From assembly GCA_018821715.1 (NCBI GenBank), contig JAHJLN010000394.1, forward strand, positions 1 through 64,000: a stretch of DNA of 64,000 nucleotides, written 5' to 3'. This DNA is from Pseudomonadota bacterium (lineage in GTDB: Bacteria; Desulfobacterota; Desulfobacteria; Desulfobacterales; Desulfobacteraceae). Below the pieces are notes generated by a model, which was not told where the DNA came from, made no database searches, and worked only from the letters and a program-made list of their open reading frames with translations. The first letter of the stretch is position 1. Every line of letters starts with the position of its first letter. A program made the position numbers and the translations under genes. Shown here piece by piece: positions 1 to 64,000 of this stretch.

Positions 1-822
1 AATTTTATTACAATCATAACAATTTCTCTTTCAATTCTGGTTGTCAGCGTGTTTTTGCTTTTTTTTGAGAATGCCAGCCGGGTGATAGAATCATGGAATC
101 AGGGCGGACGGGCAATGATTTATCTTAAAAATGACTTCAGCCTGGATATGCTTCCCCAGTTAAAAGCCAGGATCAATGCCCTGGGTGATATTGATGAGAT
201 GGTCTATATTTCAAAAACCCAGGCCCTTGATAAACTCAAGAAGGATATGGAAGCCAGAAGTGCTTTTTTAAAGACGTTGAATGAAAACCCTTTGCCGGAT
301 GCTTTGGAAATAAAAATGAGATCCTATAATAGTTTTGAAGAGGTCCAAAAATTTGCCCAAAATATAAAAGCAATCGAGATCGTAGAGGACATTGAGTATG
401 GCCAGGGCTGGCTGGGCAAATTTTTAAGCATTTTTAATCTGTTCAAGATCACTGGATATGCCATGTGCAGCCTCTTTTTTTTAATTGCATTGTTTATTAC
501 GGCCAATACAGTCCGGCTGGCGTTTTACTCCCGCAAACTTGAAGTTGAAATCATGCGCCTTGTGGGTGCAACAGAAACATTCATAAAAGCGCCTTTTTAT
601 GTCGAAGGACTTCTCCAGGGGTTTTTTGGAGGTGTTCTGGGATTGACCGTTCTTTTGATAACCTATCTGACGATTTCATCAGGCATTACTCAAAGCCTTG
701 CTTCCTATATGTATTTTGATATCAGGTTTCTGTCTATTAAAATCATTTTGTTAATTATTTTCGGCAGTACTTTTTTAGGTTGGTTTGGATGCTATCTATC
801 CTTAAAGCAAATACTAAAATAA
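1..822 (+). CDS. ftsX: Cell division protein FtsX (permease-like), 5' end truncated by window edge
   Basis: Frame is open to base 1 (NFITIITISLSILVVSVFLLFFENASRVIE...); TM helices and C-terminal VRLAFYSRKLEVEIMRLVGATETFIKAPFYVEGLLQG typical of FtsX; followed by an M23 peptidase. Confidence 0.9.
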   Translation, partial: NFITIITISLSILVVSVFLLFFENASRVIESWNQGGRAMIYLKNDFSLDMLPQLKARINALGDIDEMVYISKTQALDKLKKDMEARSAFLKTLNENPLPDALEIKMRSYNSFEEVQKFAQNIKAIEIVEDIEYGQGWLGKFLSIFNLFKITGYAMCSLFFLIALFITANTVRLAFYSRKLEVEIMRLVGATETFIKAPFYVEGLLQGFFGGVLGLTVLLITYLTISSGITQSLASYMYFDIRFLSIKIILLIIFGSTFLGWFGCYLSLKQILK

Positions 823-2198
823 CCTTTTTTTTTATCGGGTGTGCAATCCTATTGCTAACCGGTTCAGGGTTTGCCCTTGATAAGGTTCATTACAAGGGTA
901 TTGTCACTTCATTTAAATTGAATATACGAAAAGAACCCTTGCGCAGTTCCGATGTTGTCAGTGTTGTTGAAAAGGGTGAAACGGTTGACGTGCTTCAGGA
1001 ACAAGGCGATATCGGCGCATGGCTGGCCATAGAGTATAAAGGAGATAAAGGCTATATAAGGAATCGTCCTCAGTATATCAAGCTTATCCTTGTCCCGGAA
1101 AAAAAAGAAAAGACAAACGATCAGGAAGCAAAAACACAGGAAAAACAAAAAATTAAAGTCAGGATTCAAACCCAGGAGAAAATGGTAGAAACATTTTCTC
1201 AAAAAGAGGTTGAAATCATAGAAGGCTTAAATGAAATTGATTATTCCCTGAATAAAGCCCGCATAAAAGTCTTGGCATTGTCTACGGAAATAATGCAGCT
1301 GGAAGGAAAAATCGAGCTGCTCAACCAGGACAGGGAACGATTGGCCAAAGAAATTGATCAAAATCGTGACTATGCAGGAAAAAGGCTTAGAGCCCTTTAT
1401 AAAATGAATATGATCGGCAGGCTTGAGGTTGCCGGACTGCCAACCTCGATATTTGATTTTTTTCTTCAGCAGAATTCAATGAAAAGGATCACGGCTTCTG
1501 ATTTTCAAATCCTTGAAAAACAGAATTTGGATCTTGAAAAATTTGAAATACTGGAAATGGAGCTTCAAAAGGAAATTCTGGCAAAGACATCTCTTGAAAC
1601 TCAATTCAATGATCAAATAAGGATAAATCAAAAAGAGACCTTGAAAAAGGAATTAATCTTAAAAGAAATCCGTCAGAAAAAGAAATTATCCCTTGCAGCT
1701 GTTGAATCTTTAAAAGAGGCGGAACTTCAACTGGATAACCGGATCAGCAGTATTCAGAAGGGTGAGGCATCCTCCTTCAGCACGTCTTCTTTTTCAAGTC
1801 ATAAAGGGCGGCTTTTGATTCCGGTAAAAGGTGATGTTATTTCAGATTTCGGTCCTTCAAGCACCGGGGATTACAAATCCTTCACTTTTCAGAAAGGAAT
1901 TGATATAAGGGTAGAAAGGGGTGAACCCGTAAAATCAGTCTTTAAGGGAGAAATCATGTTTGCCCAATGGCTCAAGGGCTATGGGAATTTATTGATTATC
2001 GATCATGGAGACAATTATTATACGCTGTACGCCCATGTTGAAGAGATTTTTAAACAAAAAGGGGAAACCGTTGAAACCGGTGAGGTGATTGCAACCGCCG
2101 GTGACACAGGATCCATCAAAGGAATGTGTCTGCATTTTGAAGTCAGGCATCACGGCAAACCAGTAAATCCTATGAAGTGGTTGAGAAAAGGAGCTTAA
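789..2198 (+). CDS. Murein hydrolase activator: signal peptide, SH3-like domain, coiled coil, M23 peptidase (EnvC-like)
   Basis: C-terminal KGIDIRVERGEPVKSVFKGEIMFAQWLKGYGNLLIIDHGDNYYTLYAH is an M23/LytM domain; long coiled coil; adjacent to ftsX. ORF track start is TTG 780; ATG 789 is equally possible. Confidence 0.88.
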   Translation: MLSILKANTKITFFFIGCAILLLTGSGFALDKVHYKGIVTSFKLNIRKEPLRSSDVVSVVEKGETVDVLQEQGDIGAWLAIEYKGDKGYIRNRPQYIKLILVPEKKEKTNDQEAKTQEKQKIKVRIQTQEKMVETFSQKEVEIIEGLNEIDYSLNKARIKVLALSTEIMQLEGKIELLNQDRERLAKEIDQNRDYAGKRLRALYKMNMIGRLEVAGLPTSIFDFFLQQNSMKRITASDFQILEKQNLDLEKFEILEMELQKEILAKTSLETQFNDQIRINQKETLKKELILKEIRQKKKLSLAAVESLKEAELQLDNRISSIQKGEASSFSTSSFSSHKGRLLIPVKGDVISDFGPSSTGDYKSFTFQKGIDIRVERGEPVKSVFKGEIMFAQWLKGYGNLLIIDHGDNYYTLYAHVEEIFKQKGETVETGEVIATAGDTGSIKGMCLHFEVRHHGKPVNPMKWLRKGA

Positions 2199-2200
2199 AG

Positions 2201-3535
2201 ATGAAATTCAGATCCAGTAACGTATTCAGGTTCGGGTTTTCCATGGTGATTGCTGCCGGTATATTTTTATCTATTGCAGGATTTAAAGGCATATTGCATG
2301 CTGATGAGAATACCTATAAATCTTTAAAGCTGTTTACAGATGTTTTGGAAGAGCTGGAAAAAAATTATGTGGATGATGTAAACACTGAAGAGTTGATCCA
2401 TAATGCCATTAAGGGCATGGTAGGAAATCTTGATCCCCACTCAAGCTTTATGCCTCCTGAAGCCTTTGATGAACTCCAGGATGATACAAAAGGAGAGTTT
2501 TCCGGCATCGGCATCGTCATTACAATGAAAGACGGTATCTTAACCGTGGTGTCCCCCATTGAAGGAACACCTGCATATAAAGCCGGTATCCAGGCCGGTG
2601 ATATCATTATCAGGATTGATGATAAGTCAACAAAGGACATGGCCCTTTGGGAGGCGGTGAACATGATGCGGGGCCCCAAGCATAAAACCGTTCTGATCAC
2701 CATTATCCGGCAAGATGAACCCGCCTCCATTGAATATTCACTTCAACGGGACCTGATCCCGATGGAAAGTGTCAGAAGTGTGATGCTGGAACCCGGATAT
2801 GGATATCTTCGCATTACCAATTTCAGAATGAGCACCCTTGATGACATAAAGGAAAACCTGGAAAAACTGGAATCTCAGAACAAGGGATTAAAAGGCCTTG
2901 TCATGGATTTAAGGGATAATCCAGGTGGCCTTCTGGATCAGGCGGTTAAAATATCTGATCTTTTTCTTGCCCAGGGCGATATTGTTTCCATCAAAGGGCG
3001 GCAGGAAAGGAACACCCAGGTTTTTAAAGCATATGCCAGTGATGATGACCGTAAATATCCCGTTGTTGTTCTCATCAACGGCGGATCTGCCTCTGCTTCT
3101 GAAATTGTGGCAGGTGCATTGCAGGACCATTCCAGGGCCTTGATCCTGGGAACAACTTCCTTTGGAAAAGGTTCGGTTCAGACGGTTCGGCCTTTAAAGG
3201 ACGGCTTTGGCATTAAGTATACCATTGCAAGATACTATACCCCCAATGGAAGATCCATACAGGCCAAAGGCATTGAACCGGATATTGAGGTGAAATACGA
3301 GATCCTTGAAGAAAAAGAAAAAAAGACGTCCACCTTTGACAGAATGGTAAGAGAAAAAGATTTAAAAAACAGTTTAAAACCTGAAACGACAATACAACCG
3401 GAAAAAGTAAAAAAACAACCCAAAAAACATCAGAGACTACTTGATACCGACCAGCTTCAGCATGATGCCCAAGTTAAAAGAGCCCTTGATATTTTGATAA
3501 GCTACGGAGTCTTCAGCAAACTAAATGGCAGCTAA
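2201..3535 (+). CDS. S41 family C-terminal processing peptidase (CtpA-like)
   Basis: PDZ region (GIGIVITMKDGILTVVSPIEGTPAYKAGIQAGDIIIRID) and catalytic block NGGSASASEIVAGALQDH...GTTSFGKGSVQT. Confidence 0.93.
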   Translation: MKFRSSNVFRFGFSMVIAAGIFLSIAGFKGILHADENTYKSLKLFTDVLEELEKNYVDDVNTEELIHNAIKGMVGNLDPHSSFMPPEAFDELQDDTKGEFSGIGIVITMKDGILTVVSPIEGTPAYKAGIQAGDIIIRIDDKSTKDMALWEAVNMMRGPKHKTVLITIIRQDEPASIEYSLQRDLIPMESVRSVMLEPGYGYLRITNFRMSTLDDIKENLEKLESQNKGLKGLVMDLRDNPGGLLDQAVKISDLFLAQGDIVSIKGRQERNTQVFKAYASDDDRKYPVVVLINGGSASASEIVAGALQDHSRALILGTTSFGKGSVQTVRPLKDGFGIKYTIARYYTPNGRSIQAKGIEPDIEVKYEILEEKEKKTSTFDRMVREKDLKNSLKPETTIQPEKVKKQPKKHQRLLDTDQLQHDAQVKRALDILISYGVFSKLNGS

Positions 3536-4577
3536 AAAAAGAGGTATACCCAAAAAAAAGGCCGTATCAAGAAAACAGACAAACCAGCGGAAAAGCCAAA
3601 AACCAGTTATCTTTAATGAATTAAAAAAGATTCTTGTGGGGATAGCCATTCTTGTTTCAGTGTGCCTGACCGTGGCCATGATAGCAGATATTTTCTTTCA
3701 GCCCGGCCGTATTGAAAAAAAAGAGGCCATTCCCCAAAAGGCTGACAAACCCAAAATCAAGCCTATCCAGGAAGGTATCAGTCAGGCAAAGCCTAAAAAG
3801 CCTGTGACAGGGTTGAAAGGAAAGCCGGAAGAAACTATAAAATACGAGGTGTTTGAGGATATCGACCAAACCATTATCGTAAAGCCGATGCCGCCTGAGA
3901 AGGATCATATCCCTAAAATTGCCATCATTATTGATGACATAGGGTATGATAAAAAGACGGCTCTGGCATTATGTGATTTAAATCCAGATATTACCTTTTC
4001 AGTCCTGCCATTTTCACCATTTGGCAAATATATTTCTGAAAAACTGCATAAAAAAGGCTCTCAGCTGATGCTCCATCTGCCCATGGAACCGGTTGAATAT
4101 CCTAGTGTAAATCCAGGGCCTGGTGCCATTTTATCCAGCATGTCTCCTGACATTCTTTTAGATCAGTTAAGAAAAAATATTCAGGATGTCCCCCATATCG
4201 TCGGTGTGAACAACCATATGGGATCAAAACTGACCACCCAATCCGACCAGATGAATCAGATTTTTACCATTTTAAAAATGGATAATTTATTTTTTATTGA
4301 CTCAAGAACCGCACCAAAATCCCAGGGCCAGGCATCGGCAAGATTGTTAAAAATAAAATTTGCCCATAGAGATGTTTTTTTAGATAATATCCAGGATACC
4401 GTCTATATCACAGGACAATTTAAAGAGTTGCTTGATCTTGCAAAAAGGCACGGATCTGCCATCGGTATCGGGCATCCCTATAAAGCAACCCTGGAAACGC
4501 TTTTAAAGGAATTGCCAAAACTGAAAAATAAAGTGGAAATTGTCCGTGCCAGCTCTTTGACAGCAATTCCTGATTAA
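3525..4577 (+). CDS. Divergent polysaccharide deacetylase family protein (YibQ-like)
   Basis: PKIAIIIDDIGYDKKTALALCDLNPDITFSVLPFSP and LMLHLPMEP, GVNNHMGSKLT motifs; N-terminal TM. Confidence 0.85.
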   Translation: MAAKKRGIPKKKAVSRKQTNQRKSQKPVIFNELKKILVGIAILVSVCLTVAMIADIFFQPGRIEKKEAIPQKADKPKIKPIQEGISQAKPKKPVTGLKGKPEETIKYEVFEDIDQTIIVKPMPPEKDHIPKIAIIIDDIGYDKKTALALCDLNPDITFSVLPFSPFGKYISEKLHKKGSQLMLHLPMEPVEYPSVNPGPGAILSSMSPDILLDQLRKNIQDVPHIVGVNNHMGSKLTTQSDQMNQIFTILKMDNLFFIDSRTAPKSQGQASARLLKIKFAHRDVFLDNIQDTVYITGQFKELLDLAKRHGSAIGIGHPYKATLETLLKELPKLKNKVEIVRASSLTAIPD

Positions 4578-4829
4578 TCATTTTTGACGTCCTCTCTTTA
4601 ATAACTCTGCTTTTTAAAGCGGTGCAATTTCCATTTTTGCTGGCCGTATCTCGTAATTTTCTGTAAATAGCTTTTTAATTCATAAAACTGATATCGATAA
4701 AAAAATCAAAATCCCTAAAAAAAACATTGTTTTATTGCATTTTTAAGGGTTTACCCTGATTGTTTTTTGTACTTAAGCAGTGTATAGAAAAATGAAATTC
4801 ATAATAATCGTGGATGTCGTGGAAAAATT

Positions 4830-6056
4830 ATGAGAGTAGTAATCACCGGAATGGGAATAATATCACCTGTCGGGAATGACCTGGAGACGTATTGGCAAGC
4901 TTTGATCTCCGGCCATTCCGGCGTGGGGTTAATCCATGATTGTTGTTTGAGCCGATTAAATTGCCATTTCGCAGGTCAGGTCTGCAATTTAAACATCAAG
5001 GGTTTTTTGAATACAAGAGAAGTGCGACGTATGGATCGATTTTGCCAATTTGCAATTATTGCGGCAAAAAATGCATGGAACGACAGTGGACGAAATTCAA
5101 TCAAAGGTCCCCATGAAAATACCGGGGTGATTTTCGGAACGGGAATTGGCGGGATCTCTACCTGGGACAATCGTTTGATACCAAATTCGGATTCAGGCGA
5201 AAAAACAGGTATGGATGCCTTTACCATTCCACGCATTATGAACAATGCTGCAGCTGCACAAATTGCCATGCAATTAAATCTAAAAGGCATGAACATAACT
5301 GTAAATACAGCTTGTTCTGCAGGAGCCAATGCCATTGGAATGGCCTTTCGGGAAATCAGGGCTGGGAACTTAGACTGCATCATCTGTGGTGGAGCTGAAG
5401 CACCCATTACTCCCAAAATTTTGAAAGCCTGGGATATTTTAGGTGTGCTTTCAAAAGAAAATACGAAAAATGCAGTAAGGCCTTTTGATAAAAACAGAAC
5501 CGGTTTTGTCCTGGCCGAGGGGGCAGCCGCAGTTGTTCTGGAATCCCTAAATTCTGCGGCTCGGCACAACAGGAAAATTTATGCTGAAATAATCGGCTTT
5601 GGCTCGAACTGTGATGCGCACCATCTGACATCTCCTGCAAAAGCCGGCCAAGTAAAAGCCATTCGACTGGCTTTGAATGATGCAGGGATCAAGGCAAAAA
5701 AAATTGATTACATAAATGCACACGGCACAGCGACCAAACTAAATGATCGTGTTGAAACTTATGCCATTAAAGAAGTGTTTGAAAATTTTGCCCATCACAT
5801 CCCCATCAGTTCGACAAAATCCATGCTCGGTCATGCCATGGGGGCTTCATCAGCCATGGAGATAGTAGTTACAGCTTTGAGTGTAAAGAATAATGTCATT
5901 CATCCAACCTTGAATTATCAGGAACCTGATCCTGAATGCGATCTTGATTATGTTCCCGGAAAAGCCAGGATTAAAACAATAAACCATGCCCTATCAAATT
6001 CATTTGGATTTGGCGGCAGCAACGCAGTTTTAGTGGTGAAAAAATGGAAAAATTAA
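4830..6056 (+). CDS. Beta-ketoacyl-ACP synthase (FabF/KAS II-like), first gene of the RiPP-like cluster
   Basis: Active-site NTACSAGANAIG (Cys), NAHGTATKLND (His), STKSMLGHAMGASSAMEI (Lys/His). Confidence 0.92.
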   Translation: MRVVITGMGIISPVGNDLETYWQALISGHSGVGLIHDCCLSRLNCHFAGQVCNLNIKGFLNTREVRRMDRFCQFAIIAAKNAWNDSGRNSIKGPHENTGVIFGTGIGGISTWDNRLIPNSDSGEKTGMDAFTIPRIMNNAAAAQIAMQLNLKGMNITVNTACSAGANAIGMAFREIRAGNLDCIICGGAEAPITPKILKAWDILGVLSKENTKNAVRPFDKNRTGFVLAEGAAAVVLESLNSAARHNRKIYAEIIGFGSNCDAHHLTSPAKAGQVKAIRLALNDAGIKAKKIDYINAHGTATKLNDRVETYAIKEVFENFAHHIPISSTKSMLGHAMGASSAMEIVVTALSVKNNVIHPTLNYQEPDPECDLDYVPGKARIKTINHALSNSFGFGGSNAVLVVKKWKN

Positions 6057-6292
6057 AAAGAACAATCATTAAAATTATTGGGAAAGAACTTGATGTGCCG
6101 CCACGATCTATCAAGGATGACACATCAATTCAGGAAGATTTAGGTGCGGATTCTCTGGATGTCATTAACATTGTAATGGCCATTGAAAATAAGTTCAACA
6201 TTGAAATTGATCAGGATATGATTATGGAATTTAACACAGTGAACAACATTGTTCGTGCACTGGCAATAGCCATTGAGCCTGAAAGAAGATAA
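6044..6292 (+). CDS. Acyl carrier protein
   Basis: 82 aa, phosphopantetheine site LGADSLDVINIVMAIENKFNIEI; overlaps the ketosynthase stop. Confidence 0.95.
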   Translation: MEKLKRTIIKIIGKELDVPPRSIKDDTSIQEDLGADSLDVINIVMAIENKFNIEIDQDMIMEFNTVNNIVRALAIAIEPERR

Positions 6293-6295
6293 TTC

Positions 6296-8341
6296 ATGCG
6301 CAAGGATAAACAGGTACATTTAGAACAAATTGAAAAAGCTAAGTCATTGCAAACAAATGACAATATGCTAAAGATAGTACTCATTCCTAAATTAACGAAC
6401 CCTTTTATATGCAGGTTTTTTAATCCCAGGTATTCATTTGATACAGGGGTATTATCGCTTGGGTCATATGTCAGAAAAAAAGCTGATGTTACAATTAAAA
6501 GTATTTTTGGTCATATTGGAAAGAAATATCTGACCCGGACAGATATGATAAGAATTTCGAGCAAAAATTATCTGTATGAATTTGTAAATTATATCTTAGA
6601 TGAAGCGCCTGATATTGTTGGGCTAAGCTGCCTTGATACATCACTTTTAAATACCGTGGTCCTTTCAAAGGCCATTAAAACGAAAAACAACAATATCAAA
6701 ATTGTTTTAGGAGGTCCGGGTGTTTTTTACAATTCTTCTGATTTAATGAACAATTTTAACTTTATCGATTGTTGCATTATTGGTGAAGGAGAAATCGCTT
6801 TTGAAAACTTGATCGATTATTTTAATGGGAAAACAGCCATTGATAGCGTGCCCGGACTGGTCTACAGAAACGGATCAAAAATTTTAACCAATACTCCTGC
6901 AACCGTTATGGACATTAATGCACTCCCTTACCTTTGTTTTGATCTGTATGATGTACAGCCGGGCGCACTTAACTCCATTAATTGTGAGACAGGGCGCGGA
7001 TGTCCGTACCAATGCACTTTTTGCTCTACAACAGCTTTCTGGGGGAACCGGTTCAGGGTTAAGGACCCGGAACGTATGGCCTGTGAAATCAAGCATTATT
7101 GCAGGTTGTATGGAAAGATCTCTCATTTTGATTTTCATTCCCACGACAATTTCTTAACCAATAAAAAATACATTAAACAATTATTTTACGAACTTGGGAA
7201 ACGAAATCTAAAAATATCCTGGAACTGCAGTTCCAGGATAGACCAGCTGGATGATGAGTTTGTTGAAATCCTGAAACAAAGCGGATGCAATTATATAGAC
7301 TGTGGTCCTGAAAGCGGTTCTTCACGAATAAGAAAATTGATCAACAAGGATATTAATTATGAAGCCACTATTACCAATATTGAAAAACTGATCCGCAAGG
7401 GTATCGGCGTTGCCGTCAACTTTATGTTCGGGTTTCCCACAGAAACCATTGAAGAAATGGAAGAGACATTTGAGCAGGCCTGTAGATGCGTTGGTATAAA
7501 TGCAGACGTTGTGTTTTGTTTTTTATCGCCCATTAAAGGCACTAAAATTTATGAACAATTTGAGCAGTTACTGATTGATAAAGCCCAGGACCATATTCAT
7601 GATTTTACAGACACACGGGTAAATTATCTTTTTGGAACAGATACACTCGGCAAAGAACATCCATATTTTAATACCCGGATGAAGATGTTCAGCAATTACA
7701 AAGAATATGATGAAATTGTAGAAAAAATTCGGAGTTCCGACTCAGTTCATATTTTTATCCATTTAAGCAAGCTTTTGCTGGCGCTTAAACAAAAATTTAA
7801 AATTGATTTAACGGAATCCCACGCTGCCTTGAGGACATTCCCCTATACAGAAGACCTGTTCAAGTTTGCATTAAAACAGGCAAAAGAAAATTCAATCAGT
7901 GCCCAGGCGATGGCAATCGTATTGTATGAAGCAAATCATGAGCAGGGAAAAATCATTCCCGGAAGCCAGTTTGAGGATATAACATTGTTTATCCTGATGG
8001 ATCAGCTGGTTCGTCGGGATACTGTTTATTTACTTCAATGGGATTGTTTTAAACGAAATGCATACAATGGATTTTTCAAAGGGTTTGCAGACACGGATAT
8101 CTATCCGGAATTCTTTGAAATAGATGATTTTCAATTGTGCTCAGCATTTAAAATAACATCTTTAAAAACAATTTTTTTAAGATTCTATGACAAAAATTCT
8201 GAGGAAAAAATCCTGACAGGTATCACCCTGGACAAGAACCAGAACAAGTCCCTTCTTTATTATAAACCCCAGGTGAATGACAAAGAGATCAGATTCTTAA
8301 AAAATCTTGAAAAAATTATAGCAGGAGAAACGTATGCTTAA
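6296..8341 (+). CDS. B12-binding-domain radical SAM protein
   Basis: N-terminal cobalamin-like Rossmann region (DIVGLSCLDTS...KIVLGGPGV...GEGE) followed by CETGRGCPYQCTFCSTTAFWG (CxxxCxxC). Confidence 0.9.
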   Translation: MRKDKQVHLEQIEKAKSLQTNDNMLKIVLIPKLTNPFICRFFNPRYSFDTGVLSLGSYVRKKADVTIKSIFGHIGKKYLTRTDMIRISSKNYLYEFVNYILDEAPDIVGLSCLDTSLLNTVVLSKAIKTKNNNIKIVLGGPGVFYNSSDLMNNFNFIDCCIIGEGEIAFENLIDYFNGKTAIDSVPGLVYRNGSKILTNTPATVMDINALPYLCFDLYDVQPGALNSINCETGRGCPYQCTFCSTTAFWGNRFRVKDPERMACEIKHYCRLYGKISHFDFHSHDNFLTNKKYIKQLFYELGKRNLKISWNCSSRIDQLDDEFVEILKQSGCNYIDCGPESGSSRIRKLINKDINYEATITNIEKLIRKGIGVAVNFMFGFPTETIEEMEETFEQACRCVGINADVVFCFLSPIKGTKIYEQFEQLLIDKAQDHIHDFTDTRVNYLFGTDTLGKEHPYFNTRMKMFSNYKEYDEIVEKIRSSDSVHIFIHLSKLLLALKQKFKIDLTESHAALRTFPYTEDLFKFALKQAKENSISAQAMAIVLYEANHEQGKIIPGSQFEDITLFILMDQLVRRDTVYLLQWDCFKRNAYNGFFKGFADTDIYPEFFEIDDFQLCSAFKITSLKTIFLRFYDKNSEEKILTGITLDKNQNKSLLYYKPQVNDKEIRFLKNLEKIIAGETYA

Positions 8342-8870
8342 TGGGAAATTGGTATCATTAAGGGAATTGGAAATTCATGATTTGGACCTGCTTTTTTTGT
8401 GGGATGAAAAAGAAGATCTGTATTTATTTAAAGGCCGATACAGATTCGCTTCACAAGAAGATTTAAAGAATAATTTTACGGGGTATTCTTTTTCACAGAA
8501 AATATTCGTAATAAACAGAGATCAGGCTCCGATAGGGCTTGCTTCTTACTGGGATGAGGACACAAGAAGCAGAACCTGTGAGATTTATGCTAAAATTTAT
8601 GATAAAAGTGTTGATCCACACCCATATTTGACAGAATCCTTGAGTATCCTAATAAACTTTCTTTTCAACACTGAAAATTTATCAAGAATTTATACCTGTA
8701 TTTCAGATCCGTTTGACGAAATCAAGCAGGTTTTGGGAAAACTGGGATTTATAAAAGAGGGGGCGCTTCGTGACCACAGATTTATACAGGGACGGTATGT
8801 GGACACAGTGGTATATGGTCAGCTCAAGGGCGAAAACGGCCATCTGAAGACTGAAAAACTAAGGAGATAA
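8334..8870 (+). CDS. GNAT family acetyl/acyltransferase (RimJ/RimL-like)
   Basis: LVSLRELEIHDLDLLFLWDEKEDLY... and LGKLGFIKEGALRDHRFIQGRYVDTVVYGQLK; overlaps upstream gene by 8 bp. Confidence 0.85.
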   Translation: MLNGKLVSLRELEIHDLDLLFLWDEKEDLYLFKGRYRFASQEDLKNNFTGYSFSQKIFVINRDQAPIGLASYWDEDTRSRTCEIYAKIYDKSVDPHPYLTESLSILINFLFNTENLSRIYTCISDPFDEIKQVLGKLGFIKEGALRDHRFIQGRYVDTVVYGQLKGENGHLKTEKLRR

Positions 8871-8872
8871 TC

Positions 8873-9445
8873 TTGATAGACGGAAGGACAGTAAGCTTAA
8901 AAAAATTGGAACCAGATTATTTGCATCATATATATAAATGGCGCAATGATCCGGAACTTATGGACTTTTATGGCTTATACCCAACCATATCAATGGATAA
9001 AGTGCACGAGGAAATAAAAGCAAACAAGAACTTAAAAAACCGCCTTGATTTTATTGTTCTAAGCAAAAACAGGGATCCTATAGGAATGGTATGGGTAAAG
9101 CGGATTGACTGGATAAACTCAAATTGTGAGTTGAACTGCATGATTGGTGAAAAAAGCTATCGTTCAAAAGTGTTTGGAGCAGAGGCAATCTTTCTTTTGC
9201 TCTTGTTTTGCATGAACGAATTAAACCTGCATAAAGTGTATGCAAAAATTATAGAATTCGCCCGGGAGAGCCATAAACTTGTATCCCATATTGGGTTTAA
9301 AAAAGAAATAGCTTTAAAAAAAATGGTATTTCAGCATGGAAAATACTGGGATTTAATTATTTATGGGCTCTTGCGCAAGGAATTTGAAGCTTTTATCAAC
9401 AGCACTCAGGGTCAAAAATACCTGTTGTCTTCAAGGAAGATATAA
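8873..9445 (+). CDS. GNAT family acetyl/acyltransferase (RimJ/RimL-like), tandem paralogue; TTG start
   Basis: MIDGRTVSLKKLEPDYLHHIYKWRNDPELMDFYG..., VSHIGFKKEIALKKMVFQHGKYWDLIIYGLL. Confidence 0.83.
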   Translation: MIDGRTVSLKKLEPDYLHHIYKWRNDPELMDFYGLYPTISMDKVHEEIKANKNLKNRLDFIVLSKNRDPIGMVWVKRIDWINSNCELNCMIGEKSYRSKVFGAEAIFLLLLFCMNELNLHKVYAKIIEFARESHKLVSHIGFKKEIALKKMVFQHGKYWDLIIYGLLRKEFEAFINSTQGQKYLLSSRKI

Positions 9446-9464
9446 CCTGAAGGTCACACGTAAA

Positions 9465-11567
9465 ATGAGACAAACAAACATGAATTTACTACCAGATCAG
9501 GTTTTTAAAGAATTACACAATGTCCGCTTTCATGTGTCCAATGTATGCAATCTTAATTGCACTTATTGCCATGTCTTTAAAGAGCCGGTTTCAGATCAGC
9601 CAAGGCTTATGAAATTTAATGGTATTCAATCAACACTGGATTTTTATGCAAAATTAGATGAAAGGCATTCCAACCAAATATTTAAATTCAGTTTTTACGG
9701 GGGAGAGCCTCTATTTAACTGGAAAGTAATCAAAAAAGCTCTTTCTTACGGTAACAAGATGATTCCGGATAAGATTGAATGGATATTAAATACAAATGGG
9801 ACAATCATTACCCGGGACAAGGCAGAAATTCTTTTCAAAGAAGGGGTGGATGTCCATGTCAGTATTGACGGACCTGATGAAAAAACAAATAAAAACAGGC
9901 GTTTTAAAACCGGCAGGCCCGTATTAAAAAAAGTATTGAATTCCCTTGAAATCCTCATGCGAAATAATTGCAGGGTTCAATTTGATTCCTGCCTTACTAC
10001 GGCAAACATGGATGCACTTGAACCTTTGATTGATCTTGCTTCACAGATCCAAGTGGACAGAATCTATCTGGCATTAACCGATGAGCCAGGTAGGTCTGAA
10101 AAAGATTTTTTTAATGCTGAAAATGTTGCAGATCGATTAATTAATGCTTTGAAATATGCCGAAAAAAGGAAAGTTATCCTTGGCGGCCCCTGGAAATGTT
10201 TTTTTCCATTATTTTTGCCGCAGTCAAATATGCAGGTCAAACAACACCCCCATTTAATACTGGATACTTCAGGCAATTTATCCTTTCCTTCCTTTCCAGA
10301 GGTTAAATTAGGGAGTGCTGCCCAAATTGAAACTATTTCAGAATCAGGAGCATATACGGCTGCTTTAAAAAAAATAGCCGATATGGCAATGACTTGCAAA
10401 GGATGCAACCTTGCAGAAGTTTGTTCGGGTTATTTAAAAGGCATGGTTAAATATCATACCGGCACATTACAGGGACATAAAAAGGAATGTGATCTGGCAA
10501 GAGCTGTGTTTAATAAATATTCAATATTTATGGCTGATATTCAAACTGAAAAAAACAACAGCAATATGTCAATTATTGATTCAAACATGCTTGAAAAGCC
10601 TTTTATCCGTTCCAGGCATTTAGCTGCGCAGCCCCAGGGGAATCATTACAGGATTGTTCATGGGTTGAGCGGCCATGCTATTCAAGCATCCAAAGATATG
10701 CTTGAATTTATTGATTCATTTCAACAGCCCCAGACACCTCTTGACCTGTTGAACAAATATCATATCCCAAACATCATGCTGACAATTTCGGCACTGGTTA
10801 AAAATAATATTTTGCTGGACTTGTCAAAAGACGAAGAGATGGAATATCTTGACAGAAAAATGTTAGGCTTTCAAAAAAACAGGATTGATACCTTGAACTG
10901 CACCTGTTTCTACCCTTTAAATGATATTGAGCCTGCCCGTGAATTCGTACACTTTATAGAGACACTGTATTTGAATCTGAGCACAAGAATCCAGCCTTTA
11001 CGGCAAAAAATCATCATTTATCTTTGCCAGGATAAAAATGAATTAGCCAAATTCTGGTTTGAGCCGCAGATTCCCCCCTGGATAAAGGCTTTTGTAGCCA
11101 GCCGCCGCATCCTGGCTGCCGATATCAATAAAATCAACAACACACATGGTCAGGGGTTTGAACAGGGAATGTCCCATGAGATAACTCATATTCTCCTGGG
11201 TGATTTTAATGTCAGGCTTCCGGTATGGTTGGAAGAAGGCTTATGTGAATATTATTCAAAACCTGATCCAACAGCAAAGCTTTTGGCCCTGACCAGGCAA
11301 AAAAAACTGCTTTCATTTAAGGAACTGGAAGCAAGAGCCATACATACCCTGCTTGATGTCGACAACTCAAGAACCCAGGAAAATATCTGCTATCATCAGT
11401 CCCATAGTTTTGTATCTTTTCTTTGCAGGACATTTGGAGAAAAAGAAATTTTAACTTGCTTAAAAAACATGGGACTGCAAACAGATTTTCCCCGGGCATT
11501 TTATGAAACTACTGGCAAAAGTCTGGTAGGAATGGAGAAAGAATGGCGCAAAAAACTTTTAAGCTAA
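9465..11567 (+). CDS. Radical SAM/SPASM-like peptide maturase with internal RRE-like module and C-terminal gluzincin-type (HExxH) peptidase-like domain
   Basis: VSNVCNLNCTYCHVF (CxxxCxxC), FYGGEPLFNW, CKGCNLAEVCSG...C SPASM-like cysteines, then SHEITHILLGDFNVRLPVWLEEGLCEYY (HExxH-x15-E). ORF track begins upstream at 9363; ATG 9465 avoids most of the overlap. Confidence 0.88.
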   Translation: MRQTNMNLLPDQVFKELHNVRFHVSNVCNLNCTYCHVFKEPVSDQPRLMKFNGIQSTLDFYAKLDERHSNQIFKFSFYGGEPLFNWKVIKKALSYGNKMIPDKIEWILNTNGTIITRDKAEILFKEGVDVHVSIDGPDEKTNKNRRFKTGRPVLKKVLNSLEILMRNNCRVQFDSCLTTANMDALEPLIDLASQIQVDRIYLALTDEPGRSEKDFFNAENVADRLINALKYAEKRKVILGGPWKCFFPLFLPQSNMQVKQHPHLILDTSGNLSFPSFPEVKLGSAAQIETISESGAYTAALKKIADMAMTCKGCNLAEVCSGYLKGMVKYHTGTLQGHKKECDLARAVFNKYSIFMADIQTEKNNSNMSIIDSNMLEKPFIRSRHLAAQPQGNHYRIVHGLSGHAIQASKDMLEFIDSFQQPQTPLDLLNKYHIPNIMLTISALVKNNILLDLSKDEEMEYLDRKMLGFQKNRIDTLNCTCFYPLNDIEPAREFVHFIETLYLNLSTRIQPLRQKIIIYLCQDKNELAKFWFEPQIPPWIKAFVASRRILAADINKINNTHGQGFEQGMSHEITHILLGDFNVRLPVWLEEGLCEYYSKPDPTAKLLALTRQKKLLSFKELEARAIHTLLDVDNSRTQENICYHQSHSFVSFLCRTFGEKEILTCLKNMGLQTDFPRAFYETTGKSLVGMEKEWRKKLLS

Positions 11568-12979
11568 AAGTATCAAAGAATACAAGGGTGATTAAACATA
11601 AAGAAAAAGCCATTGTATACAATGCATTTTATGGCGATGGGATGGTCTGTCATATTGATATGCTTGAGCTTATTGACAACATAAAACAAGGCAAATCAAT
11701 CCAGGAGCTAAAAAAGCAGTATCAGCAGTTGAATATAGGAACCAGTATATCGGAATTAATGAAAAAAGGGCTTGTTGTTGAAAAGAATATTTTAGAAGCA
11801 AACAGGCCATATCGTGTTTACAGCGATGCGGAAATCGAGAGCGGCTGTCTTATTAATAAACTCCGCCTGAATGTCAGCCATGCATGCAATATGAGATGTG
11901 CATATTGTTATGTCGATAAAAAAGATGCCGGCAATATTGATGCAACAATGACATGGAACACGGCAAAAAAGGCGATCAATAAATTTTTCAATCTTCTAAA
12001 GCAGCACAGCCATAAATTTTGTATCATTAGGTTTTTTGGGGGGGAGCCCCTTCTTAACTGGCCTGTGATCAGGCAAAGCCTGGAATATATACAAAAAGAA
12101 AGCCATGGAATATCTGTCAGCTTTCTTTTAAATACAAATGGAACAATATTTACAGAAGAAATCGCCAAAACCCTTTCGATCCAAAAGATCGGACTGGCAA
12201 TCAGTTTGGATGGTACTAGCAAAGAACATGATCTTGTAAGACAATTCAAATCCGGCAAACCGAGCTATGAAGTGATTGTCCGTCATATTGAAAATTTTTT
12301 AAGGGCGGGCTGTATCCTGGGTATTGAAACAACCATCGGCGACCATAATATTTTTAGGCTCAAAGGTCTGATCGATCAAATTGCCTTATGGAACACAACA
12401 TTTAAAGTCAGTATCCCGCTTTCATTCCAGCATCTTGCAATTGTGGATAAAACAAAAATTGACACTATTCCGGTAAAAGAGAAAACAAAGCAGATAATTG
12501 CTTTGATTGAATCCGCCGGCAAAAAGAATGTCAGAGCAGATACAGGCATGGTTCATTTTTCAATAAATGCACTTAAGGGGCAAAGGAATACCGGCAGATA
12601 TTGCAGGGCCATGGGGGGAGAACTATGCGTTTATCCAAACGGAGATATATATCCCTGCGGTGCACTTAAAATCAAACTCGGCGCCATTGATGATATAATG
12701 TCTGTTTTTAGATCTATCGCATATCATAGTTTAGCAAACAGAACTGCAGGGAATATCCCAGCATGTAGAGGATGCGAAATAGAAGCCTTTTGCGCAGGAG
12801 GATGCGCAGCTGATGTATTTGCCGTAAGTGGTGTTGTGAATACCCGGATGATAAATTGTGATTTGGAAAGAAAGTTATTTAAAAATCTGGTGAAAAGAGA
12901 TGTTTTAGCTTTTACTAAATTTAGCATAAAAACAGGAGGTGGTGCTTATGGATGTGGTATCCCGGTAACCGTATTTTAA
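11543..12979 (+). CDS. Radical SAM/SPASM peptide maturase with N-terminal RRE/PqqD-like segment
   Basis: VSHACNMRCAYCYVDKK (CxxxCxxC), FFGGEPLLNW, LDGTSKEHD, C-terminal CRGCEIEAFCAGGCAAD SPASM; immediately upstream of the precursor peptide. Confidence 0.93.
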   Translation: MAQKTFKLKVSKNTRVIKHKEKAIVYNAFYGDGMVCHIDMLELIDNIKQGKSIQELKKQYQQLNIGTSISELMKKGLVVEKNILEANRPYRVYSDAEIESGCLINKLRLNVSHACNMRCAYCYVDKKDAGNIDATMTWNTAKKAINKFFNLLKQHSHKFCIIRFFGGEPLLNWPVIRQSLEYIQKESHGISVSFLLNTNGTIFTEEIAKTLSIQKIGLAISLDGTSKEHDLVRQFKSGKPSYEVIVRHIENFLRAGCILGIETTIGDHNIFRLKGLIDQIALWNTTFKVSIPLSFQHLAIVDKTKIDTIPVKEKTKQIIALIESAGKKNVRADTGMVHFSINALKGQRNTGRYCRAMGGELCVYPNGDIYPCGALKIKLGAIDDIMSVFRSIAYHSLANRTAGNIPACRGCEIEAFCAGGCAADVFAVSGVVNTRMINCDLERKLFKNLVKRDVLAFTKFSIKTGGGAYGCGIPVTVF

Positions 12980-13014
12980 GTTTAAAATATTTTTTTTGTA
13001 AAGGAGGATATAAA

Positions 13015-13314
13015 ATGGAAAAGAAAACTTTGAATCTAAATTTTGTAGAGTTGGAGCATTTGGAAGAAGACAATGAGATATGCCTTATGCCATGTCCGTG
13101 TTCAGCTACAGCAGCTGGAATAGGGGATACTATAGGGGGCTATATTGCGGGTAAAATTATCGACAACGTACTAAACAACGGTATACCGGCGAAAGATCCT
13201 TGCACAGGATCGCTTAGCCCCTGCGGCGGCCCATGTGGAACTGATAGTGATTGGGGAGGAATAACTGCTGATATTGAGGGTGGCGACAGTGGCGGTGGTG
13301 GTGGAGGCAAATAA
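13015..13314 (+). CDS. Putative RiPP precursor peptide (99 aa), Cys- and Gly-rich core
   Basis: Strong SD AAGGAGG at 13001-13007, 7 nt before ATG 13015; charged leader MEKKTLNLNFVELEHLEEDNE then ICLMPCPCSATAAGIGDTIGGYIAGKIIDNVLNNGIPAKDPCTGSLSPCGGPCGTDSDWGGITADIEGGDSGGGGGGK; directly after a SPASM radical SAM gene. ORF track start 12952 adds 21 aa. Confidence 0.82.
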   Translation: MEKKTLNLNFVELEHLEEDNEICLMPCPCSATAAGIGDTIGGYIAGKIIDNVLNNGIPAKDPCTGSLSPCGGPCGTDSDWGGITADIEGGDSGGGGGGK

Positions 13315-13343
13315 GATATTTACAATAACTTAAATAAAAAAAC

Positions 13344-13392
13344 TTCCAGGTTTTACCTTAGACACTATCTCTTATATGGGTGGGACCTGGAA
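13344..13392 (+). promoter_or_regulatory. Inverted repeat/hairpin just downstream of the precursor peptide gene (possible attenuator or mRNA-stabilising element)
   Basis: TTCCAGGT(13344-13351) pairs with ACCTGGAA(13385-13392); extendable by TTT/GGG wobbles and ACC/GGT; no clean U-tract follows. Confidence 0.5.
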
Positions 13393-13501
13393 TTAATTAT
13401 TGGTAGCAAGTTGATTTACCTGAAAAAGTTTTCAACTATAACTCAATAAATTCAAATGGCTATTTTATAAATAAAAAGATTAAACAAGAGTAATTGATAT
13501 T

Positions 13502-14563
13502 ATGATTATGAGATGTAAAACTTTTATACTACAAGAAAAATTCTTTTTATTTGCAGTATCAGCATTCGTATTTTTTTGGCTGCGTGCTGTTAACTGTGAA
13601 ATCAATTTATATAATATTGGCAAACTGATAGTGGGTTTACTTATAAATATCCCATTGTTTTTCATTGGCTCTTCAAACTTGCGTAAGTTGCTAAGAAAAA
13701 TATTTGGAGGGAACCATAAGTATATAAAATTATGCACCTATATTATAGTTATAAAACTTATATATAGTGCTTTCATAGCAGAACACATATACTCCTACCA
13801 TTCTTATTTCACTATTCTTCTTGCTCTCACAACATTCCATATCTGGCAGCAGGTATTTTTACTGTTTTTTGGGTATTTACTTATAAACAAATTTAACGAA
13901 TCCGAATTGACTATTAAAGTAATTATATTTATTATAGGATCATTTATATTCGGTAAAATTTCCTATGTCCTATTCCCAAAATATTTTTCACTTGCCAGAT
14001 ATCATATCTATGATTTTTCATTATTCAGAGTATATTTTTATAATAAGTTCGGTACATTTGATTTATATGAGTTTTGGTGGTTATGTCTACCCGTTTTGAT
14101 TATAGTGCTTTCCGATATTTCCTTCAGTCATATCGATTTTGATAAAAAATGGAATAAAAAAAGCATACTTTTAACGTCATTTTTTCTATGTTATATGATA
14201 TTACCTTATGCTCTGAATGTTGACTTAAAATATCAACAATTAGAAATGCAAAGAGTATTATGGAGTTTGTTATCCTCGATCTATTCAGCAATTGAAGTAC
14301 CCTTTTTCGAAGAAATACTTTTTCGAGGTGTTATACAAACTTATTTTTGCACCAAATTAAGCTCAATTAAAGATGGAAATATTATTGCTATTATTATTAC
14401 ATCACTTTTATTTGGGCTATTACATTACTCTTTTATTAATACATCTTTTTCTCCTCACTTTATACATGGGTTTGTTTTTGGCTGGCTTTATTATAAAACT
14501 AAAAATATATGGTCGCCAATATTGGTGCATAGTTTTAATAATTTTTTATTTTACCAATTTTAA
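13502..14563 (+). CDS. CPBP family intramembrane metalloprotease
   Basis: Motifs FFEEILFRGVIQTY (EExxxR), LLFGLLHYSF (FxxxH), ILVHSFNNFLFY (HxxxN) in a multi-TM protein. Confidence 0.9.
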   Translation: MIMRCKTFILQEKFFLFAVSAFVFFWLRAVNCEINLYNIGKLIVGLLINIPLFFIGSSNLRKLLRKIFGGNHKYIKLCTYIIVIKLIYSAFIAEHIYSYHSYFTILLALTTFHIWQQVFLLFFGYLLINKFNESELTIKVIIFIIGSFIFGKISYVLFPKYFSLARYHIYDFSLFRVYFYNKFGTFDLYEFWWLCLPVLIIVLSDISFSHIDFDKKWNKKSILLTSFFLCYMILPYALNVDLKYQQLEMQRVLWSLLSSIYSAIEVPFFEEILFRGVIQTYFCTKLSSIKDGNIIAIIITSLLFGLLHYSFINTSFSPHFIHGFVFGWLYYKTKNIWSPILVHSFNNFLFYQF

Positions 14564-14595
14564 ATAATCATATTCACTAAAGAAGGGGATATATT

Positions 14596-14988
14596 ATGAC
14601 AACTAAACGAAAAAAAGCAATAGATATATTTTGGAGAACTTATTTCTTTGCATATATTATTATTTTGATAATAGGAGTGTTTCCAAGTGTGTTTGGCGAA
14701 AACATATGGACGTGTAGTATACAAATTAAAATAATGGATGTCATATTCTGTGTTATAAATGTGACAGGATTATTTGCTTATACTTATGAAAAAAATGTTT
14801 TTAAACCTGTTTTCTGGAAAATATTTTTTCCTGTTTTATTGATTTGGCATGTTTACTTAAATGTTTTTGTTATGCCTGTTACTAAACCGGGAAACATAAC
14901 TATACTTAGATGGATAATGATAGATTTATCGATACATACTCCTCTTTATCTTGCTATTTTTTTGTATGCATTTAAATCCAAAAGGTAA
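14596..14988 (+). CDS. Small multi-TM membrane protein of unknown function (130 aa)
   Basis: About four hydrophobic segments; good RBS (aaggggatat-ATG); embedded in the RiPP-like cluster; no recognised family. Confidence 0.6.
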   Translation: MTTKRKKAIDIFWRTYFFAYIIILIIGVFPSVFGENIWTCSIQIKIMDVIFCVINVTGLFAYTYEKNVFKPVFWKIFFPVLLIWHVYLNVFVMPVTKPGNITILRWIMIDLSIHTPLYLAIFLYAFKSKR

Positions 14989-14995
14989 TCTTAAA

Positions 14996-17125
14996 ATGAA
15001 AGAGTTGAATTTATATCCTCTGTCAGGGTTGCTTATGGAGTTACAGACGGCTGGTCTGCAAGACATATCAGCAGAAAACCGCCTGGTTTTAGAGGGTAAA
15101 CATTCTTTGAAAAGAGCGAACAGCTTATTCTGGGCAAAACATCTTGCCATGCCCCAATTGGAATCCTTAATGGATCTTGTCAAAGACAGATATAGATACT
15201 CGCCTTGTTATATCCCACGATTTCAGGCTATCTTAGATAATCCGAACCTGTTCTTAAGCCAGGTTAAAAAGGCTCTTGCAGGGCTCAGCTGCCCGGTTGT
15301 ATCCGAACAAAAGTTCTTTTCAGCCATGAAATGTATGACTGTTCTATGTAATCTGTATTCGGATTTTATCTATAAGCCATTCAGGCTTACGATTGACCAG
15401 GGATTTTTGCTCGATGTAACGGATACCAGGGTATTGGTGAAAGACTACCTGAGTCCTGTGACCAATCCATATTTTAATTTCATAAAAGAACATTGCCGGC
15501 CAATCATTGAAGCAATGTCGCCTGATTTGATATGGATATACGGTCAGCCGACGTTTTCCAGTTATGCCATGGCCATGTTTGCAAGAAAGGCATTCTCTGA
15601 TGTGCATATATGCCTGGTTGATTATCCGTCAGAATATTATTCATTAAACAAAATTAAAAGTTTCCTTAAAACAAATAAACTTCTTTTTTCCATAATTGAC
15701 AGCATCCTTTTACATAATGATATTGAAACTCAAAAAAGTATCGTACATGCTCTCGAAAATAGCGATCCTTTAAATACAGTTCCGAACTTGATTTATATTG
15801 GCCGGAATGAAGATAAAATAAAAAGCCCCCCTACTAATTTATCCGCCAAAAATGATGTTACGGTGATGTTCCCTTCTTTTGAATCTTTATTCCCAAACGA
15901 TGAATTAAGAAAAAATGAGTATAATTCAGCCGTCGCGGCTTTAAAAATGTGGCCTCAAAATGCCTGCTACTGGAATAAATGCACTTTTTGCGGGATTAAT
16001 CAGAAATACCATACTGGTTTTGTCCGTGAGCGGTTTGAAAATATAGATCAAATAGTTAATTTTGTCGCCAAACTGACAAATGAAGGATATCGATTTTTCT
16101 GGATGATTGATGAAGCTGTTCCACCGGATGTTCTTAAAGTATTTGCCTATAAGTTAATAGAACGAAAAATCATTGTAAACTGGGGAGTTAGGTCCAGAAT
16201 TGATAAAGATTTTTCCCGACAGGTTTGCGATTCACTTGCAAAGGCCGGGCTTAGAGAAATTCGTTTTGGTCTTGAGTCGGCAAGTTATCGTATTTTAAAA
16301 TTAATGAATAAATTTCCAGATGATTTTCATCTGTCTTTAGTTGAAAAAATAGTAAAAAGATTTCATGAATTAGGCGTATCTGTTCATTTATGTATAATCC
16401 TTGATTTTCCGGGAGAAACTCATAATGATCGCATGGAAACATTTGATTTTCTTAGGGATCTAAAAAATAAATATCATAGCGTTACATTTAACCTGAACCG
16501 ATTTATGCTGGATATAACAAGCAAGATGTTTGTCCGGTATGAAAATTTTGATATTACCAGGATTGAATGGCCCTGTCCTTCAAAATATTTTTTAGGGAAT
16601 ATGGTTGAATGGAATTCAGAAAACAGACATTACCACAAAAATAATATTGATGACATAAGAAACAATTTCATGAGGCGAAATCTTTACCCCTGGATGCCTC
16701 TCTATCCAATGACACCGCCGTTCAATTTTTATATGCAGAATGAAGCATTTAAAATGACCCTGCTCTGGAAAACAAAAATGTTTTCCAAGCAAATAAAAGA
16801 AAAGATAGTTATGTCAATGGAGACCAGAGCAGTCAAATCAGACAACATCGTTTACAGCAAACTCAAAAAAAGAGGAGTAGATAACCTATATTTTTACCAG
16901 GTATATAATTGGGACTCTCATATTTATTTTGACTGTGATGAAAGATTAACAAAATTATATGACATATTTATACAGGCTCGAACTATTCAAGAGGGTTTGG
17001 AGTTGTTTTTTAATAAATATTTGAATTCTTTTATGTCCCAGGAACAGGTATTTGGAAAATATTATCCAGAGCTTGAAAAAGCTTTTAATTTAAAAATTGT
17101 TCGTCTGGAAAATAGCAATGTATAA
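14996..17125 (+). CDS. B12-binding-like radical SAM protein, RiPP-maturase type
   Basis: MWPQNACYWNKCTFCGINQKYHTGF (CxxxCxxC), FFWMIDEAVPPDVLK, INWGVRSRID-like and LREIRFGLESAS motifs; N-terminal Rossmann-like region PDLIWIYGQPTFSSYAMAMFA. ORF track start 14951 overlaps the preceding gene; ATG 14996 preferred. Confidence 0.85.
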   Translation: MKELNLYPLSGLLMELQTAGLQDISAENRLVLEGKHSLKRANSLFWAKHLAMPQLESLMDLVKDRYRYSPCYIPRFQAILDNPNLFLSQVKKALAGLSCPVVSEQKFFSAMKCMTVLCNLYSDFIYKPFRLTIDQGFLLDVTDTRVLVKDYLSPVTNPYFNFIKEHCRPIIEAMSPDLIWIYGQPTFSSYAMAMFARKAFSDVHICLVDYPSEYYSLNKIKSFLKTNKLLFSIIDSILLHNDIETQKSIVHALENSDPLNTVPNLIYIGRNEDKIKSPPTNLSAKNDVTVMFPSFESLFPNDELRKNEYNSAVAALKMWPQNACYWNKCTFCGINQKYHTGFVRERFENIDQIVNFVAKLTNEGYRFFWMIDEAVPPDVLKVFAYKLIERKIIVNWGVRSRIDKDFSRQVCDSLAKAGLREIRFGLESASYRILKLMNKFPDDFHLSLVEKIVKRFHELGVSVHLCIILDFPGETHNDRMETFDFLRDLKNKYHSVTFNLNRFMLDITSKMFVRYENFDITRIEWPCPSKYFLGNMVEWNSENRHYHKNNIDDIRNNFMRRNLYPWMPLYPMTPPFNFYMQNEAFKMTLLWKTKMFSKQIKEKIVMSMETRAVKSDNIVYSKLKKRGVDNLYFYQVYNWDSHIYFDCDERLTKLYDIFIQARTIQEGLELFFNKYLNSFMSQEQVFGKYYPELEKAFNLKIVRLENSNV

Positions 17126-17134
17126 ACCGAGGTT

Positions 17135-18907
17135 GTGGTGGTGCAGATGAGAGATCAGGCAAACAATACATCTGCATATCAGAATATCCTTAAATTTGCA
17201 GTGCTTCTCAAACCGTACTGGAAGAATATTATTGTCTTTATCCTCACCGGTCTTGTATTGACACTTCTTTCACTGCCTTATCCATGGCTGACCAAGATGA
17301 TGGTTGATGATGTCATGTTAAGGCAAGACAATTCCCTGCTCTATGTCATCCTTGGTGCAACCTTTATATTGACTATTTTCAGGTCTTTATTTTCATCAAT
17401 CAGAAGCTATTATATTTCATATGTACAGCATGCCATGGCCTATGATATTGAGCTTAACTTTTTCAGGCATTTACAAAAGCTGTCCTTTTCATTTTTCGAT
17501 TCCAGAGAAATCGCTGAAGTGTTGTCAAGGTTCCGAGATGCCGCCCAATCCCGTCGGATACTCATTGATATTTTGAACAGGATTATCACTAACCTGCTTT
17601 ATTTAAGCATTGTCCCCATCATTGTTTTTTTCATGAACTGGAAGCTGGCATTGATAGCTGGAATAACATTGCCATGGCTTGCATTCTCGTTTTTTGTGCT
17701 GTCAAAGATTGTCCGGAAATATGCCCGGATTGTTGCTGAAAAAAGGGCAGCGCTGTCTGCAAAAAATTATGAATCCTTTGTGGGGATAAGAGAAATACAG
17801 GCGCTGAACATTGAGAACCGGATGTTAAACCGGGTAAAACTCTTGCTCCTTAAATTCAGGAAAAAAGACATGGAAATGAGGGTGATCAGCAATGCCCAGG
17901 GACTGCTGGGGGGGATTGCAACGGCAGGCGGGACACTTCTTTATACATGGTTCGGTGCAACGCTTGTCATCAAAGGGGAAATGACGGTGGGGGAGTTAAT
18001 CGCTTTTACCACTTTTATCGGATATCTTTATAGCCCATTAACAGATATGGTGGGGCTTTTAGTACCGATACAAGAAGTGGTTGTGTATACGAAAAGGTTT
18101 TATGAAATATACGATATTAACCCTGAAATCCAAAATCCGGCAAAGCCTGTAAAATTGAAAAAGATAAAAGGCGACGTGGTTTTTTCAAATGTCTGTTTTG
18201 GATACAACACGTCAGATCTGCTTTCATTAAACAAAATAAATTTGACCATCCCGGCAGGTACCAAAGTAGCAGTGGTGGGTCAGACCGGATCAGGCAAATC
18301 CACGTTAGTCAGCCTGATCCCTCGGTTTTACGATCCTTTCGAGGGAAGTATCATGATTGACGGAATCGACATAAAAGAGATGTCCCTCGATTGTCTGCGT
18401 TCTATGGTCGGGGTGATGATGCAGGCGCCGTTCATATTTGCCGGTACTATTTTTGATAACATTACCTGTTGGAAAAAAGGATTCTCCCGAAATGAAGTCA
18501 CTAAAGCGGCCAGGACTGCAAATGTGCACGATTTTGTGTCAAGGCTGCCAGATGGCTACGATACTCTGGTGGGTGAAAAGGGAGAAACATTGTCTGGTGG
18601 CGAAAGGCAACGGATTGCTCTTGCAAGGATAATTTTATTGGACAGACCGATATTAATTCTTGATGAAGCATTGAGCAGTGTGGATCAAAATACCCTGAAA
18701 CTGATTCAGGGCGCATTAAAAAAAGTAACTGAAAATCGCACTGTTTTTATGGTGACGCACAGAATGGAAATGGTGAAGGATGCAGATATTATTATTGTTC
18801 TTGATAAAGGCAGGATTGTTGAGCAGGGGTCACATCACAAGCTCATTAAAAAAAAGGGGGTCTATTACAGGCTTTACCAGAATATATTGCAACCAGCGGG
18901 GGATTAA
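17135..18907 (+). CDS. ABC transporter, fused permease/ATP-binding (exporter type, no N-terminal C39 peptidase)
   Basis: Six-TM N-terminus; Walker A GQTGSGKST, signature LSGGERQR, Walker B RPILILDEALSS. Confidence 0.95.
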   Translation: MVVQMRDQANNTSAYQNILKFAVLLKPYWKNIIVFILTGLVLTLLSLPYPWLTKMMVDDVMLRQDNSLLYVILGATFILTIFRSLFSSIRSYYISYVQHAMAYDIELNFFRHLQKLSFSFFDSREIAEVLSRFRDAAQSRRILIDILNRIITNLLYLSIVPIIVFFMNWKLALIAGITLPWLAFSFFVLSKIVRKYARIVAEKRAALSAKNYESFVGIREIQALNIENRMLNRVKLLLLKFRKKDMEMRVISNAQGLLGGIATAGGTLLYTWFGATLVIKGEMTVGELIAFTTFIGYLYSPLTDMVGLLVPIQEVVVYTKRFYEIYDINPEIQNPAKPVKLKKIKGDVVFSNVCFGYNTSDLLSLNKINLTIPAGTKVAVVGQTGSGKSTLVSLIPRFYDPFEGSIMIDGIDIKEMSLDCLRSMVGVMMQAPFIFAGTIFDNITCWKKGFSRNEVTKAARTANVHDFVSRLPDGYDTLVGEKGETLSGGERQRIALARIILLDRPILILDEALSSVDQNTLKLIQGALKKVTENRTVFMVTHRMEMVKDADIIIVLDKGRIVEQGSHHKLIKKKGVYYRLYQNILQPAGD

Positions 18908-21715
18908 ATGAAAAAAATAATTGTTTTATCAATGGTGTTATTATTGTTTGCTTCATGTGCAACCCACTTGGTGTATGGGCCTAAAGACCTTAATAATGGC
19001 CTGGTGAACGACCCGGAAATCAGAACCGGTGTTCTTGAAAACGGATTACGGTATGTGATCCGGGAAAATAAAAATCCAGAACAAAAAGCTGAATTCAGGT
19101 TTGGGATCAATAGCGGTTCATTAATGGAAGAAGATGATGAAAAGGGAATTGCGCACTTTATCGAACATATGGCGTTTAACGGGACAAGGCATTTTAGTCA
19201 AAAAGAAATGTTTGATTTTTTTCAGAAGAACGGTATGTCATTCGGAGCGGATTTTAATGCGTACACTACCCATACTCGAATTGTTTATAAGTTTCCGTTG
19301 CCTTCAGATCAGAAAAAGACAATTGACAAGGGATTTTTAATACTGAAGGACTGGGCTGATGGTATCCGGTTTGAAAAACAGGAAGTAGATAAAGAACGAA
19401 ATATCATCTTAGAGGAATTGCGGGCAAGAAAAAATTTGAATCAACGGATAATGGATAAAATAATGCCGTTGGTGTATGGGGTCTCTTATTTAAAAAGCCG
19501 TCCCATTGGACTGGAAAGTGTTATTAAAACAGTTTCGCATCAAAAACTCAAGGCGTGCTACAAAAAATGGTATCAGCCCCAACGGATGGTCGTTGTGGTT
19601 GTGGGCGATATTAATGCTGATGTGATCGAAGCCAGGATAAAATCAACTTTTTCCGGTTTAAAAAACAATAAGGACCTGCCTGGATTAAAAGATTTTGATG
19701 TTCCAGAATATGATACCTTCCAGTATGCGACGGTTAGCGACCCTGAGTTGACAGAATCATCCATAAGGATTTACCAGCATATCAACACAAGAAAATTATT
19801 CACAGAAAGAGACCTGCGTCAATATCTGATCGAGCAAATCTATAGTGCTATTTTGAAAAATCGTCTGCTGGATAAAAGCTTGTCAAATTCTTCCTATGAG
19901 CGGATTTTATATTCTCAGGACTGGCTGAAAAAATATGACGGAGTTTTTTATCTGGCAGCAACGGTGAAAGACAATCAGTTTAAGGCATGCTTTGAAGAAA
20001 TCTTTCTGGAATACGAAAGAATGAAACGATATGGGGTTTTTGAATCAGAGGTAAAAGAAGCAAAAAAAAATCTATTGGACAGTTCCAAAACAGGTGATAT
20101 TGAGCAAAAAACAAAAAAATCAGAAACGTTTGCCAATCAATATGTTTCTAAATCCATGGATGAAAGCATCATGTTTTCTCCAAAGGAGTACATCAGGCTG
20201 TGTAAAAAATATCTGCCTTCCATAAAGGATGACGATATCAACCTGTTCTTAAACCGCATCGATCCAAACAACAGAGTAATCGTCTGCCAGGGAAATAACT
20301 TATTCATAAATTTTTTCCCAAACAAAAAAGACATGGATGCCCTTTTTGCAAAAGTTTCATCCATGGAGGTTGGACTGTATTCCCATCAAAGAGCTAAAGA
20401 AGGGCTGCCCATGCAGCAGCTCACAAAAAGCAAGATTGTTAATACAAAATATTATGAAAAGATTAATGTGACCCGGCTCGAACTTTCCAACGGAGCAAAA
20501 GTCGTTTTGAAACCCACCTTGTTTAAACAGGATGATGTTGTCTTCAGAGCCTACAGCCCCGGTTGTCTTTCATTGCTGGATCTAAAATTCCTTCCTTTGA
20601 TGGAGTTGGCAGACCCTATTTTTAAACAGTCAGGACTCGGGCCCTTAACAAAACTTGAACTATACAGCAAACTCAAGTCAAAAAAAGTGAATGCCAGTAT
20701 CTATGTAGATATCCATGAGGAAGGCATCAGCGGATATTTTTCCCCTGCAAACCTGGAATTTTTTTTCAAATTGATCAGCCTAGGGCTTTCCCAGCCAAGG
20801 GTTGAAAAAAGCGCTTTTGAAGAACAAAAATTAAAATATATCCAAAAAAAACAGAAGATGCAGAATACAGCTTTCTGGAAATTTCGAGAAAAAATCCTTC
20901 AGACAGCCTGGCCTGAAAATGCTTATAATCATATAATTGGAGCCGAATCCATTCAAAAACTTGAATTTATTTCCAGCAAACAGGCCCTTAAGGACCGGTT
21001 CCAAAATGCCGGTGATTTTACGTTCCAGTTTGTGGGTAATTTTAAAATGCATGATATCCTGCCCCTGATTGAAAAACATCTGGCCGGGCTTCCGGCAGAT
21101 AAGATAAAAGAAAAAGCAAAAAATATAAATTGTAAGCCTTTGCCTGGGAAATTTTCTATATCTATGAATGAGAATATTGAGGAGAAAAGCAATATTTTTA
21201 TTTTTTTAAATCATTATTACACGGTTTCTGAAAAAAAATTATTTGAATTCTCTGCATTGGAAACTATTTTGAATATGAAAATCAATGAGTCATTAAGAGA
21301 GGATCAAAGCCTGATTTATACCAGTAAGGCATGGAGCCGTTTTTTTTCTTTGAAACCATCACCGCATTGTGTCATCGGCTTTGTTTTTACCTGTGCGCCT
21401 GAAAATGCTGAAAAGGTGGTGTCCGGGGTGAAAACGATTCTGAAAGATCTGCGTGAAAACAGGATGTCTGAAGAGAAGATCACGCAAATTAAACGAATAC
21501 AGGCAACAAAGGCTCGGGAAGCCAGACAGGATAATAACTGGTGGTCCAGCGCATTAAAAGATTCGGTTATGCTGAACCAGGATCTTAATGATCTGATGGA
21601 ATATGAAAATTATATTCAAGAACTGACACCTGACACTTTACAAAGCAATGCAAAAAAATACCTGGATGAGGCCAATATGCTGGTTGCTGTTTTAAATCCC
21701 AAGAAGGACGAATAA
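18908..21715 (+). CDS. M16 family (pitrilysin/insulinase-like) metallopeptidase, predicted lipoprotein
   Basis: Lipobox MKKIIVLSMVLLLFASC; HFIEHMAFNGT (HxxEH); ILEELRARKN downstream Glu; two M16 halves. Confidence 0.92.
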   Translation: MKKIIVLSMVLLLFASCATHLVYGPKDLNNGLVNDPEIRTGVLENGLRYVIRENKNPEQKAEFRFGINSGSLMEEDDEKGIAHFIEHMAFNGTRHFSQKEMFDFFQKNGMSFGADFNAYTTHTRIVYKFPLPSDQKKTIDKGFLILKDWADGIRFEKQEVDKERNIILEELRARKNLNQRIMDKIMPLVYGVSYLKSRPIGLESVIKTVSHQKLKACYKKWYQPQRMVVVVVGDINADVIEARIKSTFSGLKNNKDLPGLKDFDVPEYDTFQYATVSDPELTESSIRIYQHINTRKLFTERDLRQYLIEQIYSAILKNRLLDKSLSNSSYERILYSQDWLKKYDGVFYLAATVKDNQFKACFEEIFLEYERMKRYGVFESEVKEAKKNLLDSSKTGDIEQKTKKSETFANQYVSKSMDESIMFSPKEYIRLCKKYLPSIKDDDINLFLNRIDPNNRVIVCQGNNLFINFFPNKKDMDALFAKVSSMEVGLYSHQRAKEGLPMQQLTKSKIVNTKYYEKINVTRLELSNGAKVVLKPTLFKQDDVVFRAYSPGCLSLLDLKFLPLMELADPIFKQSGLGPLTKLELYSKLKSKKVNASIYVDIHEEGISGYFSPANLEFFFKLISLGLSQPRVEKSAFEEQKLKYIQKKQKMQNTAFWKFREKILQTAWPENAYNHIIGAESIQKLEFISSKQALKDRFQNAGDFTFQFVGNFKMHDILPLIEKHLAGLPADKIKEKAKNINCKPLPGKFSISMNENIEEKSNIFIFLNHYYTVSEKKLFEFSALETILNMKINESLREDQSLIYTSKAWSRFFSLKPSPHCVIGFVFTCAPENAEKVVSGVKTILKDLRENRMSEEKITQIKRIQATKAREARQDNNWWSSALKDSVMLNQDLNDLMEYENYIQELTPDTLQSNAKKYLDEANMLVAVLNPKKDE

Positions 21716-23068
21716 ATGAGATTCAAGCTTCAGTTTATTTTTATCGATCATATCTTGCGCATATTTTTATTATTACTGGCAGTGTTGTTTACTCTGATTT
21801 TAGTCCTGTTCTGGTTTTTTAGAATGGATATTACGGCAAAAGGCGAGGGAAAAGTTATTTGCGCCGAGTGGGAGGATGTCAAGCCTGAGATTGACGGTAT
21901 CATTAAAAACATGGAAGTTATTGAAGGCCAGGAGATAAAAAAAGGGGAGCTGCTGTTTGTTCTGGAAGACAGGGAAAGAAAATTAGAAACCCAATCAAGT
22001 TTACAGAAAATAGTTGAAATAAAGAAGGCTATTTCTACGATAAAACAAAATATTTCTATCAGAAAACAGAACGTATCCAGTAGCATTGATGAGGCAAAAG
22101 CTTCTCTGAGTGGAGCTCAGGCCGGATTCAGAATCATGGAAAAAGGACCTAAAGATGAAGAAATCAACCTTGCACAACGCAGTATTAAACGCGCAGGTCA
22201 ACAAGTTGAAAAGGCGGTTCTTGATTTTGACAGAATGGAAAAAGCCTTTTCATTAAAACTGGTCTCCAGGCAGGAGCTGGACAATAGCTCACACCAAAAA
22301 AACATAGCACAGACAGATCTGGCGCTTGCTAAAGACCAATTGGCGCTTTTATTGAATAGATATGACAAGGATCAGCAGGACACGGCCCGGGCTATATTGG
22401 AAAAACAGAAGGCCATCCTTGAAAAAGCCATTGCCCGCAGGAAAGAGATTGAAATTTTAGGACAGGAACTTATCGCTGCTCAAAAAGGGCTGATAACAGA
22501 GGAAAAACGAATGGAAGCATTGACGAAAAAATTGATGCTGACCCAGGTTACAGCACCTATTTCAGGGATTATAATGACCTATGATACCAAACATCTTGAA
22601 GGGAAAGCAGTTTCCATGGGAGAAGTTGTTTTAAAAATCGGAGGTATGAATGAGTATCTTATTGAGTGCAAGATTTCTGAAAAAGATTTTCCCTTGGTAA
22701 AACCCGGGCAACAGGCCCGGGTAACAATGAAACCGTTTCCCAGAGGGGAATATAAACTCTTTTCCGCCATAGTGGCGACAACAGGGACTGACAGCACATC
22801 AGGAGGGCCTTCAGCAGGTATTGGGATAGAAGAGAAAATAAATGCGCTAATGAATGGTCCACAAGCTTTAACGGAAAATTATTACCCTGTAACACTCAAG
22901 CTTGAAAAACCATATTATATACTCCTTTTTGGAAACCGGTATGAGGTAAAACCCGGATTTTCTGCACAAGTCCAGATTATTGTCGAAAATGAACGTATTG
23001 CAACTTTGTTGTTTAAAAGAGTGCTTCGGATTAAAGGGAAGTTGACCTGGGACAACATTCATCTATGA
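21716..23068 (+). CDS. HlyD-family periplasmic adaptor / membrane fusion protein
   Basis: Single N-terminal TM, lipoyl-like VICAEWEDVKPEIDGIIKNMEVIEGQEIKKGELLFVLED, coiled coil, VTAPISGIIMTYDTKHLEGKAVSMGEVVLKIG. Confidence 0.9.
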   Translation: MRFKLQFIFIDHILRIFLLLLAVLFTLILVLFWFFRMDITAKGEGKVICAEWEDVKPEIDGIIKNMEVIEGQEIKKGELLFVLEDRERKLETQSSLQKIVEIKKAISTIKQNISIRKQNVSSSIDEAKASLSGAQAGFRIMEKGPKDEEINLAQRSIKRAGQQVEKAVLDFDRMEKAFSLKLVSRQELDNSSHQKNIAQTDLALAKDQLALLLNRYDKDQQDTARAILEKQKAILEKAIARRKEIEILGQELIAAQKGLITEEKRMEALTKKLMLTQVTAPISGIIMTYDTKHLEGKAVSMGEVVLKIGGMNEYLIECKISEKDFPLVKPGQQARVTMKPFPRGEYKLFSAIVATTGTDSTSGGPSAGIGIEEKINALMNGPQALTENYYPVTLKLEKPYYILLFGNRYEVKPGFSAQVQIIVENERIATLLFKRVLRIKGKLTWDNIHL

Positions 23069-24543
23069 TGTTAAAAACCTTACATATCTTTATAATGCTC
23101 CTGGTTTTGGTCCTATGGCCTGCGGGGTGCTTCCCCTTGGAATTAACCCTCTTGAAGGCTGTAAAACTGGCCTTGGAAAATAATCCTGACGTCCGGATAA
23201 ATAGCCTGGAGCTTGAAATTAGACAATCTGAAATAAAAAGAAAACTCGCTGAATATATTCCAACGCTTAACCTGGATTCTTCATACACTTATTCTAAGGA
23301 TGATCCGGACACTTCTGATTTAACGACGAAAAATCAAAATTACCAGGCAGGCATTTCCCAGAAAATTCCTTTGGGTGGCGAGATTTCATTGTCTGTTAAT
23401 TATGGAAGATCAGATTACTCAGACTATCAGACTGAAATTACGAATTATAGGTTAGGCTCCGGATTTTCAGTTGAATCATATACCGATACCCTGGCTGTTG
23501 CAGCTAAAGATAATTATTATACACAAATCAATCTGTTCTACAGGCATCATTTGCTAAAAGACGGAATTATCGGCCCTGCTTTTATCCCGATTAAAGAGAG
23601 TCGCTTTGATCGGGACATACAACAGGATGTGACAAGCCAATCCCAAATAAAACTCATAAGACTGGTTGAAACATCGTTTTATCAGACCGCGCTAAGACAG
23701 AAGGAAATACAAGTATATCAGGAGATTTTTGAAATTAACAAACAGCTTCTTCAGGATATAGAATCAAAACAGAGATTAGGCATGATACCTGAAATAGATG
23801 TCATGTCTGCAAAAATCAAAGTAAATGAGGCAAGCGAACAAGTTCTGTCTTCACAGGTTTCTTTTGAAATCAGCGCACAAACACTTAAAACGCTGCTGAA
23901 CACCGAGGATCAGATAAAGGTGATCACTCAATTTTCATCACCGAACGCTCTACTGAATTTAGATGATTTGGTCTCCCTGGCAATGGAAAAAAATAAAGAG
24001 GTAGCAAAGTTAAAAACAAGCTTAAAAAAAGAAGCTTTGTCGGTTGCGGTTGCCAAAAACAAATATCTTCCTCAAGTTGATCTTTATTTTAATATAAATA
24101 AAAATGATGAGGGGGCTTCTTTGGGTGAAGCAACTGATTTGGACAAAACGGAATATAAGGCAGGTATTATTTTTATCTACCCTTTTTATCCAATAGATCC
24201 TGAACAAAATTATATCCAGGCAAAAAAAAGACTTCAAAAAGCAAAAGCACAACTCAAGGAAGCTGAGGTACGAATTACAAATCAGATCAATATGCTTTAC
24301 AACCAGATACTATTGGTGGAAAAAAAAATATCTGTTCAAACCAGGCAAATCAAAATTCTTAAAGAGCGCATGGCCTTGGCATTAAAGGCCTTTAAAGAAC
24401 GATTAATTGATCTGAAAATAGTTTATGATATCCAAGACGACCGAGTATCAGGTGAGCAAAAATATTTGTATTATTTTTTTGAGTATCAGAGTTTATTTTC
24501 ATCGCTACAGGAATTAACAGGGCAGCAACTGGGTTATGATTAA
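23065..24543 (+). CDS. TolC-family outer membrane efflux protein
   Basis: Signal peptide, LTLLKAVKLALENNPDVRINSLELEIRQSEIKRKLAEYIPTLNLDSSYTYS; paired coiled-coil repeats; 4-bp overlap with the HlyD-like gene. Confidence 0.9.
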   Translation: MMLKTLHIFIMLLVLVLWPAGCFPLELTLLKAVKLALENNPDVRINSLELEIRQSEIKRKLAEYIPTLNLDSSYTYSKDDPDTSDLTTKNQNYQAGISQKIPLGGEISLSVNYGRSDYSDYQTEITNYRLGSGFSVESYTDTLAVAAKDNYYTQINLFYRHHLLKDGIIGPAFIPIKESRFDRDIQQDVTSQSQIKLIRLVETSFYQTALRQKEIQVYQEIFEINKQLLQDIESKQRLGMIPEIDVMSAKIKVNEASEQVLSSQVSFEISAQTLKTLLNTEDQIKVITQFSSPNALLNLDDLVSLAMEKNKEVAKLKTSLKKEALSVAVAKNKYLPQVDLYFNINKNDEGASLGEATDLDKTEYKAGIIFIYPFYPIDPEQNYIQAKKRLQKAKAQLKEAEVRITNQINMLYNQILLVEKKISVQTRQIKILKERMALALKAFKERLIDLKIVYDIQDDRVSGEQKYLYYFFEYQSLFSSLQELTGQQLGYD

Positions 24544-25080
24544 TCATTTTTCTAAAAAAAGCGCTCCGGAAATAGGGATTCTATCGGGAAAAGGTGGATC
24601 TGTTTCAATGGAGTCGAGAAAATACCGATTGATCGTTGTCAGTGTGGTATTCAACTGCTCTATGCTGAGCAGGGCATCTTTTGGAAAAGACGTTATGCCG
24701 TTAAAATTTTTAGGACAAAAATCAACCAGCGGCTCACCATCTTTTTCCATATAGATGGGATAACCGTGTGTCCGGCAGATGATGGGGCGATGGGAATATA
24801 AGGCACATGCCCTGTTTATTAACAGCGGACAAGCGTCTTCCCTGTTTTTTAGGTTGTTGACAATGATGGTCTGAATCTCTTCTGGTAATTTGCCAAAGGC
24901 GCTTGATATTGAAACGGCTTCCACAGGGAAAAGCGTCAAAAATCTACAGCAGGTGTCACACCCTTTTTTGCAGACAATTTTATCCGCATATTTTTTTTCA
25001 ATATTCAGAAGATGGTCATCTACTCGTTTAACAAGCGCTGTATAGTTTTCCAAGACTGACTCAATGCTGTTTTTGTCCAT
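24544..25080 (-). CDS. YkgJ-family cysteine cluster protein
   Basis: CKKGCDTCCRFLTLFPVEAVSI and CPLLINRACALYSHRPIICRTHGYPIY. Confidence 0.85.
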   Translation of the reverse strand: MDKNSIESVLENYTALVKRVDDHLLNIEKKYADKIVCKKGCDTCCRFLTLFPVEAVSISSAFGKLPEEIQTIIVNNLKNREDACPLLINRACALYSHRPIICRTHGYPIYMEKDGEPLVDFCPKNFNGITSFPKDALLSIEQLNTTLTTINRYFLDSIETDPPFPDRIPISGALFLEK

Positions 25081-25103
25081 TTTATGTTCCTGCTGACAAA
25101 CTG

Positions 25104-26009
25104 CTATATCCCAACCGGTTTCCAGACGCCCTTATCGCACCATATCCGTGAAAATTCAGCCCCTGGAGAAAGCACCCTGTTGGAAAAATTCGAGGTGTCT
25201 ATGTCACAATCATCATCACACATGGGGTCCCAGGGTTCTAAAATCACAGGACCGTTGGATGATGGAACAAGGCGGGGTGCAATGGGATCTGCCCAGGAAC
25301 GCATTTGAATCTCCTGTTTGAGGTCATCCAGTCCTTTAAATCTCATCATCTGGGTCAGCGTTACGACAGCCGGCGGGCTCAGGGGGGTTAAGGCTTTAAG
25401 ATTTTGTTCAAGGGCTTTTTGAGGGGTAAGCCAGATCCCGTGTTTGGTTTCCATGTTGTCGGGTACACAGATTTGATTTTCAGGCATAAGAACAATAAAG
25501 AACCGTGTATCAAATCTTTTTTTCATTAATCCGGGGGTAATCCAGTGGGACCACCTTCCAAGGCTTGAAAGCGACAAGATCCAGTTTTCGGTTGTTATTT
25601 TTGTTTTGAACCAGGATTTTGGAAGATTCTCACTTAATCGAACACTGCAGATATCCTCCAGATCTTTTTGGGTTTTATCCTTCCCGGATGCAAGAAAAAC
25701 ACCGGCTTCTTCAAGGGTTTCCCGGATGGCGGCAATGCTGAATCCAAGGGCATCTTCAGTTGGAAACCCGTCTCCACCAACCTGGTTTTCAATTTGGTCC
25801 AATGGTATGTCTATATGGGAAGCCCATGAATCAAAGCCCTTGTCTTCCGCGTCTACCACCCCGCCGGGAAAAACATACAATCCGCCCATGAACCCGGATT
25901 TTGTACTTCTTCTTAAAAGGTAGACTTCAATTGCTTTGTTTTTTTCTCTAACAAGAATCACAGTGGACGCGTCTCTTAATGGCGGGGGAGCATGGGTTTT
26001 GTCAGTCAT
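25104..26009 (-). CDS. NUDIX hydrolase family protein
   Basis: GGLYVFPGGVVDAEDK ... ALGFSIAAIRETLEEAGVFLA (Nudix-box-like RETLEEAG). Confidence 0.85.
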   Translation of the reverse strand: MTDKTHAPPPLRDASTVILVREKNKAIEVYLLRRSTKSGFMGGLYVFPGGVVDAEDKGFDSWASHIDIPLDQIENQVGGDGFPTEDALGFSIAAIRETLEEAGVFLASGKDKTQKDLEDICSVRLSENLPKSWFKTKITTENWILSLSSLGRWSHWITPGLMKKRFDTRFFIVLMPENQICVPDNMETKHGIWLTPQKALEQNLKALTPLSPPAVVTLTQMMRFKGLDDLKQEIQMRSWADPIAPRLVPSSNGPVILEPWDPMCDDDCDIDTSNFSNRVLSPGAEFSRIWCDKGVWKPVGI

Positions 26010-26129
26010 TATTTTTCCTGAAAAGTTTTGAGTTGCAATTGCTGCAGAGTATAAAGGTCTTCATTGTTAACTGTCAATAATTAAACAAGTGACTGCCGGA
26101 GCAATTGTATTAAAAGCGAAAGAAGTCCA

Positions 26130-27200
26130 TTAAGATTTCAAAGGCAATAAAACAGAGACCTTTATAAAATCGTTTGGTTCATTAGTGATACTGATGATGC
26201 CATCATGGAGTTCAACTATTTTTTTAGCGATTGCCAGTCCAAGTCCCGAACCGCCATGGGTAGCAGAACGAGATTTTTCAACCCGGTAAAATTGTTCGAA
26301 AATCAGGTTAAGGTCATTATCAGGAATCGGCTGTCCGGTATTGGAAATTTCCAAGAGTATGCTTCCATTTGTATTCCTGCTCTTTAGAATAACCCATCCG
26401 TTTTTTTCAAAATTATAACGGATACTGTTATCAATGAGATTGATTAAAAGACGAAAAAGCTTTTCCGGATCACCATTGAGAGACAAATCTTTTGCCATTC
26501 GGTTTTCTACGCTGATAGTCTTTGCTGCGAACAGATCCGCATAATCATTCAAAACACTATTCGTCAGGATTGTTATGTTTACCGATTTTTTATCAAGCTT
26601 TTCCTGCTGCTCCAGTCTGGAGAGATCCAACAGATTCCTGACCAGATGACTCATCCGGCGTGTAGTGTCTAACTGTTTAATCAAACCCTGGTTTGCAGGT
26701 GACGGCAGATTATCATTCATGAGCATTTCTTCCTGGGACAGCATCAGAAGAGTAATGGGACTTTTTAGCTCATGGGAAGCCTTGCCTATAAATTCTTTTT
26801 GCCTTTGAAAAGAATATTGAAGCCGGTCAAACATTTTATTCAATGAAATGGAGAGATCCTGTAATTCGTCTCGATTGCTGCTCAAGGGGATACGTTTGTA
26901 TAAAGATTTCTCACTGATTTCTTTTGCCATCCGGGTGATATCGGCAAGGGAAGTCAGGATTTTTCCTGCCAGTTTATAACTCAATAAAATGATAATCAAG
27001 GTGCATCCCGTTAGGCTGAGCGCAATATACCAGAACAGGTCAAGCAATTCTTCCTCAAGATCTTCAATGGGCTTTGCAATTCGAATTTCAATGGGCGCTT
27101 GATCAAGGTGCATCTTGGTCACCATCACTCTGAAGAGAACATCATCCTTGTCATCCTGCCCCAGCCAGATTTGAGATCTGGGGATAACCTTATCTATCAT
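26130..27200 (-). CDS. HAMP-domain sensor histidine kinase, N-terminally short
   Basis: HAMP region, GKASHELKSPITLLML (H box), NLIDNSIRYNFEKN (N box), GGSGLGLAIAKKIVELHDG (G box); only one TM helix visible. Confidence 0.88.
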   Translation of the reverse strand: MIDKVIPRSQIWLGQDDKDDVLFRVMVTKMHLDQAPIEIRIAKPIEDLEEELLDLFWYIALSLTGCTLIIILLSYKLAGKILTSLADITRMAKEISEKSLYKRIPLSSNRDELQDLSISLNKMFDRLQYSFQRQKEFIGKASHELKSPITLLMLSQEEMLMNDNLPSPANQGLIKQLDTTRRMSHLVRNLLDLSRLEQQEKLDKKSVNITILTNSVLNDYADLFAAKTISVENRMAKDLSLNGDPEKLFRLLINLIDNSIRYNFEKNGWVILKSRNTNGSILLEISNTGQPIPDNDLNLIFEQFYRVEKSRSATHGGSGLGLAIAKKIVELHDGIISITNEPNDFIKVSVLLPLKS

Positions 27201-27401
27201 ATGAGATTATCTTATTATTCTTTATTATGTGTTTCAACAGCACTTCTGTTATTTATTGATAGTGAAAATAGCATTGCGACTATGAAGAAACCGTGAAGAT
27301 GGTGAATTATTTTAATACACAACCTCAATGTGAAATAGAAGCTTATGTATCTGTCCGGATATTTTTTTGTTTCATGCGCTTGACAACCCATTAATTTTGT
27401 G

Positions 27402-27418
27402 AGTAAGTGTCACTTACT
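27402..27418. promoter_or_regulatory. Putative TetR-family operator: AGTAAGTG-T-CACTTACT perfect inverted repeat
   Basis: 17-bp perfect palindrome (8+1+8), 55 bp upstream of the tetR-like start codon; TTGACA (-35-like) just upstream. Confidence 0.6.
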
Positions 27419-27472
27419 ATTTTGAACAGGACTGCTTCAAGCAGGCAATAATTTTTTCAAAAAAGGCAATAG

Positions 27473-28066
27473 ATGAGGCACAAAGGAAAAACCAACCCTC
27501 CGGGCAGAATAAAAATCATGAGATCTTTTTCACGCCTTATGGGAGAAAAAGATTTTCATTCCATTACCACGGCTGAAATCGCCGGAAATGCCGAAGTGAC
27601 AGAAGGACTGATTTACAAGTATTTTAAAGACAAAAAAGATCTGTTATACCAGGTGTTAAACGAACATTTTTTTGAATTCCTGGCAAAAATTGAAAATCGC
27701 ATCGCCAATGAAAAAACCTGTGTCGAACAGCTTGAAGTTATAATTTTTTCAAGCCTTGAAAGCTATGCCGATAATCGAATTTTTTCAAAAATTTTATTGC
27801 TTGAGGTTCGCAATTCTTTGGATTTTTTCGATTCTTGCGCTTATACAATGGTTCGAAAATATTCGCGCACCATTCTTGAAATCATTGAAACCGGCATTAA
27901 AAACGGTGAGCTTAAACCGGATATTGATGCTTTGACATTGCGAAAGGTGATATTGGGGGCCATTGAGCATGCCTGCCTCGGGGAAATTATTTTTGGTAAG
28001 GAACTTGATATTGATGAGGTATCAACCGGAATTGCAAATATTGTATTCAATGGAGCAAAAGCATAA
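27473..28066 (+). CDS. TetR/AcrR family transcriptional regulator
   Basis: N-terminal HTH: FHSITTAEIAGNAEVTEGLIYKYFKDKKDLLYQVLNEHF. Confidence 0.92.
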   Translation: MRHKGKTNPPGRIKIMRSFSRLMGEKDFHSITTAEIAGNAEVTEGLIYKYFKDKKDLLYQVLNEHFFEFLAKIENRIANEKTCVEQLEVIIFSSLESYADNRIFSKILLLEVRNSLDFFDSCAYTMVRKYSRTILEIIETGIKNGELKPDIDALTLRKVILGAIEHACLGEIIFGKELDIDEVSTGIANIVFNGAKA

Positions 28067-30271
28067 ATGAAACTGACTGACATTCAGGAACTGATCAATA
28101 AAAGATTGTTGTCACCATCAAAATCCATGGTTGAAGATGAGGCAAAAAAAATATTTAAATTGTTTCATATCCCGGTTGTGAAAGAAATTCGGGAATCAGA
28201 TGAAAGCCTGATACTTGCGGCCTGCAGGAAAACAGGATTTCCCGTGGTGTTAAAAGGCATGGGTAAAACCATCTTGCATAAGACAGAATCAGGCCTTGTG
28301 CGCGTGGGGTTGAACACTGAGGCTCAGGTCCTTGATGCGGTCAAGGAAATGAAAATATCTGCAAAAGAAAGGGTTGAAGCCTTTCTTATTCAGCCTGTGG
28401 TGGCCGGCAAAAGAGAATTTGTGGCCGGTATGTTCAAAGATCCCCAGTTCGGCCCGGTCATTTTATTTGGCCTGGGAGGGATATTGACCGAGGTACTCAA
28501 TGATGTTGTCTTTAAAATTGCACCTTTGAATGATGCAGATATGGAAGATATGTTTGAACAATTATCGTCTAAAACGCTTTTAAATGATTTCAGGGGTGAA
28601 AAAAAAGCTGATAAAGAAATCATTAAAATAATCCTCAAAGGGTTGTCAGATATCGCCCTTGCATACCCGGATATCAAAGAAATTGATATCAATCCTTTGA
28701 TTATTCAACCCGACGGATCTCCTGTCGCCGTGGACGGCTTGATAGTGCTGGAAGCGGTGAAAGAAAAAGAACAGATTGGGTATAAAATTGATTTGAATGT
28801 GCTGGGGTCCTGTTATTATCCAAAGTCTATCGCCTTTATCGGAGCATCTGCCACGCCGGGAAAATGGGGGCATATGCTGTTAACCAATACCTTGTCCCGG
28901 GAGTATAAGGGCATGGTTTACCTTGTAAATCCAAAGGGTGAAAAAATAACCGGTCGACGGGTGTATACATCCATAACCGAGATTGAGGAAGATGTCGAGC
29001 TTGCCGTGGTCACCATTCCGGCAAACCAGGTAATTGATCTGATACCGGGGCTGAAAAAGAAAAACGTCAAAGGCGTTTTGCTGATCACTTCCGGGTTCAG
29101 GGAGGTGGGACAAAAAGGAGCCGTATTAGAAAAAGAATTGATGAAAGCCGCCTATGAGGCAGGGATTCTGATCCTTGGACCCAATACCATGGGGGTGTGC
29201 AACCCCCATATTGATTTTTATTGCTGTGCTGCCCATGCCTATCCTTTGCCGGGCTCAACCGCCCTGGTCTGCCAGTCCGGAAATATGGGAACCCAGCTTC
29301 TGGCCTTTGCCGAGCAGCAGGATATTGGTATCCGGGCATTTTCAGGGTCGGGAAATGAAGCCATGGTCACCATTGAAGATTATATGGAAGCATTTGAGAT
29401 TGACGACCTGACAAGAACAGTGGTGCTGTATATTGAAAGCATAAAAGACGGATCAAGATTTTTTAAAAGCGCATCACGGGTGTCTACACAAAAGCCTGTG
29501 GTGGTGTTAAAAGGCGGCAGGACAAAAAAAGGGGAACGCGCCGCGTCAAGCCATACCGGTGCCATGGCCTCTGATTCAAAAGTGTTTGATGCCGCCTGCA
29601 GACAGGCAGGCATCATCCAGGTGGACCAGCCCATGGAACTTTTAGATCTGTCTGCCGTATTTTCATCCCTGCCCCTGCCAAAAGGAAACCGGGTGGCCAT
29701 CATGACCCTTGGGGGCGGCTGGGGGGTGATCACAACAGATCTTTGCGCAGAACACGGACTTGAAGTCCCTGAATTGTCACAGGATATCATTGAACGGCTT
29801 AACCGGATTCTGCCGCCCTTCTGGAGCCATGGAAATCCAGTTGATATTGTAGGGGAAGGTGATCCCAACATCCCCAAAACCTGCCTGGAAGAACTGCTCA
29901 AGTGGGATGGCTGTGATGCGGTTATTCACCTTGGTATTCATGGGAAAAGAGTGCTGGTCAACAGCATGCTCGAATCGGTGTGCAAAACAGATCCAGATAT
30001 TGACAGAGCAAAGGCCGAGCTTTTTAAGGATACGATCCTGAAATTTGAAGAAGAATATACGCAATATGTGATCAAATTAACGCAAAAATATGAAAAACCG
30101 GTCTTAGGGGTGAGCCTTTTGACCGATGAAATCAGTAGAACCCTTTACAGGCTGGAAGGATATGAATATAAAAGTGTGTTTTTCCCTTCCCCTGAAAGGG
30201 CGGTAAAAGCACTTTGGGGGATGTGTCAGTATAATGACTGGCGCAAAAGCCACTCAAAAGGGGCCTTGTAA
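28067..30271 (+). CDS. Acyl-/acetyl-CoA synthetase (NDP-forming) family: ATP-grasp domain then CoA-binding and succinyl-CoA-ligase-like domains
   Basis: ATP-grasp VVLKGMGKTILHKTESGLVRVGL; CoA-binding SCYYPKSIAFIGASATPGKWG; SSHTGAMASDSKVFDAACRQAGI with catalytic His. Confidence 0.9.
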   Translation: MKLTDIQELINKRLLSPSKSMVEDEAKKIFKLFHIPVVKEIRESDESLILAACRKTGFPVVLKGMGKTILHKTESGLVRVGLNTEAQVLDAVKEMKISAKERVEAFLIQPVVAGKREFVAGMFKDPQFGPVILFGLGGILTEVLNDVVFKIAPLNDADMEDMFEQLSSKTLLNDFRGEKKADKEIIKIILKGLSDIALAYPDIKEIDINPLIIQPDGSPVAVDGLIVLEAVKEKEQIGYKIDLNVLGSCYYPKSIAFIGASATPGKWGHMLLTNTLSREYKGMVYLVNPKGEKITGRRVYTSITEIEEDVELAVVTIPANQVIDLIPGLKKKNVKGVLLITSGFREVGQKGAVLEKELMKAAYEAGILILGPNTMGVCNPHIDFYCCAAHAYPLPGSTALVCQSGNMGTQLLAFAEQQDIGIRAFSGSGNEAMVTIEDYMEAFEIDDLTRTVVLYIESIKDGSRFFKSASRVSTQKPVVVLKGGRTKKGERAASSHTGAMASDSKVFDAACRQAGIIQVDQPMELLDLSAVFSSLPLPKGNRVAIMTLGGGWGVITTDLCAEHGLEVPELSQDIIERLNRILPPFWSHGNPVDIVGEGDPNIPKTCLEELLKWDGCDAVIHLGIHGKRVLVNSMLESVCKTDPDIDRAKAELFKDTILKFEEEYTQYVIKLTQKYEKPVLGVSLLTDEISRTLYRLEGYEYKSVFFPSPERAVKALWGMCQYNDWRKSHSKGAL

Positions 30272-30360
30272 CTTGGCCGGTTTTATTTTAGAATTATTAA
30301 ACTGTTTTAAACTGATATCTGCTGATTGAATATGAATCATTTACTTTAGGAGAAAAGAAA

Positions 30361-31152
30361 ATGCAACCCAGAGTGACAACAGCTACACTGATGAAAATGA
30401 AACAGGAAGGACAAAAGATTACAGCTTTAACCGCATATGATTATCCCTTTGCCAGCATGCTGGATCAGGCAGGAATTGAAATTGTTCTGGTGGGAGATTC
30501 TCTTGGCATGGTGGTCCAGGGAAAAGAAAATACACTGCCGGTTACCATGGATGAAGCAATCTACCATACTTCCATGGTATCAAGGGCTTGCAGGTTTTCC
30601 ATGGTCGTGGGCGACATGCCGTTTATGTCGTATCAGGGGTCCCTTGACAAGGCCATTGAAAATGCAGGAAGATTTTTAAAGGAAGCAGGGGCTTCAGCCG
30701 TTAAGCTTGAAGGCGGTGCAGATGTCTGCCCTGTGATTGCTGCCCTTGCAAAGGCGGGTATTCCGGTCCAGGCCCATATCGGCCTGACCCCACAGTCTGT
30801 TCACCAGATGGGCGGATTTAAAGTTCAAAGGGATGAAGACAGGCTTTTAAAAGATGCCAGAGATGTTCAGACAGCCGGCGCTTTTTCCGTTGTTTTAGAG
30901 GGGATTCCTTCAACGATTTCCGCAAAGATCACCAAAGAGCTTCAAATTCCCACCATAGGCATTGGTGCAGGCGTTGAATGTGATGGCCAGATCCTTGTTC
31001 TCCATGACATGATCGGCATCAATGACCGGTTTTTGCCCAAGTTTGTAAAAAAATATGCTGATCTTGCAGGCGTTGCAAAACAGGGCCTTGAAAAATATAT
31101 AAAAGAAGTAAAGGCTGGGGAATTCCCCTCAAAAGAATATGAATACAAATAA
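30361..31152 (+). CDS. panB: 3-methyl-2-oxobutanoate hydroxymethyltransferase
   Basis: [91 protein letters not shown]. Confidence 0.97.
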
Positions 31153-32029
31153 GAAATACTTACAATTTTGTATCATCGGGTGCGGCAGGCTGGGCATATC
31201 CCTTGCCGCATTCCTTTCAAAGCAGGGGTTTATCCCAAAAGCCTTTTCAAGCAAAAGCCCAACATCTGCTCAAAAAGCAGTTGAACTTATCGGCAAAGGG
31301 CAAGTGTATGAAAACCCTTTAGATGCTGTAAAGGCCTGTAACCTTGTCTTTATTACCACGCCGGATACCCGTATTGAACTTGTGTGTAAAACCATTGCCA
31401 AACAAGGCGGGTTTAACAGTGATTCCGTAGTGTACCACCTATCCGGTGCCTTATCTTCATGCATACTTGTTTCGGCGAAAAATAACGGGGCAAGTGTGGG
31501 TTCCATTCATCCGTTGCAGGCGTTTGCACCCTATGAAGAAGGCGAGGATTCACCGTTTAAAGGCATTAATATGTCCATTGAAGGGGATGATAAAGCCATC
31601 AAGCTTGGAAAAGAGATTGTGAATGCATTAAAGGCCAATTCATTTACCATCCCGACCCATGCAAAAACGGTTTACCATGCCGCTGCTGTTGTGGCATCAA
31701 ACTATCTGGTGACGCTGGAACACTTTGCCCTTGAACTGCTTAAACAGGCAAATCTGTCCGAGGAAAATGCCTATGAAATCTTAGAACCGCTGATTATGGG
31801 AACCTTGAACAATATCAAGGCCAGAGGCTGTACAAATGCGCTCACAGGCCCGGTGGCCCGCGGAGATGATGAGATTGTGTTAAGACATTTATCTGACATT
31901 GATAAAAAATTGCCGCACTTCTCCGATCTTTACCGGCTGCTGGGAAAACACACCCTTGATCTTGCCACCCAAAGAGGTGAAATCAGTGATGATGCCCAGC
32001 AAAAGCTTGCAAACCTGTTTAAATTTTAA
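31139..32029 (+). CDS. Rossmann-like/DUF2520 domain protein (candidate alternative ketopantoate reductase)
   Basis: N-terminal [40 protein letters not shown]; overlaps panB by 14 bp. Confidence 0.82.
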
Positions 32030-32037
32030 ACAGGTTT
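32011..32037. terminator. 27-bp perfect inverted repeat (AAACCTGTTTAAA-T-TTTAAACAGGTTT) spanning both stop codons of a convergent gene pair; possible bidirectional terminator
   Basis: Direct reading; 13-bp arms with a one-base centre; plus-strand stop at 32027-32029, minus-strand stop at 32019-32021. Confidence 0.5.
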
Positions 32038-35000
32038 AATTGTTTTCCTTGATCTGCAAGCTTAAGGTTTGCTTCATCAAGGTTTGCTTTGCTTGATATG
32101 ACGGCAGTCCCTTTCAGGGCCTCATCAATGGTGAAATATGTTTGAGCAATATCCTGAATTCTTTTTTTATCCAGTTGCAGCAGAGAATCCTTGAACTTTT
32201 GACGGATGTCATCGTCCAGTTTGGTGATATCCCTGTAAAAGGCTTTCATGGCCGCAGGTCCCGGAGTTTCAGGCTTGTCTATTTCAGAACAGACCTGGAG
32301 GATGGCTTCCTTAATATCGGTTGGGGTATAGTCTCCTGCGGTAATAAAATCACAGGCGGTTTTATAGACATCCAGGGTTCTTTGGATATGGGGATCTCTG
32401 TATGATCCGAATGAAAAAAGTCCCTCTTCAGTGTTATACATGGCAAAGCCGCCGTATGCCCCGCCCTTCTCCCTGACTTCACGGTGAAGATACAAAGATC
32501 TGAGAAGTTTGCTGATCACGGCCAGGCCCGGAGAATCTTTGTGGTTGATCCGAACGGTTTTAAAGGACTGTCCCACAAAAGACACAGAGGTATTGGTATA
32601 CCATCCCTCATAGGGCAGGTCTTTAGCAAAGGATATCTCCGGGGTAAAAAAAGACTGCTGGGTGTCATTTGAAAGATGGTCATGGATGGTTTTTATCTTT
32701 TTATCCGCACTGACAAGTGACTTTTTGCCGCCAATCACAGCAGGCTTAATATTTCCTTTTTTAAAAACAGACCGGGCGATCCGGATCAGTTTTTTTGACA
32801 GGGCTTCAAGGCTTTCATTTTTATTGTCCATTGTATTGATTTGTTCGGTAATCTTTTTGATGAGCTGATACTGGGCCACTCCATGCCAGAGCTCATTAAT
32901 ATACGAGGGTTTTGAAAGATGCCTGGAGGCAAGAGAGATGGCATACCTGTGTCCGGTTGAAACAATGGAGGCTTCCATCCCGGCCTGGTATTGCAACAAA
33001 AGATTTTTCAGCCTTTCAAAATCCATAAAGCTGTAGTCTTCAATAAATTCTTTTATTAAATCAAACAGTTTTTCAATATTGCGATCCAGCGCCTTTCCCT
33101 GAAGGGCAAGAAACGAATGGGACTCAGCCTCTTTTGAGAAGTAAGACCCTGAAAACGGAGAAAAGGATACCCCACCGGTATATAGATCCATGAACTCAGC
33201 TATTTTGTCATAGGATCTTTTTTTTGTACCGCTGTTGGTAAAGGCCTGGCAAAAAAAAGGAACCAGGCCGAACAAATCGGGCGGGATACTGCCTGCACCC
33301 ACGGGGCAGGTAAAATACAGGATTCCAGAAGTCGCCTTATTATAACAGGTGGAAAGTGTAACATTTTTGATCGTATCCGGTTTTATCATTTCAATTTCAG
33401 ACGGTACGTCAATCAGATCCAGGGTCGGCAGAACCGAGACATCTTCTTGCTTTTCCTGAAGCGCCTCAAGAGCTTTGGCATCTTTTTCGATCTTTTCAAG
33501 ATCTTTTTGGGTCATTTGTTTTAAAAGATTTTTGAGTTCTTTTTTTGTCTCTTCAACCTGTTTTTGTTCAAGGTTAGTATCCGGTTCAAGGATGAAAAGG
33601 ACCCTGTGGGGATTTTCAAGAAAATAATGTCTTAGTTTGTTTTCAAGAAACCCCTCTTTCTTCAACTTTTCTTTAAGGGTATTAAGATCCTCATCAATAT
33701 TAATACACAAGACAGGATCTCCGTCATGGATAACCGTACCGGCAACAGAGAGAAGCAATTTCATGCCGAATGGATACGGGGTGTTGGTAATTTCTTTTCT
33801 GTGAAATTCTATCTGATGGATGGCAGACGCAATCAGATCTTTCTCAATTCCTTTATCTGCAATCTCTTTAATGGTTGAAAAGATAAGGGCCTCAACTTTT
33901 TCAACAGAATCCCTGGCAATGTCTTTTAACCCGCAGGAAAACATGGTGTCCCGGTTGTCCGGGTCAAATCCTGTTGAATCAGATAAGGCTGATCCTAAGG
34001 ACGAATCAATCAACGCTTTTCTTAAGGGGGAAGCTGAGTTGCCCAGAAGAATCTGTTCTAAAATAGTGAGAACAAGAATTTCAAAAGAATCTTTCACATC
34101 GCAGGTCAGCCAGGCCACACACGCCTGGTATTTCTTTGATATGTCATCCGGGTCTGAGTAAGCATAGGATTGTGTTACGGTTCTTGGCGTGTTCCATCGG
34201 GGTTGGGACGGGACTTTTGAATCAATGGTAATCTTTTCAAATTCATTGAGGGCTTTTTCATTGATAAACAAAAGGGTTTCTTCAAGCGGCAAATTGCCAT
34301 AGGTATAAAAATAAGCGTTAGAAGGGTGATAATACCTGGCATGAAAATCTTTCAGGTCTTTCCAGGTAAGGGTCGGGATGTCGGCGGGTTCGCCGCCTGA
34401 ATTATTACGATACGTCGTATCCGGATAGAGGGCTGAAAGCAGGGATCTTCCCATCACCTGTCCGGGAGAGGACATGGCGCCTTTCATCTCGTTGTAGACA
34501 ACCCCTTTGTATTCAAGTTCAATATCCTTATCTTTGCTTTTTATGATTTCCAGGCGATGCCCCTCTTGTTTGAAGCTCAATTCGTCAATCCTTGGGAAAA
34601 AGGCAGCATCAAGGTAGACATTCATCAAGTTGAAATAATCTTTGGGATTTTGAGTGGAAAAGGGATACATGGTCCAGTCAGAGGCTGTAAAGGCATTCAT
34701 AAACGTAGACAGGCTTCTTTTGATCATTGAAAAAAACGGATCCCGGACATTGAACTTTTTTGAGCCGCATAAAACAGTGTGCTCAAGAATATGGGCCACA
34801 CCCGAGGAGTCCGTGGGCACGGTTCTGAAAAATACGCCAAACGTATTTTCCTTGTCCTTGCTTAAGATATGGATGTGCTTGGCACAAGTTTTAACATGCT
34901 CAAGTTGAATCATACTGGAATCAATATTTTCAAGCGCTGTAATTTTCTTTATAAGATACCCGCAAAGCTCCTGTCCCGGTTTAAATGAAATCTTTTCCAT
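32019..35000 (-). CDS. Insulinase (M16C, PreP/falcilysin-like) family metallopeptidase, 993 aa
   Basis: GVAHILEHTVLCGSKKFNVRDPF (HxxEH), YKGVVYNEMKGAMSSP; C-terminal REKGGAYGGFA. Confidence 0.93.
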   Translation of the reverse strand: MEKISFKPGQELCGYLIKKITALENIDSSMIQLEHVKTCAKHIHILSKDKENTFGVFFRTVPTDSSGVAHILEHTVLCGSKKFNVRDPFFSMIKRSLSTFMNAFTASDWTMYPFSTQNPKDYFNLMNVYLDAAFFPRIDELSFKQEGHRLEIIKSKDKDIELEYKGVVYNEMKGAMSSPGQVMGRSLLSALYPDTTYRNNSGGEPADIPTLTWKDLKDFHARYYHPSNAYFYTYGNLPLEETLLFINEKALNEFEKITIDSKVPSQPRWNTPRTVTQSYAYSDPDDISKKYQACVAWLTCDVKDSFEILVLTILEQILLGNSASPLRKALIDSSLGSALSDSTGFDPDNRDTMFSCGLKDIARDSVEKVEALIFSTIKEIADKGIEKDLIASAIHQIEFHRKEITNTPYPFGMKLLLSVAGTVIHDGDPVLCINIDEDLNTLKEKLKKEGFLENKLRHYFLENPHRVLFILEPDTNLEQKQVEETKKELKNLLKQMTQKDLEKIEKDAKALEALQEKQEDVSVLPTLDLIDVPSEIEMIKPDTIKNVTLSTCYNKATSGILYFTCPVGAGSIPPDLFGLVPFFCQAFTNSGTKKRSYDKIAEFMDLYTGGVSFSPFSGSYFSKEAESHSFLALQGKALDRNIEKLFDLIKEFIEDYSFMDFERLKNLLLQYQAGMEASIVSTGHRYAISLASRHLSKPSYINELWHGVAQYQLIKKITEQINTMDNKNESLEALSKKLIRIARSVFKKGNIKPAVIGGKKSLVSADKKIKTIHDHLSNDTQQSFFTPEISFAKDLPYEGWYTNTSVSFVGQSFKTVRINHKDSPGLAVISKLLRSLYLHREVREKGGAYGGFAMYNTEEGLFSFGSYRDPHIQRTLDVYKTACDFITAGDYTPTDIKEAILQVCSEIDKPETPGPAAMKAFYRDITKLDDDIRQKFKDSLLQLDKKRIQDIAQTYFTIDEALKGTAVISSKANLDEANLKLADQGKQLNLFKI

Positions 35001-35016
35001 ATAACTTATTTTTCCT

Positions 35017-35379
35017 TTACGCTATTTTGTAGATGCCCCGCTTAACCCGTTTAATTCTCTTGATTTTGTCCAGCCGGAAAATGATATTTCTCAGTTTTTT
35101 ATCATCAAATCCAGTAGCCGTCTGGATGGTTTTAAAGTTTGTACCCTTGGGGTGATTGGCAATCACATCAAGAACGACGGAAGATGCACTTTTCCGCCTG
35201 GCAGTCGGCCGCGGCCGCTCTTTTTTAGCTGCCGGCTTTTTCTGATAAAGCAATTGTTCAAGCTTGTCAAGCCTGCCGTGTAAAAAACTTAGGTCCTCTC
35301 TTGTGGGAATATCGAGCCGGTTTAACAACATTTTTATAAAACTTTCCCAATTGGTCCCATGTTCTGGTTTTTCTATCAT
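35017..35379 (-). CDS. Small protein with phasin-like coiled coil, basic linker and winged-helix-like C-terminus
   Basis: MIEKPEHGTNWESFIKMLLNRLDIPTREDLSFLHGRLDKLEQLLYQKKPAAKKERPRPTARRKSASSVVLDVIANHPKGTNFKTIQTATGFDDKKLRNIIFRLDKIKRIKRVKRGIYKIA; start at 35379 preferred over ORF-track 35463. Confidence 0.65.
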   Translation of the reverse strand: MIEKPEHGTNWESFIKMLLNRLDIPTREDLSFLHGRLDKLEQLLYQKKPAAKKERPRPTARRKSASSVVLDVIANHPKGTNFKTIQTATGFDDKKLRNIIFRLDKIKRIKRVKRGIYKIA

Positions 35380-35731
35380 GATACGCCTCCCAATGAAAAG
35401 GTTAATTGTTGATAGATTAAAGATATATAAAATACCAACGCAACTTGGTTGATATAGTGACAAAGAAAAACAGGTAAAGAAAAAACTGCAAAAAACAGCC
35501 TGATATGTATTGAATATTGAATCTATTATCTTATTGAAGTATATATATCATAACTACTTGCACAGGTAAAGAAAGTCAAGTAGTAATTTTTTGTGAGATT
35601 TGGTTAAAAAAATGGGTAAAAAAAACTGGCACTCCATGTTAAGAAAGCAACCCGGCTGATCTTTCAGGGACCTGTGTGAGTAATCCGTTTACAGTGGTTA
35701 TTTTCTGTAAAACTAAAAAAAAGGCTGTTGC

Positions 35732-36571
35732 ATGACACATCCCGGACAATTGTTAAAACAAAATAATTTGTATGCCGGCAAAGAACTGGGGCAAAATTTT
35801 CTCTCAAATCCCGGTACAGCAAGAATGATTGTTGAAAAAACCGGAATATCAAAAGATACCAGGGTTTTGGAAATTGGATCAGGTCTGGGCGCGCTGACCA
35901 TTCCCATTGCAAAAATCGTAACCCGGGTGACGGCTGTTGAAAAAGATTCCCGTCTTATCCCCCTTTTGCAGCAGGAACTTGATAACCAGAATTTGCAAAA
36001 CGTAGACATCATCAATAAAGATGTGCTGAAAATTGATTTAGCAGAGCTTTCCAAAGATAAAAAACTTGTGGTCATTGGAAATCTTCCTTATAATATTTCA
36101 TCGCAAATTTTATTCAAACTGGTTGAAGAACGAAATAGTATTGAAAAGGCTTTTTTGATGTTTCAAAAAGAACTGGCAAAGAGAATTATTGCCCCGCCCG
36201 GGGGAAGAGATTACTCAAGGCTGTCGGCCGTGGTTCAATATGCGGCTGATATCAGTTTTGTCGCAACCATAGGGCCTGCATCGTTTTTTCCAAAACCTGA
36301 AGTGGATTCAACTATCTTAAAATTCAATTTTTTTGAAACCAGAGCGTTTAATCAAGAACAGGAAAAGGTGTTGTTCAATGTCATTAAGGCCGCTTTTTCA
36401 AAACGAAGAAAATCCTTAAAAAACTCCATGACCGGCGGTGAATTTGACTATACAAAACAGTTTGTTGTTCAGGTATTGGAATTGGCAGGCATTGATGATC
36501 AAAGGCGAGCAGAAACACTGACAGTGGATGAGTTCAAGTCTCTGGCCCTGGCTGTATGGGAAACACTCTAA
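35732..36571 (+). CDS. rsmA: 16S rRNA (adenine1518-N6/adenine1519-N6)-dimethyltransferase
   Basis: ELGQNFLSNPGTARMIVE...VLEIGSGLGALTIPIA; NLPYNISSQILFKL; FFPKPEVDSTILKF. Confidence 0.96.
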   Translation: MTHPGQLLKQNNLYAGKELGQNFLSNPGTARMIVEKTGISKDTRVLEIGSGLGALTIPIAKIVTRVTAVEKDSRLIPLLQQELDNQNLQNVDIINKDVLKIDLAELSKDKKLVVIGNLPYNISSQILFKLVEERNSIEKAFLMFQKELAKRIIAPPGGRDYSRLSAVVQYAADISFVATIGPASFFPKPEVDSTILKFNFFETRAFNQEQEKVLFNVIKAAFSKRRKSLKNSMTGGEFDYTKQFVVQVLELAGIDDQRRAETLTVDEFKSLALAVWETL

Positions 36572-36583
36572 AGGGAAAAAATA

Positions 36584-38026
36584 ATGAATGCAAAAATTTC
36601 CATAGACAACCTGATTGAAATTGTCAGAACCGGCGGAAAAATAAAAACCGGTGTGGATGTTTATAATTCAAAGGGAATATTGCTTCTGGACAAGGACATT
36701 CTTGTAGAAAAAGTTAAGATTCTTGAAATCCTAAAAGACAACGGCATTAAATCGGTCCCGGTTAATACGGTTTTTAACGGCGGTCTCTGGGATGGCAACG
36801 GGAACCTGATGAATGTCAATAGCGACGGGTTGATAGATTTTGAAGATCCTGACAAACAGATAATTTTAGAGCCGGTGATTGAATCGCCTGAAACAGACTC
36901 CATCTTTCCTGATGTGGCCACCAATGAAATTGAGATGCGGCTGCTTGAAATTGAAGAAATAAAAAAACAGGCCACAAAAAAATACTATGATGCCAAAAAC
37001 AGTATTAAAAAAGTGTTAGCCGATATTAAAAATACCGGCGGGCAATTTGATTATGTTGAAGTGGAAGCCAATGTCTCGGATCTGGTTGATTTTCTGGTTA
37101 TCGCCGACAACCCTTTTTCCTATCTGACCCAGGAAATTTTTTCATATGATGACTACCTGTATAATCATTCCATCAATGTCTGTGCCATCGGAACAGCCGT
37201 TGTCAACCGATTTAATACCCATTTTTCAGGTGTTGTTGATGGTTTATTGAAAGGACATACCCCTGATATTTACAATCCTTTTGAAAAAGAGGGTAAAAAT
37301 CAGAATCCGTCGTATGTCACGTATTATAAAGATGAACTCAGTGATATCTCCCTTGGATTTTTCCTTCACGATATAGGAAAGATTATTGTTTCCGATGAAA
37401 TTTTAAACAAACAAGGCCGATTGACAGCACTTGAGTTTGAGGAAGTAAAAAAACATTCCTATGAATATGGTGTTGATCTTCTGGATAAAAATCATCTTAA
37501 AAATTCCGTGATCAGAAATATCATCAATTATCATCATGCCCCGCTTTATGAGGGAGAAGAACGATGTTACCCGACTCAGGCACATCATACCCGGATTCCG
37601 CTTTATGCAAGGATCTGCAAACTTGCGGATATTTACGATGCAATGACATCCAAACGGTGTTACAAAGAGGCCATAAACCCCATCAACGTGGTGACGCAAT
37701 TGTTCAGAACCTATGCCAAAAAAGACCGAATGCTCCAGTACATCCTTCATGCATTTGTTAAAAGTATTGGGATTTATCCGCCCGGCAGTATAATTTATTT
37801 AAGAAACGGGCAGATGGCATATGTTCTTGAAAGTGACGGACCCCTTGTGATACCGTTTACAGATGATAAGGAGAAAACCTTAAAATATAAACCAGACCCC
37901 ATTAATATCAATACATCTGGAATCGAAGAATCCAGAAAGGTTGACAGCAGAAGAAGTGTTAAAGCACCTAAAGATGTATATGATATGCTTCCTCCCTATA
38001 TAAAAGAAATCACAGCACGATCCTAG
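36584..38026 (+). CDS. HD-GYP-like domain phosphohydrolase (degenerate GYP)
   Basis: YNHSINVCAIGTAV; FFLHDIGKIIVSDEILNKQGRLTALEFEEVKKHSYEYGVDLL; NYHHAPLYEGEERCYPTQAH; LADIYDAMTSKRCYKEA. Confidence 0.88.
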   Translation: MNAKISIDNLIEIVRTGGKIKTGVDVYNSKGILLLDKDILVEKVKILEILKDNGIKSVPVNTVFNGGLWDGNGNLMNVNSDGLIDFEDPDKQIILEPVIESPETDSIFPDVATNEIEMRLLEIEEIKKQATKKYYDAKNSIKKVLADIKNTGGQFDYVEVEANVSDLVDFLVIADNPFSYLTQEIFSYDDYLYNHSINVCAIGTAVVNRFNTHFSGVVDGLLKGHTPDIYNPFEKEGKNQNPSYVTYYKDELSDISLGFFLHDIGKIIVSDEILNKQGRLTALEFEEVKKHSYEYGVDLLDKNHLKNSVIRNIINYHHAPLYEGEERCYPTQAHHTRIPLYARICKLADIYDAMTSKRCYKEAINPINVVTQLFRTYAKKDRMLQYILHAFVKSIGIYPPGSIIYLRNGQMAYVLESDGPLVIPFTDDKEKTLKYKPDPININTSGIEESRKVDSRRSVKAPKDVYDMLPPYIKEITARS

Positions 38027-38095
38027 AATTGACATCTGTTTCTTTATTGTTTACGATGCCGGGTCGACCATTTATAAGGATTGAAAGGACGTTTT

Positions 38096-39322
38096 ATGAT
38101 CAGAGCAAATGATAATTACAATAAATTAAAAGCATCCTATCTTTTTTCAGATATTGCAAAAAGAGTGGAGGAATATCAACTCAAAAACCCGGAAGCTCAC
38201 ATCATCCGTCTGGGGATTGGCGATGTTACAAGAGCGCTTGCCCCTGCCGTTATAAAAGGATTCCACACAGGCGTAGAGGAAATGGCCGATGATGCCACAT
38301 TCAGGGGGTATGGTCCGGAGCAGGGATATGCATTTTTAAGAGAAAAAATAGCAAAAAATGATTTCCAGGACAGGGGTGCAAGTATCTTTGCCGATGAAAT
38401 TTTTGTCAGTGACGGGGCAAAATGTGATACTGGAAATTTCCAGGAACTGTTTGCCGCCGACATCAAGGTGGCCATCCCGGATCCTGTTTACCCGGCTTAT
38501 CTGGATACCAATGTCATGGCCGGACGAACCGGTGAATTTGAGGACGGCAGATATAAGGGAATCGTTTATTTGGACTGTTTAAAGGAAAATAATTTTCTCC
38601 CCCAACTTCCCCATGAAGATGTAGACCTTATCTATCTATGTTTCCCCAACAATCCCACCGGGTCAACAGCCACAAAACAAGACCTCAAAATCTGGGTGGA
38701 CTATGCAAAAGAACACAAGGCCTTGATTCTATTCGATGCTGCCTATGAATCTTTTATTCGGGATGAAGCGCTTCCCAGAACAATTTATGAAATTGATGGG
38801 GCAAAAGAGGTGGCCGTTGAATTCAGAAGCTTTTCAAAAACAGCAGGATTTACCGGTACGCGATGCGGATTTACGGTAGTACCCAAAGATTGCATGATTT
38901 ATACTTCCAAAGGTGAAAAAGTCTCCCTCCATGCCATGTGGAACCGGCGGCACAGCACAAAATTCAACGGGGTGTCCTATCCGGTTCAAAAAGCCACGGA
39001 AGCAATTTACTCTGAAGAGGGAAAGATACAGGTTAAACAGCAGATTGACTACTATATGAACAATGCCGATATCATCAGAAAAACAGTTGAATCCATAGGG
39101 TTTGATTATGTGGGCGGCAAAAACGCCCCCTATATCTGGATAGATGGTGCCGGCCGTGATTCCTGGGAGTTTTTTGATCTGCTGTTAACCCGCGCCTCTG
39201 TGGTGTGTACGCCAGGCGCAGGATTCGGCAGATGCGGCAAACCCTATATCAGGATCAGTGCATTTAACAGTCTTGAAAATGTAACCCTGGCCATGGACCG
39301 GTTGAAAAAGGCATTAAAATGA
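38096..39322 (+). CDS. dapL: LL-diaminopimelate aminotransferase
   Basis: MIRANDNYNKLKASYLFSDIAKRVEEYQ...IRLGIGDVTRALAPAVI; PLP lysine region EFRSFSKTAGFTGTRCGFTVVP. Confidence 0.95.
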   Translation: MIRANDNYNKLKASYLFSDIAKRVEEYQLKNPEAHIIRLGIGDVTRALAPAVIKGFHTGVEEMADDATFRGYGPEQGYAFLREKIAKNDFQDRGASIFADEIFVSDGAKCDTGNFQELFAADIKVAIPDPVYPAYLDTNVMAGRTGEFEDGRYKGIVYLDCLKENNFLPQLPHEDVDLIYLCFPNNPTGSTATKQDLKIWVDYAKEHKALILFDAAYESFIRDEALPRTIYEIDGAKEVAVEFRSFSKTAGFTGTRCGFTVVPKDCMIYTSKGEKVSLHAMWNRRHSTKFNGVSYPVQKATEAIYSEEGKIQVKQQIDYYMNNADIIRKTVESIGFDYVGGKNAPYIWIDGAGRDSWEFFDLLLTRASVVCTPGAGFGRCGKPYIRISAFNSLENVTLAMDRLKKALK

Positions 39323-40545
39323 ATCATTTTTTCAAGGTGAAGACTCTTGAAGAGGTGATGGCGCTGACCCAGGAATTTTCTTCGGTTGGTTCTGAAAAAG
39401 TGCCGGCAGCAGATGCGTTTTCAAGAATTCTTGCCCAGGATCTGATTGCTCAAAAAGATATGCCCGGATTCAGGCGGGCAACCATGGACGGGTATGCGGT
39501 TGAGGCAAGCGCCACATTCGGGGCATCGGAATCCAGCCCTGCCTGGCTTGATATCGCCGGCACGATTCTGATGGGGGATATTCCGGGTTTTTCTATAGAA
39601 AAAGGCCAGGCCGCTAAAATTTCAACCGGCGGAATGCTCCCCAAGGGGGCAGACAGTGTTGTCATGGTGGAGCATACGGATCTGATCGATGAGACTTCCG
39701 TTGAAATCTATAAAAGTGTAGCGCCGTTGCAGCATGTGATTGATGCAGCCGAAGACTTTGCAAAAAAAGAGACGGTTCTATCCAGGGGAACATTTATCCG
39801 GCCGCAGGAAGCAGGACTGGCAGCGGGTCTGGGTTTTTACCAGGTTGAAACCTACAAAATACCCAAAGTCGGGATTATTTCAACCGGAGATGAAATCATT
39901 CCCATTGAAGAGGAGCCTGCACCCGGAAAAATCCGGGATATCAACTCTTATACCCTGGCCGGTTTTATCAAAGAAGCCCATGCCATTCCTGTTTGTTACG
40001 GTATTGTCAAAGATGATCTTGCGGCATTGAAAAAAGCGGTTGAAAAAGCGCTTGAAGAAACCGACATGGTGCTCATTTCCGGGGGAAGTTCCGTTGGAAC
40101 AAGGGATTTTACCATTGATGTACTATCAACCTTGCCGGATACCGATATATTGGTTCATGGCATGTCCATAAGTCCAGGCAAGCCGACCATCCTGGCCAAA
40201 GCCGGAAAAAAACCCGTATGGGGACTGCCCGGTCAGGTGGTGTCTGCCATGGTGGTTCTCAAAATCGTGGTGATCCCGTTTTTAAACAAACTCAAAGGGC
40301 TTGCTCAACAGGACCAAATGATAAAGGTTCCTGCAAAACTGACCCGGAATGTCGCATCTGCCCAGGGCAGAAGAGATTTTATCAGGGTCCTGCTGGAAAA
40401 AAAGGATAGCGTCCTGCTGGCAAAACCGGTCCTGGGCAAATCAGGACTGATCAGAACCATGATTCATGCAGACGGACTTCTTGAAATCGGTGACCATGTT
40501 GAAGGTCTGGAAAAAGACACCATGGTGGATATTATTCTTTTGTAG
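39319..40545 (+). CDS. moeA: Molybdopterin molybdotransferase MoeA
   Basis: FRRATMDGYAVEA; GIISTGDEIIP; GKIRDINSYTLAGFI; ISGGSSVGTRDF; SPGKPTILAKAGKKPVWGLPGQVVSAMV. Confidence 0.93.
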   Translation: MNHFFKVKTLEEVMALTQEFSSVGSEKVPAADAFSRILAQDLIAQKDMPGFRRATMDGYAVEASATFGASESSPAWLDIAGTILMGDIPGFSIEKGQAAKISTGGMLPKGADSVVMVEHTDLIDETSVEIYKSVAPLQHVIDAAEDFAKKETVLSRGTFIRPQEAGLAAGLGFYQVETYKIPKVGIISTGDEIIPIEEEPAPGKIRDINSYTLAGFIKEAHAIPVCYGIVKDDLAALKKAVEKALEETDMVLISGGSSVGTRDFTIDVLSTLPDTDILVHGMSISPGKPTILAKAGKKPVWGLPGQVVSAMVVLKIVVIPFLNKLKGLAQQDQMIKVPAKLTRNVASAQGRRDFIRVLLEKKDSVLLAKPVLGKSGLIRTMIHADGLLEIGDHVEGLEKDTMVDIILL

Positions 40546-40581
40546 AAAACAAATAAAAAACCAGATAAAGAGATCAGACAA

Positions 40582-42519
40582 ATGAATTCCAAAAGAAACG
40601 TATACCTTGATATGAAAAGCATTGAAGAGGCAAAAAAAATTCTCTTTGATCAGTTTGAACATCATGTGACAAAAGTTCAAACCCTTGATGTAGTGAAGGC
40701 AAAAGGCAGGGTCCTTGCAAAACCTGCCATAGCAGCCATCTCTTCTCCGAATTTTCATGCCGCTGCCATGGATGGCATTGCTGTGGATGCCAAGGTTACC
40801 TTTGGTGCAAATGAAGAGGCGCCGATATGCCTTGTGCCGGGCAAAACAGCTTTCTGGGTAAATACCGGTCATGCCATGCCCCAGGGGACAAATGCGGTTA
40901 TCATGATCGAGCATCTGAATATCATTGATGACAATTCTGTTCAGATTGAAGCCCCGGTATTCCCCTGGCAGCACGTCCGGAAAATGGGGGAAGATATCGT
41001 GGCGACCCAGCTGCTGTTTCCCAGGGGACACAGGATCAACTCCTATTCTCTGGGTGCCCTCCTGTCTGGTGGAATATTTACAGTGGCGGTCTATAAACAG
41101 CCGAAAGTTCTGATTATCCCGACAGGATCAGAACTCAAACAATGGCAGGAAATCAGGATAGATCAACTGAAGCCCGGAGATGTGGTGGAATCAAACTCTA
41201 TAGTTTTAGGCGGGCTTTGTGAAGATTACGGGGCTCAATTTGACTGTCATGCCATGCTCAAGGATAATCTTGAAACTATTAAAAAAGCGGTAGAAACAGC
41301 AGCAAAACAAGGGTATGACATGATTTGTATCATTGGCGGATCTTCTGCCGGATCAGAAGATTTTGCAAAACCTGTGATTTCATCTTTAGGTGTTGTCTAT
41401 GTCCACGGGGTCACCATGATGCCCGGAAAACCCGTGATGTTCGGCAACGTGTTTGATACCCCCATATTCGGGATTCCCGGATATCCTGTATCGGCTATTG
41501 TTGCCTTTGAGCAGTTTGCAGGTCCGTTGCTGCTAAACATGCAGAAGCTGCATCAAAAACAAGAGATAAAGGTCATGGTTTCCCCTGCACGGAAAATTGC
41601 TTCAAAATTGGGTCAGGAAGAATTTTTAAGGGTAAAAATCGGGTCAGTGGATGGAAAATTAATATCTTCACAACTCCCCAGAGGATCAGGCAGTATCACC
41701 ACTCTGACCGAGGCTGACGGCATTATAAGGATCCCGCAAAACAGTGAAGGAATATCGGAAAAACAAAGCGTAGAGGCCCAGTTGTTAAGGCCCTTATCTT
41801 CCATTGAAAATACCATTGTGATTACAGGATCCCATGATAACACCCTTGATCTTATCGCTGATCAGATAAAAGCCTTAAACGGCGATATCAGTATTTCGTC
41901 AAGTCATGTGGGCAGTATGGGCGGCTTGATGGCCATTAAAAAAGGCGCCTGCCATATGGCCGGCGCCCATCTTCTGGACCCTGAAGACGGCAGCTATAAT
42001 ATTTCATATATTAAAAAATATCTGCCGGATCAAAAAGTATGGGTGGTCAATCTTGTCATGAGGGATCAAGGGCTCATCGTGCAAAAGACAAATCCTAAAC
42101 AGATTCAATCCATTGAAGATTTAAAAGACAGGTCGCTTTCGTTCATCAACCGCCAGACAGGTTCAGGGACAAGGATTTTATTGGATTATAAACTCAAAAC
42201 ACTTGGCATATCACCTGATATGATCCAGGGATATGAAAATGATGAGTACACACATCTGTCAGTGGCTGTTGCCGTTCTTTCAGGAAGGGCGGATGCAGGG
42301 CTGGGTATCCATGCGGCTGCCCGGGCTCTTGATCTTGATTTCATCCCGGTTGTGACAGAAGAGTATGATCTGATCATCCCGGACAGATTTTATAAAACCC
42401 GGCAGGTTCAAGTTTTACTTGAAACCATTCATACCAAGGACTTTCAGGATCGGGTCCTGTCTCTTGGCGGATACAGCACCAACCATACCGGCAGGATCAT
42501 GTATCAGCCGGATGCGTAA
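40582..42519 (+). CDS. MoeA-like molybdopterin biosynthesis protein fused to C-terminal PBP-like (LysR-substrate/ModA-like) domain
   Basis: MoeA core AAAMDGIAVDA..., IIGGSSAGSEDF, MMPGKPVMFG, GIPGYPVSAIV; C-terminal TIVITGSHDNTLDLIADQIKAL...GSMGGLMAIKKGACHMAGAHLLDPEDGSYN...RQTGSGTRILLDYKL. Confidence 0.92.
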   Translation: MNSKRNVYLDMKSIEEAKKILFDQFEHHVTKVQTLDVVKAKGRVLAKPAIAAISSPNFHAAAMDGIAVDAKVTFGANEEAPICLVPGKTAFWVNTGHAMPQGTNAVIMIEHLNIIDDNSVQIEAPVFPWQHVRKMGEDIVATQLLFPRGHRINSYSLGALLSGGIFTVAVYKQPKVLIIPTGSELKQWQEIRIDQLKPGDVVESNSIVLGGLCEDYGAQFDCHAMLKDNLETIKKAVETAAKQGYDMICIIGGSSAGSEDFAKPVISSLGVVYVHGVTMMPGKPVMFGNVFDTPIFGIPGYPVSAIVAFEQFAGPLLLNMQKLHQKQEIKVMVSPARKIASKLGQEEFLRVKIGSVDGKLISSQLPRGSGSITTLTEADGIIRIPQNSEGISEKQSVEAQLLRPLSSIENTIVITGSHDNTLDLIADQIKALNGDISISSSHVGSMGGLMAIKKGACHMAGAHLLDPEDGSYNISYIKKYLPDQKVWVVNLVMRDQGLIVQKTNPKQIQSIEDLKDRSLSFINRQTGSGTRILLDYKLKTLGISPDMIQGYENDEYTHLSVAVAVLSGRADAGLGIHAAARALDLDFIPVVTEEYDLIIPDRFYKTRQVQVLLETIHTKDFQDRVLSLGGYSTNHTGRIMYQPDA

Positions 42520-42559
42520 GTTTTTGATTAAAGAACGAATTTTTAAAAAGAAACAAAAA

Positions 42560-42591
42560 GGCCGCAAAGAAAATAAGGTTTCTTTGCGGCC
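42560..42591 (-). terminator. Rho-independent terminator for the minus-strand OmpA/VWA gene
   Basis: 13-bp perfect stem GGCCGCAAAGAAA/TTTCTTTGCGGCC, 6-nt loop; on the minus strand followed by TTTTTGTTTC. Confidence 0.85.
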
Positions 42592-42617
42592 AAAAATAAA
42601 CCGGCAATCAATTTTAC

Positions 42618-42666
42618 GGGAAAGAACAGCATCAATAAAAGGCCGTTCTTTCCCATCGTTTTTTAA
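42618..42666 (+). terminator. Rho-independent terminator for the plus-strand moeA operon
   Basis: 10-bp perfect stem GGGAAAGAAC/GTTCTTTCCC (42618-42627/42645-42654) followed by ATCGTTTTTTAATT. Confidence 0.65.
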
Positions 42667-43824
42667 TTAATAGGGATGAATTTCAACCCTTCTGTTTAAT
42701 GCACGGCCAATATCCGTGCCGTTTAATGCAACCGGTTTTGTATATCCAAACCCTTCGGTTGCCATTCTGTTTTTTAAGATACCCTTTCCAATCAGATAGT
42801 TTTTAACGGCATGGGCACGTCTCATGGAAAGATCCATGTTATACTCGACCGTACCGACATTGTCACAGTGGCCTTGAAGTTCGATGCTCATGGTGGGATT
42901 TTTTTCAAGGATTGCCGCCACATTATCCAGTAACGGAAACGCTGCCGTCTTGATCACATCTTTATCAAAGTCAAACAGAACATTGTCAAGCACCCAGCAT
43001 CCAACAGGATTGACTGCTGCACCGATTGGTGTTCCAGGGCATTGATCCTCATCATCATAAACGCCATCCCCATCACTGTCTTTTTTCATTGGTGCCGCCA
43101 CGGCAGCAACTGCTTTTTTGTCAAGGAAGACCTTTTCAACAAAACTTGCCATGCCGGCACTGGTCAGCAATTGGTCTGCAGTCGAGTAAAAGCCGCATCC
43201 TCCGATGGTTGCAATCTTTTTCAAAAGCGCTTCCCCTTCAGGAGAATCACCGACAAGAATCGGATAAAAACAGATGGCGTCGCCGTAGATATCTTTTAAC
43301 GCTTTTGCAGAGGCCACTGCATCACCCGGCATGTCAAGACCGTCACTGATGATGATAACGGCATTCATGTCACCGGAAAGTCCTTTAAAATCTTCTTGTG
43401 CAGCATCCAGTGCTTTATACAGTTCGCTGAATCCGCCAGGTTCACTGACTTTTTGAAACTTTTTCTCTAAATTGGCAGATATGTATTTTTCCATCCCATA
43501 AAAGAGTTCAGTTGCATTTTTTGATACCTTGGTAGAGTGGCCAAAGGATCTTAAACCGGCTGTCTGACCCATTTCAGGAATGGTTTGATTCATTCTGGTG
43601 ACAAGTGCCCTGGCAATATCAAATTTTCTTTCGCCATTAAATTCGAATCGCATGGAACTTGATGTATCAAAAACAAACAAAAAATTGTCTACTTTTGATG
43701 CATACATATTCTTATCAAAGAGTTTGGCATTAAATTCCGGTAATGTACTCATTTTTTTTGCTGCACATCCAAATAAAAAAAGGAAGGCTAAAAATGTTAA
43801 CAAGCTTCTAATAAAAAGTCTCAT
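42667..43824 (-). CDS. OmpA-family lipoprotein with VWA domain and thrombospondin-3-like calcium repeat
   Basis: Lipobox FLFLFGC; DTSSSMRF MIDAS; DSDGDGVYDDEDQCPGTPIG; OmpA C-terminus IELQGHCDNVGTVEYNMDLSMRRAHAVKNYL...NRRVEI. Confidence 0.92.
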   Translation of the reverse strand: MRLFIRSLLTFLAFLFLFGCAAKKMSTLPEFNAKLFDKNMYASKVDNFLFVFDTSSSMRFEFNGERKFDIARALVTRMNQTIPEMGQTAGLRSFGHSTKVSKNATELFYGMEKYISANLEKKFQKVSEPGGFSELYKALDAAQEDFKGLSGDMNAVIIISDGLDMPGDAVASAKALKDIYGDAICFYPILVGDSPEGEALLKKIATIGGCGFYSTADQLLTSAGMASFVEKVFLDKKAVAAVAAPMKKDSDGDGVYDDEDQCPGTPIGAAVNPVGCWVLDNVLFDFDKDVIKTAAFPLLDNVAAILEKNPTMSIELQGHCDNVGTVEYNMDLSMRRAHAVKNYLIGKGILKNRMATEGFGYTKPVALNGTDIGRALNRRVEIHPY

Positions 43825-44068
43825 GTCTGTTTTTCTCCTTTTGATCGGTTAGGTTATAATAATTAATGATGGGTTACAAAAGTATGATTATACTAAAATT
43901 CACTCCTTTTCTTTTACATTACAAAAGGCGTTAAATCAACCTTTCTTTTACTGAATTGTATCGTTCAATATTTGAAAAATTAACGATGGGGAATATGATA
44001 TTCACGATCTAAGGAAAGGTCAACAGAAACAAAAACATAAAGATGGCTCGAATGATTTGGGAGCAGCG

Positions 44069-46111
44069 CTAAGTGCTTAACTCCTTTCTAAGGGCATGGG
44101 CTAATTTCTTAATGGTATACGGTTTTTTTATATATTGACCCGCCCCCAGTTTCAATGTCTTTTTGACCCGGTCGCTTTCGGAAAAACCACTGGCAATGAT
44201 TGCTTTTTGAGCGGGTGCTATTTTTAGAATTTGTTTGTATGTTTCAAGGCCATCTATTCCCGGCTCCATTTGCATATCCAAAAGAATCAGATCAACGGGC
44301 TTTTTTTTTAAAAAAATAACGGCTTTTTCTCCGCTTGCGACTGTAAAGGGTGTATAGCCAAGCAGTTTAAGGGAATCCTGTGCGATTTTCCTTTGCTCCT
44401 CAATATCATCAATCACCAGGACCGTTTCCCGGTTTCCCTTAAAATCATCAACGAGAAAATCGTCTGGATCATTTTCTGTTTTTTTTCGGGTGGCAGGAAA
44501 ATAGAGATCAAAGACACTGCCTTTTTCTTTTCTGCTCTTAATTTCAATATAGCCGTTATGGTCTTTTACAGAATTCCAGACAACTGAAAGGCCAAGGCCT
44601 GAACCGCTTCGTCCCATTTGTTTTTTTGTATAAAACGGTTCAAAGATCCTGTTCAAATCCTCTTCTTTTATGCCGGCACCATCATCTGAGACTCTCAGGA
44701 CAACATAGTCACCCTCAAGAATGGTATCATATCCGCTCAAGGGAATATCAACGTACCGGTTAAAGGTCTCGATACCGACAATTCCTTTTTTTCGAATTGC
44801 CTCAGCTGCATTAATCACAAGATTCATAATGATTTTTGATATATGGGATGGGGATCCGATAATATTTAAAAGATCTGCCTCAGAGTTGGATTTAAACGCT
44901 ATCAGGGGGTAATTTTTTTCAAGTCGTCTATGAGATGCGCTGTTAAAATATTCACGGATCACATCATTCAGACTGATAATGGTTTCTACGGGAATCCCTC
45001 TTCGGGTCAGTGTCAGAAGATCCTGTACAATATCCGCAGCCTTGAGCCCTGCATCATGCATAAAGGAGATGGGCTCTTTTAAGGGACTGTCAGGGGGGAT
45101 CTGCATCAATAAAAGTTCCGGATAACTGACCAGCCCGGACAGGATATTGTTCAGATCGTGGGCGACACCGCCGGCCATGGTGCCGATAAGTTCCATTTTT
45201 TCTGCCCGCAAAAGTTTTTTTTCAAGCTCTTTTACACGGGAAATATCCCTGATACAGCCCAGGACAGCCGGCAGTCCTTCCCACAGGATTTGAACGGCAT
45301 TGAGTTGAACCCACAGGATTTCTTGTTTTTTGTTCAATAGTCTGAAAGAATAAGTTGATTGAATTTTTTCGCCCTTCAGCCGTCGAGTGTCATTTTCTAA
45401 AACCTTTTCTTGGTCATCCGGATGAATCAAATCGGAAAATTGTATCTTCCGGATCTCTTCTTGATCATACCCTGTGAGTTTAAGGGTTTTTATATTGGTA
45501 AATTTCAGCAGGCCGTCCTGGAGAATGTATATGGCATCATTGGCATTTTCAACAAGCATACGATATCTTTCTTTTTCTTCAAGAAATACCTGTTCAAGGG
45601 CCAGGCGTTCTTCTTCAAGAGAGAGGGCTGCCGCAAGGGTTTGAATGCAATTGATCTCATCTGTTGTGAATCGTCTGGTTTTTGTATCCACAACACACAA
45701 AGATCCAATAACCGTGCCCCTAAGCTTTACAGGAAAACCAAGATAAGATTTTAAATTGAATTTCTGGACATAGGGGTCTGTTGTAAAAAATGGCGTTACT
45801 TCAAGATCCGGCAGAATAACAGGTTTGTTCTGCCCCTTAATCGTGGCCTCCCAGCAGATATGGCCCTTTGCCTCAACTTCTTTGTCAAGATCTTTGGGGC
45901 TGTTATGGCTGGCCCATACCACAAGAGATTTTTGTTTATTATCAATGCGATTATACAGTGAACAGGCACCATCAAGAATATGACAGGTCTGTTCTAAAAT
46001 AATATCTATGTTTTTTTGACAATTGGTTCCTAAAAGATTAAAGATGTGCGCCATCTTAGCCAATTTATTACTGGAAGCGGTCTGCATGAAATCCATCCTT
46101 GGGTTTCCCAT
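44069..46111 (-). CDS. GAF-PAS hybrid sensor histidine kinase with C-terminal receiver domain
   Basis: GAF-like N-terminus, PAS YRMLVENANDAIYILQDG, GGVAHDLNNILSGL (H box), GSGLGLSVVWN, receiver VLVIDDIEEQRKIAQ...DLILLDMQMEPGIDG. Confidence 0.93.
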   Translation of the reverse strand: MGNPRMDFMQTASSNKLAKMAHIFNLLGTNCQKNIDIILEQTCHILDGACSLYNRIDNKQKSLVVWASHNSPKDLDKEVEAKGHICWEATIKGQNKPVILPDLEVTPFFTTDPYVQKFNLKSYLGFPVKLRGTVIGSLCVVDTKTRRFTTDEINCIQTLAAALSLEEERLALEQVFLEEKERYRMLVENANDAIYILQDGLLKFTNIKTLKLTGYDQEEIRKIQFSDLIHPDDQEKVLENDTRRLKGEKIQSTYSFRLLNKKQEILWVQLNAVQILWEGLPAVLGCIRDISRVKELEKKLLRAEKMELIGTMAGGVAHDLNNILSGLVSYPELLLMQIPPDSPLKEPISFMHDAGLKAADIVQDLLTLTRRGIPVETIISLNDVIREYFNSASHRRLEKNYPLIAFKSNSEADLLNIIGSPSHISKIIMNLVINAAEAIRKKGIVGIETFNRYVDIPLSGYDTILEGDYVVLRVSDDGAGIKEEDLNRIFEPFYTKKQMGRSGSGLGLSVVWNSVKDHNGYIEIKSRKEKGSVFDLYFPATRKKTENDPDDFLVDDFKGNRETVLVIDDIEEQRKIAQDSLKLLGYTPFTVASGEKAVIFLKKKPVDLILLDMQMEPGIDGLETYKQILKIAPAQKAIIASGFSESDRVKKTLKLGAGQYIKKPYTIKKLAHALRKELST

Positions 46112-46263
46112 TTGGCATTGTCACCAGTTAAGACATATAGATCGTTTTAGTGTGAAAGGTATACAAGTTCAAGCTTTTTTTTAAAATCTTGCAATTTGGA
46201 CTTAAGAATTATATACGAGTGCTGTTTGTTGATCATCATAAAACAAAAGAAAGATTATAAATT

Positions 46264-47091
46264 ATGGAAGTCTATCAGGGCATAATTCTTGGCATTTTAC
46301 AGGGGCTTACGGAATTCTTGCCGGTCAGCAGTTCAGGGCATCTTGTCTTAGGACAGATTTATTTTGGGATTACGCAGTCCCAGCTTATATTTGATATCAG
46401 TGTCCATATGGGAACCCTTTTGGCTGTTATCATTGTCTATTTTTCGGATATTTTATCAATATTGCGTTCTGCCTTTGGATTTCTTTCAAAGGCGGTCTGC
46501 CTTAAGCCCGTGTCCCATCTTTTCAAAGAAGATAAAAACCTTCAACTGGCTGGGTTTATTTTACTCGGTTCAATCCCGACTGCTGTTATCGGACTTGCCT
46601 TAAAACAGTTTGAGGATGTTTTATTTTCTTCACAGGTGCTGGTTGGATTCATGCTGATCCTGACAGGAACAATCCTGTGGTTTTCCAGAAAATTTTATTT
46701 TACTGAAAATCTAAAAAACGGGGTTGGGGTCAAAAACGCTCTTTTGATCGGAATAACTCAGGGGATAGCCGTTATCCCCGGTATTTCACGATCCGGATCT
46801 ACCATTGCCGCCGGAATGATCCTGGGTCTTGACCGGCATAGGGCAGCCAAATTTTCTTTTCTGCTATCCATCCCGGCCATACTGGGTGCCCAAATGTTAA
46901 GCATAAAGGATATTATCAAACACGGTCTTGTCATTGATCCTGTGACCATCTATGCAACAATTGCTTCATTTATAACCGGTTTGATTGCTTTGAAAATATT
47001 GTTATCACTGGTTCATTCGGGCAAATTCCACTTGTTTGCACCTTACTGCTGGCTTATCGGGGCGCTGGTCCTTTTATCAAAATATATCTAA
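46264..47091 (+). CDS. uppP: Undecaprenyl-diphosphatase
   Basis: GILQGLTEFLPVSSSGHLVLGQ; GIAVIPGISRSGSTIAAGM. Confidence 0.97.
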   Translation: MEVYQGIILGILQGLTEFLPVSSSGHLVLGQIYFGITQSQLIFDISVHMGTLLAVIIVYFSDILSILRSAFGFLSKAVCLKPVSHLFKEDKNLQLAGFILLGSIPTAVIGLALKQFEDVLFSSQVLVGFMLILTGTILWFSRKFYFTENLKNGVGVKNALLIGITQGIAVIPGISRSGSTIAAGMILGLDRHRAAKFSFLLSIPAILGAQMLSIKDIIKHGLVIDPVTIYATIASFITGLIALKILLSLVHSGKFHLFAPYCWLIGALVLLSKYI

Positions 47092-47101
47092 AGGAGATAT
47101 G

Positions 47102-48457
47102 ATGAACCCTGGAATTTTTAGAGAATATGACATAAGGGGTATTGTTGGCAAAGATATTATGGAAGAGGATGTGGTAAGCATCGGGAAAGCTTATGGCAGC
47201 CTTTTAAACAAACTCAATAAGAAAACCGTATCAGTTGGACGAGATTGCAGGCAGTCTTCTGAAAAATTTTCAGAACTCTTTATCAAAGGAATCCTCTCAA
47301 CAGGTTGCGATGTTATTGATATCGGCACCTGTCCCACACCGGTTCTGTACTTTTCCATCCAGCACCTGGGACTTGAAGGCGGCGCCATGGTGACAGCAAG
47401 CCATAATCCGCCTGAATATAACGGTTTTAAACTGATGAGCGGTGAAGATTCCATTCACAGCCAGGGATTACAGGATGTTCGCATTATTGCTGAAAACAAT
47501 GCCTTTGTTACAGGGGAAGGAAAGCTGAGCCGACAAGATGTCATCACGCCCTATAAAGCGTTTCTTTTAAAGAATATCCTCATTAAACACCCCATTAAAA
47601 TAGGGATAGATGCCGGAAATGGCACCGGAGGGATGACGGCGCTGCCGGTCTTAAAGGAACTTGGGTGTGAAGTGCATGATATCTATTGTGATATGGATGG
47701 AACATTTCCCAACCATGAAGCAGATCCTACACAGAAAAAAAATCTTCTCGACCTGATAAAACTGGTGAAAAAAAAAAAACTTGACCTGGGGGTCGGATAT
47801 GATGGAGATGCTGACAGAATCGGTGTTGTGGACAAAAATGGTTCGGTGATCTACGGAGATCAGCTCATGGTGATCTATGCCAGGGAAATTCTTAAGCGGC
47901 ATCCCGGGTCAACCTTTATCTCGGAAGTCAAATGCTCCATGGTCATGTATGATGATATTCGAAACCATGGCGGCAATGCCATCATGTGGCGAACCGGGCA
48001 CTCGCTGATTAAAAAGAAAATGAAAGAGGAGAATGCAGCCCTGGCCGGTGAAATGAGCGGGCATATGTTCTTTAAGGACAGGTACCTCGGGTTTGACGAT
48101 GCCCTTTACGCGACCTGCCGCCTGCTTGAAATCATGGCAGATACAGGCCTTGGTGTGGATGAACTGATCCAGGACCTTCCCAAAACCTTTACAACACCTG
48201 AAATCCGTGTGGATTGCCCGGACGAGATCAAATTTGATGTGGTCAATAAAATTGTTGCCCAATTTAAAGCCAAGCAACAGGTCATTGATATTGACGGGTT
48301 AAGAGCGGTGTACGATGACGGATGGGGACTTGTCAGGGCTTCCAATACCCAGCCGGCCCTGGTCCTGCGATTCGAAGCATTGAGCGAAAAAAGACGGGAT
48401 GAAATAAGAAATGAAATTGAATCTGCGTTAAAAATCATCATAAAGGAGATAAGATAA
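47102..48457 (+). CDS. Phosphomannomutase/phosphoglucomutase
   Basis: FREYDIRGIVG; MVTASHNPPEYNGFK; GYDGDADRIGVVD; GEMSGHMFF. Confidence 0.95.
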   Translation: MNPGIFREYDIRGIVGKDIMEEDVVSIGKAYGSLLNKLNKKTVSVGRDCRQSSEKFSELFIKGILSTGCDVIDIGTCPTPVLYFSIQHLGLEGGAMVTASHNPPEYNGFKLMSGEDSIHSQGLQDVRIIAENNAFVTGEGKLSRQDVITPYKAFLLKNILIKHPIKIGIDAGNGTGGMTALPVLKELGCEVHDIYCDMDGTFPNHEADPTQKKNLLDLIKLVKKKKLDLGVGYDGDADRIGVVDKNGSVIYGDQLMVIYAREILKRHPGSTFISEVKCSMVMYDDIRNHGGNAIMWRTGHSLIKKKMKEENAALAGEMSGHMFFKDRYLGFDDALYATCRLLEIMADTGLGVDELIQDLPKTFTTPEIRVDCPDEIKFDVVNKIVAQFKAKQQVIDIDGLRAVYDDGWGLVRASNTQPALVLRFEALSEKRRDEIRNEIESALKIIIKEIR

Positions 48458-48493
48458 GATTTTGAAATTCTAACCTCTTATCTTTAAAATTAT

Positions 48494-50356
48494 ATGGAGT
48501 TATCGGTACAGCAGCAGGATGCAGTAAATCATACCGGCTCCCCGGCACTTGTTGTTGCGGGAGCCGGTTCAGGTAAAACCCGAACCTTAACGGCAAAGTT
48601 CTCACACCTTGTCAACCAGGGCCATGATCCCAAGAGGATTCTTGCCATTACGTTTACAAACAAGGCTGCCGACGAGATGAAGTCCCGGCTTATTAACATG
48701 ACAGGGTTGAATCATCAAAGTTTTCAATGGGTAAGAACCTATCATTCCGCCTGTCTGATGATTTTAAAAAAACATTGCCAAATTTTGGGGTACACCTCCC
48801 CTATCCAGGTATTTTCAGTTTACCAGCAGGAAAAGCTGGCCAAAGAACTCTGCGTAAAAAACAATATTGAAAAAAAAAATGCCAATAAGATTTTATCTTT
48901 CATCTCACGGGCAAAAAATTTTGGAAATCCAGAAAAATTTTTTGATTTAAAACCCGCTTTTTTCAATATCAACATTAAAGATCTGTTTGTCCAATATGAA
49001 TTACGGTTAAAAGAGATGAACAGTGTGGATTTTGATAATATCCTTTTAAAAGCAAGAGATCTGTTAAGGGATAGAAAAGAAATCCGGGACTTTTATCAAA
49101 AATATTTTTCCTATATTCTTGTGGATGAATACCAGGACACCAATAACCTCCAGGACGATTTAACCAACCTGCTGTTGGGCGAACACCGGAATCTTTTCTG
49201 TGTGGGGGATGACTGGCAGGCTGTTTATGGATTCAGAGGGTCCAATGTAAATCATTTTTTAGGGTTTTCTGAAAAATACAGGGATTCAAAAATTTTCAGG
49301 CTGGAGGAAAATTATCGATCTGCAGATGAAATTGTCCAGGCGGCAAATGATTTAATCGATTACAACCCGGATAAAATGGATAAAAAATGTTTTTCTAAAA
49401 AAAAGGGTGGCGTAGTTGAAATTTATGATTTTATATCAGATTCCCATGAAGCTGAATGGGTCGCCAGAAGAATCAAGGGATTGAATCGGCAGGGCCTTGG
49501 AATCGGCTATGATAAAATGGCCGTGGTCTACCGGACAAAATTTTGTTCCCTTCCCTTTGAAAGAATTTTCAGAGCATACAGAATCCCCTACAGTTTGAGG
49601 GGATCACAGGGGTTTTTTGAAAGAATGGAAGTCCTGGATATTAATTCTTATCTGAGTGCTGCATTTTTCCCCAACGATGATGTCTCCTTTGAACGGATCA
49701 TCAATACGCCGAAAAGGGGAATCGGACCGTCAATGATTAAAAAAATGGCCGTCATGAGAACCGAAAGGGTCAGTCTTCAGGATGCGGCAAGGATAATGGT
49801 CCAGGATCGGGTGCTTACCAGTAAACTCCATGATAATCTTTCCCAGGTTCTTAACCTCCTGGATGAAATTGTCGATCTGGCTCCTGCAAGGGCCATGGAG
49901 GTTGTGATAGAAAAAACCGGATATTTTGAATACCTGGAGAAAAAAACAAAAACAAAGGATGAGTTGATTTCAAAAAAAGAAAATATTGAGCAATTGATCT
50001 ATACGGCCCGGGCAAAGAATGATCTTCTGGAATATCTTGAGGAGGCCGCGTTGATCCGGGAAGACAAGGAAGATGAGGAGGAGTCCGATTCATCAGGCGT
50101 ATCGCTTCTCACCATCCATTCTGCCAAAGGGTTGGAATATGATACTGTATTTATTGTGGGGTGCGAAGAACGCCTGTTCCCCCATTGGCGGTCCATTGAT
50201 GCAGGAGATAATGCTGTTTTTGAGGAAAGACGTCTGATGTATGTTGCAATGACCAGGGCCGAACGGTTTTTATACCTGACACATTCCCATTACAGAAAAG
50301 GCGAGTTTGCAACCCAGAGTCGATTTATTGATCAGATTCAGGAGTGTTTATCCTAA
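48494..50356 (+). CDS. UvrD/PcrA-family ATP-dependent helicase
   Basis: VVAGAGSGKTRTL; ITFTNKAADEM; LVDEYQDTN; LEENYRS; LLTIHSAKGLEYDTVFIVGCEE; RRLMYVAMTRA. Confidence 0.96.
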   Translation: MELSVQQQDAVNHTGSPALVVAGAGSGKTRTLTAKFSHLVNQGHDPKRILAITFTNKAADEMKSRLINMTGLNHQSFQWVRTYHSACLMILKKHCQILGYTSPIQVFSVYQQEKLAKELCVKNNIEKKNANKILSFISRAKNFGNPEKFFDLKPAFFNINIKDLFVQYELRLKEMNSVDFDNILLKARDLLRDRKEIRDFYQKYFSYILVDEYQDTNNLQDDLTNLLLGEHRNLFCVGDDWQAVYGFRGSNVNHFLGFSEKYRDSKIFRLEENYRSADEIVQAANDLIDYNPDKMDKKCFSKKKGGVVEIYDFISDSHEAEWVARRIKGLNRQGLGIGYDKMAVVYRTKFCSLPFERIFRAYRIPYSLRGSQGFFERMEVLDINSYLSAAFFPNDDVSFERIINTPKRGIGPSMIKKMAVMRTERVSLQDAARIMVQDRVLTSKLHDNLSQVLNLLDEIVDLAPARAMEVVIEKTGYFEYLEKKTKTKDELISKKENIEQLIYTARAKNDLLEYLEEAALIREDKEDEEESDSSGVSLLTIHSAKGLEYDTVFIVGCEERLFPHWRSIDAGDNAVFEERRLMYVAMTRAERFLYLTHSHYRKGEFATQSRFIDQIQECLS

Positions 50357-50373
50357 AGTAAAAAAGGAATAAG

Positions 50374-51642
50374 ATGGCCCGCTTTTTTTGGGTTAAAGAA
50401 TCGCTGCCACAGCTTGTGATAAAGCTGTTCAAAAACGGAAAGGCCAGTATTCCTTCTGATCAGAAAGGCGTCTTTATCACCCTGTTTTTTGCCATTTTTA
50501 CAACCGTAACAGGGGTTGGAATCGTGGTGCCGCTGCTGCCGATATACGCCAATAATCTGGGGGCCACCGGCGTGTATGTGGGTATGATATTCGGCTCGTT
50601 TTCCATATCCAGAATCTTTCTTCTGCCTGTTTTCGGACGGCTGTCCGACCGGAATGGGCGAAAGCCATTTATTGTGGCCGGGTTATTTGCCTATACACTG
50701 ATTTCCATTGCATTTATTTTTTCAAAAAACGTAGAAACATTGATTGTACTGCGGTTTATCCAGGGTGCGGCATCTGCCATGATCATGCCGGTGGTTCAGG
50801 CATATGTGGGTGAAATAACACCGGCGGGAACTGAAGGATATTCCATGGGCCTGTTTAACCTGTCCATGTTCTTGAGTTTGAGTCTGGGGCCTTTGATGGG
50901 GGGCACGATAAAAGATATATGGTCTCTTGATGCCGCCTTTGTCTGCATGGGACTGCTGTCCGGCACCGGGCTTTTATTATGTATTTTTTTTCTGCCCAAA
51001 GTTTCTGACGAAAAAGTTAAACATTCAAAAAATGAAATTATGCCCTGGTCGTATCTTTTAAAAGACAGAGATATTATTTCCATTTTTATGTTCAGATATG
51101 CCTACACCGCCTGCATTGGTGTCATCTGGTGTTTCCTTCCCCTGTTTGCAGATACCCAGTTTGGTCTTTCCGGGTCACTAACCGGCATGCTTGTCACGCT
51201 GGGGGTGTTTGTATCAGGACTTCTGCAGCTTCCCATGGGATATGCCGCCGACAGGGCAAACAAAAAAATAATGGTCATTTCAGGCGGCATACTTTCAACC
51301 ATTGGGATGGTGCTGCCCTATTTTGCATCCTCTTTTCATGACCTTTTAATTGCAGTTACAATATTTGGCATCGGCGGTGGCATTTCAATGCCGGCCATTA
51401 TGGCCTATGCTGTTGTAAAAGGGGATGAGAAAAACGCCATGGGATCGGTCATATCCATCCTGACGGTTGCTCACAGCCTGGGAATGCTGACAGGTTCAAT
51501 GGCTGCCGGGCTTGCCATGGATTTTTTAAGTTTGAGACTCTCTTTTCCGTGCGGAACGATCATCATGGCCACAGGAACGCTGGCGTTCCTTATCCTGTCA
51601 GGCAAAAAGATGAATGCAAAAAAACAGCTTCCCAAAAATTAA
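50374..51642 (+). CDS. MFS transporter
   Basis: About 12 TM segments; GRLSDRNGRKPFIVAG motif A; VVPLLPIYANNLGATG. Confidence 0.93.
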   Translation: MARFFWVKESLPQLVIKLFKNGKASIPSDQKGVFITLFFAIFTTVTGVGIVVPLLPIYANNLGATGVYVGMIFGSFSISRIFLLPVFGRLSDRNGRKPFIVAGLFAYTLISIAFIFSKNVETLIVLRFIQGAASAMIMPVVQAYVGEITPAGTEGYSMGLFNLSMFLSLSLGPLMGGTIKDIWSLDAAFVCMGLLSGTGLLLCIFFLPKVSDEKVKHSKNEIMPWSYLLKDRDIISIFMFRYAYTACIGVIWCFLPLFADTQFGLSGSLTGMLVTLGVFVSGLLQLPMGYAADRANKKIMVISGGILSTIGMVLPYFASSFHDLLIAVTIFGIGGGISMPAIMAYAVVKGDEKNAMGSVISILTVAHSLGMLTGSMAAGLAMDFLSLRLSFPCGTIIMATGTLAFLILSGKKMNAKKQLPKN

Positions 51643-52475
51643 GCTTCCCGGCCCCTTATTTTTTGTTTAAAATAGTCGATCCAGGCTCTGTTTTCAGCCA
51701 TGGACACTGATTTTTCAGGCAGATTCTCATCCGGTTTGCGGTTGAGTCTAAATAATTTTTCCTTCAAACCCGGATGATAGTAAAGGAATTCACACTGTCT
51801 GACATTGTGCTTTAAAAAAAAACCAGCCAGCGCATCGAGATTTTCAGGGGTTGCCACAAAATTTGGAATCAAGGGTATCCGCGGCACCACCAGAATATCG
51901 TGCAAAAGAAGCTGGACAAAATTTTCAAGGATGAGTTGATTTGATTTTCCCAGCAGACGGGTGTGGGCTTCATTGTCCATTATCTTGAAATCAAAGTAGA
52001 TGACATCAATATGGGGCAAAAGGGTTAAAGCAAACTGATCAAAATCAAAATACCCGCAGGTTTGCACGGCAATGTGGATGTTTTGTGCTTTTAATATCGG
52101 CATCACCCGGGACAGATACCCGATAAAACTTAAGGCCTCTCCCCCGGAAAACGTTACCCCGCCCCCGGATGTCTCATAATAGGGTTTATCCTGTAAAATA
52201 AGCTCTGCCAGCTGTTTGGCAGGGTATCTTTTTCCAATATCCTGCCGGGCGAGGGTAAAGCAGTCCTTCCCGTTTTCACAGTTCCCGCACTGGATACAAT
52301 CTTCCGGAGAAAAAAAGGTCTGCACTTTATAGTCCTGTGATTCCGGATTATGACACCAGGGACAGCACAGGGGGCACCCTTTGAAAAACACAGTAGTCCT
52401 GACACCCGGCCCATCAACAAAGGAAGCTCTGGCAATATCAAAAATCAGGGGGTCTGGATGGGTCGTGATCGTCAT
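51639..52475 (-). CDS. Glycyl-radical enzyme activating protein (radical SAM)
   Basis: ASFVDGPGVRTTVFFKGCPLCCPWCHNPES (CxxxCxxC); ferredoxin-like CIQCGNCENGKDC; SGGGVTFSGGEALSF. Confidence 0.94.
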   Translation of the reverse strand: MTITTHPDPLIFDIARASFVDGPGVRTTVFFKGCPLCCPWCHNPESQDYKVQTFFSPEDCIQCGNCENGKDCFTLARQDIGKRYPAKQLAELILQDKPYYETSGGGVTFSGGEALSFIGYLSRVMPILKAQNIHIAVQTCGYFDFDQFALTLLPHIDVIYFDFKIMDNEAHTRLLGKSNQLILENFVQLLLHDILVVPRIPLIPNFVATPENLDALAGFFLKHNVRQCEFLYYHPGLKEKLFRLNRKPDENLPEKSVSMAENRAWIDYFKQKIRGREA

Positions 52476-53005
52476 GCCGAAGGGCTTAACAGGTCCTTGA
52501 AATTATTCATTCCCAGAAGTTCGGGGATCAGCCACAACAGGTATACGAATTTAAACAGATAGTTCAGATTCCCGGAAACACTCAACTGGTTGTTCAGCAT
52601 CCCTGCAATAACATCTGTATTCCCGGACAAAAGAAAATCAGCCATGGCCTTTCCGTCTTTAAACGTCACCGTGGTTGTCGGGTTGTCGACCGCCCTGTCT
52701 TTAACCTCCATTCCGTCTTTTTGGGTTAAAAATACAGGAATTTTTTTAAATATCGCAGAAACATCGATTTTTTTATCCTGGCTGTTGATGACATAGGTGC
52801 CTGTAAAATCCTTGATGTTCTTTCGATAGTCTTTGTTAAAAAGAAACAACAGGCTCATGGCCTGGAGCAGAAGATAGAGCAGCTTATCCATGGCTTCTCC
52901 GGCAGCCTGGGTTTCTATCTGTGTTTTCAGTGTTTTCAGTTTATCTTCAATCAATGACATTTGTATTGTTTTTGAGTGACCTTCAAGTGTTTTTATAAAA
53001 TCCAT
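52472..53005 (-). CDS. SCP2-like small protein associated with the glycyl-radical enzyme
   Basis: DNPTTTVTFKDGKAMADFLLSGNTDVIAGMLNNQLSVSGNLNYLFKF resembles an SCP2 sterol-carrier fold; 4-bp overlap with the activase gene. Confidence 0.6.
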   Translation of the reverse strand: MDFIKTLEGHSKTIQMSLIEDKLKTLKTQIETQAAGEAMDKLLYLLLQAMSLLFLFNKDYRKNIKDFTGTYVINSQDKKIDVSAIFKKIPVFLTQKDGMEVKDRAVDNPTTTVTFKDGKAMADFLLSGNTDVIAGMLNNQLSVSGNLNYLFKFVYLLWLIPELLGMNNFKDLLSPSA

Positions 53006-53023
53006 TTCAGACTCCTTTTAAAA

Positions 53024-55474
53024 TCATAAAGGGACAAATTCTCCGGTCTCAAGGTTGTACTGGCTACGCATGATCAATTCGTCTTTCATTGCCTCATTCA
53101 AGGATTTGAAATATGCTGAATATCCAGATACCCGGACCAGAAGATGGGGATGACTGTCAGGATCAGCCTTGGCGTCTTTCAAGGTCTGATAATCCTGGAT
53201 ATTAAACTGAACCTGCTGACCGCCGTTGTTCATGTAGGTTTGAACAATACTGCCAAAACGATCCACATTTTCAGGGGAACATTGAACAGGAGAATATTTC
53301 ATGTTCAGGGCATAGGCACCGGGGGTATGCTGGCTGTTCAGGCCGGCAACCGAATCCAGGGCCGTGGTCAGCCGGGTATCAATTTGTGAAGAGGGGGTAA
53401 TGCCGCTGGAAAAGGGTACGTTTGCTTTTCTCCCGCTGGGCAGAGCGCCTGTTACGCTGCCATATCCCGCATGATTTGTCATTGTCCAGTAGGCGACCCG
53501 GTAATTGCCGCCACGATAATTCTTCTGGTCATTGAATACCTCATATCCAAGATCGATCAATTTTCGGGACATTTCAACGGCAACAGGATGGGAGGTGCCA
53601 TACTTGGGTGCCTTGTTTTTGAGATATGCTTCAAGTAATTTATTGCCCGTAAAATTATGATCAACTGCTGCCACCATCTCGGCAAGGGTCAGCTTCATGT
53701 CGGTATTGTTTTCATTAAAACACACATCCTTTATGGCGCAAAGGGAATCGCAGACATCGGGGAACCCGATATGGGTAACGCCAGACGAATTATAGACAGC
53801 TCCGCCGAAAATCAGGTCACAGCCCTTGTCCATGGGTCCCTTAAACAGGGCGGACAGTAATGGGGTGGTTAGAATCTCCTGGTGCATTTTTCCATAGGTG
53901 TTGTTTAATGAAACCGCATTTTGGGCCATCAGCCGTGTCTGTTCCTTATAGGCTGAAAAAAAGTCATCAAAGGTATTAAAATCTTCCGGGTTGCCGGTGG
54001 CTTTCCAGAGCGGCTGGTCTCCTGTGACCGTTGTCCGGCCGTTATGAAGTGCCATATACAAAATCGTATACATCATCATGAAAATTGAGGAGCTTGCGCT
54101 GTAATCCCTTCCTGCGCTTCCCAGTTCTACACATCCGATGACCGCGTAATCCCGGGCATGTTCCAGGGTCTCTCCCTGGTTGACAAGGGTCTTGATATTC
54201 TCGATGTCGTTGAAAAAAGCAGGAATAGCCTTATTGGTCAGTATGACCCTGCTGACTTCATTTCGATAGTCCTTTGAATTTTTTTGGGGGTGAAATCTTG
54301 CATTTACATTGGGGTCCCGGATGGGTAACAGTTCAGTGACTTTCAATAAAACATAGGTCAGTTCATTGACCGCGTCATTCCCCTCTTTGTCCACACCGCC
54401 AAGGGTGATGGCAGGAACTGCTCCTGCACCGCCGAACAGCTTTTCCGCAGCTTGCGGGACAAGATTGACGTTATCGGCCAGCTTAAACCATAACGACCCT
54501 GAAATATTCAGTGCCTCGTCAATGGAAAGATCGCCGGATTCATAGTCTTTGATGAAATACGGGTACAGGATCTGGTCCAGACGTCCGGGATTGATGGCCA
54601 TGTTTGAATTTTCAGCAAACACGCAAACCTGGCAGATCCAGAGTGAATTCACGGCTTCATGAAACGTCCTGGCCGGTTTCAGCGGAACCTGTTTACAGAT
54701 TTTCGCCATGCGCTGCAAATTCTTTTTTCGTTTTGGGTCGGTTTCTGTTTCAGCTTTTTTTGCAGCTTCCCTGGAAATATTAGCGGCATAATCGATTATT
54801 CCCTGTAAGGCAATTCTGACAGACTGGTAAAAAACCAATTTTTCTTTATCATCTTGGTGTTCTGCTTCCTTTAATGCTGCCTCATCCATCATCGCCTGGA
54901 TTCCTTTTTTCAGGACCAGTTCATAGCAGGGCGTGGTATGTGAAATGGTCGCAGCTTTGGAGATGGTATAGATGATCATTTTTTCCAGAAGACTCTGGCG
55001 AAAGGGGTCCTTTTTTCGAACCGCTTCAGACATTGATTTTTCCATCCAATAGGGAAAGACATCAAAATTAAGGATCTTAGCATCCGCTTTGTCCAGGATC
55101 TGGGGATTTTCATCTCTTGTACTGATGCTCCCCAGTTCAGGCCAGATACTCAACCCAAAAAATTCAGGATATAGCGGCGCTCCCAGAGCCTTGCCCGTTG
55201 TTGCCCCGCCAAGCATATTGTTGTCATGGAAAACAATTTTGCGGTTGGACAAATAGCTGCTGATGGCCTGTGCTCTTCTGATGGCCATGGGGCTGTTCAA
55301 CCCTTCTGTTTTTTTAAGATGGGCCGTCATATAGTGTGCCCGTTCAATATCAACTTTTGCAACAGCACCATAGTGCAGTTCCAAAAGGGTATCCAGCAGG
55401 GGAAGATCTTTTTTCAGGCTGCCGGGAGTATAGTCTTTGAGTTGTTGTCTGACTTGTTCTATTTTTTCATACAT
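53024..55474 (-). CDS. Glycyl-radical enzyme (PFL/glycerol-dehydratase superfamily), C-x-E eliminase/decarboxylase type, substrate unknown
   Basis: Active-site AVIGCVELGSAGRDY; C-terminal glycyl loop LLVRVSGYSAYFKSLNEAMKDELIMRSQYN. Confidence 0.93.
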   Translation of the reverse strand: MYEKIEQVRQQLKDYTPGSLKKDLPLLDTLLELHYGAVAKVDIERAHYMTAHLKKTEGLNSPMAIRRAQAISSYLSNRKIVFHDNNMLGGATTGKALGAPLYPEFFGLSIWPELGSISTRDENPQILDKADAKILNFDVFPYWMEKSMSEAVRKKDPFRQSLLEKMIIYTISKAATISHTTPCYELVLKKGIQAMMDEAALKEAEHQDDKEKLVFYQSVRIALQGIIDYAANISREAAKKAETETDPKRKKNLQRMAKICKQVPLKPARTFHEAVNSLWICQVCVFAENSNMAINPGRLDQILYPYFIKDYESGDLSIDEALNISGSLWFKLADNVNLVPQAAEKLFGGAGAVPAITLGGVDKEGNDAVNELTYVLLKVTELLPIRDPNVNARFHPQKNSKDYRNEVSRVILTNKAIPAFFNDIENIKTLVNQGETLEHARDYAVIGCVELGSAGRDYSASSSIFMMMYTILYMALHNGRTTVTGDQPLWKATGNPEDFNTFDDFFSAYKEQTRLMAQNAVSLNNTYGKMHQEILTTPLLSALFKGPMDKGCDLIFGGAVYNSSGVTHIGFPDVCDSLCAIKDVCFNENNTDMKLTLAEMVAAVDHNFTGNKLLEAYLKNKAPKYGTSHPVAVEMSRKLIDLGYEVFNDQKNYRGGNYRVAYWTMTNHAGYGSVTGALPSGRKANVPFSSGITPSSQIDTRLTTALDSVAGLNSQHTPGAYALNMKYSPVQCSPENVDRFGSIVQTYMNNGGQQVQFNIQDYQTLKDAKADPDSHPHLLVRVSGYSAYFKSLNEAMKDELIMRSQYNLETGEFVPL

Positions 55475-55549
55475 ATCAAACCTCCATTATTGAAAATGCT
55501 TCAAGGTTCACGATATTGCCGATATCACCAATAATTGAACTGCATCTTG

Positions 55550-56662
55550 TCAGGCCACACAGATGCCATAGTCCGGGAGAATTTTTCTGGTGATATCAAT
55601 TCTGTGAATCTGCAGCGCATCATGAAACAGTTTCCAGTCAGTGTCCATGAACTCAGGGGTAAACCTAAACAGCTCAATTTTTGTCTCCACTTCCCTTTTC
55701 GTATCCAGGGCCTTATGCTTCCATGACCCCATACCCTTGGGGATATATGATAAAACCTCCCTGCCCCTTTCAGCAAAACCAAACTCTCCGTTGGCAATGG
55801 AATCCAGCCATTTTCTGTGCCGGTCTTCACCGTCTTCGTCTTCAAAGGTCAGAAAATTCTCCTTGATTTTTTCAAGATCTTGTTTGGGTATCCTGTCTGC
55901 GGCTGTCAGTTCATACCCGGGATTTTTCATTTGATAGCATACCATGGCCTTATGGATTCTTTCTACTGCTGCCATAAAAATATCCGTGTTATCCCGCTTG
56001 ATTGTTTCCCCTTCTTCATTTTCATATTCCCATTTCAAAAAAGGCATATCCGGGCAGGTCAATGCCGCACCATGACCCAGGGGGAAGACATCGCTGACCA
56101 CTTTGTTTTTTGCCTTGTCAAACATATCACCGAAATAGTCGGATAATTTTTCCATAAGACTGGCGGAATCTTCATCCTGTTTCTTTAAGTCTTTGACCAC
56201 ATTAATTTTATGGTTAATCCCTGCAAATCCCTGGTGGGCAAAGGTGTCTGCCAGGACATGCATGGTGATGCCCAACCGATGAAGGCCATATTCTTTATCA
56301 TGACTTGCGATGCAGTAGTTTACCATATCCTCTGCAACATGGCTGTCCGGGTAACAGACCAGCTTGTTAACAAAACTGCCGGCAGGATTATCCCCTGCCT
56401 TTTCACCGCCATTTCCCGGCAGAAAATGAAACGGAACCCAGGCGAAGTGATTGGCCAGCTCATCAAAATTACGATAATCCAGCATTTTATGGGCTGAACT
56501 GATCCTGCTGTACATGGCTTTGTTTCTAAATTTTATGGTTCCTGAATTCACGGCATCATCCACATACTGGGCACAATAGCTGATAATTTCGGCTTGTGCT
56601 GCTGAAAACTTTGCCAGACGTGCGGCAACATAGGTAACCCCATGATGAAAATCAATTTGCAT
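55550..56662 (-). CDS. DUF6765-like protein, putative metal-dependent (phospholipase C/P1-nuclease-like) hydrolase
   Basis: MQIDFHHGVTYVAARLAKFSAAQAEIISYCAQYVDDAVN; HRLGITMHVLADTFAHQGFAGINH (HxxxDxxxH). Confidence 0.6.
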   Translation of the reverse strand: MQIDFHHGVTYVAARLAKFSAAQAEIISYCAQYVDDAVNSGTIKFRNKAMYSRISSAHKMLDYRNFDELANHFAWVPFHFLPGNGGEKAGDNPAGSFVNKLVCYPDSHVAEDMVNYCIASHDKEYGLHRLGITMHVLADTFAHQGFAGINHKINVVKDLKKQDEDSASLMEKLSDYFGDMFDKAKNKVVSDVFPLGHGAALTCPDMPFLKWEYENEEGETIKRDNTDIFMAAVERIHKAMVCYQMKNPGYELTAADRIPKQDLEKIKENFLTFEDEDGEDRHRKWLDSIANGEFGFAERGREVLSYIPKGMGSWKHKALDTKREVETKIELFRFTPEFMDTDWKLFHDALQIHRIDITRKILPDYGICVA

Positions 56663-56705
56663 GATAATCCTCCTTGTTTAATTTTTAAAAAACCTGCATT
56701 AACGG

Positions 56706-59498
56706 CTACAGCGGATCCTTGATACGAAGAGTTTTTATTCGATCCGGCTTAAAGGAACCGATTTCCGTTATAATCATATCTACCTGATTATTGTCTACTT
56801 TATCCTCTCTTGGGTTCATTTTTTTAATGGATAATGTCTCAAACTTTTCTAAACATTTTCGATCCTGAGTAAACCATTCGATATCTCGATTGAGATCTTT
56901 GTCATAAACAATATCTCCTATTTTGCCTGTATCAGCAATGATAAATACAGGGACCCTGTATTTATTGGCAACATCGGATACCGTCAGATGCCCGCAGGTA
57001 TGGCCAAAACTTTGATCAACATTATTGATGCCGTTTGTGCCGAAAAGGACTTTTTGGATAAGGCCCCGATCCATTAAATTTGAAATGCTGATATCCGGTA
57101 TTATCCAAACATTCTGGAAGCCAATCTCTCTTACTTTTTGTGCATAATGCAATCCATCACTGTAGACAATTTCATTTGCATAATTGTATTGGGTTTTTCC
57201 GCGGCATTCGCAAATGTAAATATGCGTGTTTCTTTTTTGTTCAGATGCACAAGAATCCAATGCATTTATTATCAGGCTGCTATACCCGAATAAAAGGATG
57301 CTTCCCCCATCGGAAATAAACGTTTTTGCATTTTCCGATAAAGCAATAAGATTTTTTCTACGCTTTTCCATAAGTTTATTGATTTTATTTTCTATGACAA
57401 CGGCTTTATCCTGATCATCACTGTTTAATATTTCTTCCAGATTATTGATAAAGGTTCTAATCAGCGTATGGCAGGGCCGGGCCAGAATAATCCGTTTAAC
57501 TTCTTTTAAATAATCCTGTAAAATATCCAGACCGGAATTAGAAATTTTAACAATTCTAAGCGAAGTCCTGAGGATAATATGAAATGCCTCACTGGCCGAA
57601 CTTAACTCTTCTAACAAAATATTGCTTCTGATCAATTCAAACTCAAGAACAGGCTGGCTCTGGAAGTCATCAATTGTGTTGGTTTTGATATCCAGGAAAA
57701 AAGAGAGCCGACCCCTGATAAGTATTTCTTTTACTGTGCTTAAATCTTCCCGTAAATTATTTTTAAGGGTTTCAGGAATAAAGGTGGCAGCAGTTGTTGA
57801 AGAGATATTAAATATATTTATCAAAATGGACAGGTCTTCCGGCTGAGGCGTGATTTTTTTGATCCATTTTGATTTTAACCAATGCATTTTATTCTTCCAG
57901 GGAAGACCTGTCTCATACAGAAGCGCATTATATTCCTCGGGTGTCAAGCTGTCTATATCATCTACATGGGTTGCAATGGAAAGCCTCAGATAAGCTGCTA
58001 TCAACCTCACTCTTACATTGGCATAATTGTCGCACTCAAATATATTTTCTGTTTTTCTGTGATATTTGCAAAGCGTGGCGATCGTACTTGCTTCCGAATG
58101 ATTCAGCAATAAATTGTCATGGTGCTCAATAATGTATTTGTAAGACCGCAAATGATGTAATTTATACACCTTGGCATTCCATTCATCATCATTTATATCT
58201 TCGCTTTGAAGACCGACAACCATTCCAATATCATGCAGCCATACTGATGCTAATAAGTAAAACCACTCCTTTTTGGTAAAACTTTCATTATACTCTACTG
58301 GAAGCAGATTATATAAAGCGATTTCAACCTGCAAATTGTGTGTTTCGTTATGAAACCCCTGCCATGAAGGGCCATCATGTAATTTCCATAAATCTGAAAC
58401 AAGGTCTATTATTTTTATTAAAATTTCATAATCATGGTCATCAAGGACATCTCTTCTTCTCTGTGTAAACGATGTCTCAACTGCGATAATTTTTTTTGGA
58501 CTCTCTCCAATAATTTCAGTATCAACCGTATCAAATTCAATTTTTCCGTCATCTCCGGTGCTGGTATCAATTACCCATTTCCGGTTGGCCGGAGAAAAGC
58601 TTCTAAAGTCAAGCATAATTTTTTGCTGGAAAAAATCAATGGTTAAATAATGAAATCGTTGTTTTATTAAAGAATCCGTCCCTAAACAAGAGGCCCCGGC
58701 CTGGAATTGAAAAATTTTACCCATGGCATCATGATGATAACTTGCATCCACATTGTGCAGATGCCCGGTAAGCAAAATTGAGTTATTCACATAGCTTTTT
58801 AAAATTTTAGCATCATCTCCCCACAAAAAATTGATGGGATGATGAAACAGAAAAATTCTGACATCATATTCCGGCAAGGATTTCAGTGCAGACCTGACTT
58901 GAAATTCACCAATGGCTATTCTTCTCTCATCTGTATCCGATCTGCTCATCCAGGCGGAGTTGAGCCCGATAATATTAATATTTTTTCCTGCATCACATTT
59001 GTAATTGTCTGCAAACGGTACCAGTCCGTTGTGGGTATGTTTTAAATGCGGCATATATTTTTCAACAAAGGCATAGTATTCCGACATCCCCTTGAGCAGG
59101 TCTTTACGAAAGTCTTCATTGCTGATCTCTTCATTTAAATCCCGCATACTTGAATATACAGGGATATCAGATTTTCTGTAACACCTGCGGTTTACATCAT
59201 GATTACCCGGCACAATAAATAATTTTTCTCTGTTAATGCCGGTATGTTTGATTAGTTTTTCAAAAAAATCTTCTGCCAGATCATATTCTTCTTTTTTTCC
59301 GCTAAAGGCAATATCTCCTGATACGATGACTATTTCAGGATTAATCCCTTTTTCTTTATCCCTTTCAATCCGCTTTAATAAGGATTCAGTAACAATTGAT
59401 TGGTCTATTACGTCATTTTGCTTGAAATGGAAGTCTGAAATATGGAGTAGTTGGAACTGCATTGTTTTCTCCTTTAAACCTGAAATAATATTAAACAC
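56706..59498 (-). CDS. Three-domain protein: calcineurin-like metallophosphoesterase, HD-type hydrolase, C-terminal eIF2B/MtnA-like domain
   Basis: MPE: LLHISDFHFKQ, VIVSGDIAFSG, FIVPGNHDVNR, LFHHPINF, LLTGHLHN; HD: ASVWLHDIGMVVG, HHDNLLLNHSEASTIATLCKYHRK; eIF2B-like: ILLFGYSSLIINAL, IYICECRGKTQ, VWIIPDISISNLM, QKVLFGTNGINNVDQS, YRVPVFIIADTGKI. Confidence 0.85.
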   Translation of the reverse strand: MFNIISGLKEKTMQFQLLHISDFHFKQNDVIDQSIVTESLLKRIERDKEKGINPEIVIVSGDIAFSGKKEEYDLAEDFFEKLIKHTGINREKLFIVPGNHDVNRRCYRKSDIPVYSSMRDLNEEISNEDFRKDLLKGMSEYYAFVEKYMPHLKHTHNGLVPFADNYKCDAGKNINIIGLNSAWMSRSDTDERRIAIGEFQVRSALKSLPEYDVRIFLFHHPINFLWGDDAKILKSYVNNSILLTGHLHNVDASYHHDAMGKIFQFQAGASCLGTDSLIKQRFHYLTIDFFQQKIMLDFRSFSPANRKWVIDTSTGDDGKIEFDTVDTEIIGESPKKIIAVETSFTQRRRDVLDDHDYEILIKIIDLVSDLWKLHDGPSWQGFHNETHNLQVEIALYNLLPVEYNESFTKKEWFYLLASVWLHDIGMVVGLQSEDINDDEWNAKVYKLHHLRSYKYIIEHHDNLLLNHSEASTIATLCKYHRKTENIFECDNYANVRVRLIAAYLRLSIATHVDDIDSLTPEEYNALLYETGLPWKNKMHWLKSKWIKKITPQPEDLSILINIFNISSTTAATFIPETLKNNLREDLSTVKEILIRGRLSFFLDIKTNTIDDFQSQPVLEFELIRSNILLEELSSASEAFHIILRTSLRIVKISNSGLDILQDYLKEVKRIILARPCHTLIRTFINNLEEILNSDDQDKAVVIENKINKLMEKRRKNLIALSENAKTFISDGGSILLFGYSSLIINALDSCASEQKRNTHIYICECRGKTQYNYANEIVYSDGLHYAQKVREIGFQNVWIIPDISISNLMDRGLIQKVLFGTNGINNVDQSFGHTCGHLTVSDVANKYRVPVFIIADTGKIGDIVYDKDLNRDIEWFTQDRKCLEKFETLSIKKMNPREDKVDNNQVDMIITEIGSFKPDRIKTLRIKDPL

Positions 59499-59529
59499 AA
59501 TTGAAAGCTGATTTATCTAAACTGGTTTT

Positions 59530-61044
59530 TTAAGGACTTTTTTCAAAAGCCGTTAAGCGCTCAAGGGTATATTGCCGTTTGAGTTCTGCCATTGTTTTCG
59601 GACCGGGCATGCCATCGGGTTCCAGTTTGAAGCGACGTTGGAACGCCATTAATTTTTCCCGTGTTGATGGACCCCACACCCCGTCAACTTTCAGGGTTGC
59701 TGCCATAATCTGATTCAAGGCTGACTGGAGAAATTGAACCTCGTCAGGATTGGAAAGCGCTCCCTTGTCCTGTGCAATTTCCGCAAAATAGTCCTGGAAT
59801 GTTGTTTTTAAAAACCCTCGCCATCCCTGCTCGTCCAGTCCCAGTTCAGTCACCGCTTTTTTTAGATCAAAATCAGGGCCTTGCTGTTTTACCATTTTGT
59901 AGAGGTCATCCACTTTCTGCCGCTGATCCAGGCAAAGCAGGAGAAGCCTGATTTCACGGATTTGTGTTGAGTGCAACCCTAAATCCTGGGCTTTTTGCGT
60001 CAGTTCTATCAAGGAAGAGACCTTTTCTTCACGCATTCCATCCATTCGCCAGTTGGGCAGAGCCGTCAGACGACCGGAATTCCACTGAGTTCGTTCATAA
60101 AGACTTGCCAGGCCTTCATTCAGCCAATCCGGTGCTTCGGGGAAATCCGCCTTGATCATTGCATGGACCATCTCATGCAGCAGGGTGCCGTACCCTGTCC
60201 TCCCTCCTGTAGCCATGATCAAATTGTCGGACGGGTTGTAATACCCCAGAAACGGGGCATAGACCGGAAGACCCACTTCCGGATACAGCTGATGGGTCGC
60301 GTCAACCAATGCAAACGGCTGTGGAGAAATCATGATCACAAGCAGTCTTTGAGGCGGCGTATCAAAATATTCTTTCATAAAATACGCATAAAAATCCTTT
60401 ACCCCTCTTTCGTAGTGCTTGACAGGTGATACCGGATCTTCCAAACCAATGATCAAAAAAGGCGCTTTTTCAAACACATCTATCCTCAGATTATGTAGTG
60501 ACTGCCGTATGACAGCTTCCATGGGACCTGCTGAAGCGCCTGCATCAATTACCGGCAGCCGTTTCGGCAGGTTCATGATGGCGTCTTTTTCCATCTCCAC
60601 AGTGCCTTTCTTCATGATAAAACTGATGGAAACCCCTTTACTGCCCCAGTTTTCCACTCTCAGTTTGGCCAGCTGCGTCTGGCAGTATCCCAGTTCCGAT
60701 TGAATGGCCCCGCGCTGCTCATCCGTAACAGCCATAAGCCTGGCTTTTTCAAGCCATTCAGTGGCCTTTTCCCAGTTCTTCAAGGTATTGTTCAGCGCAC
60801 CCAGACTAAACACATACTTGTAGGTATCAGGAGACAGAAGGTTTGCTGTTTCCAAAAAATTGAGCGCATTTTTCAACTCCTGACTGCCGGGGTTGTCCTG
60901 GCGATAGATGGATAAAAACCGCTGGTAATTATTCTCTGCTTCGTTGCCCTGAGCGGTTGCCGGACCGGACAGGGCAATGAAGATGGTCATGACGGCGGCA
61001 AACAATGCCGGCATCATCCAGCGGATAAACCTCAAATCGTGCAT
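59530..61044 (-). CDS. Secreted gluzincin-like protein with TPR-like N-terminus and C-terminal peptidoglycan-binding domain
   Basis: LLHEMVHAMIKADFPEAPDWLNEGLASLYE (HExxH-x15-E); C-terminal QSALNQIMAATLKVDGVWGPSTREKLMAFQRRFKLEPDGMPGPKTMAEL (PG_binding_1-like); signal peptide. Confidence 0.82.
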   Translation of the reverse strand: MHDLRFIRWMMPALFAAVMTIFIALSGPATAQGNEAENNYQRFLSIYRQDNPGSQELKNALNFLETANLLSPDTYKYVFSLGALNNTLKNWEKATEWLEKARLMAVTDEQRGAIQSELGYCQTQLAKLRVENWGSKGVSISFIMKKGTVEMEKDAIMNLPKRLPVIDAGASAGPMEAVIRQSLHNLRIDVFEKAPFLIIGLEDPVSPVKHYERGVKDFYAYFMKEYFDTPPQRLLVIMISPQPFALVDATHQLYPEVGLPVYAPFLGYYNPSDNLIMATGGRTGYGTLLHEMVHAMIKADFPEAPDWLNEGLASLYERTQWNSGRLTALPNWRMDGMREEKVSSLIELTQKAQDLGLHSTQIREIRLLLLCLDQRQKVDDLYKMVKQQGPDFDLKKAVTELGLDEQGWRGFLKTTFQDYFAEIAQDKGALSNPDEVQFLQSALNQIMAATLKVDGVWGPSTREKLMAFQRRFKLEPDGMPGPKTMAELKRQYTLERLTAFEKSP

Positions 61045-61072
61045 AACGCCTCCAATTTAATAGGATGATCAT

Positions 61073-61591
61073 CTAATCCGGGACAGATGTTCTGTGAAGC
61101 GGATTGCTTTCCTGTCTTACCTCTTCAATACCTGCCACAGGCGAGGCGGGTAACATCTTGATTTCCATGGGCTTTTGCACTGTCAATCCCCAGAGGATAA
61201 TGGCAGCTCCCATCAGAACAAACAACGCCCCCGGGCTTCCTGCCTTAAGCTTGGTTTTAATTCCTGAACCGGAAAACCCGAAATCAATTTCACCCGATAT
61301 CCCCTTGATCAGGGTATCGTGACCTAACCTTACAATCAGGTAGCCAAGGACACAGGCTGTAATCTTAAGGACAAGTATGCTTGCCATGAACGCTATGGCA
61401 ATAGGGGTACTTGTGGCAACAAATGCCTGGGCAGATGCTATTGAAGCCGGTTCCACCGCCCCTGCGACGTCAGCGGTCATGCCGGGCAGAATCCCGCCTG
61501 TTAAAATCAAATAGCCTGCCACAATAAAACAATCTTTACCCTCCCATAATCTGGACACTTTTCTTTTGAAGCCTGCACCTATTGTGTACAT
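61073..61591 (-). CDS. Hypothetical membrane protein (about 172 aa)
   Basis: MYTIGAGFKRKVSRLWEGKDCFIVAGYLILTGG... with TM segments; start at 61591 chosen because the ORF-track start 61780 overlaps the upstream gene. Confidence 0.55.
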   Translation of the reverse strand: MYTIGAGFKRKVSRLWEGKDCFIVAGYLILTGGILPGMTADVAGAVEPASIASAQAFVATSTPIAIAFMASILVLKITACVLGYLIVRLGHDTLIKGISGEIDFGFSGSGIKTKLKAGSPGALFVLMGAAIILWGLTVQKPMEIKMLPASPVAGIEEVRQESNPLHRTSVPD

Positions 61592-61610
61592 AAACAGTTT
61601 CCTCTTGTTT

Positions 61611-64000
61611 TTATTTTTTCCAAGTGTCAAGCCCGATGGCCAGCCGATGATACTGCCATGCATCATCCAGGAGCAAAAAGTAACCAAACAGCTGATATTT
61701 AAATTTTGCCGGATCAACTGAAGAGTGGTAGGGTACCTGCGGTGCTGTTGAATAAATAAGCTGCCCCAAAAAAAGACCATCCGCTATTTCAACCAGCTCA
61801 TCAAGGCAGAAACCAATGGGCATGGGCCCCCCTATCATGGGGTATCGGTAATGAAACTGGAAAACCTTTTTTTTGCTTTCCTTCCCGTTATTCATGGGAA
61901 GAATTGAGTCTTGATCACAGGTCCCTAAAAATTTATATCCCTGCCTGAAAAAAGGAGACGGCCCTGATTGTGAAATTGCCTGCAACGATGGATCCGGAAG
62001 CTGATAATTCATATCAATGATGCGCATGAGCGGATCTGCGGCCACAATGCGCTCATCCTGGATATTGCTGCCGTCAACCCAGTGTCTGCCGGCTTCTTTT
62101 TCCCAGAAATCCTTGTCTGCATCAGACATGCCCTTGTCCCATGACCCGCTCTTTAAATACCGGGTGTAGGGACCCTCATCGGTCCAGTGATGCTTTTCGT
62201 TTTTCAGGACAAGATCATAGTGCGGGGCACTGGCCAGGTGGGACTCAAGCTCTTTCACTCTTTGGGGATATCGCTCGACAAGGGTGTCGCTTTCATCTAA
62301 AAGCATGCTCAGTTTCCGGCCGTTAATTTTTTCAAAGGATTTGCCGGCCCATGGGAAAATATATTTTCCTATGCTGTGCCAGATCATGTTCAGAATGTTG
62401 GGGCCGGCCGGCTCACGCCCGAGAACGCTTGCCAGACTGCTTGGAAAAAGCTGGCTCTGGTCATAGAAGGCTGTGGGATCAGGGCATATGGTTTCCTTTA
62501 ACCCCAGATGCAGATTCAATGTTGCCCCATGATAATAATCAAACCCGCAGGTTATCTCTTCCCGGCCGTAATAATCTCTTTTTTCAGTACCATCCGCCCT
62601 TACATTGTATCCTTTGGAACCCTGACCCTTGAATAAACCGTTTTCAACCACAGGCGCCACCCCGCAGCGGAAAAGACGGTTCAATTTCTCAAAATGCACC
62701 AGGTGATCATCATATTTACTCTGCAAGGAGATCTGTGTACTGATTCTTTGAAGCAGTTGCAGAATGGACTCATCCTCTTTGAGCAGTTGACGGATATCTT
62801 CTGTATCTGATTCTTTTGGAGAAGGTTCAAAAATAAAGGTGGTGAACTTTTTTTTCAGACCATCATTGAGCTTCCAGTCATTGGCCCAGTCTGTTATCTC
62901 TGGCCACTGCCGTTGCATTGATGGTGAACGCTTTGGTGAACGGCCCGGTTTTTTATCGTAACCAAGTGTTGTATACCCTGTTTCTCCAGGGCGGGGACGT
63001 AGCTGGGGAAACGCATCGTCTGCATATACCTTTTCTGCATAGGCCGGATCCATCATGAGAAAATAACCATTGTTCTGGTAGCCGTAATCCACATCACCGC
63101 CTTGATCTTTACCCGGCTCGGAAAAATGACGTCTTAAAAAATCAAGGGGATGCTGATGGTGGGGATCATAAGATTCTCCAATGGGAATTTCAGGCAGGTC
63201 GGGACAGAAAGGCAGCCGAAGGCGACCAAGGCTGTAATGGCGGGTGGCATAGATCAGTTGACCCAGATAGATGCCCTCGGCAATCTGCACAATCTCATCC
63301 ACAAGGCGGGTCATGGGATAGACGGGTCTTAGGGCGGGCCAGCGATAGTTCAGCTGGTACACGTCTTTACCTTTCATTTCCGAGACAACCGATTTCCCAA
63401 AATCCGCCAGATAGATACTTCCGGTTTTATTGTAAGGAATGTATGTTTCCTTTTCCAGGTTTGCTTTTGTAAGGATGCCGCCAAACTGTTCTGCAGAAGT
63501 TGAAAAAGGCCTGTCTTTAAGATCCCATAGTTGCGTCAGCACCGGTATGGTGATTCCCTGGATAAGATCCGGGTCCGGAGGGTCCCGGAAAAAATTACGG
63601 CCGATGCGGGTCGATTCAGGATTAAACGCTTTCATTACCGAGTCGTCCTTCTCACATTTTTCAGCCAACGTCTCACGGGTCAGGGGTTCAAAGGCTTTAC
63701 CCATCCACAGCCCGGTATCTGCAAACGTCATATTCCAGGCAGTGGCCATCCATTCAATACTGGCGATCCGTGAGCGTTCCCGGCCTAAATGCCGGACCGT
63801 ATCCTGAAAATAGTCACTGTTCCTGATGGATACAGGAATGCCGATCATCGGGCCGTCAAGAACCACGGATTTCCCGCACATAAACAGTGTCTGCAATTTT
63901 TTATTTATACCAGGCCACAGCTGCCGTTGTTTATTGTCCGCCAGTATCTGCTGATACTTTGCCAGCATGGCATAAAAACTGCCGGTAAAATCTTTTTGAA
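61611..64000 (-). CDS. Large protein of unknown function with an internally duplicated domain; may extend beyond the window
   Basis: ORF 61611-63968 with ATG at 63968, but the frame stays open to base 64000; repeated block YQLNYRWPALRPVYPMTRLVDEIVQIAEGIYLGQLIYAT / FQFHYRYPMIGGPMPIGFCLDELVEIADGLFLGQLIYST. Confidence 0.7.
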   Translation of the reverse strand, partial: QKDFTGSFYAMLAKYQQILADNKQRQLWPGINKKLQTLFMCGKSVVLDGPMIGIPVSIRNSDYFQDTVRHLGRERSRIASIEWMATAWNMTFADTGLWMGKAFEPLTRETLAEKCEKDDSVMKAFNPESTRIGRNFFRDPPDPDLIQGITIPVLTQLWDLKDRPFSTSAEQFGGILTKANLEKETYIPYNKTGSIYLADFGKSVVSEMKGKDVYQLNYRWPALRPVYPMTRLVDEIVQIAEGIYLGQLIYATRHYSLGRLRLPFCPDLPEIPIGESYDPHHQHPLDFLRRHFSEPGKDQGGDVDYGYQNNGYFLMMDPAYAEKVYADDAFPQLRPRPGETGYTTLGYDKKPGRSPKRSPSMQRQWPEITDWANDWKLNDGLKKKFTTFIFEPSPKESDTEDIRQLLKEDESILQLLQRISTQISLQSKYDDHLVHFEKLNRLFRCGVAPVVENGLFKGQGSKGYNVRADGTEKRDYYGREEITCGFDYYHGATLNLHLGLKETICPDPTAFYDQSQLFPSSLASVLGREPAGPNILNMIWHSIGKYIFPWAGKSFEKINGRKLSMLLDESDTLVERYPQRVKELESHLASAPHYDLVLKNEKHHWTDEGPYTRYLKSGSWDKGMSDADKDFWEKEAGRHWVDGSNIQDERIVAADPLMRIIDMNYQLPDPSLQAISQSGPSPFFRQGYKFLGTCDQDSILPMNNGKESKKKVFQFHYRYPMIGGPMPIGFCLDELVEIADGLFLGQLIYSTAPQVPYHSSVDPAKFKYQLFGYFLLLDDAWQYHRLAIGLDTWKK

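Follow-up and report, generated by a model that had tools for sequence, protein, structure and literature searches.

A gene cluster in a Desulfobacula-type bacterium that probably specifies a rare, undescribed family of acylated and exported RiPPs

Gene content of the locus

The window, a 64,000-nucleotide stretch of DNA from a Desulfobacula-type bacterium, contains a co-directional run of 15 genes on the plus strand (4830-24543), in which neighbouring genes mostly overlap or abut, the main gaps being about 190 nt 3' of the peptide gene and about 250 nt 5' of the ketosynthase gene. The open reading frames and their order are those of the original prediction, and two corrections apart, Pfam and NCBIfam searches bear out the domains named there: a ketosynthase (KS) and acyl carrier protein (ACP), two GNATs, the CPBP and M16 peptidases, an ABC/HlyD/TolC exporter, and four radical SAM genes, corresponding to four PF04055 matches inside the run.

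The run opens with a FabF-like KS (4830-6056), in which Cys162, His298 and His335 are present and whose score of 486.6 bits compares with an NCBIfam fabF cut-off of 493.75, followed by an ACP (6044-6292; PF00550, 1e-16) bearing the serine motif GADSLD. There follow radical SAM enzyme a (6296-8341), which has both a B12-binding domain (6e-14) and a radical SAM domain (6e-24) and is ApyD-like at a score below cut-off, and then GNAT1 (8334-8870; PF13420/PF13302), in which no acyl-CoA P-loop is recognisable in alignment, and GNAT2 (8873-9445; PF13302, 7e-15).

The next two genes, which overlap by 25 nt, encode the putative maturase. The first product (9465-11567) joins a radical SAM domain (6e-17), an RRE-like module (RRE1) and a gluzincin protease (Peptidase_MA_2, 6e-9) with the motif HEITH...EEGL (HExxH..E); its radical SAM part keeps only the AuxII-type CX2CX5CX20C cysteine set. 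The gluzincin-RRE profile found no match among PDB sequences, so that the protease assignment rests on the Pfam MA_2 match and the conserved motif. The second product (11543-12979) carries radical SAM and SPASM domains with seven invariant Cys, and its N-terminus matches the leader-binding RRE of TigE and CteB (RRE2). RRE1 and RRE2 align with each other (hhalign 93.7%), RRE1 being the weaker of the two and modelled at pLDDT <50 over residues 357-459. Matches to pVip in PADLOC were considered as a sign of a defence system, a reading that was rejected because they span the generic radical SAM core only.

The short Cys/Gly-rich peptide gene that had been predicted is present, but its start is corrected from 12952 to an ATG at 13015 behind AAAGGAGGATATAAAATG, a strong ribosome-binding site, giving a precursor of 99 aa (13015-13314) that lies between the maturase genes and those for the CPBP protein and exporter. 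Beyond it are encoded a CPBP (Rce1-like) intramembrane glutamic protease (13502-14563; PF02517, 4e-23; motifs EEILFR and HSFNN); a small, predicted membrane protein of 130 aa with TM-like character (14596-14988), which has no family match in Pfam or NCBIfam; and radical SAM enzyme b (14951-17125, start probably at 14993). The last of these had been taken for a second B12-dependent enzyme; it is indeed a radical SAM protein, with a CX4CX2C motif, but no B12 domain is detectable by Pfam, and it is closest to PhpK-type (RiPP C-methyltransferase-like) models, at 60 bits against a cut-off of 600. The run is completed by an ABC exporter (17135-18907) in which no C39 peptidase domain was found, an M16 metalloprotease (18908-21715; HFIEH) with a lipoprotein signal (lipobox LFAS|C), and, identified by domain searches, a HlyD-type membrane fusion protein (21716-23068) and a TolC-type outer membrane protein (23065-24543).

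The maturase, its precursor and related loci

Six other loci with a gluzincin-linked maturase came from a single scan of some 85,000 species genomes and from searching roughly 1,450 whole genomes: G091/L059, L060 (HSG2), L061 (HSG8), L062 (Thiomargarita), L063 (Rubrivivax) and L084. In five of the six the two maturase proteins form a single chain of about 1,050-1,250 residues, which indicates that the two proteins of the window act together; one Desulfobacula relative has lost the first radical SAM domain, and RRE1 is missing in the Thiomargarita copy. The HExxH..E motif, both radical SAM triads, the auxiliary Cys set of the first radical SAM domain and the SPASM Cys set are retained in every full-length copy. 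The known loci of the maturase family fall in a handful of distant bacteria. At the limits used, no further copy was found in the Thiomargarita order (43 genomes) or the Rubrivivax order (399 genomes), nor any maturase copy in the class of G1103 (23 genomes); tblastn of plasmids gave no match to the precursor or the fused enzyme, and viral contigs gave none to the gluzincin profile.

A Cys-bearing short peptide directly adjoins the enzyme in all six other loci, so that with the window the arrangement holds for seven of seven, with Shine-Dalgarno sites. The original prediction had named as evidence against itself any homologous locus that keeps the enzymes while its SPASM gene has no short-peptide neighbour, and none of the six is of this kind. 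The window precursor consists of a leader (MEKKTLNLNFVELEH...), the segment CLMPCPC, a glycine-rich helix, a PCTG..PCGGPCGTD segment and a Gly tail. A leader motif, L-[NRD]-[ILV]-[KENR], is common to all eight peptides compared (LNLN in the window), and CG-type Cys/Gly sequence to seven of them; the genomes G257, G338, G376 and G223, whose middle contigs are missing, lie outside this comparison. A search for the missing contigs with radical SAM enzyme b gave no match, an empty answer that carries little weight. As a consistency control, 248 kb yielded only six candidate precursors with at least three Cys, at least 15% Gly and the leader motif, which is short and was derived from the very peptides the control used. 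The precursors match no NCBIfam model. Taken from the sequences, the assignment of the locus as a RiPP gene cluster is strongly supported, since every related locus keeps the peptide beside the maturase.

The accessory genes are retained to differing extents. Two other loci retain GNAT2, the CPBP protease, the ABC exporter and HlyD; in one of these, which belongs to another class, the order GNAT1-GNAT2-enzyme-peptide-CPBP-ABC-HlyD is preserved. GNAT2 is the more conserved of the two GNATs (85% in G376, 40% in G091, 43% in L084), GNAT1 having a homologue in L084 at 35%. The ABC exporter is 78% identical in G091, 87% in G338 and 64% in L084; the CPBP gene likewise lies shortly 3' of the peptide gene in G091 and L084; and TolC immediately follows HlyD in G091, G338, G376, G257 and G223. 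The M16 protease is retained in G338 and G257 and absent from G091 and L084, from which radical SAM enzyme a is also absent, while G338 has a C-terminal remnant of enzyme b.

Proposed pathway and alternatives

We consider it likely that the product is a ribosomal peptide edited by radical SAM enzymes, processed by protease, acylated by a GNAT and exported. The leader strand would be bound by two modules, the RRE of the SPASM enzyme and the related, RRE-like one in its partner. The SPASM enzyme, and probably also the first radical SAM domain, would introduce Cys-based cross-links, or radical edits of another kind, into the Cys/Gly segments. The built-in gluzincin, part of one chain in most relatives, would remove the leader or trim the edited peptide while still bound. 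KS and ACP would provide a fatty acyl chain, which a GNAT would attach at Lys or at the N terminus exposed by cleavage, and the extra radical SAM enzymes would make optional changes such as methylation. The CPBP protease may serve in membrane processing or self-immunity, ABC-HlyD-TolC in export and M16 in periplasmic trimming. A lipid, together with the glycine-zipper segment, would fit a product of the microcin type that acts on membranes.

The GNATs are co-conserved, as are KS and ACP within the genus, which supports the proposed acylation. In this genus no genome lacking the exporter has the KS at 77% identity or more: it occurs in five of the six genomes that have HlyD and in none of the 20 others, and the ACP is retained after it in G091, G257, G338 and G376. 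Because they track the exporter in this way, KS and ACP are taken to be cluster genes; a housekeeping role in fatty acid synthesis was rejected on the same distribution and on the presence of other FabF-type KS genes in the genome. KS and ACP are missing next to L084, where a transposase gene lies upstream, and at the loci without an exporter, so that acylation may be one lineage's addition; that GNAT1 has no recognisable acyl-CoA P-loop also speaks against it. It is rather unlikely, if the foremost alternative, that the peptide carries no fatty acid at all, the GNATs instead acetylating it at the N terminus or Lys from ordinary acetyl-CoA, which might protect the producer, and KS and ACP making a separate lipid or signal from a shared operon. 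The GNATs do resemble small acetyltransferases of the RimJ/SpeG/PseH type at sub-cut-off scores, and both occur in L084 with no KS or ACP nearby; against this, the window, G376, G257 and G091 all have KS and ACP a short way upstream of the GNATs, the pair occurs in no genome that lacks the exporter, and the degenerate GNAT P-loop would be odd for a plain user of acetyl-CoA.

We regard as improbable the proposal that the original substrate of the radical SAM-gluzincin-SPASM enzyme was a structural or redox peptide tethered to the membrane rather than a secreted natural product, and that export came with later co-option in Desulfobacula and L084. It draws on the HSG2, HSG8 and Thiomargarita precursors, in which a hydrophobic, transmembrane-like helix comes first and PCGG repeats last (the HSG2 and HSG8 peptides having Cys at every fourth or fifth residue), and whose loci have nothing related to the window's exporter or acyl genes nearby; yet a dedicated exporter is present in the window, in G091 and in L084, and the Rubrivivax copy adjoins YcaO and nitroreductase genes, typical of RiPPs, as well as a B12-radical SAM gene. 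That the run merely places unrelated units side by side, an orphan anaerobic maturase flanked by a fatty acid KS/ACP pair on one side and a peptide exporter on the other, is very improbable indeed, given that order and co-occurrence are conserved across genomes with different flanks, even if the genes for enzymes a and b and M16 are not retained in all relatives.

The favoured reading, a radical-SAM-edited, acylated and exported peptide, would probably represent a rare, undescribed RiPP family, whose members come chiefly from sulfur bacteria and from sulfate reducers that live anaerobically, groups little explored for such products. More tentatively, it may constitute a new RiPP class, defined by one chain or split pair whose two RREs would bind the leader, whose two different radical SAM domains would edit the peptide and whose own gluzincin would cleave it, the Desulfobacula product then being lipidated by GNATs via the cluster's dedicated ACP and KS. 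In agreement with the earlier statement, no described family with such a combination of genes was found in NCBIfam, Pfam or the open-access papers searched.

Comparison with known systems

The SPASM protein shares the RRE-radical SAM-SPASM layout, with a full-length fold match, of TigE (PDB 8VPO), CteB (PDB 5WGG) and PapB (NF047865). The PapB ranthipeptide maturase is its top NCBIfam model, at 155.5 bits against a cut-off of 340, which places it outside that family. Unlike all three, it comes with a gluzincin protease and a second radical SAM domain, either in the same chain or in a companion protein. By uniting leader-binding domains, two radical SAM modules and a protease, such a natural fusion would edit peptides as a self-contained unit, and the order of editing and cleavage could be followed within one protein. 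A Cys-rich precursor beside a SPASM enzyme is likewise found in CXXX-repeat and Cys-rich radical SAM systems (TIGR04115; CcpM, TIGR04068). Those systems have no protease fusion, and the window proteins score far below their cut-offs.

In class IIb bacteriocins a glycine-zipper (GxxxG) peptide lies next to a CPBP membrane (immunity) protein. The window also has a glycine-zipper peptide adjoining a CPBP gene, but this peptide is Cys-rich and sits with radical SAM enzymes, and the exporter has no C39 peptidase domain of the kind that serves double-glycine leaders.

As in the selidamides and nostolysamides, a GNAT adjoins a RiPP precursor and fatty acylation is proposed. In selidamides a GNAT places the fatty acyl group on an Orn or Lys side chain, and two GNATs are present here. 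The characterised members of those groups have lanthipeptide scaffolds (PMC9505594, PMC13060382), whereas no lanthionine synthetase domain occurs among the cluster proteins, which include a KS and ACP of their own. The class III lipolanthines (microvionin, goadvionins and lipoavitides) also combine a peptide with a GNAT-placed lipid (PMC13060382); in place of their class III lanthionine synthetase and large PKS, the cluster described here has radical SAM enzymes. A radical-SAM peptide with its own fatty acid supply would carry RiPP lipidation beyond lanthipeptide scaffolds.

The gene run and its boundaries

The genes listed in the original prediction for the co-directional run at 4830-24543 on the plus strand were all recovered with Pfam and NCBIfam, with one assignment to be corrected: the radical SAM enzyme encoded at 14993-17125, the second to be described as B12-dependent, has no B12 domain detectable by Pfam, and its motif is a noncanonical CX4CX2C. 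The short peptide gene is likewise present, but its start has been moved to 13015, after a near-perfect ribosome-binding site. There are 71 radical SAM matches in the 5.7-Mb genome, four of them within the run. Genes upstream for FtsX-like, M23 and S41/CtpA proteins and a divergent polysaccharide deacetylase are outside it, as are the minus-strand genes beyond 24543. At 51639-55474 (minus strand) lies a gene for a PFL-like glycyl radical enzyme, adjoined by that of its likely activating radical SAM enzyme.

The modular enzyme and its relatives

A gluzincin-RRE profile was run over ~85,000 species genomes with exact peptide patterns required, so that distant copies may have been missed, and it yielded five loci, in a Desulfobacula relative (G091), Desulfobacterales HSG2, Desulfococcaceae HSG8, Thiomargarita CSMAG_1815 and Rubrivivax A210. 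A further locus (L084, genome G1103) came from a sample of the window's phylum. The enzyme family looks rare and patchy. A single rSAM-(RRE)-gluzincin-RRE-rSAM chain is found in HSG2, HSG8, Thiomargarita, Rubrivivax and L084; the G091 protein has no first rSAM domain, and in the window the chain is split between two genes (9465-11567 and 11543-12979) overlapping by 25 nt. All full-length copies keep CxxxCxxC and a CX2CX5CX20C set in the first rSAM domain, HExxH with a downstream Glu in the middle domain, and CxxxCxxC with a complete SPASM set in the second rSAM domain. By analogy with anSMEcpe, we take the additional set to mean that the first domain retains ligands only for the second auxiliary cluster. 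The modelled SPASM protein, which has a predicted N-terminal RRE-like fold, matches TigE and CteB. Profile comparison relates the first RRE-like stretch, which is poorly modelled and absent from the Thiomargarita enzyme, to the second.

The fused HSG8 enzyme (L061/L030) carries an in-frame insert, NSPPFLKGAWGIF...NSPLPPFKKGGNDL, between conserved blocks of the protease domain, apparently a repeat element of the genome through which the reading frame stays open. In HSG2, the low-complexity stretch that separates the enzyme from the PCGG peptide (L060 600-840; poly-Leu/Phe, then Glu/Gln-rich) is open in frame, and the mechanical ORF start of this enzyme is therefore probably far too early.

Candidate precursor peptides

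As the original prediction entailed, none of the six further loci lacks a short peptide gene, which lies directly beside the enzyme throughout: at 13015-13314 in the window, 12504-12755 in G091 (L032), 6379-6696 in L084, 259-537 in HSG2 (L060) and, from an in-frame start near 8290 to 8529, in Rubrivivax (L063). The HSG8 gene (L061 8517-8777) overlaps the enzyme's open frame, as does the second of two Thiomargarita paralogues (L062 8523-8687 and 8800-9003) 5' of the enzyme. The motif L-[NRD]-[ILV]-[KENR] is present in 8/8 peptides and a CG-type Cys/Gly sequence in 7/8; the Rubrivivax peptide ends in DCIACCVRG. Across 248 kb, both strands, six ORFs of 40-130 codons combine at least three Cys, at least 15% Gly and the leader motif, and all six belong to the eight peptides above. 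This count speaks for consistency but is no independent test, since the motif was drawn from the same peptides. The HSG2, HSG8 and Thiomargarita peptides open with a hydrophobic helix, instead of which those of the window, G091 and L084 have a glycine-rich, zipper-like segment. The Thiomargarita PCGGG peptides are seemingly membrane-anchored.

Acyl and export genes and the overall reading

HlyD relatives (at least 69%) occur in 6 of 26 genus genomes, with no others among the 86 family genomes searched. The ketosynthase (4830-6056) is found at 77% or more in G000, G091, G257 and G338, and as a 77% fragment in G376, that is, in 5/6 exporter genomes versus 0/20 others (hypergeometric chance ~9e-5, ignoring relatedness). 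Its active-site residues and the serine of the ACP (6044-6292) are intact. L084, from another class, keeps the order GNAT1-GNAT2-enzyme-peptide-CPBP-ABC-HlyD and has a transposase gene at the expected KS/ACP place upstream. The G257, G338, G376 and G223 assemblies break inside the cluster with its middle missing (contigs L049, L056, L047, L057, L031, L048, L050), behind which there are perhaps population variants or repeats.

The cluster ABC protein carries no C39 domain, and some other protease must therefore take off the leader; the candidate present across the family is the gluzincin. Both M16 and the two additional rSAM enzymes are optional. G091 lacks M16 and has a second HExxH protein (L032 12903-14411; 502 aa), with weak Hvo_1808 surface-protein similarity, whose gene adjoins that of the peptide.

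The Rubrivivax neighbourhood is RiPP-like, with YcaO, nitroreductase and B12-rSAM genes, and this, with the anatomy, the RRE, the adjacency of the peptide and the exporter, makes a RiPP cluster the best explanation of the locus. By analogy with the respective families, the peptide would be expected to be cross-linked, cleaved from its leader by the gluzincin and acylated with a fatty acid. No described family with the same gene set was found in NCBIfam or the open-access papers searched, and there is a fair chance that the chemistry would merit a RiPP class of its own. RiPPs lipidated by a GNAT are already known, namely selidamides, class III lipolanthine-type peptides and nostolysamides (PMC9505594, PMC13060382). 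RRE fusions, too, occur widely (PMC12710340).
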